Part shown: positions 1-64,000 of the stretch, one piece after another
How the letters are laid out: each line of letters begins with the position of its first letter
How positions within the stretch are numbered: position 1 is the first letter of the stretch
Assembly: GCA_031213475.1 (NCBI GenBank)
Contig: JARUPZ010000009.1
Span: 12,426,961-12,490,960 of the forward strand
Length of the DNA: 64,000 bases
Source of the DNA: Nereocystis luetkeana
Taxonomy: Eukaryota > Sar > Phaeophyceae > Laminariales > Laminariaceae
Direction: 5' to 3'
Translations under genes and position numbers: made by a program
The notes under the pieces: model-generated
Told to the model about the DNA's origin: nothing
The model's database searches: none
Seen by the model: only the letters and a program-made list of their open reading frames with translations

Positions 1-398
1 GAAGATCCGAAAAACAAAAAAAAACGAAAATTCGGCTGCCTCAAAATACACGAGACGAAAAAAGCGTAAACAAGATAAAACCAATGTGCAAAACTGAACT
101 AACATGGCCGCGGGTATATCCTCTTAACTATAACATAGAGTACCCCCGTTCCCTCCACTAACCAACTCGTGACTGCTGACTACAGCGGATGCTGTCTGAA
201 GTGCTGCCTGCACCGTTCGAAACGCACGGTAGTCGTGAAAACGAAGGAGGAACACACCTGCCTGCTATCTGGAGTGCTGTCAGAGTGAAGACTCGCGGTT
301 ATGCAGTGAAAAAAGGAGCAATCGAACCTTACTACCACACGAATATCAACGATCACCATCTCTTCCTGGACTGTCTGACACAAAAAGGTGCAGTACAG
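1..398. other. Unassigned 5' edge
   Basis: No recognisable gene. A 72-codon open frame at 189-407 shows no family pattern. It ends where the 57-bp inverted repeat starts. Confidence 0.5.
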
Positions 399-456
399 CA
401 GTTATGATACCACGTCCCTGATAATTGCGTAGGTTATTCCCCATGAAGGGTATACA
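399..456 (+). repeat. 57-bp inverted repeat, left arm
   Basis: Begins CAGTTATGATACCACG and ends GGGTATAC. Its reverse complement occurs without a visible mismatch at 3014-3070, 2.6 kb away. Confidence 0.85.
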
Positions 457-1384
457 ACTCGTTAAACTACATAGACCAGTGACGACGTTAATAACAAGTA
501 CCGGTAGATACTATTCTGCCTCGTGAAAAACAATACCAGGAAAAAACAAACTATGACTGCTTCTCTCGTGATGATAGTGTGCGCGCAGATCATGGGTCTC
601 CATGCACCGTCTTCCTGCCGCTCTTCATGGCCGCCTCATCGCCTTGGCCCAATCCACCCGCTCCTTTGCGCGTGCACTCGTTGCCATTCCCTTCCAGTCG
701 TTTCCCTTTCTCCGTCATCCTGAAAAACAAAAGGCTCCTCGCACTTGCGGTTCTGATCTGGAAAATAAAAATTATCGCGCAGGGGGAGGTCAATCCGTCT
801 CTTCCCCGCACGTCGACGCTCAGTCTCCCTCCTCCCTCGTCGTCGAATCCAGCCTCCTACCGGCGCAATAGACTGTGCCGTAGTGTGGCCTGTGGTGGCG
901 CCTGCCTCCGCGCATGGACACCCCGATTGAGCATTGCTGCTCTGCCGCAGCTGCCTAAAAAAGACGCGCGAATCGTAGGTCTCCGTGCCTGACGCACCAC
1001 GTACGACCCAACTCTACTGCCGCCTGAGCCTCGCGGCCACAGGCAGCAGCAAGAAGGTATCACTCCTTGAGGGTGAGTCCGGCCTTACACCCGCCAGAAA
1101 GACCTACCCCACTCGCAATTAGCCTGATAGGGCATGCCTCGCAGCATTCCTTGCCGAGGCAGCGAGGGGAACGGAAGCTATGTGTGTGCTGCTGTGCTGC
1201 TATATACGAAGAGCGGCAGGAGGACGGTGCACGGAGACCCATGATCTGCGCGCACACTATCATCACGAGAGAAGCAGTCATAGTTTGTTTTTTCCTGGTT
1301 TTGTTTTTCACGAGGCAGAATAGTATCTACCGGTACTTGTTATTAACGCCACTGGTCTTTGTACTGTGTAGTTTAACGAGTTGT
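454..1384. mobile_element. Foldback/TIR element of about 930 bp
   Basis: Arms at 454-627 and 1208-1384 are inverted copies of about 175 bp with few differences (outer end ACAACTCGTTAAAC, inner end CCGCTCTTC). The 580-bp centre has no recognisable transposase, so this looks non-autonomous. The right end abuts a LINE tail. No clear target duplication was seen, so the family is not assigned. Confidence 0.7.
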
Positions 1385-2132
1385 GTGTGTGTTCTTCACA
1401 TTAAACCGTTCTTTCTACCCGTCGACATCCAGCACAACCAGTGTCCGTGCCGATTCTTCAATCCTAGAAGAGATACAAGTTCTGTGGTCACAAAGCTACG
1501 CCACAGAGATACTACGTTGCCACGTGTGCAGTGTGCACTGCAGTGGGCAATGCAAAGCCATGTCATCATACTAGATACGACAGGCACGACATACGCAATC
1601 TATGAAATAGAGAAACGAAAAGAAACAATCAAAGAGAAAACAAAAACAAGGTAGACAAATCGAAAGGAAAAAATAAAAATAAAAATGAAAGCAAAATCTA
1701 GGAGAAACAATCTGTCGTGCCCCCCCCCCGCAGGCGAGGTGGCCAACACTTGAAAAAGAACGAGCTGGAGAAAAGAAAGAAAATACAATAAAATAAGAAA
1801 AAACACCACTGCTTGTAAACAGAGTGAGACAAAGAACCAAGGAAAAAAGTAACAAGGAAAAATAACAGGGGAAATAACGGGCAGACCAAAGCCCAAAGCA
1901 CCTTCCAGGTGGCGGCAGCAGCTTGTGGTACGAGTAGTATAGCCAGGTTCTCCCTGGTAATCCGCCTGGTACCTTGCTACCCAGACTGCCGTCTCCGCCC
2001 TGCGTTCGTCAACTATGCCCAGCCCCTTGGCGTCAGACAATACGAAACGAGCAGAGCAGGTTCGTCATCCAACCACGCCACACGGCTCCTTCAGTACGGC
2101 TTATCAATCAGAAAAGGAAGAGGAAGAGAAAA
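1385..2132 (-). mobile_element. LINE tail (family L1x), copy 1
   Basis: About 750 bp, nearly repeated at 4925-5672 and in part at 5912-6236. On the minus strand it holds the last codons of a LINE ORF (like VARYQADYQGEP) then a T-rich 3' UTR and an (AC)n end at 1385. It is a 5'-truncated insertion. Confidence 0.7.
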
Positions 2133-2263
2133 AATAATATGAAAATCACGGAGAGTCAGCGCAAGAAAGGAAAAAACAACACAAAAAGAGAAGACAAGGG
2201 AAGACCACGTTCGAACCAGCTGCACCAGTTGGTAGCACTAGTAGCATGGTCATGTTCTACTCC

Positions 2264-3013
2264 CTAGTCGACTTGGTGCCTTGCTACCCTGTCTGCCATC
2301 TCCTTCCTACTTTCGTCTACCGCCGTTTCCCTTCTACCCCTCCTGTTCCCCCCCCTCTCCGCATTCCCTTGGTCGGGCTTTCTGCCACTGCTCCTGTTGC
2401 CCCCTCCCCCCCCGTTCCCTTGGGCACCATCCACGGCGGATGCGCGGCGCTGCCTACTCATCTCAGCCTCAGCCTCGTGCCACCTCACCATGAACCGTTC
2501 GGCTGCTTCAAGGATCCTTCGTTACCACTTCCCCGCCTTTTTGGCTGCAGTGGACCACAACGCGGTTTCAATTCCAAACACCAAGGGGGCAACTTCCGTT
2601 GACCCTTCGGTGGCTCGGAACTCCCTAAGGTCTTCGACTATGCATCTATGCCAAGTCTTACACTGTCCGCCTGGTCTCGGGTTCTCCCCACCAGTTATCG
2701 TCCCGAACATTACCCGACTGGGTAATCGCTCCTTGCTTTGCCGTGCCACGCCCCCCGCAAAGAAGAGCCGCCGTTTACGAATGGTCGTTTCGATGCTCTC
2801 GCAACGTGTCATCTTGAGGGCCTTCGCGTACGAGAGGGTGGCATGGTCAGTATGAAGTCGGCGCTGGAAGCCAATGACTCGCAGCAGGACTTGGTGGTGA
2901 GCCGTTCGAAGCTTGGCAAAGTGCTCCGCTCTGAGGGTCCACGTCACACACCCGTACAACAGGGTCTCAATCACCTCGGCCTTCAGCATTCGGACTTTAA
3001 GGCTAAGGGGATT
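2264..3013 (-). mobile_element. LINE reverse-transcriptase C-terminal fragment (family L1x)
   Basis: Minus-strand frame 2989-2522 reads VIETLLYGCVTWTLRAEHF then KLRTAHHQVLLRVIGFQ and RKRRLFFAGGVARQ, the typical region after the RT thumb of non-LTR elements. It continues in another frame to 2264 (MVRWHEAEAEMSRQRR ... VARHQVD). 5'-truncated, with at least one stop or frameshift near 2520; no endonuclease or RT palm is present. Related copies: 49030-49430 and 54245-55840. Confidence 0.8.
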
Positions 3014-3070
3014 GTATACCCTTCATGGGGAATAACCTACGCAATTATCAGGGACGTGGTATCATAACTG
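3014..3070 (-). repeat. 57-bp inverted repeat, right arm
   Basis: Reverse complement of 399-456. Its outer edge abuts the poly-T (poly-A of a SINE) at 3071. Confidence 0.85.
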
Positions 3071-3422
3071 TGCTTTTTTTTTTTTTTTTTTGCTCATCCC
3101 ATTTATTATCTTCGCACATCTTCTTCTCTCTCTCCTTCCAACTCGTAACTCAGATCCGGGGTCACATAGCAGGCTCTTCTCCCCCCGTCCCGCTACGGTA
3201 TGTGCCTTCATTTTTATCGCGAGAAGATTGCAGCCTTTTCTTCCCTCGTCGACTCGCATCGAATTGCGCCTACCCACGCTGCAAGGCGCTCTCAACAATT
3301 GAATCCTTTTTTATTTTCATTTTTGAAAGTAAAGTCAAAGTCCGACCCACCTGGGGCTCGAACCCAGGACTCAAACAAGTAGAATTCGAGGTTAACCACT
3401 TGACCCACCGGGGCGACCGGCC
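3071..3422 (-). mobile_element. tRNA-derived SINE, family S1, copy 1
   Basis: Minus strand: head GTCGCCCCGGTGGGTCAAG (A-box like), B box GGGTTCGAGCCCC, a 250-bp body, then poly-A (the T run at 3074-3091). Pol III internal promoter boxes are visible. Nearly the same sequence lies at 4488-4822 on the plus strand. Confidence 0.82.
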
Positions 3423-3462
3423 TGTATGAACACTGACTATTAATATTGACATTTTAGGACCG

Positions 3463-3785
3463 CAGTCCCCGGTGGCTTGGTAGGTGGTCCGCGTGCCTAT
3501 CAAGATCAATTTCGTGGGTTCAAGTCCCACCGAGTGCATCCCGTAAGGTCTTTTTCTTGCATGAAAGAAATTGATTAGCGGAAAGCGCGAGAGCGTGAGT
3601 TAGCTACATTCGATGAAAATCGACGAGCAGTGGGAATGCTGAACCCTATGCGCGACAAAAAAAAAGGCACGTACCGGGGGAAAGAAGGGTAGACACCTGC
3701 GACCACGGCTTGTCCGGAAGGTCGTCGAGGGTAAAACCTCCTACGAGTTAGGCTGGAAAGTGGAAGTGATGATTAAAAAAAAATA
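3463..3785 (+). mobile_element. tRNA-derived SINE, family S2, copy 1
   Basis: Head CCCCGGTGGCTTGGTAGGTG with B box GTGGGTTCAAGTCCCAC (a perfect 5-bp T stem), then a body with GCGCGAGAGCGTGAGTTAGC and an A-rich end. It lies head to head with S1 copy 1. Other copies: 50328-50662, 60740-61060, 61435-61768 and part at 59226-59380. Confidence 0.8.
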
Positions 3786-3796
3786 CTAAAAAAAAG

Positions 3797-3872
3797 TCCC
3801 GTTATGGGGACAAATTACTTAGAATTTGAGTGTTTTGTCCCCAAAACGGAACTGCGGTTCTAAAAGGGTTAA
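3797..3872. mobile_element. piggyBac-like MITE, copy 1
   Basis: Imperfect palindrome around TTTTGTCCCCAAAACGG and TGCGGTTCTAAAAGGG, ending at TTAA. Left end partly lost. Confidence 0.65.
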
Positions 3873-4194
3873 TACAACATAGTATTGCTGTACCTGGTAT
3901 ACCAGTAGTTCAGCACAATCAATCATTCTGTCGCTTTCGTGTAATATTTTCATTATCGCGACTTTCCGATATACCATCTGACCATCTGTATTTGCGGTGG
4001 GTCGGCAAGTATGCACGGGAAGTATGCACGGCATTCTTCCAAGGAAACGTGGACCATCGCCCTCACACGTATATTATAGCGTGTTTCGCGCATTCAGCAT
4101 GACACCATAATAACCCGCTCGCACAGCAGCGGAGTAATTGCTAACTGTTACCTGGTACCTGGTACACGAGAAGGAAAAATTTGGCGGCGTATCC

Positions 4195-4283
4195 CCTTTA
4201 GAACCGCATTCCCGTTTTGGGGACAAAACTACTAGAAATTTGACTGGTTTGTCCCCAAAACGGAACTGCGGTTCTAAAAGCGT
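4195..4283. mobile_element. piggyBac-like MITE, copy 2
   Basis: About 88-bp palindrome from CCTTTAGAACCGCATTCC to CTGCGGTTCTAAAAGCG. Both arms carry GGGGACAAA / TTTGTCCCC. Confidence 0.7.
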
Positions 4284-4354
4284 CGAATACACAATCAAAA
4301 CTGCTGTTCGTACTGGTCGTTTCGATTCCAGGTATTAATAGTATCGAGCAGTAT

Positions 4355-4463
4355 TATTACGGGGGAACATAGTTAACAGGACCTATGGTGCACATAAAAA
4401 CCTATATGTTTAACCATTTTTACCAACAATATTTGGTCCTGTTAACTATGGCCCCCCGTAATA
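4355..4463. mobile_element. TA-target MITE (family M1), copy 1
   Basis: About 105-bp palindrome flanked by TA: starts TTACGGGGGAACATAG and ends CTATGGCCCCCCGTAA. Inner arms match TAACAGGACC / GGTCCTGTTA. Confidence 0.82.
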
Positions 4464-4487
4464 GTATTCAATAGTATTGTATCCGGT

Positions 4488-4822
4488 CGCCCCGGTGGTT
4501 CAAGTGGTTAACCTCGAATTCTACTTGTGTTTGAGTCCTGGGTTCGAGCCCCAGGTGGGTCGGACTTTGACTTTATTTGCAAAAATAAAAATATAAAGGA
4601 TTCAATTGTTGAGAGCGCCTTGCAGCGTGGGTAGGCACAATTCGATGCGAGTCGACGAGGGAAGAAAAGGCTGAAATCTTCTCGCTATAAAAATGAAGGC
4701 ACGTACCGTAGCGGGAAGGGGGGAGAAGAGCCTGCTATGTGACCCCGGATCTGAGTTACGAGTTGGAAGGAGAGAGAGAAGATGTGCGAAGATAATAAAT
4801 GGGATGAGCAAAAATATATACA
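4488..4822 (+). mobile_element. tRNA-derived SINE, family S1, copy 2
   Basis: Same head, B box and body as the copy at 3071-3422, in the opposite orientation, ending GGGATGAGCAAAAATATA. An M1 MITE follows at once. Confidence 0.82.
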
Positions 4823-4831
4823 TATATATAG

Positions 4832-4928
4832 TAGTACGGGGGGCCATAGTTAATAGGACCAAATATTGTTAGTAGAAATGGTTAAATGTATAGTTTTTTT
4901 TGTATACCATAGGTCTTATTAACTATGT
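4832..4928. mobile_element. M1 MITE, copy 2 (right end cut)
   Basis: Starts GTACGGGGGGCCATAGTTAA; the right arm stops at TTAACTATG where the next LINE tail starts, so one event truncated the other. Confidence 0.75.
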
Positions 4929-5672
4929 GTGTGTTCTTCACATTAAACCGTTTTTTCTACCCGTCTACATCCAGCACAACCAGTGTCCGTGCCGATTCTC
5001 CAATCCTAGAAGAGCTACAAGTCACAAAGCTACGCCACAGAGATACTACGTTGCCACGTACCTGGGTATGCACTGCAGTGGGCAATGCAAAGCCATGTCA
5101 TCATCCTAGATACGACAGGCCCGACATACACAATCTGTGAAAGAGTGAAACGAAAAGAAACAATCAAAGAGAAAACGAAAACAAAGTAGATAGATCGAAA
5201 GAGAAAAAGAAAAAAAATGAAAGCAAAAACTAAGAGAAACAGTCTGTCGTGCCCCCCCCCCGCAGGCGAGGTGGCCAACACTTGAAATAAAACGAGCTGG
5301 AAAAAATAAAATAATGACAAAAAACACCACTGCTTGTAAACTGAGTAAGACGAAGAACCAAGGGAAAAAAATAACAGAGGAAAAATCCACGAAAAAAAAA
5401 TAAATAACAAAGGGAAAATAACAGGCAGACCAAAGCCCAAAGCACCCTCCAGGTGGCGGCAGCAGCTTGTTGTACGAGTAGTATAGCCAGGTTCTCCCTG
5501 CTAATCCGCCTGGTACCTTGCTACCCAGACTGCCGTCTCCGCCCTGCGTTCGTCAACTATACCCAGCCCCTTGGCGTCAGACAATACGAAACGAGCAGAG
5601 CAGGTTCGTCATCCATCCACGCCACACGGCTCCTTCAGTACGGCTTATCAATCAGAAAAGGAAGAGAAACAC
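4925..5672 (-). mobile_element. LINE tail (L1x), copy 2
   Basis: Direct copy of 1385-2132 with small indels, including a TACCTGGGTA insertion near 5058. 5'-truncated. Confidence 0.72.
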
Positions 5673-5708
5673 TATGGTCCCCCGTAATACTACGCACTAT
5701 TGTTCACC

Positions 5709-5797
5709 TCTTTAGTACTAGAGCCCCGTTTTGGGGACAAACCAGTCAAATTCCAAGGAGTTTGTCCCGAAAACGGGACTGTGGTTCTAAAAGGGTT
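5709..5797. mobile_element. piggyBac-like MITE, copy 3
   Basis: Palindrome with CCCGTTTTGGGGACAAAC and GTTTGTCCCGAAAACGGGAC arms; ends TTCTAAAAGGGTT. Confidence 0.7.
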
Positions 5798-5911
5798 CAG
5801 GTCTTTGGTAATAGTCCGTTTGGCTACTATTAATAGTTATAGTAAAAGGCTATCCAATTGCCTACCCGATCTAAGCCTTATAGCACTCTGCTCCCCTTCG
5901 GTCCTTGGTGT

Positions 5912-6236
5912 TTGTGTGTTCTTGATTCTTCACATTAAACCGTTCTTTCTACCCGTCGACATCCAGCACAACCGGTGCCCGTGCCGATTCTTCAACCCTA
6001 GAAGAGATACAAGTTCTGTGGTCACAAAGCTACGCCACAGAGACACTACCTGTTACGTTGCCACGTACCATGGTATGCAGTAAGCACAGCAGTGGGCAAT
6101 GCAATGCCATGTCATCCTACTATTAATAGACTCGTACGACAGGCTCGACATACACATTCTATGAAATAGAGAAACGAATGGAAACAATCAAAGTGGAAAC
6201 AAAAACAAAGAAGACAAATCGAAAGCGAAAACAACG
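5912..6236 (-). mobile_element. LINE tail (L1x), copy 3, partial
   Basis: Matches the first 300 bases of copies 1 and 2 (from the LINE 3' end). It carries three small insertions lacking in copy 1: TACCTGTTA near 6048, TACCATGGTA near 6065 and TATTAATA at 6121. Confidence 0.72.
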
Positions 6237-6283
6237 ACTATGGGGCCGCACGTGTCTACCGCTGTGTATTCCACAGCAGTTCT

Positions 6284-6380
6284 TAACCCTTTTAGAACCG
6301 CAGTCCGCTTTTGGGGACAAACTACTCAATTTTCAAGTCGTTTGTCCCCAAAACGGGACTGCGGTTCTAAAGGGGTTAAC
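6284..6380. mobile_element. piggyBac-like MITE, copy 4 (best ends)
   Basis: Flanked on both sides by TTAA: TTAA then CCCTTTTAGAACCGCAGTCC, and GGTTCTAAAGGGG then TTAA. A TTAA target and CCC start are hallmarks of the piggyBac superfamily; no transposase is inside. Confidence 0.78.
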
Positions 6381-8069
6381 AATCTCGGATGACCCAGGAA
6401 GAGTATTTTACCAGATTCTTGACATACGGAAATTCACCTTTTTCATGGTGGGCTTGATATTCGAACTCACGACCGACGACCCTTGTCCTGCCTACAGACG
6501 CCATTTGTTGAGCTATTATTAGGGTCATTCTTATCGGAGAGCTTTTTGTCCAAATTTTCGACATTTGTTTCGCGCAATTTTTCAATCTTCCATATTTTCC
6601 TGGGTTTTTTTTCCCCCAAATATTGGAATGTTAACGAACTTGATATTATTTTTGGTTCTGGAGAATTTCATAAATAGTGGCAAAACGCCCCCGTTTATGT
6701 ATAGGGTTAGGTTGACCATCGGAGTACTATTGATTGTGCAAGGTTAGCCAATTACCTACCCAATATGAGCCTTACAGCATGTATTATGTACTCAAAAGTA
6801 TATTCTCGTGGCACTCAAAACTGGAAGAAACAACTAAAAAAAATCGGCCGGGCACCCGTTTTGTGTGGGCATTACCGGGCGGATAGGGTAAGGCCCGGGC
6901 TCCAAAGTTTGGCGGGTACCCGTTTGTGGCGGGTACCCGCAGGGGCCAGCCTCTAGTCCGATGTCTAGGCGACCAGCGCACACAAGTTGACGACAGTTCC
7001 TAATGTCCCGTCGCGCGGGTTTTCTATTATTGCTGGTATGAGTAGCGACAGCTATGCTGCTTGCGGTATCTTGCGTCGAACCGTAAACCTGGTGCGTATA
7101 TTTCCTTGTCTGGTCAACAGCACCCGTTATTTTCTCACTTTTTTTTGTGTTTTTTGTTTTGTTCATTTTTGCAGTGCGCTCTTTCATCCTTCGAGCGAGA
7201 CCACCGCGCTCTCACGCCCCAAGCGAGACCTTCAGACGCGGAACTCACACGGCCCTCAAACTTGCCACCGACTACTCTCGGCTCAGGGGAACGTACACCC
7301 TGTAGGTGCTGCAGCGGCCCGTGCCCTGTGAGGACTCGGTGATGACCGTCGGTGCCGTGTCGACTATTAATAACGCGTGTCTTTTGCTTCCTCGGGCAGG
7401 TTTAGGAACAGCACAAAGCAAACAGAGGCTTGCGTGCGTTACAACACCACAACGGCGAATCCCCTGACGTCCCCCCCTCCGCTTTCTAATCCCATGAGAT
7501 ATGTTTCTCTTTTATTATGGCGCAGTACGGTATGTACTAATGTTAACCTCGAAGTACACCAAAGCCTCGAAGTACACCAAAGTACGAGTATGTGTTTCTC
7601 GTATCGCCCAGGACTTTTTGTTCGTACGGCGTCAGTCGCTGTGGTGGTGCGTGTTGCAGACAACGAGTTTCTGGCAGATGGCAGGCCAAGAGCAGCACTA
7701 ACATTATAGCGACAGCACCACCACCACCACCAACATCACCAGCCACCACCTCCACCACCACCACCACCACTACCAGCCAGCCAGCCACCAACATCACCAG
7801 CCACCACCACCACCACCAGCCACCCGACATGAGCTGCATTATCGCAGATCAGTCTTGTACAGCAGCTGCCCTGCAACATCTACTGTAGATGAAGATGAAG
7901 TGGGGATGATCTATCTGTTATTATTAGATGATCTGGCCGATGTGTGGAAACTTTGGCTGGAAATATGCGCGAAATATAGGGAAACGATACACCAGGTATA
8001 TGTAACACAGCGTGCCTCACATCGTAATTTTTAGACCCATGAGTCGGCAGGAGGTCACGACCAATATCG
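6381..8069. other. Unassigned, low-complexity patches
   Basis: No gene recognised. 6840-6940 has GGGTACCCG-type palindromes. 7706-7828 is a (CAC)n-like tract. TATTAATA occurs at 7365. Confidence 0.45.
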
Positions 8070-8178
8070 ATCACGGAGGGATCATAATAAATAGGACCTA
8101 CGGTACATACAAAAACCTCTAAATTTCGCTTTTTTTACCAACAAAATTTGGTCCTATTTACTATGGTCCCTCCTAATA
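8070..8178. mobile_element. M1 MITE, copy 3
   Basis: Diverged: starts TCACGGAGGGATCATAATAA and ends GGTCCCTCCTAATA. Followed by an AGTCGGTAGGTGCC block that is duplicated with the next half copy. Confidence 0.75.
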
Positions 8179-8249
8179 GTCGGTAGGTGCCGTTAGCCAA
8201 CGACTGTAGCTGTACTTTAGTCGGCATGTCGGCTGGCGAATTACAGTAG

Positions 8250-8321
8250 TACAAAACCCCTCTATATATCGCTTTTTCTACTAACAACATTTGGTCCTAT
8301 TCACTTTGGTCCCTCGTAATA
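8250..8321. mobile_element. M1 MITE, half copy 4
   Basis: Only the centre and right arm remain, ending TTTGGTCCCTCGTAATA. With its flank it is a tandem duplicate of about 140 bp of 8110-8250. Confidence 0.7.
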
Positions 8322-8669
8322 GTCGGTAGGTGCCGCCAGCCAACTAGCTACACTTTTAGTCGGCATGTCGGCTGGCGAATTCAGCTGATGGACAGCCGAC
8401 TTGCCGACTTAAGTCAATCGGTCGCGATGAGAAAACTGCCCTCTACCCGATCGAAAGTCCATCCGATCAAGGGGACCCCGCCCAAAAATAAAAAATATAT
8501 ATTTCCGGCATGTTACAAGTGTGGAGTCGCAGTACGTCGGGGGGTCGGCACTTCGGCACCTCCGGGAAGCGACTGTTCACAATCGTTAGTCCGACTCTTA
8601 ATAACAACTGCAATTAGTCCGACTAACAACTACATTGAGTCTACAACTGCAATTAGTCCGACTAACAAC

Positions 8670-8783
8670 TATTACGGGGGGGGGCATAGTTAATAGGACC
8701 TACGGTATATATAAAAACCCATATATTCAACCATTATTACTAACAATAGTTGGTCCTATTAACTATGGTCGTCCCCCGTAATA
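8670..8783. mobile_element. M1 MITE, copy 5
   Basis: From TATTACGGGGG to CCCCCGTAATA, inserted in an array of AATTAGTCCGACTAACAAC repeats. Confidence 0.82.
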
Positions 8784-9430
8784 CGTTCAAGTCTACAGTC
8801 TACAATAAGTCCGACCATTAATAGCAACTTTTAGTAGTTGGGGGCTTTAGTTGCGCCGACTTCCAGCTTTAGTCGTCTGTTCTGTTCGCGAGTTTTGGAG
8901 GGTGCACTTGGTGGCCTGGTGACCCGTCGGCCTATTTTGCCGGGGTCAACAGTCCGATCTGTACGAGGGGAACCGTTTCGTGCTGCGACCATGAACGAGC
9001 TCTGAGTAGTCCGAGTCAGTGTTGGATGTCGTATTGAAGGTTTCGATAGATCCAGGTGTCGACCTTTCGATAAAGCCGAAGACCCGCCGTGTCAAACGTG
9101 TTTCGCACTTGATCCAATGGCGTCCCCGTGTTTTCTGTGTTGACACCCGAAGGAAACCTGCGATGTTTCGAAGATCGAAATAATATCGAACAGTTTTTTT
9201 TTTCTTGTTTATTGGTATCGTATCGAACTGGATTCCGATATCCGATATCCGATATCCAACACTAAGGGTAACGTGACGATTACGGCCCATTGTCATCCTG
9301 CGTGCGGAAGCGCGTATTTCTAGAGGGGAAACTATCTATATACGTACCACGTATATATTTTAACATATTCTGCATGCTTATTTTTGCCGAACGAAACCGT
9401 CGGCGCCGTCGTCATCGTTATAACCCCTTC
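8784..9430. other. Unassigned stretch with TCGA-rich palindromes
   Basis: No gene recognised. 9220-9260 has GATATCCGATATCCGATATC. Short ATCGAA/TTCGAT motifs recur here and at 12120-13970. Confidence 0.4.
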
Positions 9431-9432
9431 GG

Positions 9433-9545
9433 GCCAAATGTTAGAGGTGTCTCTATGAGGAATGGGAACGATGCTCCGTCTCGAAAGCGACGGGTGGTCA
9501 AGTGTCAAATGACTACTCGTAAGGCTAGCAACAAATGAATACCCC
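9433..9545 (+). repeat. 110-bp dispersed module, copy 1
   Basis: Shares GGTGTCTCTATNAGGA, GCTCCGTCTCGAAAG and GCAAGCAACAAATGA with 10864-10975, 37548-37662 and 44725-44808; all run into C tracts. Confidence 0.65.
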
Positions 9546-9565
9546 CCCCTACCCCCCTCGCCCAC

Positions 9566-10022
9566 TTTTTTTTTTTTTTTTTTTTGGCTGTCGCCCACGG
9601 CTGGTTGTCGAGTTAGATCATCTGTGCAAGGTAAAGGACCTTTACTCCGCGCAAGGGAATTGATCGTATCACGTACCTGGTAGTGTTCAAGGTAAGGCAC
9701 CCAAGAGGCAGTTGCATAGTACTCCCATTGCTGTCTCTGGAAGTGGCTACACCCGAAATTAAGTTAACTCATCGAAGCTGTCATCCATATGTAAGTCCGC
9801 CCCACAAGCGGTTCTTCGTAGGATAGGATGCAGCTCACCCTTCATGCGACTCGCCGGACACCTCACGGCGCTTCGCGCTTGGTGCAAGCAATGTCTGCCT
9901 GGTCGGTGAAAACCCGACATGCTCCGTCCCGGCATTGTAGGGATGCGAGGGTCTTATGGTCATACGACTACGGCCATGCATGAGATCGAGTACATCTGTC
10001 CTACTGTAGTGAGTACACACCC
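9566..10022 (-). mobile_element. 450-bp retroposon (R450), copy 1
   Basis: Inverted relative to a second copy at 15577-16041. Both end in a homopolymer (T run here at 9567-9585, A run in the other), which marks a retroposed element. No clear Pol III boxes. This copy has a 7-base insertion making TACCTGGTA at 9674. Confidence 0.72.
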
Positions 10023-10034
10023 CCTCACACATTC

Positions 10035-10857
10035 GTAAAACAGCTAGAAACGGTGTATATGACGGCAGCTAAAAAAATCTCAAGATGCTCAAGTACGACT
10101 AGTAATACAGTATTAAGAGCAGAACTGGGAATGCACCCACTCAAGACAAACAGGGATATATATGAGAAAGTTGAAATGGCAATATAAAGTAAGGAACATG
10201 CCAAAAAAGAGGTTGCCGGCCATAGTTGATAAAGCTGTATGGGAGAAAGTAACAAAAGGGCGAACTGGAATAAGGTGGGATAGCGTAGTTGAGAAAGTAT
10301 GGAAGGATATAGGGGGTAACCAAGAAGAGGTGATGTTCGCCGGGAAGTTTGGGAAGTACAAGGCAGAAGTAGAAGAAAGGATAGAAAGAAGGGAAAGGCT
10401 AGCGCTACGAAACAAGGTGGAATCGAAAAAACACCTAGAGATATACGGGAGATTGAGGGAAGGAATAGGAATGAAAACGTATTTGCTCGGCCCAATGGAC
10501 TTCGCGAAAACGCTGAAGCTGCGGTTTCGTGTAGGCGACCTGGACCTGCCATAAAGAAGAAAGAGGTATACCAGTAGCCGGGAGGAGGGAGGGAATAGAT
10601 GCACAGATGTGCCCGTGTGGCAAATCAATAGAGAGTAGAAGTCACATAGTAGAAGAATGCGAAATATACAAGGAGGAACGGAATGTGTTACAAGAGGAGA
10701 TGAGGGAAATAGACGAATGTGACATGGAGGAGTTTGATAGCGGCATAAAAACGATCGCCGTCCTAGGAGATCGATGGTGGCCACAGGAAGCCAAACAGGA
10801 AGGGGATAAGATTAGCCATTTTTTTAATGTAATATATGGAAGCAACGTATTGAGCGC
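10035..10857 (+). mobile_element. LINE C-terminal fragment (family L2x)
   Basis: Frame 10162-10554 reads MRKLKWQYKVRNMPKKRLPA then TGIRWDSVVEKVWKDIGGN; after one frameshift near 10555 the frame from 10607 reads MCPCGKSIESRSHIVEECEI, a CxC...HxxxxC knuckle typical of the end of non-LTR RT ORFs. Upstream, 10035-10160 also matches (ELGMHPLKTNRDIY). 5'-truncated; not the same family as L1x. Confidence 0.75.
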
Positions 10858-10863
10858 CCCAAC

Positions 10864-10975
10864 TGTTGGAGGTGTCTCTATTAGGAGTAGGAACGGTGCT
10901 CCGTCTCGAAAGGGATGCGTGGTCAATGGTCAAATGACCAAGGCAAGCAACGAAGGAGTACGCCCCCCCCCCCCT
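10864..10975 (+). repeat. 110-bp dispersed module, copy 2
   Basis: Follows the L2x fragment directly, so it might be part of that LINE's tail. Followed by a C/T-rich tract to 11035. Confidence 0.65.
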
Positions 10976-11035
10976 CACCTCCTCTTCTCCCTCCCCTTCC
11001 CCCTGCTCATCCTCCTCCCTACAGCAATCTGGTTC

Positions 11036-11570
11036 GCCCTAAGGTTGGTGCTACTTGGAACCATTTTGTTCCTTTTGTTGCGTTATTTTTATATCATCAC
11101 TTACATTTTTTTTTTTTTTTTTTGGTTTGTTTTCGTTAAACTTGTTTCCTGGCAGGGCTGAAACCGTCGTTTTTTGGGGGGACTCTCCTGAAACGGTCGG
11201 CCCGACTTCGTTTCGTTGTGTGCGAGTACTCCGAACCGGCACGAGTTGGACCGCTGGCGTTCAAAGGCCTGTCGTGGGAGAGCTGCTGCTACGGCTGGTG
11301 GTGGTGGTGGTTTGTGGAGGTCGTGAGGATGAGGCTTCGGATGTGGCTGAGGGTGGTGGCGGTGGTGGTGATTGGTGCTGCGGTCGACTGCCAAGGTGAT
11401 GATTAATTTGTTGTTGGTTGTGTTTTTGGTTGGGGTTTGTTCGGGTTTGGTTCGTTTTTTATTTGATTCGTTTCGGGTTGGCTTGGCTTGGTCCGCCCCT
11501 GACTCCAACCGTGTGCTCTTGCAGACGTTTCTGATTTATTTTCTAAGCCCATTTTCTATCCTACGAATAG
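11036..11570. other. Unassigned, GGT-rich
   Basis: T run at 11107-11123 and GGTGGTGG tracts at 11295-11375. No gene recognised. Confidence 0.4.
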
Positions 11571-11893
11571 TCGCGACTCAGATCAACCATTTGGTCACAC
11601 AGCAGGCAGGCTCAGATTAATCGTTTAGTCACACTACGGTTCGTGCCTTCCTTTTTTTTCGCGGAGAAGACTTGAGCCCTTTCTCTTCCCTCTTCGACTC
11701 GCGCTTATTTGATTGATTGAAGTACGCTTACCCACGCTTCGCGCTCTGAGCACTTGATTCCTCTTTCTTTTCTTTTTTTCGATTACGGTGTAGTAGATGC
11801 AGACTCTCACTTCGGTAGGGATTTTAAGTCACATAATCAGCGCTACCAGTAGTAGCAGCATTCGAGCGTAGCCACTAGACCATTGGGGTGTGG
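11571..11893 (-). mobile_element. SINE-like element with S1 body and a different head
   Basis: The body resembles S1 (GGTTCGTGCCTTC..., TTCGACTCGCGC..., TACCCACGCTTCGCGCTC on the plus strand). The minus-strand head reads CCCCAATGGTCTAGTGGCTA, an A-box-like start different from S1. Confidence 0.6.
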
Positions 11894-11939
11894 ACGTACG
11901 AGAGGGGAGTATTGTACCATTTTTTTCTATAGATGGGAT

Positions 11940-12120
11940 TATGCTGTTCACGGGGCGGCGGGCCAACCTTGGGGGTCGGGTCGGGTCTGGTCAGGGTGAT
12001 CTAGCCCGACGCGTGAGATTATGAAGACCTCCTGACCCGTCCCGGTCCGACCGGACCCGACCCGTGAGATTTTGAAGACCACCTGAACCCGACCCGCGGG
12101 TCGGGTCATGACCCGTGAAG
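11940..12120. repeat. GACCCG palindromic cluster
   Basis: Many CGGGTCGGGTC / GACCCGACCCG steps with internal inverted symmetry. No gene. Confidence 0.55.
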
Positions 12121-12339
12121 AGCCGTTCTATCGAACTTCGATTCCAGAGATATCGTACGTGTCGAACTTGAATATATTAAAATCTCGAAGTTCTGACGAT
12201 ACCGATGTGGGACGGAGCCCGGGGCAGGTTCTCTCTTGTGTAGTTGTGGTGTGGAGGACCTCCGGTGTCCTTCAGCTTGTGTGCAATAAGGCGGTACAAT
12301 GTAGAGGAAGGGGGGCCTGGCACCCACAACTCCGATATA

Positions 12340-12730
12340 TTCGAAATATCGGGAAATATCGGACTTCTCGAAACCGTCTTTTCGGTGGGGGACAGAGTAT
12401 AGAGCTTCTCCTGTTACGAAGCTGGGATTATGCATGCACCTTGACTCAGCCGCAACCGCGCGCTCCTACGTATTAGTGGTGGATGTTTTTTTTTTCCTAT
12501 AAAAACGATACCAGGTACATCGAAAAATCGAACGACGATACCCGGGATGTCGATTTTGTCGAACCGCGATGTAACGAAACATCGATTTTCGATATATTTC
12601 GCAATATCGGACTTGTTTAAACCGCTTTTTTGGTGGGGTAAGGGTCTAAGAGTTCCCCCCGTTAGACAGCTGGGGAAAATATTTACCCGCTCTTAATCGC
12701 GGAATCCCAACCGTGCGCTCCTATATACTA
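12340..12730. repeat. Diverged direct duplication, about 130 bp
   Basis: 12345-12475 and 12600-12727 share AATATCGGACTT, TTTTNGGTGGGG, and end CGTGCGCTCCTA / CGCGCGCTCCTA. Confidence 0.6.
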
Positions 12731-12859
12731 CAGATATATCTATACCTGGTGCGTATTATCCATAGTGGTGGACATCGCATCGAAAGTTTTCTCCCCTCTG
12801 ATGGATCATCATCGATTCCTGACTCATGTTCTAGATCGTCCAGAGCAGATTTATTCATG

Positions 12860-13010
12860 ATCTGTCTAGTCTGTAATATAGATGTGATTTTCATGATCTG
12901 TATGATCTGTATGATCGGCATAACCTGCATGATATGCGTGATTTGTATGATATATATGATCTGTATGATATGTATGATCAGTAGGATCTGTATGATCTAG
13001 ATATCGTTTG
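12860..13010 (+). repeat. TGTATGATC tandem repeat plus CCGGGTGGGA block
   Basis: About ten 9-10-base steps (TGTATGATC) then GTTTGCCGGGTGGGAGTCG. The same pairing recurs at 24045-24115 (inverted), 26340-26440, 30655-30720 and 33650-33980. Confidence 0.6.
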
Positions 13011-13047
13011 CCGGGTGGGAGTCGTTTCCTGGTTTGGATCTGTGTAC

Positions 13048-13157
13048 TAATACGGGGGACCATAGTTGATGGGACCCATGGTATGTAGATAAAAACCTAT
13101 ATATTTAACCATTTTACTAACAATATTTGGTCGTATTAACTGTGGCCCCCCGTAATA
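13048..13157. mobile_element. M1 MITE, copy 6
   Basis: From TAATACGGGGGACCATAG to GGCCCCCCGTAATA. A TACCTGGTA scar overlaps the right flank at 13156. Confidence 0.82.
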
Positions 13158-14438
13158 CCTGGTATTATCTATTAATACGCAGACTGTGCACAATATCTCA
13201 GAACGGCCGTTTAAGATCTAGAGGATCTATCTGTTTACTGCAGATAGATATATCGCGATCTGTCCGCCGCGTGAAAAAAAACGATAGATTGAAATATCGA
13301 ACTTCGATGTATCGTGTCGGACGCGTTTATTCCCTCCATCTCCCGGCATCTCCGCACGTTTTGTGTCGAAACTAAGAAACGACAAGCAAAAGTTCCGACT
13401 TGCGGAACATACAAATTGTACGATGTTTCACTGCTGTATCGATACCTTATCGAACTCGTCCGTAGTTTGATCTTCATATCTAGCTCCCTCAAGCGTAAGA
13501 CTACTCGTCCGTCGTTTTGATCTTCGTATCTAGCTCCCTCAAGCATAAGACTCCTCCTTTTTTTTTAATCGATTTCAGTTTTTTGTTTTTTGCCGATATC
13601 GAACTCGTTCGACATCCATCACTAGAGTAGAAGTAGTACCCCCTCTGCCGGTACTGACCAGTACAGTGCCGTGTACTATAATCAGGATAACGCACACCCC
13701 GGGACGAGTCACAGACCCGGTTTCCTCGTAAAGATGTCTTAAGGAGAGCACACATTACGAAAATGGTGGCTTTGGAAATATTTTCTTCGAGAAGGCTGCA
13801 CAGACGCAAGATCCCCCTGTCGAGAAACCCAGCCTGGAAAACTGTCCTCGGCCGCGAGTCTTGCGTGTTGTACGGGTGTGAGTATCGGACGTACGTATAT
13901 ACGTATCGGGTTTTCTTTTTGTTTATCGACGTCGCATACTCGTACATATCGAACTCGATGCTTGTTCGATGTTCGTGACTTTTTATAGCCCATTCTTAAC
14001 AAGAGTGACTACACTTCGGAAAGCAATGTTGCCTTTTGGAACGCTAAACTAGAATCGACTCGACTTCTACATACGCATTCGGCGTACGAACGAGCTCAGT
14101 AAAAAACAGCTTCGGTAAAGAGGGAAACATAGGGAATCCAACTTGAGCCCGGATTCCCGTTGCTAATCTCCATGTGTCCTGTACTGTCAACATGCAGTTA
14201 GGGGTGGGGCTGAAATATTTTTAGACGTAAAAAAAGTCACAAAAAATGTCAGGGGGGAAAGGTGGATCTTTCATAAATTAACCAATCAGCGCTTATCAAA
14301 GAATAAGTACGTCGCCAGAAAAACTCTTCATCGTTTGGTATCATATACCAGATACCAGGGTAGTATGGTACGAGAGGAGCTGCAGCGTGTGGTGCGAGAA
14401 GGGCGGAGCAGCACACAAAAAAATACCACGACGAGTGC
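13158..14438. other. Unassigned, short repeats
   Basis: Holds a 48-base tandem duplication at 13458-13556 (GATCTTCNTATCTAGCTCCC) and ATCGAAC/GTTCGAT motifs. No gene recognised. Confidence 0.4.
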
Positions 14439-14616
14439 TTGAGCAGCAGCGCAGCAGCGCACAAACGGGCGCGTGAGCGTGGGGGGGGAATACTGGTGCA
14501 GCCCCTGCCGGGCCTGGTTGAAGGTGGATCTGGTGATCCTGGTGCGGCTGCTGGTGTTGCTGACCCGGCTGCTGCTGCTGCTCATCCTACTGCTGCTGCT
14601 GCTGCTGCTGCTCATC

Positions 14617-14656
<40 letters not shown>

Positions 14657-14660
14657 GGTG
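14439..14660. repeat. CTG-rich tract
   Basis: (CTG)n interrupted by CTCATCCTA at 14580-14655, with AGCAGCGC before it. Long open frames here are repeat artefacts. Confidence 0.75.
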
Positions 14661-15576
14661 CAAGATGTTCCAATCTACAGCCATCTAACCCGGTCGCGGC
14701 TGTCCTCCGCCCCCGCGATGCCACGGCGGATAACAGCTTTCGCTCGGCACACGATCGCCGCCGCCTCGTGGACACTACGACCCGTACGCTGCAGATATGC
14801 CTCCCGGTTCGCTTACAAGTAGACCATTTTTTATGTTTGCCCTTGGCCGAGGTTCCTCCTGTTTTTTTCGAGTTACCCATCACGAAATTGAGTGTCGTGG
14901 TCCCCAAAAAGTGACTCAAGGGACGACTTTTCGCCGGATCGTTCTCTACGGATACTACGTCGATTCGAGCGGGGTTTGTTTTGCTGTATGCCACATATCC
15001 CAATGTACTTGTAGGGTATATCTAAGTCTGCGCACTACTCAAAAGCACGCCATAGCGTAAGAGGCAGAAACCACCGAAAAAAAACCATGTTTCTCCGCAC
15101 CTATTTGGTCCATAAAAACGTCAATTTGTACTCCTGTGCTAAAACTAGCAGAGCATCCGAAAGGTATGGGCCTGTGTGAGGTGTCTGTATGACGTCGAGA
15201 TCGAATTCATCTCCACCTCAGAGAAATATCGGATACAAGTTTACTATGCATATACACTAAAACCGAGTAGTTAGGGGTATGTCGGTAGTTTTACTTTTTC
15301 AGATTTTTTTAATATTTTATGGCTGGTCGTTTCGAATAGCCTGCCGCTTTTTTGGGTCAAAACAGGCCTCCAGTCCCACCCTTAACAGTAGTCGAACAGC
15401 GCTGTTTTTGTTGTTGATTGGCAACATTTCCGCTCGCCTATTAATTGTCTTGTCCTATCATATATTTGTATGGAGGAAACTGAATAAATAAACAGAAGCT
15501 GTGAGATCGAAAAATTACTTGAAGCTCATTTTTGCAAGCTTGGTGTGATAATTTGACCGCGCGGTCTATACGGGGG
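14661..15576. other. Unassigned stretch
   Basis: Open frames on both strands (for example minus 15003-14617) show no recognisable domain. A missing 5' exon of the receptor kinase could lie here or further on, but no signal-peptide exon was convincing. Confidence 0.4.
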
Positions 15577-16041
15577 GGTGTACTCACTACAGTAGGAGAG
15601 ATATACTCGATCTCATGCATGGCCGTAGTCGTATAACCATAAGACCCTCGCATCCCCACAATGCCGGGACGGAGCATGTCGGGTTTTCACCGACCAAGCA
15701 GGCATTGCTTGCACCAAGCGCGAAGCGCCGTGAGGTGTCTGGCGAGTCGCATGAAAGGTGAGCTGCATCCTATCCTACGAAGAACCGCTTGTGAGGTGGA
15801 CTCGCATATTGATGACAGCTTCAATGAAGTATGTTATTTTCCGGTGTAGGCATTTCCAGAGACAGCAATGAGAGTACTATGTAACGCCTCTTGGGTGCCT
15901 TACCATAAACCCTATCCCTTACCATAAACCTTGAACACTACGTGATACGATAATTCCCACTTCTGCGGAGTAAAGGTTGATTACCTTGCACAAACGATTT
16001 TGCTCGACAACCAGCTGTGACCGACCGCTAAAAAAAAAAAA
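15577..16041 (+). mobile_element. 450-bp retroposon (R450), copy 2
   Basis: Reverse complement of 9566-10022 along its whole length with scattered changes and a CCATAAACC duplication near 15905; ends in an A run at 16030-16041. Confidence 0.72.
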
Positions 16042-16228
16042 AGGAGCGGTGCCTTGGTTGTCTAGCTCAAGTAGTGATTGGCATGTTTTACAGTGTCGTT
16101 GCCAACCGACGCCAACCCAACCTATATATCTTAGGGGGGGTGAAAGTCTATACGGGATATGAGAGCAACGAAATCGCTACCGATCAAGTCCCTGGTATGC
16201 CATAAAGACGACACATAGATTTATGTTT

Positions 16229-16327
16229 CACATCATATCATATCATATCATATCATATCAGATCAGATCATATCAGATCATATCATATTAGATCATATCA
16301 TATCAGATCATATCATATCATATCAAC
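16229..16327. repeat. ATATC/AGATC pentanucleotide array
   Basis: About 20 tandem units of ATATC with AGATC variants, less than 300 bases before the first recognised exon. Confidence 0.8.
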
Positions 16328-16604
16328 TAATATCGTATCATGATCCTGGTATACAATACGCCTCGGTAGTAGTGATGATAATGATGATGATGTCGCAATG
16401 AAACTTCAACACTTAATGAGTTAAAAGTTAAATAAAGCAAGGCTTTCAACACCGGCTGCTCCCGACCACCAACCCCCCCCCCGCCGCGTAACGGTGAACA
16501 ACATTGTATCACAATTTTGAAGCCTATGGCATCATAGTCTTGAAGCATACCGCTCACCCGCTATAACTCCATCCCTCCTTCCCCATCCTTCCCCGTCCCT
16601 GAAG

Positions 16605-16793
16605 GGTCGTTCGAAGACGACCGCGAGGCTCTGATCAGCCTGTACCTCTCCTTGGGCGGATCTGATTGGACGAGCAACGGAAACTGGACGGACGACAACT
16701 CGACCGAATACTTCGATCTGAGTACGTGGTACGGAGTGACGACCAGCAGCACTGGCGTCAAGGATATATCCCTGGACCAAAACAATCTCGTAG
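16605..16793 (+). CDS. LRR kinase exon 1 of those seen: N-terminal cap
   Basis: Encodes the cap before the LRRs, with the pattern DREALISLYLSLGGSDW, then NGNW, then STWYGV, ending DISLDQNNLVG. Oomycete and brown-algal LRR proteins commonly open with such an 'ALxxLYxxxGGxxWxxxxNW' block. It starts after a C/T-rich tract ending in AG (phase 1) and ends in phase 1 at a gtgagg donor. It is not the first exon, since no signal peptide or in-frame ATG precedes it. Confidence 0.87.
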
Positions 16794-19700
16794 GTGAGGC
16801 CCGTTCTTAACCACACAAAAAGCAGCAAAAACAAGAATACACAAAAAACTTCTATTACGGGGGATCATAGTTATTAGGACCAAATGTTGATAGTAAAAAT
16901 GGTTGCATGTATAGGTTTTTATGTCTACCATAGACCCTGTTAACTATGGTCCCCCGTAATAAAACAAGAATGCCCAAAATTGCCGTAGTACTGGGTTTTC
17001 GACTTGCCAAATAGGCTTAGGGTCAGAGCAAACCTCGTTGGTGAGGACCGTTCTTAACGGCACTTAACTCGAAGTACAATAGCAAAAAAAAGCCCTACTA
17101 CGGCAGAGGTGCCCCAATTACTTTTGTGCCGCTCCTCGCTCAGGGAGGGAGCTCTAGCTATACCAGTATACTATTAACAAATCATCTATTCTATTAGCAA
17201 GTAAACCCGACGGCCAGTCCTATGCCCCGTTATGGGTAAAACAAAAACAAAAGACAGCAGAGCTGTGAGCCGGCACGGCTCAAGTCACCAACTATTTAAT
17301 AGTCCGATTAATAGTTTTTACGGAGGGCCAAAGTAAATAGGACCAAATCTTGTGAGTAAAAATTGGCAAATATATAGATTGTGTTTATGCTGTAGGTCCT
17401 ATTAACTATGGCCCCCCGTAATAGTCGTTCTCCTGAGGTTGCGACTATCCGGCGTGTTGGGGCTTCCATTCTGTTAATTGTACAAAGGATTGTTGGAAGC
17501 GGGAGACGTTTTTTTTTTTTTTTTTTTTGGCACTTGGCTCGCTCCGCTCGCATGACTTCAATCGGCAAGTCCGCTGTCTTCGCTCGACTGACTTGAGTCG
17601 GAGACTACAGGAGTTGGCTATCTGCACCTACCGATTAGTTCTTAGTCGCGAACTCCTACCGAGTCGCAGCTCTATTCTAAGCGCTTGCCGTTTCACGTGA
17701 TTTGGTTGGTCCGTTCCACTTTGCTTTCCGACCCTCGCCTGCGACAGGCACACTGCCCGAGCTAAAGGACGGCCAGCTTTCGGGGCTTCAGTTTTTGTTC
17801 ATGCGATCGAACAAGCTATCAGGTGATGAACCGTGCAGTCAGTTGTAGGAGAGTTGCTTAACTGCAGTAGGGCTGTCAGCCAGTTGGCTACAACAGACGC
17901 AACCCTTCTACAGGAGGACACACTGCAATCCCGTTTTGGGGACAAACCACTCAATTCTTTAGTACTTTGTGCTCAAAACGGGACTGCGGTGCTGACAAGG
18001 TTAACGGCTAGTGATACGTTGGCTGTGGCAAAGTGAGCCAACTATCTGTTCGTTTGTTTTTTCGTATTCCGTACAGTAATGCCCAATAACGCACGTGATC
18101 CGAGGCTTTTGACCATGGAACTCGCCAGTCAGATACAAACATGCTTAGTAGTGTATTCCGGGGGACCAAAGTAAATAGGACCAAAAATTGTTATTTATAG
18201 TAAAAATAGCTAAACATCTAAGTTTTCGTGTGTACCGTAGGTCCTGCTGGTATTAAAGATGGTCCCCAATAATAGTGCAGTGTTCCGATATCACCGTACA
18301 GGTCGTTGACTTGGCACAGCTAGAGGGGTGGGTGCGATGGTTTCATTGAGCGCATTTGATATTTGATATTTGATATAGTTTGAAAGACAACGGTGAGGGT
18401 GCTAAAGTCGAACGTTTTGTTTTCGCACGGTTCTGTATCAGATATTTCCCGAAGACGCCTCCTTTGTTCGGTATTGGCATTCTCCCCCTTCTTAGTTGTT
18501 CTGGGAAAATCGAGCACTGACAAACCGTGGCGCCTATGATACCCCTGCTGCGCGAACTCAACGCCTTTAAGGTACCTAGCCAAAATAGAATAAAAAAAGT
18601 CGCCGACTTGCAATGAGCCAAGTCAGCTCACAGCCATGTGCTTTGATTAACATTTTTTAAAGTCGCACTGTAACCAGACGTAACCAGACAAGCATCCAAG
18701 TACAAGTTGAAACGGTTTGTCCCCTAACTGCCGCACTGTATGCAAACAGAGGAGCATCTAACTCCAGCTTGAAGTAATTTGCCCCCAAGCCGCCACAACA
18801 GTGTGGACAGACAAACGTCTATGTATAATTTCAAGTCCTTTGACACACCGTACGATGGAAACAGACGAAATATCTACAAGGGAGTCTAGAATCAACTTGT
18901 CTGTCCCCTAAACCGGGAGTCCGGTCCGAAACTAAGACGCCAAGAGACACGTCAAGCAAGGCGCGACGTGCGTTGTCACGGGTGTAGGGCCGAGTGTTCC
19001 AAACTTAAAACCTACATAGTAGTTTGGTTTCAGTCAAGGCATGTCAAGGCATGTCAAGGCAAAAGTTGCTGACTGGCAAGGGGTGTGAGTGCTGTCTCCT
19101 CACAGATATTTATTTTATGGGTCCGAAAAACAAGTTTAGTAGCGCCTTTAGAACTGCACGCATGTTGTCGGGCGAAACCGGTTGGAAATCGATCTTACGC
19201 TACGAGAGAGATATCATTTGTTTTGCCTTATGAGGCAAGAATTGTGAACTGAGTATCTACCTACCCAATAATGCACGCCTTTCCGCTGGAAAGCCTTTCC
19301 TGAGCTCCTACTAACAACTCGGGGGTCCTTTACCTTGTTAGTTTGTTGTCCTTTGGTTTTATTTCCTCGGTTCGATTATATGTTGTGTTTTCGTACTCGG
19401 TACGTTGGCATTTCAACTGAGGCACTAACTACCCAATAGAGCCTTTGGGATAAGGCATGCCTTAATGCGCTCATGCCTTTCAAGACACGCATTTTCGTTC
19501 GCTCCTACTGCTGTATTGCGGGGGACCATAGTTAATAGGACCTATGGTTTACGTAAAAACCCACCAGGTATATATTTAACCATTTTTACTAACAATATTT
19601 GGTCCTATTAATTATGCCCCCCCGTAATTGTAGGTCATGAGATTGTTAAACTAGTTGACCCTTCTAGGACCGCAATCTCGTTTTCGGGACAATTGGGGAC

Positions 19701-20806
19701 AAGGTACTTGGAGTTTGAGTGGTTTGGCACCAAAACAGGACTGCTGCAGTCCTAAAAGGGATGAACCTACATACCGGTATGTCTACTGTAAAAAATGAAC
19801 TTGAGTGGAGTAAAAGTGAGCACTAAGTATCAGCTACTACATCGTACTATTACGGGGGACCATAGTAAATACCGGTAGGACCTACGGTACACACAAAAAT
19901 CTGTATATTTTCCTATCTTTACTATTACGGGCGACCATAGTAAATAGGACCAGATATTTTTAGTAAAAATAGGGAAATATATGGGTTTTTGTGTGTACCG
20001 TAGGTCCTATTAACTATGGTCCTCCGTAATAACAATATTTGGTCCTATTTATTACCAGGTATAGTCCCCGGTAATACTGTAAGTCAAATACACAAACGCT
20101 AAATGGTCGTTGGCATCAAATTATTTCCATTTTTTTTTCACAGTTGACAGGCACACAGCAGCAGGACTGTGATTGGTAGCGATGCTTGGCGCAATCGGCC
20201 GTGGAACTTGGAACGGCAACTTCAACCAATCAGGAGCGAAGAAGCTAATCTTGCCGCATAATAGAGTGTCTGCGCATTAGAGCCTGGTATCAGTATAGGG
20301 CTACCCTATATATACCCCCTATACGGTATGATATTTCCATAGTACTTAGTCATGTTTCTTTTCGCCGGAACATGCGAAATATATCATATCGTATTACATC
20401 GCTATATATAGGGGTTTTCGGCACGATGTGACTAAAATGTGATATGATATTTGGCATATGGTATATACGCCCGCAATGAAGCGATATATCGGCCTATATA
20501 AGGTGAAATACGTGATCTAGATATCCGATATGTGGCATAACATGTCGACTTTTGCTGTCTTGACGATATGTCTTGCATCTTTCGGGCGTACATTTTGGGC
20601 GGAATACACGTGCAGTATATACCTGGTACGTAGATACGAGTACGAGTACGAAGCGTGACGCACACACAAGGGGACGCACCAGGGGTCTGTGTCCGCTGCT
20701 GTCTCCCTGTCGTGCGGTTTTTGATCCGCGATGAGCGAGTCGAACGCGACATCGCCTGCGGCCACAAGCGAGCCACAGCTACAGCAAGCAGTCGCCTTCG
20801 ACATCG

Positions 20807-20845
<39 letters not shown>

Positions 20846-21857
20846 CCTACCTTGTACCTAGTACAAATACTACCGGCAGAGAGTGTACACAATGTTGTGG
20901 TCATCGCAATACGCAAACTAACTGTTGTCTGCATTACACCACACATCTACATGGGCATACGTATAACCTCGCGCAGAAGGGGTTGTTGTATAATAATTCA
21001 TGCATTTTGTGTATCGGGTCGTATGCAGCGGGCACAGATCGCCAAGTACCGAGCAAGTGGTCTGCCATCAGTGTGGCACATGTCAGGGCCCAATCACGAG
21101 CAAGTACCGATGTAAAACGGCGGTGATGTACATATATAGGTTGTAATAGCTCAAGAAAGCACGATATATAGGGCAGATATGAAGTGATACATCACAATTT
21201 ATAAGGTATATGATGTATAACATTATTTGCATATGATATATCACAATATATATGATATATCACACGATATATGACATGGTATGTCATATACCCTGCATAT
21301 ATCACATCTCATAGCGATATCGAAAAATACCCGTGATATGAACGTGACTAAGAAATATCAACTTTTATGACTTAGTCATGTTTTTTTGGGGGGTATATAT
21401 AGATATCATATACCCCCCCGAGTTTTAGGTGATACCAGGCTCTACTGCGCATAGTATTTTTGTGTATCGGGGATTTCCGTCGGAAATATAATCAGAATCG
21501 AAAAGCTTCCGGCATGCGCATAATCGGGGACGAATAAATGGCTAAATATTGGATTCTCATTTTTGAAAAAAAAAAAACACTTGCAGCAGCGGCAGCACTT
21601 TTGCAGGACCCAACGAGCAGAACATAGTCGTGCAAGGAGCAGTGCCTACCTATAGCAGCAGCAGCAGCAACCAGCTGCAGGTTCAGGAAGCAGCACAGCA
21701 AGCACCAACAGGCAGCAGTGCGATCAAACTTGCGCTCGTCGACACTCGCTGTGCAAGCAACGCCGCCACAACGAGAAGATTGCCCTCCTTCTTCGTTGCC
21801 CCCCCTACCCGAAAAGGGGTGGTATTGCGGCGAAGATCATCAGGAGCGTGGCGGCAA

Positions 21858-21915
<58 letters not shown>

Positions 21916-22119
21916 CCCGCAAGCAGCAGCAAGCAGCGCCTGCAACAGCGCTTGCAGCAGAGCTTGCTTGAGGCGGCTCTTTTGTTTGTAGCAGTAGCGC
22001 TTGCTTGCAGCAGCGCTTGCTCGCAGCAGAGCTTGCTTGTGCAGCAGCGCTCGCTTGCAGCAACCCTTGTGTGCAGCAACGCTTGCCCCTTACCGCAGTG
22101 CTTGCTTGCCGCAGCGTTT

Positions 22120-22158
<39 letters not shown>

Positions 22159-25100
22159 CACTACATGCCGTAGTAGCAGTAGTCCGTGACGTGCATCAGC
22201 AGCTGCAGCAACACCTATCTGCTGCAGCAGCAGGCAGCAGAGTAGGCATGCAGCAGCAGCGGCAGCAAATCTCGCAAAACCCCGCCGGTATCAAACATGG
22301 TCCCAGGTCACTCTCGGGGCTTGGCCAATCCGAAGCGTCCGGAGAGTTTTCGGTCAACAGAATGCAGCGGTCGAATCTCATATCTTACAAATATGGCTCT
22401 AGTATATTATACCAGGTACTATCCAAAAATGCGTAACTTCGTCGTTTTTATGCAAATTTGATTGCGAAATTTGATTAGTGCGGGGGACCATAGTTATAGG
22501 ACCAAATATTGTTAGTAAAAAACGGTTAAATATATAAGCTTTTATGTATACCATAGGTCCTATTAACTATGGTCCCCCGTAATAGTAGTCGGTAACGGGG
22601 GAATAGATAGGCAAAATTCCTATTAAATAATACTTTTTGTTTTGCGCAGACACCTTAATAACGCGCGAGAGGCGAATAAAGTTGCCAAGTATTAGGACGG
22701 AACTCGAAGCTTTTTTTTTTTTTTTTTGGTACTGTTATTATCTCGCAATTACGTCAGCTTTGAGGTTTGTTGTATATCAGGTACCTAGTGCCCCTGCTGT
22801 GTTGGTGTTCATGTTAGTATGTTAATACGATATATGATGACTCTTGCAAGCTGACAGTTCTGATGAAGCGTACCAAACGAGCGGGAACACAAATGACAGT
22901 TACAAACGAACGTTACGCTTGCGGATCTGAACAGGAACAATTCCGACGTCGCTGCAGGGTCTGACGAATCTGACGCTTTTAGACCTGGGAGAGAACGACT
23001 TGGAAGGTACAGTTCGCTACAGTGGGAAGTATTGTTCGTTACAATAGTATGTTCCCATAGTTATGATGTGATGCTCCTCTGTCATCGTGGTAGGTTGTTG
23101 CTCCAGTACACAATAGCGTTGTGCTCCTAGAGAATCTGCTCCAATCACTCGATCGTGTAACAAGGCGCCTCCCGATCGACAAGCCTAATGGCATCGACAG
23201 ACGCAGCGAAGTTTTAACATATTATTTTATGCATCGGATGCAGGTGCTATTCCTGCGGAGATTGCCAACATTCCCAGGCTCGCGACCCTGAAGCTGGACA
23301 ACAACCATCTGTCAGGTAAACGCCACCACAAGATTTCGATGCAGTTTTTATGTTATTCGGTACAGAGTCTCTGTACTCTGTGCGCATGCCCGTACGTGCC
23401 AGGTATACACAGTAGTTTTTTTAAAATGCGTGCGTTGTCTCCGAGTTGAGCATTACAGTATACCGTTCTTTTTTCGTACCCCCAGTAGCGGCGGTCGTAC
23501 ATGCATACGTGCGAAGGATAACTATCTACACGTTGGACAGATAGATCATCTAAATATCAGATAGATCATCGGCAGATGTGTCATTTACTACGTGCGAAGA
23601 ATAGCTATCTACACGTTGGACAGATAGATCATCTAAATATCAGATAGATCATCGGCAGATATGTCATTTACTACGTGCGAAGAATAACTATCTACACGTT
23701 GGACAGATAGATCATCTAAATATCAGATAGATCATCGGCAGATATATCATCTACCTCGTGCGAAGAACCACCATCCGCACGTTGGACAGAAAGATCATCT
23801 AAATATCAGATATATCATCTACAGATATATCATCTACTACGTGCGAAGAACAACTACCCACACCTTGGACAGATATCCACATGTTGGAAGATAATCTACA
23901 GATAGATCATCTACATATCAGATAGATCGTCTACAGGTCAGATATATCATTTACGGATCAAATATTTACAGATATATCGTCTAGCCCCTAACCTGCAGCT
24001 ATGACACGTTGTGCCGGATCTATATAAGACACAGTGCGGCAAAGTGTGCTCGATCATGCAGATTATGCGGCTTCCACCCGGCAAGGTGAGGTAGCTCATA
24101 CATATCATACAGATCATGCAGATCAGAAATATCTCCGCCCTGAAAAATCAAGATCATCAAGTGATATCTGTCTTGCGTGCGGAACTATTAAGACGCACTC
24201 TCCACACCATGTACTGCAGATCTGCAGATTGTGATTGGGCTACTAAGACCTATGCCAATGGTACAGCGAAGTTGCAATAAAAAGTTTGAATTTCAAAGAT
24301 ACCCGCCAAAAAAAATCAGAACATGCTTCCTATGGGCCACGTCAAAAAAAAAAAAAGTTCCCAACTTTTGGAAAAGCCCAAAAAAAGCAAATCTGGGGCC
24401 GATGTTGGGCCAACATCGGCTTGAGAAAAACTCAGGCCGATCTTTGGTTCGAAGCGGCGAGATTCCGAGTCCTCGACAGACATCGATCAACAAAACCAAC
24501 GATTGCGTCATGAATTCTGAACGGAGTGCGCTCGTTAGGGGCTCCGACCCACCCTAGGGTCACCGTCTTCACACCATGACCGGTGTCATGTGGCGGGAGC
24601 TGACCAGGCGTGTGATAAAAAAACATTTGGCCGCTGGTTTGCACAAAACAGAAGACAAAACTTCTCCATCCGTCTCGAATGGCAAAAAATAGACTTTTTT
24701 CCAGGTTTGGGAGGGTACCGTAGGACGCCGCCGGCAAGCTCTCGCCCCCCTAGACCATGGATCCACCTGATAGCTTCGAGGCCGTCATCTATACTCGTTG
24801 GGCTTGCCAGATACCGAGTGGGTTGGCCGTGGGCTGAGTCTATGTCGAGATCGAGCGTCGATCGTCGCACGAGCTGGTTTCGATCACCGTGTTGACAATT
24901 TGCAACCAGAAAAACACAAATTGCGCCGCCTGCAGCCGTTGGGGGAAAAAAAAAAAAAATCAAACATTTTTCTCTTTCTTCCCCACAGCGGCGGTACGAG
25001 CAAATTTTCGGCTGTTTTCTGAAAGCGACATTTTTGAAAAAAAACTTTTGAACTTCGCGTTTCCATTGGCATAGGTCTAACGGTCCAATTTTTAATCTCT

Positions 25101-27855
25101 AAACACACCGCATGTGGCATGCCGGTTGCCGCTGAAAGCGCTCTCGAGGTTGCGCCGCAACCAATTACGTTTCGGAGGTTTTATATCACTTGTCGGTAGT
25201 CGTATATTCCCCTCTCGAGGTTGCGCCGCATTATAAAGCGTTTTTTTTTGTGAGTTTGCGCCGCTCTCGCTGACGTTTCATTACCACCTGGCGCTTGCAG
25301 ATTGTGGTGTGTTTCTCCTCACGATGTTTCGCCGCACACCGATGGCGTTTCGGTTCCACAAGATTCGGTTCCACAAGATTGCGCCGTATTGGGTGACGTT
25401 TCATGTACCGTGTCGATTGTTCGCGTTTTCCCTCCTCCCGAGGTTGCGCCACACCTCGATGGCGTTTCGGTTCCGCAGGAGTGCGCCGCAGTTGGTGACG
25501 CTTCGTTGTTTTTTTTGTTCCGGTTGGCAGTGTTGAAACGGTTTAATGTTTCGTGCTAGTCTCCCGGGCGTAGTGATGCCAGTCAACCAAACGATGACAT
25601 AGTCGCCATTTGAGCTTTGTGATGTCACTGACCAGTAACTAGTCACCAAGGGCGTGCTTATTTTATTATTTCAGCTGTATGGCTTTTGTTATGAAATATA
25701 AAGCGCGTTATGTAAAAATAGCGTACCAGGTACGGCTCCCAGAATACCCACAACAAACGCTATTAAAACCCTACGGAACTGTGTTTTGCAGGAGTGCACG
25801 ATTGTACCAGGTATGGGTTTTCGTTGCTGACCTTACTACAGCAGAATGCCCTAAAACACGATGTGGCTTGAAGTATAGCGTACATCACGCCGTACATACC
25901 AAAATGTATACTGCTCATGAATATGTAGTCACGGAAACGTGACCGAAAACATGACGAAAAGTATCTACCAGGTATTCAAATAGAAAATCACCCCTTTTTT
26001 GTTTGTTTATTGGCAACACTATTATACTAAGGCGACGTCCCGCGGGAGCTGGGAAAAGCGAAGATTCTGACGCACCTGAGTCTGAACGACAACAGCTTGG
26101 AAGGTAAGGACTACGGTAGCAGTGGGCATTATCGTGTCATCAGTTTCCTATGTGTAGGGCTATGCGTCGGCTCGGATTAAAATCACCAACTATATATTAG
26201 TCACACTTCTAGTTGATCGTTTCCCGGAGGTGCCGGCTATCCGACTTGTTTAGTAAGCAATGAACACCTCGGATAGTTCGTCGATTCCTATCAAGGCTTG
26301 ATTGATCATGGACATATTGCAGGGGAGATGTATTCCTCATCTTGTATGATCTGTATGATCTGTATGACTAGTATGGTCTATATGGTGTGTATGATTTGTA
26401 TGATCTGTATGATTCTGCTCATGTTGCCGGGTAGGAGCCGAACAACCTGTGCAGTCTACGAGCACACACTTCCTGTCTTGGATCTGTACTACACAGATCC
26501 TGCACAACGTCTCATGTTGGCAGACTTATAATCTAGATGATCTATCTGTAGACAGATAGGTTGATAGATGGAGGTGTGAAAGGGTTGTTGTATGCGCGAT
26601 AAAGTGGGTGCAGTTTGGATTGTTGAAGGCGCAATACATTTGGTCATCAAAGTTGCTTGGACGCGGTACCCTTACCCGGTGCGGGGGAGGAACCTGATTT
26701 GTCTCGCTTCGCTCGCCTGGCTCAAGTCGGCTACTCGGCTGGCCATCAATCGCTTTATTTTTACCAGACGACTTGCCGACTAAAGTCAGTTAGTTGGCTA
26801 ACGGCACCTCCGAATAGTTAGTAGTCGTGATATCCTGCTGACTCACAGCTGAGCGGATTTATGTGTGGTTCGCTTGCAGGGTTCCTTCCTCCGGAGCTAG
26901 GGGCACTCTCCAGTCTAAGGACGTTGAATCTGGGGGGCAACGGAAATCTGGAAGGTGCCGTATGTGTCAGGGAGGGAGGGAAGGAAGGAGGGACAGGGGA
27001 AGGGGAGGAGGGTGAGGGAATGGAGGGAGTGGAGGGAAGGGGGGTACGAGGCAGGAAAGGAAGGAGGGAAGGAGAGAGGGAAGGAGGATGGGAGGGAGGG
27101 AGAGAGGGAGGGGGAGAGAGAGGGAGAGAGGGAGGGGGGGGAGGGAGGGAGGGGGGCAGGGGGGAAGGGACGGGAGTGTACTCATGTTATGCATGGCCTC
27201 AGGTCCGTATAAGAGCGGGGACATGGGGGGGAATGGAGGGAGGGGCACAGGCATGTTGCTTTGTTCTTGCACGGTTTGTTCTCAAGTTTACTGTCGTCGC
27301 TGCTCGGTCGGTTGGTTTTGTGATTGTAAAAGAATGTTTGGGTTGCGAAAGTTGACTGATTGTGTTATCGATTCGTTGATAAGTTTACTGATTGAATAGT
27401 TTAGTTGCATGACTGATCGATTGGAATGCTCGCTTGCTTGCTCCTTGGTTTCTGGGTTGGCACAGGTCCGATCCCGGCGGGGATCGGAAACTTGACTCGG
27501 CTCCGGACCCTAAACCTCAGTGCCAACGGCCTTAGCGGTGAGAGGTTATGGAGAGATGAAGATGAAATAGACCAATCAGATAGATCAATGCCCTCCGGGG
27601 GCATAATTGTTCCTGATTCGTAATATCTGTTATTAATAGCACACGCTAACTCCGATGGATTTTGTTTTCTCCAGGGGAAATCGAGACGGAATTTGGAAGC
27701 CTTGCTCTGAGCCAGGGGGGCCATCTATCCCTGGATTTCAGCAACAACTTCTTGTCAGGTGGGTGGACAATATGCAGATCGCACGACTATCAATGCTGCT
27801 GCTACTGCTGCTGCTACTTACTTTTGTAGCCTCTGCTACTGCTATTGTACTATTG

Positions 27856-27907
<52 letters not shown>

Positions 27908-30900
27908 CCCCCCACCACCAGTATCACTACAAGCAGTTCCACTGTGGGCGATTGTCTTTCCTTGACCCCCCGTCTCCCCTGATCGAGTGCATCTGCTTTG
28001 CCCGCTGGAAAAACAATGCTGTTTCAAAAATGCACAGGAGGTGTTCCTGCTGGGCTTGTCGAAGATAACCTTGCCTTTCTAGACCTCAGCGGGAACTACT
28101 TGGACGGTCAGGAACAGCGTATAGGCGAGTGTTACCATCTTAGATAGAGGATAGAAACAGGAGAGGATGGCCTGTAAGTGCTATGGGCGATCACGTTAGC
28201 ATACGAAGCATGTTGGGGCAACGTATCGAGAATGGAGAATACGGCTTGTGTTTAACATGGCCGATGATATCAACATGCTGTTTTTGATGTCTTGTGTGTC
28301 TCGTTGTGAGTCTTGTTGTTTTTGTCTTGCGTGTGTATGCTACCGCCGGTACCCTGTGTTTATTGGCTGTCTCGCTGTGCTTGCTGTTGTTTTTGTGTTT
28401 GATGTGCGTGTAACCGTGCCCTGATGGCGTTATCGTTGGCCGATCCCTTGCGTAAATACAGCTTCGTCCGTCTCGCTATGTAAGCGTCTTGTCTATGTGC
28501 ATGCGTGGGCTACGCATGCAACCACCCCCGCCTTACCCCCGCCCGACCCCAACTGCCCGTAAATCAGACGACAAGACGGCAGCTCCCTACATGGCTCCAA
28601 CGGTAGCCCCTACCCCCCACCCAACGGTCATGCCTACCCCCAGTCCAACGCTCAAGCCTACCCCTGGCCCAACACTCAAGCCTACCGTATCTCCAACGGC
28701 TATATCGCCTTCCCCCGTCACAAAAACCGGTGGGACTCTGCCTTCTTCCGGTGATGGCGGCGAACTTGGTGATGGCGGCGAACTTGGTGATGGCGGCGAA
28801 AACGGCGACCAGGGTGCTGGCAGGGGGTCGGCTGGTGTTACCATCGGTTTGTCCACAGCAGTGGCCGCTTTGTTCGCGTGCGTTGCCGGCGGGCTCACCT
28901 GGCGCAAAAAGTTCGGCAAGGATGCAGACACCAACGATAGGGACGAAAGGGAGGGGGGCGGTGGCGATAGGCGGTGGAGGGTAGATGTTGACAAAGAGTC
29001 GAAGGTGGCACTTGCTTGGCGGGCCACCGTCGACGAGCATCATCTGAAACAGGAGGAGAAGCGAGGGGAGGGGGAGGAGGGTGATGGCGAGCGCGGGGTG
29101 CGGGGGTTGGTCGCCAACGGTGGCCTGCCCGGCGATGCTAACGGAATCAGCGATAGTGGTGGTGATGGTGGTGGTGGTGGTGGTGGTGGTGGTGCACAGG
29201 ACTCCTCAGGTAACTGGACGTGGCGGCTCTGGCGTTTCGTTACGCGCAGAGGTGGTGGCGATGGTGGTGGGGGAGGCGGTGGGGGCGGAGTGGGGGGGGG
29301 GGGTCACGGCGGGGTCGGGCCATCGGTGGCGCCCTCTGTGTTGGCGACATACGCTACCGAGAGATGCTCGAGGGAGGTCGTCGCGCATAGAGGCAGCCCT
29401 GACCACGTTTCGGCGACGGCGGTGGCGCAGGAGGAGGGGGGAGCGGCGCCTTATCATGGAGGCAGTGGGGCCAACTTTGGCGGTTGTAATGGTGTTGGTG
29501 TCGGTGGCGATGGTCCTGATGGTGATGCTGGTGATGGCCTTGGTGATGATGACAGTTGTTGTGATGTCATCGGCGTTTCTCTCCCGAGGACCTCTTCGGT
29601 CGGTACTGCTACGACCCTTGCCGCCTGGGAAGGTATCGATGAGGGAAGAGCGAGCGAGGGCGGCATCTCCGTCCGCACGAGTATCGGCGGCGGCGGCGGC
29701 GGCAGCAGTACCGGTGGTAATAGTAGCAGCCGCAGGGGGAGCGCGGAACGGAATGGATCGTCCGGAACCAACAAGAATGGGGGAAGGAAGAGTGGCATTC
29801 GCAATGGCAGTGCCAGTGACACCAGTGGCACTGGCACTGGCGAGAGGAATACTGACGCCTCCGTCGTAGAATATTTCGCGCCCTATGCTACAGCAGAGAC
29901 CAACGCTCTCGATCTTCTGACTACCGCCAACACCGCCAACACCGCCAATGAGGGGGTGTTTGACGACGATCCCCAAGCTTCGCCCGGGGTTCTTCTCGGC
30001 GCTCTCAGCGGGTTTGTTGCTGTTAACGGTGAGGGCAGGGAAGGTGGTGGTGGTGATAGTAGTGGGGGTACGGTTAGTGGCGATTTTTTCAAGATATATC
30101 CCTTTTCCGGTCAGGTGGCAGAACATGGTGGTCTTGGGGGAAACGGCGAAAGGGATGGGAGTGATGACGACGCTGGCTTGAGCGCGGAGCGGGAGCGGAC
30201 GTCTCTCGGCCCCTATGGCGGTAGCGGTGATGGCGCCGGGGGTTGGGGTGGTGGCGGTGTCTGGGGCGGTCGCTATGGTGGTGGGAGTGAGGTCACGCCA
30301 CCGGGGGGCAAGCGGCCGTCGTTGCCAGCGGTAGAGCGTTCCAGGCCGTTGCCGCCGCCGGCTCTTACGGGGATTTCGTCGCCGTCTCAGTCATCGCCGG
30401 GAATGATATCAACATCATCGTCAGCGGCGTCGCCGGCCCGACCGTTGCCGTTGGCGCAGTCGATAGCCCGATCGCGATCGGAGGCAAAAAACGAGGTGGA
30501 CGGGAACCTGGACAAGATTCTGCACGCGGTTAGGGTCGCGGCGAAGGTCGCTCAGAGCTCGTCCATTTTGGGGGTTGCCGAGGTAAGTTGGCTTTGGCGG
30601 GGGGGGTAGGGTGGGGGAGGGGGGGAGGGTAGCACACCAAGGACAGTTCATGTACAGTTCATGTTGTATGATCTAGCTCATGTTGCCGGGTGGGACCCGT
30701 ACCATCTGCGGGATCTAGCGGGTTAGACCTGTACTGTACAGATGGATAGATCCTGCACAGCCACTAACGGCAGGTGACGAACTGCTAGATGATCTGCTCA
30801 TATTCTGCCCAAGGTGTGGAGAGTTTGAAAAACTGCAAATGGGGGACAGGGTTCGGGTGGGGCTGGCGACGGGGGACGGGGGTAGCTCCTCTATTACCGT

Positions 30901-33900
30901 TGCTGTTACCGATATCGGTGCTGATACCGTGACCGTTACCGTGGATGTTGCCGTTCATCTTACCCTCACCGTTGCTGTTACCGCCACTGTTACCGGTAAT
31001 TCTGGTACCGTTACCCTTTCCCTGACTGTTTTCCTCGCCGTTACCTTCGCCGTTACTGCTACCGCTACCGTTACGGTTATAATTACCGTCGCAGTTCCCG
31101 TTACCAGTAGTTATCGCTGCCAATACTGTTCCTCCTATCCTCGCCGTCACCCTTGGCGTTGCTGCTACCGCTCCCCTCATGCTCACCACTGCCCTGACCG
31201 TTGCAGCTACCGTTACCGTTGTAAGTACCGTTGTAGTTCCGTTTGCTGATGGCTACCACTACCACTACCGTTGTCACTATCCTCTTCGTTACCCTCATTT
31301 GTGCGGTTTGCGTTATAATTACCGTTGTAGTTACCGTTACCACTACCACTACCGTTGTCACTATCCTTACCGTTACCCTCTCATATTTACTGTTACCGTT
31401 GTAAGTACCGTTGTAGTTCCGTTTGCTGATGGTTACCACTACCACTACCGTTGTCACTATCCTCTCCGTTACCCTCATTTTTGCGTTATAATTACCGTTG
31501 CAGTTACCGTTACCACTACCATTACCGTTGTCACTGTCCTCACCGTTACCCTAGTTACCGTTGTAAGTACCGTTGTAGCTACCGTTACCAATTCCGTTAC
31601 GGTTACCTCTACCCGGACACCCGAGCCAGGTGGGAGCTCTGGTGGAAGCTCTTGTTGGGGTCGCAGAAGACCACCGGGGGAACAGCGGGGTGTTCGACAA
31701 GAGCCGGCGCCTGTGCTCTTCGCTGGTGGTTGTGCTCCAGAAGGGGGAGAGACTCCTGGCAGTTGTGAGGATAACCAACCTCAGCGTTCACTCTTGCTAT
31801 TACGGGGGGACCAAAGTAAATAGGACCGAATATTGTTAGTAAAAATAGGAAAATGTATAGGTTTTTATGTGTACCATAGGTCCTATTAACTATGGCCCCC
31901 CGTAATATTGAGTATTACAAACGTGAGGTAACGGTTGACATGATCAAATACTACTGGAGCGCCCCCCCCCCCCGCCCCCACCGCACCCGCAATCGACCCC
32001 CCCTCTCGCCCGCCCCGGCCGGACGTGTGGCGGACAAAAGTCGAACGACGGCGCTCGGTCGATGTTGTTCAAATGTTCAGGATTAGGTTAAAGCAACGGT
32101 CGACATGAGCAACTACTATCGCACTCCCCTCCCTCCACATCCACCCCCATCTCCATCCCTACCCCACCCGTCCGCCCCGCCGTCACCTCCCCCCCCCCCC
32201 CCCCCGGACATGGTTGTGGGCAGGAGTCGAGGGATGGCGCTGGGGCGATTTTGCTGCGATGTGTCCAAGATGACCTCAGGGCCATCGTCGATATGATCAA
32301 CTACTATCAGAGCCAGCGTTATCTACCACGAGTATGGAAGGCTACCATGTACAAAAGAAGGCACCAGGAGGCTGAGGCTTCGGTGGTGAAGATGCTTTCT
32401 TACCTCAACGTGAGTGGCTGCTTCGGCATGATATCCCTCTTGTAATTTATTTTTTATTTTGTTTCGAGTGCTATAGTAGTGGTTCTTTTGGTTCTCGATG
32501 TTTTCAGTGCTGTGCTGTATGCGATGTATGCACTGTATGCGTTGTGTGCGCTTCATTGAGTGCGTTGTGTGCGCCCTGTCCAATTTTTGGGTTTCATGCG
32601 CTGTATGTGCTGTAGGCGCTGTATGCGTTGAATGTATGTGCTGTATGTGTTGTGTGTGTGCTGTATGTGCGGTATGTGCGGTATGTGCTTCAAGCGTTCT
32701 ATGTTTTGTATGCGCTGTATACGCGGTACGAGCTGCATGTGTTGTATGCACTATATGTGAAGCATGTGCTGCATGCGCTGTGTGTTACATGCGCTGTATA
32801 CGTTGCACGCGTTGTATGTGCTGTATGTGCTGTATGTGCTGTATACGCTGTATGCGTGGCATGCGCTGTTCTTGATGTATGTGATGTATGGATTGTATGT
32901 GTTGCATACGCTTTGTGTGCTGTATGTGCTGTATGCGCTGTCTGGATACTGTGCTCTATTATGTGTTTCACTTTGTTCATCCTATCTCCGTGTTGTATTA
33001 TATGTCCTGAATATGCCTTCATTGCGCTCTGTCCTTGTGTGTTTGATGCCTCGTTTACAAGTAGCCTGTGAGCCTCATTTTTCCGCACTGTGCTGCGTAT
33101 GCTCTATATGCTCAACATTTGCTCAACATTTGCTCAACATTTGCTCAACATTTGTTCTGTTTGCTCTGTTTGCTCTGTTGCCTTGTGCTGATCTCGCACC
33201 CCCAGACTCAACTCAATGTGGACGTATTGGAGCAAGTGGCAAGCCTGCATAGCGAAGTCAAGGCCATTACGGGCAGTGCCATATCTGAGGTGCGTGTGAT
33301 ATGCGACGTGTGTCGTCGTTTCTTCTCACGCGGCGTATGGTCGACAGGCTCACTTAAAGGAGCAGTCCCGACAACACCATGTTTCATTTTTTTTAAGTTA
33401 TGGTCGTAGATTGGCCGTCTTGAAGGAGCAGAAGGAGCAGCCCGGACAATCGAACATTTTGAAGTAAAAATGGCCTGACGTGCGACTTGAGACACCTTCA
33501 CACCTCGCACAGACGATCTACAGATCATTCCTATCCTTACAGGCCATCTATTACTGCTATAAGTAGCAGACCATTTAGGGCAGATATGCCATTGATGTGG
33601 GTGGCCTGGCTCACGCTGCTGGGCGGCTTGAAGCCGTGTGTTCTGCACGACCTGGCGCATGTTTCCCGCCGGGTAGGATGCGCACCTCTTGGCAGATCCC
33701 GCGCAACACCCCACTGCGGCAGGTCAGGGACTAGATGATCTATCTATCTCTCTGCAGATGATCTATCTGTAGATGATCTGTAGATCATATACTTCATATA
33801 TATGTTGATGGTCTATCTGTAGGTGATCTGTAGATGATCTATATGTAGATGATCTATATGTAGATGATCTATCTGTAGATGATCTGTCTGTAGATTGTAT

Positions 33901-36900
33901 GTAGATGATCTATCTGTAGATGATCTGTCTGTAGATTGTCTGTCTGTAGATGATATATCTGTAGATTACCTGTCGGCGGTGTGAACACTTTGAAGGCCCA
34001 TGAGTGACCGCTCCCACGCACCACCAAAAGTGTAAGTTACCGGTCTTCTTTCTTTACCACTATGTCCGAAAAAAATAAGTAACCATGTTGTATCGATACG
34101 TAGTAAAATCGTTCCTTGTATTGCCGGACAGAGTGGTCGGGGTGGTATTTGTTTTGACAAAAACACATACGTCGGCGGGGGTTTTGCCTTTGTTGAAGCT
34201 CATCTTGGCAAAAGCTGCGTGTGATGCTTCGACCGTCGCGCGCACTGCGAACGGGTTTCCTATGACCTCTTGAAGGATGTCTGGACCTTATCGAGGAGAG
34301 CGACATGTTACAGCTGTGGAACTTGGGGTGTGTGCAAATATAGCACTACACTAAGCGTGCACTTACACAGAATGTATGTAGTACAGAATATGCGAGTAGT
34401 CGTACTCAGAACCAGCCTCCCATTGTATACGCAGCACCTCTGTTCGCGTGTGGTGTCATCGTCATTCATGCACGATAACTGTACAATTTCAATTTTCGGG
34501 GGGCATGTGCTCTCGGAAACGAGCAGTCCCGAAAATGGCACGGTAGAAGAAACACAAACATTGAGCGGAAGAGTCGGGGTCATTCGATTTGTCTTCAGCG
34601 AGCACGACGACAGTTCGCCCATGTTTGGGTGAATTTCACTGCTGTCTTGAATGGGCAGTTCCCGACAGTAGCGTATTTCGACATGGTGTCGTTCGCTTGT
34701 ACAGCAACCAGTGGTGGGTTCGCTCTCTCAAAGGAGCAATTCCGGCAGTAGATCACTTCAAACTTGAAGAAGAAGCAGTTTTTGGGCTTGTCTGTTGCGC
34801 GTGCGTCAGCGCAGCACGGAACGCTCAGCAACCAAACCGACCATTCTGGCGAAAAAAAACATTTCGGGGTGGGGCGAATCTATTAGTAAGGAGAAACGAC
34901 GGAAAGAGATGATCGGGTCAGGGGGACAATAATGATAACGATACCGACAGCGTAAACGATAACGATAGCGATAACGATCTCGGTATCGATAACGATAGCG
35001 ATAACGATATCGGTAACGATAACGATTACCGATAGCGATATCGATAATGAAAACGATAACGATAGCGATAATGAAAACGATAACGATAACGATATCGATA
35101 ACGACAACATCACTGACAACATCGGTATCGATAACGATAGCGATAACGATATCGGTTACGATAACGATACCGATAGCGATATCGAACGACAACGATAACG
35201 ATATCGATAACGACAACATCACTGACAGCATCATGAAACAACAACAGTGATCCCAGGACGAAGCTAGGAGGCAGCAAAGGACAGAGCCGATCCCTCAGCA
35301 AGATATGTCTTCAGATTCCATTCTTATCTCCAGGTAACTGATCGGGTTGAAGGGGAAGTAACGATGACGACAAACAATCTTAACGCTTCCGATAATGATA
35401 TTAACAATGACAATGATAATGATAATAGGGCGAAGCTAGGAGGAAACGAAGGGAACGGCTGATCGCCCAGGAGGAGCTGCCCTCAGATTCCGTTGATATC
35501 TCCGAAGAACTGATCGGATCCGGAGGGTCTGGCGAAGTCTACCTGGCCGATTTTGGCGGCATCAACGCGGCAGCGAAGGTGATTTTCCCGTTTTTTTTTT
35601 TTTTTTTTTTTCTGGGTGTTTTTGTTTTTGTTTTGCGTTGTTGGTAAGAGAGGATTGTTGCTTTATATATGTGTTTGTTTCGTTCGGTTTTTAGTTTTAT
35701 TGTTGTTGTTTTCGATCTGACAATGTGCTGCGCTTGTTCCAATGACACCATCCACATCTAAAAGGGAATCTAGATTCCGAGTACGTCAGACCTATTTGTG
35801 CTATTAATACCAATCCGACCTGAATGCTTGACCGAAACAAACTACCTGGTATTAATTAAAAATATGCGGCCGACGCTTCGCCAATCACAGCCGAACGTGT
35901 GACCTTTACTTGAAGTATGGACGACAAACCCTAAACTTGACCACTGTAGTCAGTGCAGGGTGGGTGGGATGGTCTGAAGTTTCTCACTCGCCCGTCGTGT
36001 CCTGTCGAGGTTCACGGGGTGATTGGGCGTACGCGACCTCTCTTCGTGCAATTCTCCATTTAATTGCAATCAAAGTGCGGTCCCTACTGGCTGTGTTTGA
36101 AGGCGTGGAGTGTGGCACCACCTAAGCCAATATTCCCTACAGTATCCTTCCTCTCTGTTACGGATCATTTTATGTAAGTATAAGATTGGAGGAGGTCTCT
36201 TGCGCCGGCCGCTGGTCCCACCCGAACTTATTCCTCCCTTGCTGACCACTGGCCGGGAGCCCTTCTTCCTTCCTTCACCCAGAGCTGTGGGTTGGTTGAT
36301 TATAAGCCGCGGACTAGGTATTGGGCGGCTAGGTATTGCAGCTAGTTGCATGCGGAAAAATTGAGCAATTCTGCTCTGAACACGAGGCGATTGCTGGAAT
36401 CCTAGATCCGACCGCGGGGTGAGGGGGGGGGGGTGGGTTGCACGCAGTATTGGGCTGCAGGGTTTGTGTCTATTGATTAGGACTGTGTGTATCGTTGTTT
36501 ATTGCTGGTATTACGGGGGACCATAGTTAATAGGACCTGTGTATACATAAACACCTATATATTTAACCATATCTGCTGACAATATCTGGTCCTATTAACT
36601 ATGGCCCCCCGTAAAAATAGTACAAGGATAGTAGTTACCAAGAACAGTCAGCAAGTTGGCTCACTTCGCCACACCCAACCACCAACCAGCCCTCGGGATA
36701 CGAGAGAACGCTTGCGATAAACTGTGACTATCGTCTCCGCGACGGCGGCTGCGTGGGTGGGGGGTGGTTCATATCGGTCTCGGAGTTGCAATCCAGGGAG
36801 TCGTTCGGCGCGGGGGAACTACGTACGCGATCGTACCTGTACCGCCGGGAGCTGACGCTGCTCGTAGACGGTTGATTGCAGCAGCCTGATACCGTTGTGT

Positions 36901-38286
36901 CGGTTTGGCTGCAGGGGATTAATGGGAGGATGGGAGGGAGGGACGGACGGAGGGATACTCTTGTGTGTTCCCATTGTTGCCATTTTTGCTGCTACCAGGT
37001 AGCTATTTTTTAGGCATCGGAATCACCAGTGCTTCGAGAGGGTAAAGGCGAGGGGGAAAGGAACAGAGGGAGGAGGAATGCTTATTTACCTGGTGGTTAT
37101 TTGCGTGAGGTCGTTCGATCGATCGATAGGGAGGCAGGGAGGGAGGGACGGAGGGAGGAAGGGAGGGAGGGAGGGAGGGAGGGAGGGAGGGAGGGAGGGA
37201 GGGAGGGAGGGAGGGAGGGAGGGAGGGAGGGAGGGAGGGAGGGAGGGACAGAACAAACGCAGCGGGAGATACAACGCAATGTGTGTTTGATTTTTGTTCG
37301 GCACGACCAGGCGTTTACACTACCAGGAGTAGTATCGTGAACGCCATGCGTGTGTTCGTTGTTTTCGTGTTCTGGTCGAGCAATACTACGCGGCTGAACC
37401 AATCAAGGAGAAATGACGTATCTGCATCTGTAGCCTTGCGATAGAGTAAAGGTGTCATTAATCACTATTAACTGTAGTACGCATACTGCAAATGCCATCT
37501 ACTTTCTCGGGAGACGACAACTTGTCTGGGAAAACCGCAACACGCTCGCAAATATTGGGGGTGTCTGTATCAGGAGCAGGAACGATGCCCCGTCCAGAAA
37601 TGGATGTAGTCTTTGGTCAAATGTCTAAGGTAATCAACTAAGGAGTACCCCCCCCTCCGGCCACACTTCTGACCCGCCCTCATGTGCTCCCACTTCCCGT
37701 ATCCCCCCCCCCCCCCCACACACACCTACCGTTATCGTTTGCTTTTGTATGTTAGGTGCTTGTGATAGAGGCGGACGACAAAGAACGCACCCGCAAACAA
37801 CGGTCGGCCTTTTTGATGGAACTCCAACACATGAGGGAGTTGAAAAGCCCTCACATCGTGAATGCCTTCGGGATCATCACTTCCATAGAAAATAAGCTTG
37901 TCTTGGTGATGGAGTTCATGCCGGGCGGGGACCTGTTTAGGTTCGTCGAGAGGCACCGCTTGAGCAACATGTTCATAGAGGAAAAGGTACGATGGTGGGG
38001 CTAGTCGAGATCGTGCGTGGGGGGGGGTGGTGGTCATGGCAATGGAAAGGGTAGTGGGGAACGATGTCGGTTGTTGTGCTAGTGTGTAACAGTAGTAGTA
38101 GTGGTAGTAGTAGTAATAGTAGTAGGAGTAGAAGTAGTAGTAGGAATAGTAGTGGTAGCAGCAATTGTAGTAGTAGTGGTAGCAGCAATTGTAGTAGTAG
38201 TAGTAGTAGTGGTAGTAGTAGTAGTAAAAGTAGTAGTAGTAGTAGTAGTAGGAGTAGTAGTAGTAGTAGTAGTAATAGTAGTAGGA

Positions 38287-38317
<31 letters not shown>

Positions 38318-39345
38318 ACTACGGGATGATGGAGGTGGTTGTGTTATGGTTAATAGTGCCGGTTGTCGTAGCCGAAGGGTTAGCGGCACTCTTGTTGATG
38401 GTGTTGCTATATTTTCAGTATTCAGACTTCGACGTAGTACGGATAGTACTGGGTGCATGCGTAAAGCAGTAGCAGCGGTGTACGCATGCTATTTCTGATT
38501 CATCATGCAACACATATATATTGGATGCAGTCATATATTGAAGACCTTACTCTTGGGCAAATACACGATTTTCCTGCAATGTGCCAACGCCCGAATCTAC
38601 CGCGCCTTGTTTAGGCTTACATCCATTTTACCCTCTGTTTTGTCCATTGCTTTTGTACGTTTTTATGGGTACGGAGCACGAAATAAACGTGTATGTTATC
38701 ATGGTGTGGTTACCCCCAAGTAAGCTCAGTTTGCTCGCAGCAAAAACCAATTATGCTACTGCTTTTTTCTTGAAAACGCCCAGATATGCCGAACGAATTC
38801 CCAGCATAATGGGCATGAGCCTTTAGACCTGTTCGGGTTTCCCCCCTGCTTTATATAGGCCCTCGTCTGCCCCCCCCCACCCCCCCCCCCCCACCTCATG
38901 ATTTTTATGCTCGGAACAAAGCCCAATTGCTAATTGCGCTGTTTTTGATCTCTTGAAAAACGCCTACAGTAATTGCCGGCAGAACGGACATAAGCCTAGA
39001 CCTGTTATGAAACGTCCGACCTTCGTCTGCTCGCCCTCGGACAGGATGCTCGTCGAATTATCCGCGGCATCGCTGAGGGTATGGCATTTTTGCATCGGAA
39101 AAATACCTGGCACGGAGATCTGAAGTCCCTCAATGTGCTACTGGACGCGGCCGGCCAAGCGAAGGTAGGATTGACGGGCTGACGACTGAAAACGCCACTT
39201 TATCAAAATCTTGAATATGTATATACCAGGTATATAATATATATATCTTTGCTTTGTTGCTGGATTCGTTGTTTGGGTTTTATTTCTTTCTCTGTCTTTT
39301 TTGCTCGTCGGTCTTTTTTTTTGTCTGTCTGTCTGTCTGCATGCC

Positions 39346-39426
<81 letters not shown>

Positions 39427-40364
39427 TGTCTATTTCTTCGAACGGGGGTATGTGGATACATTGAGCGGTAGCACGGACCTTTTTTCACCAGCAGGCATCG
39501 CCCACCACCTCGCAAACCAACACCACCACCACTAACACAACCACCACCACCACCGACAACAGCACCATCCATGACCGTGAACAGCAACAACTAAAATCCA
39601 ACTCTGCCATGGTCACTCGTGTCGTGTGTCAATTTAACCCAAAAACTCCCAGTGCAACAACTAACATCAGAGCACGCTGCTGTTACCACTGACGCTTGGT
39701 CACGTTGACCCCACCTGGCTGCCCCCCGAGGGAGGCAGGTGCGATGAGGCGGTTCTACGATAGAGGTTCACCCCCTATTGTTTCTGAGGCTCCTCACTCT
39801 AGGGGCTCAATTCCTCATCCGAAAACTGGCTGGAGCATAAATCAAATTGCATCCCGATGAATAATCCCATGTCCCAAGTATACAAAAAACGTAATTTTTC
39901 GAAACAAGGTTGGCATCCCGACGATTTTGTGCGAAGGAACCCCGTCATTGAGAAAGCATTTTTTGCGGAAAATGTGCTACCTCTATCGTAGAACGTGACC
40001 GATGGAGATAGCCATTAAGGGAGAGCCATCTCCTCCGGGTGGTGTGGGACTCGCGCGAGCTCACCCACTAACGAAAACGGAGGCTATGAGGCCTTCCCGC
40101 CGGACTTGGTCCAGTTACGGTCCACCCTATCCGTTGGGGCGTTGGTCATCCCTCTCGTTCGGCCACTTGCTTCGCTACCATTTATTAACATATTTATGAT
40201 TTTGGCACGAAGGCAAGAAACCCGCCCTCTGACCCCCGCCCCCGTCCAAGTACCTCCAAGTTGGAAACCCTGCCTCTGCTTTGGTTAACTCTTTTCCTGT
40301 CATTTATGAGTAAATGTCTGATAGAGGCACATCCCACTGCACGAAGCCAACGCAGTCGAGGGAC

Positions 40365-40401
<37 letters not shown>

Positions 40402-43400
40402 CCCCTTGTCCTCCCACCCCTTGCCCCCCCCCCCCCACTGCCTTCAATTTGTGAAACCCTTCCTCTAATTTTGGTCGCTTGTCTCACGACCATTTCTGAC
40501 CAGATTTCTGATTTCGGCACATCCCATTGCACGGAGCTCTCGAAGTCGAGGAACCTGCAGACGGCGCCTGGCAGCATGGGGCGGGATCTCCAGTTCAGTT
40601 ACAAGTGGGCAGCGCCGGAGGTGGGTGGGGAAACATGGAAACGTTTTTCGCTTCTTGTGTAGAAAAAATACGATCCACACCTCGAACAGATGATGATCTA
40701 CGTGATCTATCTGTCTACTCGAGATCATCCCGTATCTCACCTGCCGTTGTTTGAGGTTGTGTACAATCTGAATACGCGCAGACCCAGCCCAGGAAAACAT
40801 GCGCTACGATCGTTCAGATCATGCAGATCATACGGCGTTAACTCAGCAACACAAGCTACTGTAGATCGTTTCGAGATCGGGAAGATACCTTGGCTGTCGA
40901 AAGGTCTAGATCATGGAGTGGGAATCGTTTTTCTGATCGAGGTGTACCTGATATGTTTTTTCAGCATTTGTTTTAGTTTCTCTTTTTTGGTTTTCCTACC
41001 CTCAGGTGGATGGGTAACCACTTTTTCAAGTCCAGAAAAGAAAACGCCCCCAAAAAGGGGAAGGTTGTGATCACTCAGTTCCGCAGTCCGAGGACATGTA
41101 AGGGGCGTTCGAAGACTAAGATGGAGGTACAATCTTCAACTTTTTTTCCCCCGCCTATTTTGGAGCATACTTTTCCGCGATTCGGGACGACTTTAATCGA
41201 TGATGTCGTTTATGCACGAAGTAATGATAGTGAACCCTGAATTGCGATCGGCGTATTGATAGTGGAATACAAGTATATTGGTGAAGGCAGCCTATCTATC
41301 CTCTAGCTTCATAAGGGTTGGCTGCAAACGCCTATTTTTGCGTTTCGGGGAAGCAATACTCGTATGACCCAACCACTGGGTGAGGTTGTCTCACGAGCAT
41401 TTGCCTACAGCAAATTGAGGGCCGAGCTCTGGGACTATACTATTACGATGGCATGAGTGAGTGCAACTAAATTGTTAATGACTACCGGTATTTTAGTGAA
41501 GTGTTAATTGATCAATTAACTACAGCAGTTCATTGTTGATTTAATGTATTTTCGTTGATTAATTTTGTATTTCTTCCATCAAATTTAATTTCAGGAGACG
41601 ATACGGTTATACTTATATTTTCGCGGTTCGAGACACGATATTTCTGTATACGAGGTACCTGGTATTATTTATGTACCAGGTATAACTTGAGCTTATCGCT
41701 TTTTTTCAATTCGACAGAGCGGCAACTTCATGTCCATTTTGGTCTCTATTCGACCCTTCTCTTTGTTTTCGACCAAGAATTTTATTTCCAGGAACATTCT
41801 TGAACATCGAATACAAGGATCAAGCATCAAATGTCAGCTATCGAATATCAACTACCAGGCATCAAAAATATCCTGTGACAACTATCGAAGATCAACCATC
41901 GAATACCCGGTATCAATTATCAGTATCACATATATGTTTAATTTTATTAATATAATATCAGCTACCAATTCAAATCACAGGTGCTGGATCCGAGCCGCAG
42001 ATCCCACCAGCAGCGCGAAGCATCCGGCCAACCTGCTCTATCAGCCTCGGAGGAGACTGGCCGAGAGGTCGCAGAGCTTGCTGGAGCCCTCACGGGCGAT
42101 GTAAGGTTCATGAGCGACGTCTACAGCTTCGGAATCGTCGGGTGGGAAGTGCTCTCCACACAGGTACAATGTCCGAAAGTATCTGCTAATTACAGCACTA
42201 CAGTGGGGTACCCGCCGGTAAGCACTAATTATCGGTTTGAGGCTTTCTCGGGAGATGAGACCAGGTTATTCGACTTTCTCACGAGATATGTGCTTGACAT
42301 TAGGATGGTCAGTGGTAAATACTAGACCATAATATAAACATCAGGACGTTTATTGGCTCTTCACGGAAGCTCACGCTATTACGGGGGACCATAGTAAATA
42401 GGACCGAATATCGTTCGTAAAAACAAGGAAATATATAGGTTTTTGTCTCTACCGTAGGTCCTATTTACTGCGCCCCCCCGCAATAACCCCCCGCAATAAG
42501 TTGGACAGGTCATGGACGCCGCCGTGGTCGAATGCATGCTCGGCCATGGCCGGACCCGTGGGAGCCACGGGCGATGGGCGACCATGACTTACCCACGAAC
42601 GCCGCCATTGATGAGACCATGGACCCGAAGCCATGATCGATATATGGTAGGGCCGAGACCGTCGTCGACCGTGGTGGTTGGCCGTGTGGATGGGCGGGCC
42701 CATGGGCTGTCCAACTAGTGCAGATTAACGCTCGCCACTGGGGGGTATTGAGATCTGTAGATGCCCCGCGGCTTGTACCGCTCTTTAAGCACGTTCAAAA
42801 TAACCCGAGCTTTGCGTCGAAGTTTACCTACCACTATGTGCAAAGCATGGTGCATGCTTTCGTTTTTTTTTTTTTTCTCCCTCTCGTCGTTTTGAACCTC
42901 GAGTCTGTGTCACGGAAGCTGTGTCTCGGACTGCAGTACCGTAGGAAAAACAAAAAACACATACCAGGTACGGCAGTAGTGGTCCGTCTATTGTGCCGGT
43001 GGAGCGCTGGGGGGGTGCCCTCATCGTGCCGCCCGAGTGGCGCCGGCTGCCCGCTACAGCCCTGCAGTGCCTCTGAAAGCGCTTGACGCAGATGGGGTTT
43101 GGCAACTGTGTCAGTCTGCGGAGCACGTACTGCTGTAGTTCTGGTTGCCGCTTAAGGGCCGGTATAGTTGGCTGGCGCATACCGCCCCTATAGAGCGACC
43201 AGTGCTGCTGCATGCTTGCTACCTGGTAGCGAAAATACAACACAAATACATACTATAATATACAGTATACGGAAGCACAACTTCCCCCTCGGGGATGTGC
43301 CTACTGTATTAACAGGGGAGTGGCGCCAAGGCGGAATGAAAACCACACAGTGCGTTTTTTTACACCCCTGGTTGTCTAAATTCTTGTATACGCCCAAGGT

Positions 43401-45167
43401 GAATAACGCCTCTCCCGCACAAAACCGAGAACTCCCGACCAAAAAAAAAATTGAAAACACTTCACTCGTGACGCGTTGCGCACTAGGCGCGTCAAACACG
43501 GCACATACCGCAGACGCGTGACAAACGGGGCAGGGTCACGTAGGGGGATACTATTGGCATAAATAGAAAAGGATGCAACGCCTCAGGGGCTGGGAAAACC
43601 TCAACCACGCCTGAAAAAATATACGTGACGTTTGTGTGGGGGATCGAAATCGACTTGATTTTAGTATTGGGAATGATTAACTTGGTTTTTGTGTGGGGGC
43701 CGAAAATGACTTGATTTTAGTATTGGGAATGATTAACTTGGTTTTTGTGCGGGGGCCGAAAATGACTTCCTTTTAGGGTGGGGTCGAAATTGACTTGGCT
43801 TTAGTGTTGGCACCGATGTACTTCTTTTTTTGTGTGGGTGGTCGAAAGTTACTTTTGCTTCTTGTGTGGGTGGTCGAATTTTTTATCTTCGAGTATATGT
43901 GCGGGCCGGAAATAGCTTGCTTTTAGTGTGGGGGAACAAAATTGACCCGGTTTTTGTCTGGGTGGACGAAACAGACTTGGTTTTCTTGCGCGGACCGAAA
44001 ATGACTTGTTTTTGTGGGGGGGATGGAAATGGACGTGGTTTTTGTGTGGATGGTCGAACTTGAATTGCTTCTTGTGTTCAGGCGGAAACTACTTGGGTTG
44101 AGTGTGGGGATTGATATCTGAATCATGGTGCATCTTTTATTTATGTTTTTACCGTTTTACTGGTTTTGCCATCCGACAACAAGGTATGTGCAGCATGAGC
44201 GTCAACGGTGATCACCCTTAAAACCGTCAATTTTTGAGTTTTTGAAACAGCCATTACCCGAAAGGACAAAACCAAGCGAAAACAAAAGCAAAGAGGAAAG
44301 CTGTTGACGTTTTATCGCGTTTTGTTGGTGCATGCTTCAGTCGTTTCGTCGGTTGTGATGACGGATTTTGTATCTCGGACTACGTACGCCGGGAGACATA
44401 TCCTACGCGACACACATGATATGAAGTGCTGTAATTTGAGCAACCCTTGCCGTTAGGATTCAAAGAAGGGTGAAGCACGATGCATGCATGCTTTTTCTCT
44501 TTTTCGTTGTCGATTCGATTCTCATCTGGTTGAAGGTTCAGGCGCGACTTTTTAACAGGTTCTGTGGGAAGTGCTACGATCCATCGCGAGCTCGGATGCA
44601 AATGACGCGTCGAAATGACTCTTTCATGTGAAACGTAAACGCACACATGGGGATAAAATCCTTCGAGCCCCGCCTACTACGGCCTACTACGGCCATGCAT
44701 GATATTTTGTCCCCCCCCTCCTCCCCTTCCGCGAGCTCCGTCTCGAAAGGAATGCGTGGTCAATGGCCAAATGGCTGAGGCAAGCAACAAATGAGTACCC
44801 CCCCCCCCCCCTTCCCTTCTCCTTCCACCCCAACTCCACTCCACTCCACTCCACCCCCCGCCCGTCTCCCCCCGCACCCCCCACCCACTCCCCCCGCTTT
44901 TCTCCCCCTCTTATCCCCCCACCCTACCCGCACCCCCTACCAACATTCTCCGGGGCGTGTGACCCACCCACCCTTGCACAGGTACCCTGGGATAACTGCA
45001 CCAGCGAGGACATGTACCGGCGGATAGTCATGCGGGGGGAGCGACCTCTAATGCCTGTTGATGCCATTCCTGATTTGGCTGCGATGGTGAGGCGGTGCTG
45101 GGGTTCCTCACCAGAGAGCAGGCCTTCCTTTCACGACATCGTTGCCGGATTGAGGTCCCCCCCCTAG
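16605..45167 (+). CDS. Leucine-rich-repeat receptor kinase, 20 exons seen, 5' exon missing
   Basis: A single-pass membrane receptor kinase is inferred, sensing an unknown ligand with LRRs outside the cell and phosphorylating Ser/Thr (or Tyr) inside. Exons: 16605-16793, 17748-17822, 22935-23006, 23244-23315, 26032-26103, 26880-26954, 27466-27537, 27675-27758, 28038-28106, 28462-28479, 28568-30582, 31630-31764, 32224-32409, 33206-33289, 35429-35578, 37756-37986, 39045-39164, 40504-40620, 41981-42163, 44982-45167. They join in frame to about 1400 residues ending at TAG. Residues 1-63 are the N-terminal cap, 64-260 LRRs, about 354-377 the membrane helix, 378-937 a Gly/Ser linker, 938-1072 helical, 1098-1400 kinase. 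All kinase signatures are present, so it looks active. The first exon, with start codon and signal peptide, was not identified; a pyrimidine tract and AG precede 16605, so it lies upstream. Exon calls were made by eye from frame, GT/AG and family pattern, without transcripts. Confidence 0.88.
16853..16961. mobile_element. M1 MITE, copy 7 (intron 1)
   Basis: From TATTACGGGGGATCATAG to GGTCCCCCGTAATA, 60 bases after exon 1. Confidence 0.82.
17316..17423. mobile_element. M1 MITE, copy 8 (intron 1)
   Basis: From TTTTACGGAGGGCCAAAG to GGCCCCCCGTAATA. A TATTTAATA scar lies 15 bases before it at 17293. Confidence 0.8.
17748..17822 (+). CDS. LRR kinase exon 2: one LRR
   Basis: Translates as GTLPELKDGQLSG then LQFLFMRSNKLSG, one leucine-rich repeat of 25 residues. 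Acceptor gcgacag, donor gtgatg, both phase 1. The intron that follows is 5.1 kb and holds MITEs, the hAT-like element and CAG tracts. Confidence 0.85.
17930..18004. mobile_element. piggyBac-like MITE, copy 5 (intron 2)
   Basis: CCCGTTTTGGGGACAAACC and AAAACGGGACTGCGGTGC arms, then AAGGTTAA on the right. Confidence 0.65.
18153..18273. mobile_element. M1 MITE, copy 9 (intron 2)
   Basis: From GTATTCCGGGGGACCAAAG to GGTCCCCAATAATA with a short internal insertion. Confidence 0.75.
18665..18930. repeat. About 70-bp tandem array, 3-4 units
   Basis: Units share ACAGACNNNNATCTA, then TTGAAG/TTCAAG, then TTTGTCCCCTAA and CCG. The unit resembles one arm of the piggyBac-like MITE. Confidence 0.55.
19514..19628. 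mobile_element. M1 MITE, copy 10 (intron 2)
   Basis: Whole but for an internal insertion: other copies read AAAAACCTATATATTTAACC, this one AAAAACC then CACCAGGTA then TATATTTAACC. Confidence 0.82.
19659..19762. mobile_element. piggyBac-like MITE, copy 6 (intron 2)
   Basis: CCCTTCTAGGACCGCAATC to TGCAGTCCTAAAAGGG with an internal duplication of GGGGACAA. Confidence 0.68.
19848..20076. mobile_element. M1 MITE, copy 11, split by another M1
   Basis: Outer halves 19848-19922 and 20032-20076 join as CTTTACTAACAATATT, the normal M1 centre. It also carries TACCGGTA (19869) and TACCAGGTA (20053) insertions. Confidence 0.85.
19923..20031. mobile_element. M1 MITE, copy 12, nested in copy 11
   Basis: Complete copy from TA-TTACGGGCGACC to GGTCCTCCGTAA-TA. 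Its insertion point shows the target duplication is TA, the signature of Tc1/mariner-type transposition. Confidence 0.87.
20278..21444. mobile_element. hAT-type non-autonomous transposon
   Basis: Ends are 15-base inverted repeats, TAGAGCCTGGTATCA and TGATACCAGGCTCTA, flanked by the same 8 bases CTGCGCAT (20270-20277 and 21445-21452). The target fits the hAT consensus nTnnnnAn and the tip fits YARNG. The 1.17-kb interior is ATATC-rich with broad inverted symmetry and shows no transposase. Confidence 0.85.
21570..22265. repeat. CAG-rich block (intron 2)
   Basis: Pure (CAG)n at 21860-21914 and 22117-22158, with GCTTGC/CAGCAG variants between. Open frames on both strands are repeat artefacts (poly-Ser, poly-Gln, poly-Ala). 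Confidence 0.8.
22475..22584. mobile_element. M1 MITE, copy 13 (intron 2)
   Basis: From TTAGTGCGGGGGACCATAG to GGTCCCCCGTAATA. Confidence 0.8.
22935..23006 (+). CDS. LRR kinase exon 3: one LRR
   Basis: GTIPTSLQGLTNLTLL then DLGENDLEG, a canonical 24-residue plant-type LRR (IPxxLxxLxxLxxLxLxxNxLxG). Acceptor gaacag, donor gtacag, phase 1 at both ends. Confidence 0.9.
23244..23315 (+). CDS. LRR kinase exon 4: one LRR
   Basis: GAIPAEIANIPRLATL then KLDNNHLSG, 24 residues. Acceptor gatgcag, donor gtaaac, phase 1 both sides. The intron after it carries an 83-bp minisatellite. Confidence 0.9.
23507..23925. repeat. 83-bp minisatellite, nearly 5 units (intron 4)
   Basis: Unit start ACGTGCGAAGAA recurs at 23507, 23590, 23673, about 23756 and 23839. 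Each unit holds CACGTTGGACAGATAGATC and two ATCAGATAGATCATC-like steps. Confidence 0.85.
24240..25120. other. Unassigned, A-rich, intron 4
   Basis: Possible old element; holds the palindrome GCCGATGTTGGGCCAACATC near 24401 and several A runs. No protein family recognised. Confidence 0.4.
25130..25520. repeat. About 42-base degenerate repeat (intron 4)
   Basis: Steps of GAGGTTGCGCCGCA and GGCGTTTCGGTTCC-like sequence, about seven units. Confidence 0.6.
26032..26103 (+). CDS. LRR kinase exon 5: one LRR
   Basis: GDVPRELGKAKILTHL then SLNDNSLEG, 24 residues. The acceptor is actaag, weaker than its neighbours but preceded by a T-rich tract; donor gtaagg; phase 1 both sides. Confidence 0.87.
26340..26530 (+). 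repeat. TGTATGATC repeat plus GCCGGGTAGGA block (intron 5)
   Basis: Same composite as at 12860-13010: ten TGTATGATC-like steps, CATGTTGCCGGGTAGGAGCC, then GGATCTGTACTACACAG. Confidence 0.6.
26880..26954 (+). CDS. LRR kinase exon 6: one LRR
   Basis: GFLPPELGALSSLRTL then NLGGNGNLEG, 25 residues, one more than the norm. Acceptor gcttgcag, donor gtgccg, phase 1. A long GGGA-rich tract begins about 10 bases into the next intron. Confidence 0.88.
26963..27172 (+). repeat. GGGA/GGGAGA purine tract (intron 6)
   Basis: Starts 9 bases after exon 6. Strand-asymmetric polypurine that could form triplex or quadruplex structures. Confidence 0.8.
27466..27537 (+). CDS. LRR kinase exon 7: one LRR
   Basis: GPIPAGIGNLTRLRTL then NLSANGLSG, 24 residues, the best consensus LRR in the gene. 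Acceptor ggcacag, donor gtgaga, phase 1 both sides. Confidence 0.9.
27675..27758 (+). CDS. LRR kinase exon 8: one longer LRR
   Basis: GEIETEFGSLALSQGG then HLSLDFSNNFLSG, 28 residues, so it has a 4-residue insertion in the convex side of the repeat. Acceptor ctccag, donor gtgggt, phase 1. A CTA/CTG microsatellite follows directly in the intron. Confidence 0.86.
27791..27908 (+). repeat. CTG/CTA microsatellite (intron 8)
   Basis: CTGCTACTGCTG steps turning into (CTA)n at 27855-27905. Confidence 0.8.
28038..28106 (+). CDS. LRR kinase exon 9: last LRR
   Basis: GGVPAGLVEDNLAFL then DLSGNYLDG, 23 residues, closing the LRR solenoid. Acceptor tgcacag, donor gtcagg (weak), phase 1 both sides. Confidence 0.85.
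28107..28461. other. Intron 9, TTG/GTC-rich
   Basis: T/G-rich with TCTTGTGTGTCTCG and TCTTGCGTGTG steps; no element recognised. Confidence 0.5.
28462..28479 (+). CDS. LRR kinase exon 10: 18-base micro-exon
   Basis: Encodes only ASSVSL plus the first base of a Tyr codon. Called because exon 9 ends in phase 1, reading straight on from acceptor aatacag meets a stop, and a strong gtaagc donor at 28480 with an acceptor atcag at 28567 restores the long open frame exactly. An alternative is a different acceptor or an unspliced form. Confidence 0.6.
28568..30582 (+). CDS. LRR kinase exon 11: stalk, membrane helix, Gly/Ser-rich linker
   Basis: The largest exon, about 671 residues. It opens with a Pro/Thr stalk (repeats such as PTPSPTLKPT), then GDGGEL repeats, then a membrane helix at 28834-28902 (VTIGLSTAVAALFACVAGGL followed by WRKK, so the C-terminal side is cytoplasmic). 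About 560 residues of low-complexity Gly/Ser/Asp sequence follow (28903-30500), ending in a predicted helix DKILHAVRVAAKVAQSSS. Ends phase 0 at gtaagt. The linker is far longer than in typical plant LRR receptor kinases and is probably disordered. G+C and GGT/GGC repeats suggest growth by slippage. Confidence 0.83.
30640..30790. repeat. GATC-rich composite repeat, intron 11
   Basis: TTGTATGATCTAGCTCATG then TTGCCGGGTGGGACCCG, the same composite as 12860 and 26340. Confidence 0.55.
30880..31615 (+). repeat. ACCGTT hexamer-like array (intron 11)
   Basis: Over 100 ACCGTTAC / ACCACTACC steps ending right before the acceptor of exon 12. Larger duplicated blocks (GTAGTTCCGTTTGCTGATGG at 31231 and 31411) lie inside. 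Open frames here are artefacts. Confidence 0.8.
31630..31764 (+). CDS. LRR kinase exon 12: helical region, part 1
   Basis: VGALVEALVGVAEDHRGNSG then FDKSRRLCSSLVVVLQKG and ERLLAVV, 45 residues, amphipathic helices. Phase 0 at acceptor gagccag and donor gtgagg. A MITE sits 33 bases into the following intron. Confidence 0.8.
31798..31907. mobile_element. M1 MITE, copy 14 (intron 12)
   Basis: From TATTACGGGGGGACCAAAG to GGCCCCCCGTAATA, 33 bases after exon 12. Confidence 0.83.
31925..32223 (+). pseudogene. Two decayed copies of the exon 13 start
   Basis: GGTCGACATGAGCAACTACT at 32097 and TTGACATGATCAAATACTAC at 31938 match GTCGATATGATCAACTACTA inside exon 13 (32289). For the nearer copy, similarity extends back through the exon start and acceptor (32017-32096 against 32208-32288). 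Each copy then runs into a C-rich tract instead of the rest of the exon. They lack a usable acceptor, so they should not be spliced. Confidence 0.7.
32224..32409 (+). CDS. LRR kinase exon 13: helical region, part 2
   Basis: ESRDGAGAILLRCVQDDLRA then IVDMINYYQSQRYLPRV and WKATMYKRRHQEAEASVV, 62 residues. This helical bundle (acidic helix, 'xLxxVxxLIxxYxSxxxLxKV', basic helix) resembles the segment often found before the kinase domain in brown-algal TKL kinases (from memory of the family). Phase 0, acceptor ggcag, donor gtgagt. Degenerate copies of its 5' part lie just upstream. Confidence 0.83.
32510..32950 (+). repeat. GTATGYGCT nonamer array (intron 13)
   Basis: About 45 steps such as CTGTATGTGCTGTATGCG. 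Open frames of Cys/Val/Met are artefacts. GCTCAACATTT is repeated four times at 33108-33152. Confidence 0.75.
33206..33289 (+). CDS. LRR kinase exon 14: helical region, part 3
   Basis: TQLNVDVLEQVASLHSEVKA then ITGSAISE, 28 residues, probably the last helix before the kinase domain. Acceptor cccccag, donor gtgcgt, phase 0 both sides. Confidence 0.82.
33290..34920. other. Intron 14, first part: dispersed 60-80-base unit
   Basis: Five diverged copies of CTCAAAGGAGCAGTCCCGAC with TTTCAAACTTGAAG-like tails near 33352, 33420, 34510, 34650 and 34728. 33735-33975 is a GATGATCTATCTGTA array. No gene. Confidence 0.5.
34926..35228 (+). repeat. ACGATA hexamer array (intron 14)
   Basis: About 50 steps of AACGATA/GCGATA/ATCGATA; lies before the decayed exon 15 copy. 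Confidence 0.8.
35250..35355 (+). pseudogene. Decayed copy of exon 15 start
   Basis: CGAAGCTAGGAGGCAGCAAA ... TCAGATTCCATTCTTATCTCC ... AACTGATCGGGTTG lines up with 35431-35530 of exon 15, 172 bases on, at roughly 70% identity by eye. The copy ends at the same glycine-loop region. It has a gtaact inside, so it cannot give a full exon. Confidence 0.75.
35429..35578 (+). CDS. LRR kinase exon 15: kinase start, P-loop and ATP lysine
   Basis: A basic stretch GEARRKRRERLIAQEEL, then ISEELIGSGGSGEVYLADFG and INAAAK. The glycine loop is GSGGSGEV and the final Lys is the ATP-anchoring (subdomain II) lysine. Acceptor gataatag, donor gtgatt, phase 0. A decayed copy of its first 100 bases lies 172 bases upstream. 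Confidence 0.9.
36509..36615. mobile_element. M1 MITE, copy 15 (intron 15)
   Basis: From TATTACGGGGGACCATAG to GGCCCCCCGTAAAA. Confidence 0.8.
37128..37250 (+). repeat. (GGGA)n tract (intron 15)
   Basis: About 28 units of GGGA with GACGGAGG variants at the left. Open frames on both strands are artefacts. Confidence 0.88.
37548..37662 (+). repeat. 110-bp dispersed module, copy 3
   Basis: GGTGTCTGTATCAGGAGCAG through AAGGAGTACCCCCCCC; 94 bases before exon 16. Confidence 0.65.
37756..37986 (+). CDS. LRR kinase exon 16: kinase N-lobe and hinge
   Basis: 77 residues. Contains the alpha-C helix with its Glu (SAFLMELQHM), then SPHIVNAFGIIT, then strand 5 and hinge KLVLVMEFMPGGDLFRFV. Met-Glu at the hinge suggests a Met gatekeeper-side residue as in many TKL kinases. 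Acceptor tgttag, donor gtacga, phase 0. Confidence 0.9.
38085..38318 (+). repeat. (AGT)n microsatellite (intron 16)
   Basis: Over 70 AGT/AGG/AAT triplets. The poly-Ser, poly-Val and poly-Leu frames are artefacts. Confidence 0.88.
38740..39044 (+). repeat. Duplicated intron 16 tail with C tract between copies
   Basis: GGGCATGAGCCTTTAGACCT (38811) matches GGACATAAGCCTAGACCTGT (38986), 175 bases apart, and both continue to CTTCGTCTGC / CCTCGTCTGC. The first copy turns into a C tract (38871-38893) where the second meets the exon 17 acceptor. Confidence 0.7.
39045..39164 (+). CDS. LRR kinase exon 17: catalytic loop
   Basis: DARRIIRGIAEGMAFLH then WHGDLKSLNVLLD. HGD replaces HRD but the catalytic Asp, the Lys two residues on, and the metal-binding Asn are all kept, a combination common in TKL kinases. 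40 residues, acceptor ggacag, donor gtagga, phase 0. Confidence 0.92.
39322..39426 (+). repeat. (TCTG)n microsatellite (intron 17)
   Basis: About 25 units of TGTC/TCTG, followed at 39500-39560 by ACCACC steps. Confidence 0.88.
39600..40239. other. Intron 17 middle, unassigned
   Basis: GGTTCTACGATAGAGGTTC (39750) and its inverted form CTACCTCTATCGTAGAACG (39978) bracket 230 bases. No gene recognised. Confidence 0.4.
40240..40437 (+). pseudogene. Decayed copy of the intron 17 end and exon 18 start
   Basis: GGCACATCCCACTGCACGAA ... CAGTCGAGGGACCTG (40326-40367) matches exon 18 at 40516-40557, 190 bases on; similarity extends back into the intron. Exon-like sequence then gives way to about 33 C residues. 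The acceptor is changed, so this copy should be skipped. Confidence 0.75.
40504..40620 (+). CDS. LRR kinase exon 18: DFG, activation loop, APE
   Basis: Starts ISDFGTSHCTELS and ends FSYKWAAPE; DFG and APE are intact, with Ser/Thr available for activation-loop phosphorylation. 39 residues, acceptor gaccag, donor gtgggt, phase 0. A decayed copy of its start lies 190 bases upstream beside a long C tract. Confidence 0.92.
40621..41980. other. Intron 18: unassigned, short ATCGAA repeats at the end
   Basis: GATCATC-rich at 40690-40900; 41800-41945 has AATATCAACTACC / ATCGAATAC steps. TACCTGGTA (41656) and TACCAGGTA (41674) form a close inverted pair. Confidence 0.45.
41981..42163 (+). CDS. LRR kinase exon 19: insert and kinase subdomain IX
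   Basis: About 40 residues of polar insert (VLDPSRRSHQQREASGQ...) precede FMSDVYSFGIVGWEVLSTQ, the DVYSFG segment of TKL kinases. The insert between APE and DVYSFG is longer than usual. Acceptor atcacag, donor gtacaa, phase 0. Confidence 0.88.
42377..42485. mobile_element. M1 MITE, copy 16 (intron 19)
   Basis: From TATTACGGGGGACCATAG to GCGCCCCCCCGCAATA; the last 13 bases are then duplicated. Confidence 0.8.
42486..43630. other. Intron 19, first part, unassigned
   Basis: 42510-42720 is rich in CCATGG/CATGGNC palindromes. No gene recognised. Confidence 0.4.
43630..44115 (+). repeat. About 60-base tandem array (intron 19)
   Basis: Steps of TTAACTTGGTTTTTGTGTGG then GGGCCGAAAATGACTTGATT; the best pair, near 43650 and 43712, is almost identical, the rest diverged. 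About 8-9 units. Confidence 0.78.
44725..44808 (+). repeat. 110-bp dispersed module, copy 4 (intron 19)
   Basis: GCTCCGTCTCGAAAGGAATG to CAACAAATGAGTACCCCCC, then C-rich DNA up to exon 20. Confidence 0.65.
44982..45167 (+). CDS. LRR kinase exon 20: kinase C-lobe and stop
   Basis: VPWDNCTSEDMYRRIVMRGE then IPDLAAMVRRCW then ESRPSFHDIVAGL and a TAG. The conserved subdomain XI Arg (ESRPSF) is present. Acceptor gcacag, phase 0. The protein ends soon after the kinase domain, with no C-terminal tail domain. Confidence 0.9.
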   Translation, partial: VPWDNCTSEDMYRRIVMRGERPLMPVDAIPDLAAMVRRCWGSSPESRPSFHDIVAGLRSPP

Positions 45168-46139
45168 CCACGAATGATGGGGAGGAGGGACGAGGGGGAG
45201 GTCGGGAGGGAAAGGGAAGGGGGAGGAGGGGGAGGGGAGGCGTTTCCCTAGTCTTGCAAGCTTTGATTTGAAGACAGATGGGAGGCGAAGGGGAGGGGGG
45301 GGGAGGGTTCGGAAGTGAGGAGGTGGGGTAGGTGGCGGTGTACTACTGTTAAGATGCTGCTACAGTAGCGTTCGGTCCTATTGATTTGTGTCCCAGTTGA
45401 TCTGGCGTTTTGGTCGCTTTACTTCTCCCGTTGTGTTTTCCGTTTTGCCTTGTGCTTTCCGGTTTTTCCTTTTTTGGTGGCGTTTTTTTTTCCAGTGCAC
45501 TTTCGGTTCGGTTTGTTTCGTTTTCGTGCCTTTTCATTTTTGTGTTTTATTTTTTGCGGTGTATTTTTTTGCTTTTTCTTCTCCAGTTCCGGTTTTGTCT
45601 TACGATTATATAAATATATATACATATATTTTGGTGTTTAATAAGTCACCATACGCACACACTCAAGAGCCTGTCGCTCATTTTATTCTTACGTGTCTTT
45701 CCCCTCACGGTCTTCCTTTGTTGGTGGCGCGGTTTGCACACTGGAAACATGGAGCCAGCACGACCCCGCCGGCCATATGGAATAAATGCCTGCTGCTGAT
45801 AGAAGGGGAGGCTCTGAAAGCTTTCCACCCGTCGGCGATATATATTCGGTTGTAGCAGATCGTTGACAGATTATCAATTCACACTGCATGATTTAGGTGT
45901 TTGGGGGAAGGTATATCCCTGGCGTGCACGATCTAAAGCTCATGTGGCCGGGTTCGGAGCCGTGTAAGGTGCATGACCTGGGCCATGTTTTCTGGGTTGT
46001 ACAGACCGTTCACAGCGCGTCGCAGCGGCAGGCTAGGAACTACAGTAGATGCTCTATCGAATGTATCTGTAGATGATCAACCTGCCCGGCCTGTGAAGCA
46101 GTTTGGTGATGTGAATCTGAACATGTCACAGGCTAGTAT
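45168..46139. other. Downstream of the receptor gene
   Basis: 3' UTR region: GGGGAGG-rich to 45340, T-rich 45420-45600 and ATATATAC near 45607. No poly-A signal can be named with confidence. No further gene. Confidence 0.45.
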
Positions 46140-46187
46140 ATTTATATATATACCAGGTATACGATATAAATATAATATATACCAGGT

Positions 46188-46240
<53 letters not shown>

Positions 46241-46290
46241 CCTGGTATATATTATATATATTATACCTGGTATATATATTCCTGGTAGGA
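46140..46290. repeat. AT tract carrying four TACC(A/T)GGTA scars
   Basis: (AT)n with TACCAGGTA at 46151 and 46180 and TACCTGGTA at 46239 and 46264, arranged as an inverted pair of pairs. Confidence 0.75.
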
Positions 46291-47960
46291 GATTTATCGC
46301 AGCGCCTTGCAACCGAAGATGGTTGATAAACCGAAATTTATCAGCGTTCTGAAACAAACGACCCTACCTTTCTAATTCATGCTGGGCTGTTTATCGTTGG
46401 TGGACCCATAGTCTACTGCTGTAAGGCAATTCATTGGCTTGTGATTTTTGAGCTTGGAATCGTTCGGCTGGTCACGCGTTCATCCCTGTTTTTTGGTTTA
46501 TACCAGGTACATTGATAGTGCAAGGGTAGTAGTTACCAGTAGTACATGACGCCTGTTCACAGGAGGGGCGAAAATAATGGCGGGCTGAGATTTTCAGGGG
46601 AAAAATAAGGCCTGAGGTTGATATCTTGAATCTACTGTATGTAGTGTTGGTCAACACTTGCGACCCATCCCGGACTTGAATATTGGAACCGTTCGGGGAG
46701 ACCGGTTTTTACATTTATGTCCAGCGCGGAACTATTAAATAGGTGTCTTTTGCTGCTGTACGTTGTACCAGGTGTGCACAGTGCTTATGCACCTGGTATT
46801 GTTTTGCGGTCCTTTTTTTTCCCTCGTTTTTTTTTTTTTTTTTTTTTTTCGTTTGGTGTGTGTGTTTGCACCATGCGTGTCGGCTTTCCGAGCCGCAGGG
46901 AGCGTCAGCAAAAACGTGCTCCCATTCTGCCCGGGAACGATACGCACACGTTTTGCATTGACTTCAGAGTCCAACCGGGAGCTAAATGTCCGTCGAGAGT
47001 GGTACCTATTATTAGGAGACCGGCGGCGTTTTACCCCTTGACTGGAGACCGGCCCTTTCAAAACTGCTAACCTGCAACGAAGTTAGTGGGCCACGTTACT
47101 CGATGTTAGTGTGGCGTCACATTGGTTTCTGCAATTCTGAAAGGGCAATGCCCAGAGAGGGCTTGTTAGGCCTTCACAGGCCCGAAACGTGCAAAACAAA
47201 ACGAGCCAAGGAAGGTAACAAAAGGCCCAACAGGCCGAAACCACCTTGAAGAAAACATTTGTTTTTTTACCAAAAACGGGCGTGACGCGCCCGAAAAGGC
47301 CGGTCTTCCATGAGAATTATTTAGTATCAGGGCCGACGGGAATGAAGAAGCCCTCGTCCCGCCCTTACTTTGAAGTTTGAATGATCTGTGGACGGGAGTG
47401 ACCTTTTATTATTGACATATTTTTGGTGTTGCGATTTTGGCCATGAAGCCTTCCGGCTGGTTTGGAGCTGGGGCTCGTTAGAAAGCGCTCATCTCTCTGA
47501 TGCCATGGCACACGATTTCTTAGTGCAGTGGAATTGACCCGCCGGCCGCTGCTTGGCTGACGGTATTAGCCCGCTGACGGCTGAATGGTTGATGGGAATT
47601 GATCCGCCGTAGTTGTGCTTTCTTCGCTCGGGTTTAGTGATATTTTGTCAGTTACCACCACCGGAGCATGCACGGCTGTGGTCCCTTCGTGTTGTAAGCA
47701 TCATACTCGGGGGAAGGGGGGCGAGGAGGGGCACATCTTTTTCAACGGCTGCTAGGTATTCTACTTCTTTATAAGCACAACAACAAGAGTAGGCATTTAT
47801 AGGCTCACCGCATTGAGCTCTTTGGAGGGGACGTTATTATATCTTGAAGGCGTATTTTCCTGACTTGTTAGGGTCGAGTGATGGGTTGCTTGTTGCCCCG
47901 CATGCGATGTGACAAGGCAGGCGTGAAGGCAATGAGAGGTGACATTTTTGTTTTTGTTAG
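46291..47960. other. Unassigned; hairpin-rich at 47130-47310
   Basis: T run 46829-46849. At 47140-47200 CTGAAAGGGCAATGCCC and AGGCCTTCACAGGCCCGAAA form short hairpins like those seen in some LINE 3' UTRs. No ORF of known family. Confidence 0.4.
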
Positions 47961-47984
47961 GATAGGCGTTTGAGCCACGTTGTA

Positions 47985-48435
47985 GAGTTTCGCCGTAGAG
48001 CTAGATTGTCGGGGCACGCTGAGCTAGGCTGTCGGGCTATGCTGTCAACTCAGATGTCGAGCTACAGTAGGTCGGCCAGCTAGGCTGTCGATGGGCTAAT
48101 ATTGTCGGGTGGTACTGCCGCGCTTCGCTGTCGAGCTAGGCTGCAAGGGTGCGCCGTAGAGCTGGCTAGGCACTCGAGCTAGGCTATGTTGTGGAGCTAG
48201 TGATGAGCTGGATGCTGTATGTAGAGCTAGCTACGTATGAACTATGCCGCAGAGTTAGGCTGACGCACATCGCTGGCAGCTAGACTGTCGAGCTACGGTA
48301 TCGAGCTACACTGCTGCTGAGCGAAGCTGCGCGGTCAAGCTGTTGATGGTGAGTTACCCTGTATGTAGAGCTGTGGCCGAGATGCCCAGGAGAACTACCA
48401 TACTACTGCAGGCCGTAGAGCGAGGCTGGCTCGCA
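47985..48435 (+). repeat. GAGCTAGGCTGTCG degenerate array
   Basis: About 20 imperfect steps of 15-25 bases containing TCGAGCTAGGCTG. Confidence 0.65.
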
Positions 48436-49029
48436 ATTCTGACAGCAACTAGTACACTGTCGAGCAAGACGGTGCAAGCTATGAACCTCCCATCCTTCCA
48501 TGTTGTTATTCGTCGTGTTCGGACTACTTTTTTTTGTTTTGACTGTTGTTTTGTTTTGACAGGCGACGGTCCGTGTCAAACTCAGGACAGAAAACTATCA
48601 CGCCTTCCACCGCTGGCAAAAACTATGCCACACTTACTCCGAGTAGTTTTCGCTTAAAATACAGGTTCTATTTCCGGAGAACTGCTTGGAATTAGGTTCA
48701 TTTTTAGCGGAGAGCTAGAGGGGGAAGGGGATTCATCGGATACTTTTCGCAATCACTTGTGGCATGGTTTTTGATGCCAGTTTGTTGGCCAGTTGCATTT
48801 TTCCCTGCACGGGATGAACGGAGTGGGTTGAGCGCTGTACGTATGCGGCTGATCATGGATGCAAGCGTCAGTCCATCTCGCCAGGACGCCCCGTTTGTTC
48901 TGGGTAGTGTCGTCAGGGCAACAGGGGGTGTTGTCCATGAGGCCCAAATTGTGCCGCCCAGAGCGCGAAGAGGCACGCACGTCGCACGAGCACAGCCTTG
49001 CCTTTGTGTTCCCGGTACTAATTTAGTGG
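48436..49029. other. Unassigned; one open minus frame
   Basis: Minus frame 48976-48704 (90 codons, RSSRAGKNATGQQTGIK) has no stop but no family was recognised; codon use is unremarkable. Confidence 0.35.
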
Positions 49030-49430
49030 AAGCGAAATAGCCGCAAGGGTTAGTCGTGTCCCGTCTCGAGTGGCTCGTGTGGAGGACGAGAGGTTACCGA
49101 AGCCGACGATGTTCGGGGAACGAATGAAGGAGGCAAAGGGCTACTCGGGAGGACAATAACAGGGCCGGACAGTTTGTCTCCAGCACGATCTATGGTTGAA
49201 TTTTCCCACCGAAGCGAAAACACTGGGCGCTGGCAGTAGAGGAGGTGGGGAAGTGGTCTGGACGTGTTGATGAAGCGGCAGACATGAGTAACAAAGCGCC
49301 GTCTCGTCACGGAGAACGAGAAAGTAGCAAAACCACGAGCGCTCGGGGTAACACTGCGCAGAAACTTGAGACTTCGCTGCCCCCAAGAACCGGGGGGGAG
49401 CGTGCGTTGGAGGAGGCTTAGCGTCAGCGG
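49030..49430 (+). mobile_element. LINE tail (L1x), degraded
   Basis: Reads RLPKPTMFGERMKEAKGYSG then a degraded frame with KWSGRVDEAADM; compare RLPKRVMFGEMVGGKGYSGG at 54658. Several frame breaks. Confidence 0.6.
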
Positions 49431-50327
49431 CTAGGCCGGTTAAAAATGTGAAGGAAGCCGCCGAAGCGTGGCACTATTAATAGACGCCTTTCTAGTGGAG
49501 ACACCCAGCGACTGCGGCTTCCTGTGTTGCTGTCCGTGCTGCTTGTTTCTTTGTGTAGCTCTTTTGCCCGCCAAGTCGATCGTGGCCCTCCGTACTCCGC
49601 CACTCTGCGTCGGCTGCGTCACCCTATTTCCAATTTTGCGTTGTAACTGGGACCTTTTTCACGCTATTTTTCGTGTTCAGTCATTTGTCTCTGCCCCCCT
49701 GACAAAATGGCACAAGGCGGGCTGCTGCTTTCATTTCTCGAAGCAAAATCTAGTTTGAGTGATTTGTGAAGCTGCCATTGATCGACGGGGATGGCGGCCG
49801 CTTTATGCTTCCCTGAAAGAGAACATGGATGCATACAGGATACACTTTGGAGCCCTCACGGGGTCCCGGGGTGAGAGAGGACGGCAGGCCGCCCCTCTCC
49901 CGCTCGACACTGGACTCAACGTTGTGCTCATTTCCACCGTCTTCAGCTTACCTTCCCACATGATCGACCGCAACCCGGGCACGAGAATTAAGCACAAACT
50001 GGGTCCCGGGGTGTAGGAAGGTGGCAGGCCGTCCCTCTCCCGCTAGACTATTTAGATAAGGTTCTGTTTATTTCCAACGTCTTCTGCCGGTCTACGGTAG
50101 AGGCCCACCTACAGTATTACCCGCCCATGATCGACCGAAACCCCGGCACGAGAATAAGCTCGAATTCAACCCGGCCACAAACGTCAATGTTTAACAATGA
50201 AACCAAGGCACATTTGCAGTGCAACTGCTGTGTACAGTGCCCGCGCAAAGTCGACATTGCGCTGATGTTGCAATCTTACACGGCAGGAACTCAGTACAAA
50301 CGTGTATGTCGATTCGCCCTCACGTAC
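49431..50327. other. Unassigned; one local duplication
   Basis: GGGTCCCGGGGTG and ATGATCGACCGNAACCC blocks occur twice or three times (49860-50150). TATTAATA at 49475. Confidence 0.45.
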
Positions 50328-50662
50328 ATTTTTTTGTTTCAAATCCCCAGTTTTACTTTCCAGCCTAGCTCGTAGGAGGTTTTACCCTCAACGAGCTTCT
50401 GGACAAGCCGTGGTATCAGGTTTCTACCCTTCCCCCCCCCGGCAGGTGCCTTTATTTTTTTTGTCGCGCATTGGGTTCAGCATTCCCACTTCTCATCGAT
50501 TTTCATCGAATATAGCTAACTCACGCTCTCGCGCTTTCCGCTAGTCATTTAGTTTTATACAAGAAAAAGCCCCTACGAGCAATGCACTCGGTGAGACTTG
50601 AACCCACCAAGTTGGTCTTGATACGCACGCGGGCCACCTACCAAGCCACCGTGTACGATGCA
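50328..50662 (-). mobile_element. tRNA-derived SINE, family S2, copy 2
   Basis: Minus strand: head CGGTGGCTTGGTAGGTGGCC, B box GGTGGGTTCAAGTCTCACC, body as at 3463, A-rich end at 50331. Confidence 0.8.
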
Positions 50663-50984
50663 ACCCACTATACATACGTGAAACATTAATAGCCACTCAG
50701 CATGGTGAACTCGTTGGTGCTGCTGGTAATGCTGCATACGCTTAAAACTGTCGAATGTATGTAGCATGAGCGAGTGAATTCGCATCCTATTATTAGTATA
50801 TCTACGATGATCCACAGCCTGATCCGATCCGATTCTCGTAGGCGGATCTCTCTCGCCTCTGACCACATTTCTGCGCGTTTTCTTCGCCGCGGCGTTCCCC
50901 CTGCAAGCCTGAAACACCCGGCGTCGGAGGATCCGTCCGCTTAGCGCCGTGGCGCCAGCGCGAAGCCTCGACGTCAAGATCTAC

Positions 50985-51094
50985 TATTACGGGGGACCAT
51001 AGTTAATAGGACCTATGGTATACATAAAAACTTATATATTTAAACCTTTTGTACTAACAATATTTGGTCCTATTAACTATGGTCCCCCGTAATA
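50985..51094. mobile_element. M1 MITE, copy 17
   Basis: Near-consensus copy, TATTACGGGGGACCATAG to GGTCCCCCGTAATA, outside the gene. Confidence 0.85.
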
Positions 51095-51702
51095 AGGAAT
51101 CTCCGAAAATCCCTGCCCTGTCAGCGTTTTGGGCCATGGTCTCTGGATAGAGTGTTTTTCATGCGCGTGGTTCTTTCCGGCGCGTCCTCTCCGAATTCTA
51201 ACCAATGGGGAGGGTCACCTACCCGGCGTCGCCATATGGGGGCCTGCGCGGGTGGCTGTTTGAGGGACTTCGACGGAACGATGTGTTGGTCCTGTGCTCT
51301 CAGCGCTCCTCAGCGTTTCTCAGACGTTTTTTTTCTTTGTTCGTGCTAGCGCGAGATGAGGTTCGAAGCACGGGACGAAACTGCCTCAGCGTGATCCCCG
51401 AGCCCGACTGTGTCGGGAGTGGCCTCGGGCGTGCTTTCGCCATTCCCTAGCTGCCGGCTGTTCGGGTGTGCTGTGCTCGGTGTTTAGAGAAACGTTTCAA
51501 AATACGTGAGCTATGAGTTGGACCAGTGGAGTAGTCGACACTTGATTTATCACAGTCTCGTGGACAAATATTTTCGGTTGGCGGCCTACCTTTGCCCCGT
51601 CAGGCCTACATGTGGCCCGTCAAATCCTATTATGATACAATTTCAGTTCGTAAAACTGGGTCTCCATTTTGGTAACTACAAATAAATCTGCCTGCCTGTC
51701 TA

Positions 51703-51733
<31 letters not shown>

Positions 51734-52140
51734 GCCTGTCTGTCTGTCCGCATCCCTTATCAAAACCCTAAGTAGTTATATGTCGAACTTATATTAGTAC
51801 GTCCCAATGATCGATATATTAGGTCGTTACAGATGATATTCATCAGATATCTGATAGTATTCATACGACGTATTCGACTCTTACAGACCTTATATACTGA
51901 AATATACCATACCACCAGGCAATATTTAGCCATATAGTACATATATATACCACACCGTACCATCGTGCGATACCACTAATATACCATAATATCATAAAGT
52001 GTGATTTTTCCATATAGTATATCAAACCGTACCGGCACACCATACCAACATACGATATCACTTATCGTGCCACACCCCACACCATGCCACACCGTATCGT
52101 ACCACCTACACTACCATACATACCAATGCTGCACCAACTC
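51095..52140. other. Unassigned; (CTGT)n and ACCATA-rich stretch
   Basis: CTGTCTGT tract at 51690-51748; 51890-52120 is a run of short ACCATACC/ATACCA steps. No gene. Confidence 0.5.
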
Positions 52141-52370
52141 CACCCGAGGGGCTCAACCATATGAGGACTCAACGAGTATGTATAGCTACCATTATACTGC
52201 TGTGCCGACAAACACCGCAAGTGCACAAGAGCATGCCTTCAGGGCAACAGAGCAAGAGGCGCTAGTAGTAGTGTCGATACCACACTGCTGTACCAACACC
52301 ACAACAAGAAAACAAGAACATGCGAGAAGGAGCGAGTATAGACACCATACTTGTTCGATGCACAGAGTAC

Positions 52371-52612
52371 TCACTGATATGACGGGCCGAGCCTGAGTCA
52401 GTTCATAGAAGCCCCTCAGGGTTAATGTATTATCCACACGTAAAACACACAAGACATTGTACAAATGAAAAAAGGAAGAGTGGCAGACAAAACGTGTCGC
52501 AACCCGTTGAATGCTCCACTCACAAACACGCATGTATATCTCCGTGTGTGTCGAACTCCCAAATATTTAATGCCGTAACAAATGGATCCCTGCACCGAGT
52601 CCGTGAGCACTC
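52371..52612 (-). repeat. Ty1/copia LTR, distal copy
   Basis: CACTGATATGACGGG ... GAATGCTCCACTCACAAAC ... CCCTGCACCGAGTCCGTGAG is repeated at 57842-58072. The exact ends are unsure; 52140-52370 also resembles the flank of the other copy. Confidence 0.65.
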
Positions 52613-53580
52613 CGACCAGCCCCTCTGCTCTCTACTTGGTGAATGGGATAACCAAACATCGCTCATCATGATGAAATACCATGGGGATAAGCCACGATCA
52701 AATCCAAATCCAGGATATTATACTCAAGATAACAAAAATCAAGATCACCAACGTCTGAAACCAGAATCTCAAGCTTCAATCAAGAAGAGTCCGAGCATAT
52801 CAAAACTCAGCTTCATACATTCAAACAAAAAATTGCGACTGGAAGCAGCAATCCCAACGAAAATATATCTCAAGCGTATAATCCCCAAATTATACAGGTA
52901 GGTGCACGGTGACATGTCGGATTCACACCGAAAAACTATATATCACAAATCATAGGACCGCATGACGTTAGAGCTTTAACCTCCGAAGAATAGTGACCCA
53001 AAAAAAAACAAATCAGAGTGACAAAAAATATCAAAATATCGAACAAAATAAAGAACTCCTCGAATCTCAAGAATATCAAATCAAGACTTCCAAGGTCAGG
53101 GAAATCCACAAACAACGGTAAGCCCTGAAACATCTTGAGATCTACAATCAACTCCTCAACTAAGGAAATCCAAGATCAATTCCTCAAAATCTCGGAAATA
53201 AACAAAACAACAAGAAGAATCGACTCGTCAAGCCTCAATAAAATACAACTCGCCAAATTCAAACCTAAAAATGACAAAAATCGACTGATTAAACCTTAAA
53301 AAATACCAGGTACGTATAAGAATTGACTCTTCATACCTCAGAAAAAGTGGACAACTCGCTAACCCCCCCCCCCCCACCCAAACAAATCAACCCACTCTCG
53401 TATTGTGAGTAGGTTTAGCAGTCTGGGAGAAGGGATCTTCAGGGACGTTTTTTACTTGAAAAATGGGTAGCGTGGTCTGCACTTCGGAATCGTCGTCCGC
53501 AACTAACTGAGAAATTTCCTGGTTCGATGCAAACGCGGCGCAGCCGCGTTTATGGCGAGTTTTGGCCCGTTTTGGCTGCG
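52613..53580. other. A/T-rich unassigned segment
   Basis: AAATC/CAAGA-rich sequence with TACCAGGTA at 53304. Composition differs from both sides, so it may be an insertion. No gene recognised. Confidence 0.4.
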
Positions 53581-53587
53581 GTTTGGG

Positions 53588-53640
53588 GCCAGGGTTAGGG
53601 TGAGGGTCAGGGTTAGGGTTAGAGTCAGGGGTTGGGTTGG
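53588..53640 (+). repeat. Short TTAGGG-like tract
   Basis: CAGGGTTAGGGTGAGGGTC then AGGGTTAGGGTTAGAGTCAG: degenerate telomere-type hexamers in mid-window. Confidence 0.7.
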
Positions 53641-53689
53641 GTCTTCGCTCGTACCTTGATCCCAACCGGAACCAAAACACCTAAACAGC

Positions 53690-56600
53690 CTACCGCCCGA
53701 AAGATCCCTTCTCCCAGCTTGTTAAAGGTCCTCCGTATTGTTGATGAAGTTCCTGTGGAAGCGGAAAGCGTATTTCGGAAGGGATTTCGTCAAGAAGTCG
53801 GCATCTTGGTATTCCGAACTTACGTGCGTGATTTCAAACTCTACCTGTTCGACAAGTTATGGCAGCAAGTGGTGACGGAGATCCATGTTCTTCGATAGAG
53901 TTTGTCACTGACGGGGTTGACCGTTATCTGGATCGCACCCTTGTTGCCCTCGAAAACCTCAATGCACGGATCCCCAAAATCGAGCAACAGAAAACGCCAC
54001 ACCGACCGTAGAAAAAGGGCCTCCTTGAAACCCTCTGCCATCGCAACGTACTCTGCCTCACTCTTGGAGAGCGTGGATGCCTTCTGCGTCCTAGAAACCC
54101 ATTGATTGGCCGCACCCCCACACATCACGGCTCCACCCGAGACAGACTTCCTCCTAGTGTCTAACGGGGTATAAGCTGCGTCTGCATAAATTCCCTACTC
54201 TAAGCCACTGGCGCTCTAAAAATGCCGTAGCTACTTGTCACCTTCAGAGTGTATTTGGGCGGGGCTATCAGCGCAGATTGGACGGGCAGAAGTGTCGAGG
54301 TAACGCGTCGACTCCAGAGGGCATGGACATGCTTCGGGCGGTATAAGATGGAAATCTATGACCGCCCGGGTGTGCGCCTACGCCTGAAGGTGCGAATGCT
54401 GAGAGCCGACGTGATCGAAACGTTGCTCTACGGTTGCGTTACTTGGAGCCCGACCAAGACTGATTAGGGTAGGGTACGGGAGGTCCACCACAAGACGCTC
54501 CTCCGATGCATCAGCTGGCGAAAACAAAAGCGCGTAGACCACATTCTATTCTATGCTAGCGCGCTTCTCAGGACAAAATCTGAGAGCGTTGAGACGACGG
54601 TACGCAGACGTAGGCTCTTGTTTGCGGGCTTTGTGACATGTATGGGAGAGGAGCGTCTGCCGAAGAGGGTGATGTTTGGGGAGATGGTTGGGGGTAAGGG
54701 TTACTCCGGAGGACAGGAGTGGGACTGGATGAGGTACCTTGAGGAGGACCTCAAGGAGTTCGGCATCAAGCTCGAAGGGTGGCGCGAGGCAGTACAGAAA
54801 GCCGGCAGATGGTTCCGACGGGTCGGGGAAGGGGCGGAGGTTTTCCTGCGGAAATGGCATAAGGATGAGAAGGAAGCATCGGCAGGATGGCATAGGATAG
54901 CTGCAACTGCAACCACGACCACAAGCGTTGACGCCAACGCGCGTGCGCAGAATGGCAGGGAAGAGGGGGGGGGCGAAAGGGGGACGAGGGGGAATGGGGG
55001 GGGGGGGAGGGGGGGGTGTCCAACAGACTGCAGCCTGGGTATGGCCATCATCGTCATGATGTACTCCCTTCTTTGGGACCCAAGTAACTAGCATGGTGCC
55101 ACCTGGGCAACTTTGCATCTCTGTATGCTCCAGTACCTGTCGTTCGTATTATCTTTCCCCCCCACCCGTGTTTGTCCCTTTTTGTCCCTTCTTTTTCCTC
55201 TTCCTTTCTTTCCCGTTTGCACCTCTTTGTGTCTCTGTTTGTATCTTCCGTTTCGCTTTTTTGCTTTTTGCTATCTGCTTTTGTTTTTTTTGCTTCGCTT
55301 GATCTTTTTTTTTAGTTTATTGTCTGCTAGTCTCTTTTATGCTTCCCTGGTGTCCTTAGTGGCGGAGTGCGTATGCTTGTTTTTTGTGTTGTCTCTGTTA
55401 TACACACCTCGCGAAGCGTGCGAAGTGTGCGAACCTGAAATCTGCGCATTCTCTTGTGTGTCCATTCTTGATTTATTGCTTTCTATTGCTTCCTTGCCTG
55501 AGTTGGACTTTGTTTCTCTCTCTTCCCTCTTGGATGTGTCATATTTTTCGATTTTTTGTTTCGATTTTTAAGGTCGAGTTGTTATTTTCATCCTGTCTAT
55601 TTTTTCCTTGGTAGTATATGGTTTTCTCAGTTTCTGTGGCGACTTGTACAGCTTACCGCATGCACCTGATACGTACGCGCGCGGACCTCCTTTTTTCATG
55701 TTTTGTCTGAGGTGTAGATGTGCTTCAGTTTTCGTGTGTACTACCCTTTACTTGTTTTAGTTTTTTACCCAGGTATTTCTTCCACTCCAGAGTTATTGGA
55801 GCCTGTCCTGCGACCACGGACTGCATTGTATTGTAAGTTAATGTGAGAACAACAACTCCAAAACCCCTCTCGCAGCCGGCCAGTGCTTGAGATTGGGGGC
55901 ATGCATGTACCTCGCGACCGCCCTCACGGCGCTCGAGATATCAGGTTTCGTCTGGTTAGAAAGCCACAGCAAACTGCCTATTACAACAGTTTACGATACG
56001 GCCAGTCACCAGCGGGCTCCTCCTCGTCTCACACCCCAAGCAAAAGACCGGGCGAAAGCAGGGTGTTTTTACCAGCGGTCACGACAATTTTCTTGACCGT
56101 CTTTCTTCTCCGCGGAAGACTTCTGTGAGATTGCCAATACACCCGCGACCTTGTCTCGGGAATAGTGCCAACCGGCATACCATCGCAGCTCGGCAAGGTT
56201 ATCGATGGGGACGAGGCGGCTCAGGTCCTCGTCAAAACTGTCGCACCTCTCGTTACGGCCTACCGCAAAAATCTCGTCGACGTGAACAACAGCAATGATG
56301 GAAACAAACCCCGCCTCGGCTAGTCGAAAAACACACGGGTCTGCGAGGCTTTGTTCAAAACTAAGACTCTTCAGGCGGGTGACGAGGTGTTTTTTGCCAG
56401 GATTTCGACGCCTGTTTCAAGCTGCATAGGCTACGATTCAAGCGCATTAAGTTGCCGCTCAGATCTCCGCAACCCTTTGGCATCCGCGTCAGAACGAGTT
56501 CCTGGAATTCGGCCTGGACAAACGCTTGCTGTACTTCGAAATGGCATGCGTCCAATTGTAACTCGCAGGCTATCGCAGCAATCATACGGATACAAGAGGC

Positions 56601-57835
56601 GGTAGAGGTGGGGGCAAACGTCTCATTGTGATCAACTCCGGGTCGCTGGCTAAATCCTCTCGCCACTAGTCGCGCTTTCGCCTTCGCTATCGTACCATGC
56701 TCATCTGTCTTCCACGTGAATACCCACTTGGCCGATGCCACGTTCCCTCCCTTTTGCTGCTGAGCATCCCAGAACGTCCCTTCTTACTCAAGTCCAGATC
56801 TCCTTCTCCATTGCATGGGACCAGTTCGCATGGTATGGCGAGAGCACCGCCTCGTGGTAGGCCGCGGGCTCCGAGGGTTGTCCCGCGTCACACGTTGGCA
56901 GAGCAGGGGCGAGCTGGTTGGGTGGGCGCTGGTTGAAAAAAGTGTGATCAGCTGGCCGCGACGTAATGTACGCCTGGTGGTACGCCCTTGTCCTCGAACG
57001 CGTTCGCTCCGGTTGGAGGAGCTCATTGTCCGGGAGGGCCTCGTCGTCCTCGACCTGAGAGTTCTCGCCCCCCGATGGGGATGACGGTGATATCCCCCCC
57101 GGCGGCGGTGGCACCTCCGGTGGTGCCGGCGTCGTCACCGGCCTTGGTTACCGTTTCGGAACGGCAACGGTAGCCGCCGGTCGCAGCGCATACAAGGACA
57201 TCACTAACACACTGACCAATTCGTCTCTGATATACAAGATCTATGACAACATTTGCTTCGACCATATAAAGAAACTTCCCTTCTTACTGCTGTCAAGTTT
57301 CGGTGAGGGCGTACCAAGACCAACTAGGAACGTGCATGTCTGACCGTGTGGTTCCGTTGGGCACATTCCTCCTCAGCCCCCCTGCTGGAGCCTCTCCACT
57401 CTCGGTTTTTCTCCTCTCTGATCTTTGGCCGGATCACCATCTCGGCCGTCTCTCGTTTCAGGCGGGCGATCGCATAATCGTGGCCTGCGCCTTCGCTCTC
57501 CGGCGAGGCCTCGTCTCTTTTGCTCGTGTTTGCTCCGCCCTCTGGCGGAACAGGGGTTCGCGCTCTTGCTCTACCAGTTATTTCCGCGGCCTCTGCCGCG
57601 GCGGTGCTGATTGCTTCCGTAGTCGCTGTAACCGCCATTCCTGTAGCTGGTAGCTGTCCTGGCCCTGTCGACCTCGTTGTCGGCAGTGCCTCTGCTCGGC
57701 TGAGGCCCCTCTGGACCCTGCATCCGAAATTAATTGCAGAAATCGCTCGCTCGTCCTCGAGCGAGGAGTTGCTCTCCCGGCGTAGCCCCAACCAGCAAGT
57801 GCGTCGAATTGGAACAGTCGCTAGCGTGTTCGATA
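53690..57835 (-). mobile_element. Ty1/copia LTR retrotransposon, broken fossil
   Basis: Minus-strand pieces in order: a possible gag-like region (57830-57320), a Pro-rich stretch before RT (57138-56788), RT (56741-55880; MASAKWVFTWKTDEHG and HVDEIFAVG-like motifs), and RNase H (about 54200-53840; TLSKSEAEYVAMAEG). LTR-like repeats lie at 57842-58072 and 52371-52612. A LINE inserted in it at 54245-55840. The two LTR copies are visibly diverged, so it is old. It is broken, with several breaks. Confidence 0.78.
54245..55840 (+). mobile_element. LINE 3' half (L1x) inserted in the copia fossil
   Basis: Frame from 54249 reads YLGGAISADWTGRSVEVTRR then VIETLLYGCVTWSP, the region after the RT palm. 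A stop at 54466 and at least one frameshift separate it from the tail frame 54618-55091 (RLPKRVMFGEMVGGKGYSGG ... WDWMRYLEEDLKEFGIKLEG). A T-rich 3' UTR follows to about 55.8 kb. 5'-truncated, with no endonuclease. Confidence 0.8.
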
Positions 57836-57841
57836 CAATCA

Positions 57842-58072
57842 CTGATATGATGGGTCTAACCTGAGTCAGTTCATAGAGCCCCTCAGGGTATGTATAGATG
57901 TTGTCCAACTCACAAGAAGACAACGAAGTTGAAAAAAGAGTGGCGGACAAAATTTTTATCGTAACTCGTTGAATGCTCCACGCGCAAACGCGCATACCAG
58001 GTACTTCCGTGTGCCCAACTCCCAAACACCGTTACCACTGAATCCCTGCACCGAGTGCGTGAGCACTCCGAA
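57842..58072 (-). repeat. Ty1/copia LTR, proximal copy
   Basis: Pairs with 52371-52612. It holds a TACCAGGTA at 57995 where the other copy reads GTATAT. Confidence 0.65.
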
Positions 58073-58312
58073 CAGTACTGCCGTACCAATGCCGCGCGTA
58101 CACAAGAGGGTGCGAGCGCGCAAAGAGCGATGGCAGAGCGTCACGTTCACAAGAGCATATATATGCCTACAGCAGGGCGACAGAGAAGGAGCGAGTATAC
58201 ATACCATACTGCTGTTGCGACACCACAAGAACACAAGAGCATGCCTTCAGGGGGACAGAGCAGCAGGAGCAAGTGTACTACGAGCGATGGTAGAACGTCG
58301 TCAGCTCTCTGT

Positions 58313-58396
58313 GTTCGTTTTATAAAGGATAGACCACTGAGCTACTAAGTCAGCGCTGACTGAGTAGCTCAGTGGTCTATCCTTTATAAAACGAAC
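58313..58396. repeat. 84-bp tRNA-like palindrome, copy 1
   Basis: GTTCGTTTTATAAAGGATAG ... CTATCCTTTATAAAACGAAC with about one arm mismatch and no loop beyond AGCGCT. Each arm holds GAGTAGCTCAGTGGTCTATC, a Pol III A-box-like start. Confidence 0.85.
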
Positions 58397-58444
58397 AAAA
58401 GAAGTACCTTTGGGCTCGATCGATACGGCCTCCCGCCGATAACT

Positions 58445-58528
58445 GTTCGTTTTATAAAGGATAGACCACTTAGCTACTCAGTCAGCGCTGACTTAGTAGC
58501 TCAGTGGTATATCCTTTATAAAACGAAC
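58445..58528. repeat. 84-bp tRNA-like palindrome, copy 2
   Basis: Same length and ends as copy 1; with the intervening GAAGNACCTTNGGGCTCGAT it forms a 132-base tandem duplication. Confidence 0.85.
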
Positions 58529-58749
58529 AAAAGAAGCACCTTAGGGCTCGATACGGCCTCCCACCGATGACATCCTCCGGGGTTGATCAAGCCCCTAGTC
58601 AGCGCCTGGTTTTTCCTTCATATTGCCCCCCTTCCTGGTCGTGAGTTATTTTAGTCAGTCAAGTGGTTCACTCCACTTCCGACTCTCTGGTCGAGTGTTC
58701 TTTTATCGTGGTTCTCTCCACCTGATTTCCCTTTTTCTACCCACGGCAG

Positions 58750-58840
58750 AAAAAGCGGAAATACGACGTCTGGCGGGACTCGAACCCCGGACTTATTTTG
58801 TTCGTTTTATAAAGGATAGACCACTGAGCTACTCAGTCAG
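58750..58840 (-). mobile_element. tRNA-like SINE head attached to palindrome copy 3
   Basis: Minus strand from 58840: GCTGACTGAGTAGCTCAGTG (A box) ... CCGGGGTTCGAGTCCCGCC (B box). T stem only 3 bp and no acceptor pairing, so it is not a working tRNA gene; it shows where the palindrome arm came from. Confidence 0.6.
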
Positions 58841-58883
58841 CGCCGACTAAGTAGCTCAGTGGTCTATCCTTTATAAAACGAAC
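58800..58883. repeat. 84-bp tRNA-like palindrome, copy 3
   Basis: Same ends as copies 1 and 2, centre AGCGCC. Its left arm is the 5' half of the tRNA-like sequence next to it. Confidence 0.85.
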
Positions 58884-59059
58884 ACTCTGACCGCAGAACC
58901 ATACGAGGACACAAGAGGAGCATCCCCCACGCAGAGCTCGCGAGCACCAACGAGTATAGATACCATGCTCTTGTTCCACGAACACCAGATGAACGAGTAT
59001 AGATACCATACTGATGTTGTATCAAGATACCATACTGTTGTTGTGCCAACACCACACGA

Positions 59060-60480
59060 ACAAGTATATACGCCGCATTTAGTTTTGCAAAATTGTCTTC
59101 ACAGCGGTAAGTAGTTGAAATAAATAGGACGGCACGGCAAAAATGAGAACGAAGCAAGACAGATATATACGGAACAACTTTGATAATTTATAAGCCAATT
59201 ATCTCTTTCCACCAACCTGCTGGGGGCTCTTTCTTGTTGCAGAGGGTCAACAGGCAAAACTCGATGAACATCGACGAGCAGTCGGGAATGCTCCGTCGTC
59301 TGGGCGATAAAAATAAAGCGGAGAAAGGACAACGCATTCGACCACGGTTTCCAGAAGCTGGAATGTAAAAGGGATATAATCTCTACCCAAAACAGGCCGT
59401 GAAAGAGTCTGGTGCACCGCTACCACCAACAACACGAAGCAGATATTTTTCTAGCATGTCGAATACTCTTTACGAACCACGATGCATATCCCATACCCCC
59501 GCCCAGTACGACACCGAGTCGTACCGATATCCAGCACGCAGACGCTCAGTCTAAACCAAAGCCCGCCTGCTGGGGTACCGTCCGCGCCGGTCCCGACTGG
59601 TCTTGCTGCGGCAGAACGAAAAACAACGACAAGCAAGCTGAGAACAGCGCTCAGATGTATCTCATCGAGGGCAATAACAAGATTATAATAGGTTTTAGCA
59701 ATGATGGGATGCCCTTGATGGCTGCCCGTCAAGGGGTAATTGTGCCATCAACCGACATCTATGCTGGCTCGAGACGGTGAAAATATTCTGTTTTCGATGC
59801 CAGCACCCAGATTGGACCTCTTCTCCTTTGGCTGAAGGGAGAGAGGCCGTAGCCTCTGCGGCTTTTGACATCTAATACCGACAAGGGTGTACCGACAAGG
59901 GTGAGGGGAATGCGGGCTGGGGTGGCCGGTCTCGTGCCCCACCTTTGCGCGTGCGTTGAGGGTTTGGCGTTGGAGAAGCAGGCGACGGATTACCGATTCC
60001 TGCTATTTACGGGTGAAAGCACGACGTTTGAACAAAAAACTGTACGACATTTGTAGGCTAGTATGTATATGGTCGCGAAACGAGCGTCGTCAGACTCTTT
60101 GTCTGCCGTGCACACCGGGCGACCAAACTCCACGAGGCCGAGGTGACGGAGTCTTTGGTTTCGACCGAGTCAGATGAGTCTACGCCGCGGGAGGAGTGGT
60201 ACGGTCGTGGGGGTACACACGGTGCCTATATACCCTGGTATTTGTTTTGGTACACGCAGCAGGCAGTATTACACGTTAAAGCGTGGAGGTTTGGTTAGGC
60301 TGTGATGGCATTTCTTGTATTCTCATGTAACCGCCATGAACAATCCAAAGTTGTGAACGAGTACGTGTGCGGCTTATGACGAGGTACGACGATGGCGTCG
60401 TGTTTTTTTTACACCCTCAAGCAGCTCTCCTCACGGAGTAGGTCAGCCTGCAATATGTTTCGTTGCCGACTCTCGAGGGT
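59060..60480. other. Unassigned apart from a SINE piece
   Basis: S2 body fragment on the plus strand at 59226-59380 (GAACATCGACGAGCAGTCGG). The open frame 59412-59780 (122 codons) has no recognised family. No other gene. Confidence 0.45.
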
Positions 60481-60739
60481 GTGATTATGCTTTCCCTTGT
60501 CGTGCCCCACCGTGCTCCCCTGTCTCGACTGCTATGCCAGGGCGACCTCCGGCGTGCGTGATGTACTGCTTTCTGCTGCTGCCGCCGCCGCCGCCGCCGC
60601 CGCTGATCTGCTGCTTGCTGCTGCTGATAAGTACCACTGCTGTTGTGCTATTGTGCTGTTGCTGCCCGCGCAGCTCCCCTTATGGACTAGGTCAGCATGC
60701 GATATGTTTCGTGACTGAACCTCGATGGTGTGGTTCGTT

Positions 60740-61060
60740 TTTTCCCCCTCTTTTTTTTCAGTCTCACTTTAACTTTCCACTTTCTTGACAACAAGCTGTG
60801 GTCACGAGTGTCGTCGTTTTCCCTCCCCCCCGTCAGTGCTCTCATTTTTATCGAGCAGAAGGTTCATCATTCCCATCGCTCGTCGACCATTGATTGAAGT
60901 TGCTAACTCTCGCTCTCGCGCTATCGGTTCGTCCAGTTTTTACGAAAGAAAAAGTCGCTATGAGTACGAGCACGCACTCGCTGAGACTCGAACCCACAAC
61001 TTGACTTTATAGTAGGGACTAGATGCACCTACTACAAAGTAGCTCCATCGAGGACGCCAT
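60740..61060 (-). mobile_element. SINE family S2, copy 3 (different head)
   Basis: S2 body with minus-strand B box GTGGGTTCGAGTCTCAGC and a head GGCGTCCTCGATGGAGCTAC unlike that of copies 1 and 2. Confidence 0.72.
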
Positions 61061-61434
61061 TATACCTTTGGTCGTCGTGCCCCACCGTGCTCCCCTGCCT
61101 CGACCGCTTTGCCGAGGGCGACGTCGGGTGTGCGTGATGTGCTACTGCTGCTGCTGCTGCTACCGCCGCTAGGCGTTTTTAGTTTCTCATGTAAACGGCC
61201 AGGAAAAACAAAAATCCTCGTCGTGCTCCCCAGCCCCGACTGCTCTGCCGGGGCGACTTTGGGCTTGCGTGATGTACTTACCGCTTGATCTTGCTGCCGC
61301 GGTGCCACCGCTCTGCTGCTGGTGCCTGTGCTGCTACGTACCACCACGGCAGTCCTGTTCTGCTCCTGCTGCTGCTCACGCGGCTCCCCTCACGGAGTAG
61401 GCCAGCCTACGATATGTTGCGTGTTTTTCTTTAA

Positions 61435-61768
61435 ACTTATTATTTTTTTCTCACTATTAATATTTTTTTCCAGCTTCTGGAGAAGCCGTGGTTAATTGTG
61501 TCGTCCCTTCTCATCCCCGGTAAGTGCCTTCGTTTTTATCGCGCAGAGGGTTCAGCATTCCCAACGCTTGTCCATTATTCACGGAGTTTTGCTACCTAGC
61601 TCACGCTCTCGCGCTTTTGGCTCGTCAACTCTTCGGGCTAGAAAACATATCTATTAATAGGAGCACGATCACGCACTACTATGTGAAAATCGAACCCACA
61701 GCTTGACTTTAGAAGGGACTAGACTCACCTACTCCAAGTTAACTCCATCGGGGACGCCAATATACCTT
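61435..61768 (-). mobile_element. SINE family S2, copy 4 (different head)
   Basis: Same head type as copy 3 (GGCGTCCCCGATGGAGTTAA). It carries TATTAATA at 61652 where copies 2 and 3 have only TA, and another at 61455. Confidence 0.72.
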
Positions 61769-62199
61769 TGCTCGTCGTGCCCCACCGTGCCCCCCTGCCT
61801 CGACTGCTGTGCCGAGGGCGGCCTCGGGCGGGCGTGATGTGCTACTGTTGCTGCTGCTGCTACTGTTGCTGCTGCTGCTACTGTTGCTGCTCTGCTGCTC
61901 CTGCTCTGCTGATGGTGCTATGTGCAGCTGCTGCTCACGCAGTCCCCTTCAGGGTGTAGGTCGGTCTGAAGCTGTATTACTATGCGTTCCCATCTCGTGC
62001 GCCACAGGGCTCGCCTGCCTCGACTGTTGTGCCAGGGGCAGCCTCGGGCGTGCATGATGTGATAGTGCTGCTACTCCTGCCGCTGTTCTGCCGCCGCGCT
62101 GGTGCTACTGCTATGTTCATTCTTCTGCTGTTGTGCTGTTCTGCTGCTGCTGCTGCTGCTGCTGCTATGTCTGCGATATACTTTAGCTGCTGACCCCTG

Positions 62200-63834
62200 T
62201 GAGCATGGTTATTGTGCAAGTATACCCCTCTCAGTGATGTGTCTCCGCACCGTAAAGCTGAAAAGCGGATCCACCTGCTTCGGACGCTGTCCGAGTACCG
62301 TAATTGATACCAGGTGTATATTCAGCCGCTCGGCGGAGGTCTCGTGCCAGCGTAGCATGATACGTACCTGTACGCCATGCGGCTGCTGCTTGCTGCTGCT
62401 GAGCTTGCTTGCTGCACCAACGTGATTGCCAGCGCTACGCACTGTTGATTAACTCGATCGGCTGCTGCTCAACTATCTGTTTTGTATCTAATCTGTATAC
62501 ATACGAAGTATTTAGTACTGACGCCGAGCGTCTCGTACGTTCTACTTTGTAGTACTGCTTCCTGTTCGAACGAGTTATGCGTTGCTGTGTAGGATGGCGG
62601 ATAGCAAGGCTTGTTTTTCTTGTGTTTGCAGTGTTTTCTTTCTCTTCATTTATACCTGGTATCCATTAATTATATATAGATAGCGTGATGCCCAGAGTTT
62701 AACTTCATCGTAGTATTGCCTCTAATACAAACTTGTTTAACAACTATATACCTCACGTACTCACAACGTTTTTAAGCTCCCTTCATGCAACAACGTAAAA
62801 AAAACGTATCTCTCACATTCTCCGAAATAAATCACCTTTTGCAAGCTGCCTTCGCGCAACGTTCCAAGATCTTGTTCTTTGGGACGTCATCTTCGAAACA
62901 CGCATGTGTTCCTGCCCTCCTGCGCTTTGAACATCCGGTCCTTGTCATCTACCGCCGCTTCACCCGAAGTCCATCGAAACAAAAGTCTTTCGAGCTACCG
63001 AAGGGTTCACGCAAACCTCTCTGTCGTCTTTTGTACACTACATTCGCCGCGCTGTGGATTACTGCCGACAACAAGGCAGTACCTTCTTCTGTAAGCTCTG
63101 CAATAACACCCATTTTCCAAATCATCCCCCCTATCTCCTTCTGCCGCAGCACACTGCTGTATACACACAGTCATGCAGCTTGACACGAGAAGGTATCCGT
63201 TTGTCCCGCCGCGTTGTTGGTCGAGATCGTACTTTGCCGTTACGTATCGAAAACCCGCCGCAATATTTATTATTTAACCAACCGACACCCCCCGTATAGA
63301 GAGGATGAGGAGCGGCGCTCGCTACACCGCGTTTATTGGTGGCCCGTGGCGATGATGATGAGTTTCGGCACGAAGACCTTGTCCCGAGCAAAGACAACTC
63401 AACTGCAAAGAGCAGCAGCGGCAGGAAGAAGCCTGCCTACAGCACCTGTGGTGAGACAACACAAACCGCCTACACGGTGCGAAAGACGTTGGCTGTTCTA
63501 GCAGAAGCGGATGTATGACGCGTATGCGCGGTTCGTTTATCATCCTCCGTCGGTTCGCGTTTGCTCGTGTCGGCTTCGTTTGATCCCCGTCGAGTTTTAC
63601 CACTCGGCTTGACGCTGCACCTGCTGCTGCTGCTGCTGCTGCTGCTCCTCCCTCTCGCCATCGTATGATGCTGTTGTTGGCACCCTGCTCGAGCTCCATT
63701 ACTACTTTAATATCAGTAAGAATCACGATGATCCAAAACAGATTTTCACGACGTCAAAACTCGCCCTATATCACCTGTGCAGCAGCCGGTTTGATGGTTT
63801 TAGGGGGTTGTACCGAGATTGCTCGCGGCTCGAA
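62200..63834. other. Unassigned; open frames without known domains
   Basis: Plus frame 62785-63183 and minus frame 63726-63322 are open but show no recognisable motif; CTG/CAG steps at 63610-63650. A real exon cannot be excluded. Confidence 0.35.
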
Positions 63835-64000
63835 AGCGTTCGATTTGTCGGTATTATACTCGATACTCCGAGTATCGTGTAGTTTTCGTACTCCGAGTAC
63901 TTCGAGTGTTAGAGTACTACTGGTGGCCTAAATACTCGGAGTACTTGCAGTATGAGCAGTACTGAAGGGCCAAAACCTCCCAGTACTGGGAGTATGAGCA
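63835..64000. repeat. ACTCCGAGTA palindromic repeat
   Basis: TACTCGATACTCCGAGTATC, GTACTCCGAGTACTTCGAG, ATACTCGGAGTACTTGCAG and CCAGTACTGGGAGTATGAG: overlapping 10-base palindromes running off the window edge. Confidence 0.7.

What the first reader, a model, noticed from the sequence alone, without database searches (positions are those of the whole stretch)
3888..62661. TACC(A/T)GGTA micro-insertions: likely excision scars of an unseen TA-targeting transposon
About 30 exact copies of one 9-mer occur, roughly 60 times the random number. Where repeat copies can be compared, the 9-mer is an insertion at TA: R450 copy 1 reads CACG-TACCTGGTA-GTGTTC, copy 2 CACG-TA-GTGTTC; M1 copy 11 reads AAA-TACCGGTA-GGACC, other copies AAA-TA-GGACC. 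Variants TACCGGTA, TACCATGGTA, TACCAGGTA and TACCTGGTA are what 2+2, 3+3, 3+2 and 2+3 retained end bases give for an element with ends CCA...TGG and a TA target, as with known Tc1/mariner footprints. No such element was found in the window. This many scars would mean a very active, excising family.
Basis: partly seen in the sequence, partly recalled or inferred. Interest (0 to 1): 0.85.

Follow-up and report, generated by a model that had tools for sequence, protein, structure and literature searches.

The report
Genome-wide scars of a jumping element
A short nine-letter motif scattered through this genome is most likely the repair scar left when small jumping elements with matching ends cut themselves out of TA sites, so the genome carries a written record of a very large number of past jumps.

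Summary
TACCWGGTA occurs 27 times in the window against 0.43 expected, and 182,395 times in the 465-Mb genome against 1,744 for the reversed pattern. It is an insertion at TA: one TA of a repeat (M1) is empty in 28,870 genomic copies and holds 1-30 extra bases in 1,186; of the 100 inserts listed, 42 are pure CCWGG units. Two copies fill that same M1 TA; an old copy lies in the window at 34057-34136. TA plus tip occurs 1,893 times genome-wide, control 8. M1 is a positive control: its predicted scar TATTAATA is enriched 46:1, and a DDE_3 transposase gene has an M1-like right end. M2's transposase was not found. Best reading: footprints of Tc1/mariner-type excision at unusual density.

The parts
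3891..3899 (.). scar TACCTGGTA
4149..4164 (.). double scar TACCTGGTACCTGGTA: a second event at the TA of the first scar
6066..6075 (.). 3+3 scar TACCATGGTA; one paralogue carries TA only
9674..9682 (.). scar TACCTGGTA; paralogues in L027 and L020 and at window 16011 carry TA only
12509..12517 (.). scar TACCAGGTA
13156..13164 (.). scar TACCTGGTA at the end of an M1-like sequence
14353..14362 (.). variant TACCAGGGTA
19870..19877 (.). 2+2 scar TACCGGTA inside an M1 copy; 19 M1 copies in the 264-kb sample have TA there (other TACCGGTA: 499, 1328, 19772, 30991, 41483)
20053..20061 (.). scar TACCAGGTA in M1-like sequence; 11 paralogues empty
20620..20628 (.). scar TACCTGGTA
22410..22418 (.). scar TACCAGGTA
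25724..25732 (.). scar TACCAGGTA
25805..25813 (.). scar TACCAGGTA
25966..25974 (.). scar TACCAGGTA
34057..34136 (.). old copy of the source element M2 (80 bp): TIRs CCACTATGTCCG / CCACTCTGTCCGGCAATACAAGGAACG; TA on the left, TC on the right
35843..35851 (.). scar TACCTGGTA
36993..37001 (.). scar TACCAGGTA
39224..39232 (.). scar TACCAGGTA in an AT-rich stretch
41656..41682 (.). two scars (41656 and 41674), 18 bp apart
42962..42970 (.). scar TACCAGGTA
43220..43228 (.). scar TACCTGGTA
46151..46272 (.). four scars inside a (TA)n stretch (46151, 46180, 46239, 46264)
46501..46509 (.). scar TACCAGGTA
53304..53312 (.). scar TACCAGGTA
57995..58003 (.). scar TACCAGGTA
60231..60240 (.). variant TACCCTGGTA
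62653..62661 (.). scar TACCTGGTA
50987..51092 (.). example of a complete M1 MITE (TA[TTACGGGGG...CCCCCGTAA]TA); others at 4357-4461, 8672-8781, 16855-16959, 31800-31905
49474..49483 (.). CTATTAATAG, the scar expected from M1 (others at 5827, 6120, 61651)

Best explanation
TACC(A/T)GGTA is the excision footprint of a family of TA-targeting terminal-inverted-repeat elements, here called M2: about 79 bp, ends CCACTCTGTCC...GGACAGAGTGG. A transposase of Tc1/mariner type (inferred for M2) cuts the element out and leaves both flanks ending in TA plus three element bases (CCA on one strand of each side). Those overhangs cannot pair. They are joined with one terminal base lost, or with a one-base A-A overlap, and filled in, which gives TA-CC(A/T)GG-TA. 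Joining with other amounts of trimming gives CCGG, CCATGG, CCACTGG and so on. The excised element goes into another TA, preferably R-TA-Y, including the TAs of old scars, which produces tandem scars. Shown: insertion at TA, the scar spectrum, the target preference, the element, and its presence at the same TA. Inferred: 3-nt overhangs, the repair route, and the identity of the transposase.
For: 182,395 sites against 1,744 control. At one M1 TA: 28,870 empty, 1,186 with 1-30 bp inserted, control 0; of 100 listed inserts CCTGG 30, CCAGG 10, CCCTGG 10, CCGG 3, with doubles and triples. 7 of 75 scars have an exactly empty paralogue and 2 share the scar, against 22 and 152 for 962 control TAN5TA words; Fisher p 4e-5. 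Rate per reconstructed TA: RTAY 1.15%, RTAR 0.28%, YTAY 0.27%, YTAR 0.10%. Elements CCACTC...GACTGG fill the same M1 TA in L046 and L047; two sites there carry CCACTGG, keeping the fourth base of the M2 tip (L042, L050). Tip TACCACTCTGTCC 1,893 against 8. 8 of 20 such places read are complete 78-80 bp elements, and 7 of the 8 have TA on the right too; the left TA was part of the search pattern. Internal control: M1's ends TTA/TTA predict TATTAATA, found 46 against 1 reversed.
Against: No transposase was tied to M2: the DDE_3 genes read have an M1-like end (L071) or ends not found (L072). Of nine M2 copies found by profile, two have TA on both sides, and those two were picked at a TA; five have TA on one side and two on neither as bounded. 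At least 17 of the 100 listed M1 inserts (A, AA, TAA, GTAAG and the like) and 8 CTCC-type ones are not CCA/TGG products. At the M1 site CCTGG outnumbers CCAGG 30:10 and CCCTGG outnumbers CCAGGG 10:1; symmetric ends do not explain this, and the extra C is unexplained; 18 asymmetric sites elsewhere show no bias, 9:9. M2 copies are divergent (21-28%), so other CCA-tipped families may have made part of the scars; 10 of 20 tips read belong to a longer body. The 3-nt overhang is taken from Sleeping Beauty/mariner, not measured here.
Confidence: 0.9

Rival explanations
1. TACCWGGTA is a selected binding site (transcription factor or chromatin protein) multiplied by selection, not a scar.
For: It is near-palindromic, exact and dispersed with unrelated flanks.
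Against: It appears as a 7-bp insertion between a duplicated TA in repeat copies, with trimming variants, tandem units sharing TA, four copies in a (TA)n stretch and a target bias outside the motif.
Confidence: 0.02
2. The scars come from a different CCA- or CCC-tipped TA element (perhaps larger, unsampled), and M2 is only a relative.
For: CCCTGG is common in one orientation; 10 of 20 tips read belong to a longer body; sampled M2 copies are old; M2's transposase was not found.
Against: M2 is the only element seen at the scarred M1 TA (2 of 23 places read, of 32 listed), and CCACTGG scars keep M2's fourth base.
Confidence: 0.25
3. Micro-insertions arise without a resident element: a transposase nicks TA and repair adds a templated CCWGG.
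For: Scars far outnumber elements: 75 to 5 in 264 kb; at the M1 TA 1,186 short inserts against 2 elements in the 23 candidate places read, a search that could see only one orientation of M2.
Against: The insert is exactly the element's two tips, with tip-derived longer variants. M1, a resident element, leaves its own tip-derived scar. In cut-and-paste, scars count jumps, not copies, so an excess is expected.
Confidence: 0.04

Closest known systems
Sleeping Beauty / Tc1-mariner excision footprints
   Same: TA duplication, 3' overhangs from the element tips, repair by end joining leaves tip bases between two TAs (passages of PMC7827188; footprints of 2-4 bp, passages of PMC7913693).
   Different: The main scar here is 5 bp, CC(A/T)GG, as expected from non-pairing CCA overhangs, and it is present in the reference genome in six-figure number instead of being recovered from assays.
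Stowaway / plant mariner MITEs (rice excision survey, PMC4423477, passages)
   Same: Short non-autonomous TA elements; excisions leave footprints. The minor scar CTCCGGAG would fit a CTCC tip; Table 1 there gives the Mariner TIR as CTCCCTC.
   Different: In rice, events were found by comparing two genomes (90 and 102 recent Mariner transpositions in the passages seen); here one genome shows scars by word count alone.
Mariner-Tc1 families of the Ectocarpus genome (PMC12477816, passages)
   Same: TA-element superfamily rich in MITEs (17 families, almost 12,000 copies).
   Different: The passages read do not give element tips, and 'footprint' occurs 0 times in that main text. That the present genome is a brown alga is my guess from gene and repeat style and was not tested.
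Paramecium internal eliminated sequences (recalled; PMC3464196 seen only in a search listing)
   Same: Many short TA-bounded elements descended from mariner-type transposons (recalled).
   Different: IES excision is precise and leaves one TA (recalled); here a few bases remain between two TAs.

Membership tests
Tc1/mariner (IS630-Tc1-mariner) - M2 elements | TA target and TA duplication | tested here: met
   7 of 8 complete elements read have TA on the right as well as the left; left TA was in the search pattern. L046 and L047 lie between duplicated TAs of M1. Of nine profile hits only these two have both TAs; five have one
Tc1/mariner (IS630-Tc1-mariner) - M2 elements | terminal inverted repeats | tested here: met
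   18-22 of 30 tip bases match in 6 of 9 copies compared; 7, 15 and 18 of 30 in the three with uncertain ends
Tc1/mariner (IS630-Tc1-mariner) - M2 elements | footprint made of a few bases of each tip between two TAs | tested here: met
Tc1/mariner (IS630-Tc1-mariner) - M2 elements | DDE/D transposase encoded by an autonomous member with the same ends | tested here: inconclusive
   DDE_3 genes exist, but none was shown to have M2 ends
Tc1/mariner - M1 elements | autonomous copy with DDE_3 transposase and the same ends | tested here: inconclusive
   L071 ORF 1330-2640, 437 aa, DDE_3 46.6 bits; L074 and L075 are 99.5% identical to L071 and share an M1-like right end ...CCGTAA-TA; the left end was not fetched
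Tc1/mariner - M2 elements | 3-nt staggered cut by the transposase | not testable with these tools
   needs a cleavage assay

The most novel reading that the evidence does not exclude
The genome holds a near-saturating record of cut-and-paste events in which almost every M2 insertion has been removed again: about 182,000 scars, one per 2.5 kb, with scars outnumbering elements about 15 to 1 in the sample and apparently by hundreds to 1 at the M1 target. Excision is therefore strongly favoured over retention, either because breaks are almost never repaired from a copy holding the element (for example in a haploid phase) or because a host-kept transposase works as an element-removing enzyme.
Probability: 0.15. 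Interest if true: 0.88.

Novelty: new variant of a known kind. Interest (0 to 1): 0.72.

Why it matters
Excision footprints are usually recovered in small numbers from assays or from pairs of genomes. Here a single assembly carries six-figure numbers that can be counted by a word search, each a past jump with its target site preserved. That would let target choice, end-joining outcomes and the ratio of excision to retention be measured from sequence alone. It also gives a rule for reading other genomes: list TA-X-TA words against their reversed control and infer the tips of elements that may already be rare. The rule worked here: the scar predicted the tips CCA...TGG and the element was then found.

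Tried and rejected
Rejected: binding-site reading (insertion data). A tip CCAGGTG like Mos1 (recalled), suggested by a 33-bp palindrome at 46766-46798: TACCWGGTG words are better read as decayed scars. TIR scans of TACC...GGTA in the sample found only long inverted repeats and scar or microsatellite pairs. A length histogram of TACCA...TGGTA showed no peak. 32 M1 sites starting TACC[AC][AC] were listed (control 2) and 23 read: 21 were M1 variants or other scars, 2 the element. L072 transposase: no M2 or M1 ends in 6.4 kb. L073: three ORFs, no Pfam match. PF13358 at E<=0.001 gave none; matches appeared only at E<=10. PF01359, CTATTAATAG genome-wide and the patterns CCATAGTWAATACCWGGNB and TACCASTCNGAMCC did not complete. 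Rfam: nothing at gathering score in the window. Papers: searches (listings only; open-licence PMC) showed no title or abstract reporting scars at this density.
Full report
What was checked. The window is a piece of contig C9 of an unnamed 465-Mb assembly (G000). TACCWGGTA occurs 27 times in the window (15 TACCAGGTA, 12 TACCTGGTA), with 0.43 expected from shuffles. Genome-wide there are 182,395 sites against 1,744 for the reversed pattern, about 105-fold and one per 2.5 kb. The flanks in the window are unrelated. In 264 kb of own sequence (window plus L009-L028) it is the TA-N5-TA word most skewed against its reversal, 75 to 0.

It is an insertion at TA. M1, a frequent repeat of the window, is a ~105-bp MITE, TA[TTACGGGGG...CCCCCGTAA]TA; 12 of 15 complete copies in the sample have TA on both sides. 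One internal TA of M1 (CCATAGTWAATAGGACC) is empty in 28,870 genomic copies and carries 1-30 extra bases before a second TA in 1,186 (control 0 for both). The first 100 listed inserts were tabulated: CCTGG 30, CCAGG 10, CCCTGG 10, CTCCGGAG 4, CTCGGAG 4 (in a repeated block on C2), CCGG 3, CCTAG 3 (same block), singles such as CCATGG, CATGG, CTGG, CCCGG, CCCCTGG, and double and triple units. 50 of 100 are 5 bp long, and 40 of those 50 are CCWGG. At least 17 of 100 (A, AA, TAA, GTAAG and the like) have nothing to do with CC/GG tips. Across all repeats of the 264 kb, 7 of 75 scars have a paralogue with an exactly empty TA and 2 have one that shares the scar; for 962 control TAN5TA words the figures are 22 and 152 (Fisher p 4e-5). 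Some of the 22 control 'empties' are shadows of neighbouring true scars.

Target choice. Reconstructing the empty site, 55 of 4,790 RTAY, 9 of 3,261 RTAR, 9 of 3,326 YTAY and 2 of 2,001 YTAR carry a scar: an 11-fold range set by bases outside the motif. Scars recur in a (TA)n stretch and in the TAs of other scars.

The element. Of 32 genomic M1 sites that continue TACC[AC][AC] (control 2), 23 were read. Twenty-one are M1 variants or further scars, two of them TACCACTGGTA. Two, L046 and L047, hold a complete 79-bp element at that TA: TA-CCACTCYGAMCC...GGGTCWGACTGG-TA. This pattern could see only one orientation of the element. A profile search of the held sequence found relatives in the window (34057-34136), at four places in the C1 stretch, in L032 and in L044. 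I call the family M2. In the window, the two tips match the consensus tip with 3 and 1 mismatches; 1 of 100 shuffles gave two such matches, and here they face each other 80 bp apart. Of the nine copies, two have TA on both sides, five on one side, two on neither as bounded. M2's tip with TA, TACCACTCTGTCC, occurs 1,893 times against 8 reversed. Twenty of the first 100 listed places were read: 8 are complete elements of 78-80 bp, 7 of these with TA on the right as well; 10 continue into a conserved longer body whose far end was not reached; 2 are unclear. The 8 copies differ by 21-28% from a rough consensus of 11 rows, three elements entering in both orientations.

Mechanism. For tips CCA/CCA the possible retained-base products are CCGG (2+2), CCAGG or CCTGG (3+2), CCATGG (3+3) and CCACTGG (4+3). 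Counts in 264 kb against the reversed word are 17:4, 75:0, 3:1 and 0:0; shorter products are weak or absent (3+1 17:11, 2+1 64:38, 3+0 55:53). CCACTGG appears at two M1 sites. Three-base 3' overhangs as in Sleeping Beauty and mariner (PMC7827188, passages) account for this. CCA and CCA cannot pair, so the ends are joined with one terminal base lost or an A-A overlap. The same rule explains M1: overhangs TTA and TTA can pair over two bases and give TTAA, and TATTAATA is found at 46 sites against 1. The overhang length and the pairing step are inference.

Transposase. DDE_3 (PF13358) gave no match at E<=0.001. At E<=10 it gave 30 matches, among them ten with the same score in open frames of 437-515 aa and a different one of 599 aa, all over the cut-off with their neighbours. 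Of the ten, three were read: L074 and L075 are 99.5% identical to L071 over at least 3.45 kb and end on the right in ...CCGTAA-TA, like M1; the L071 frame scores 46.6 bits. So an autonomous Tc1/mariner-type partner of M1 is likely; its left end was not fetched. The 599-aa gene (L072) has no M1 or M2 ends within 6.4 kb. M2's partner is not identified.

Scale and age. Exact scars 75 against 0; one-mismatch relatives 112 against 30 reversed, one complementary pair of words counted twice. So scars of many ages are present. Elements are fewer: 5 M2 in the same 264 kb. In cut-and-paste, scars count jumps, so an excess is expected; the excess at the M1 target looks much larger, but only one orientation and 23 of 32 candidates were examined. 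Unexplained: the 30:10 and 10:1 orientation biases at the M1 site and the extra C of CCCTGG; 18 asymmetric sites elsewhere split 9:9.

Known or new. Footprints of this kind are known. The passages read and the listings of eight paper searches (open-licence PMC only) show no report of a genome saturated with one scar. The species was not identified; brown alga is a guess.

Noticed in passing
window 5827, 6120, 49474, 61651 and genome sample: TATTAATA / CTATTAATAG is strongly enriched against its reversal (46:1 and 15:0 in 264 kb); it fits the excision scar of the M1 MITE.
   Followed up: partly
window 48635, 63864, 63889, 63933; M1 sites: A third TA scar type, CTCCGAG / CTCGGAG / CTCCGGAG, would fit an element with CTCC tips like Stowaway.
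   Followed up: no
window 18436, 23555, 23638, 23721, 23804, 23916, 51848: TATCWGATA is also skewed (8:0 in 264 kb); four window copies are 83 bp apart and so may be a tandem repeat, not scars.
   Followed up: no
L071 1330-2640, L074, L075: Open 437-515 aa DDE_3 frames in ten same-scoring copies; the three read share an M1-like right end and are 99.5% identical: a young, possibly active element.
   Followed up: partly
G000 C1, first ~13 Mb: M1 is sparse there: 100 empty-site matches in 12.9 Mb against a genome mean of about 62 per Mb.
   Followed up: no
L054, L056-L060, L062, L063, L065, L067; L073 from 96: M2-tipped elements with a conserved longer body (GAGGCGCGCGAGCGCGAAGC...), far end not reached.
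   Followed up: partly
M1 TA site: CCTGG exceeds CCAGG 30:10 and CCCTGG exceeds CCAGGG 10:1 in M1 orientation; no cause found.
   Followed up: partly
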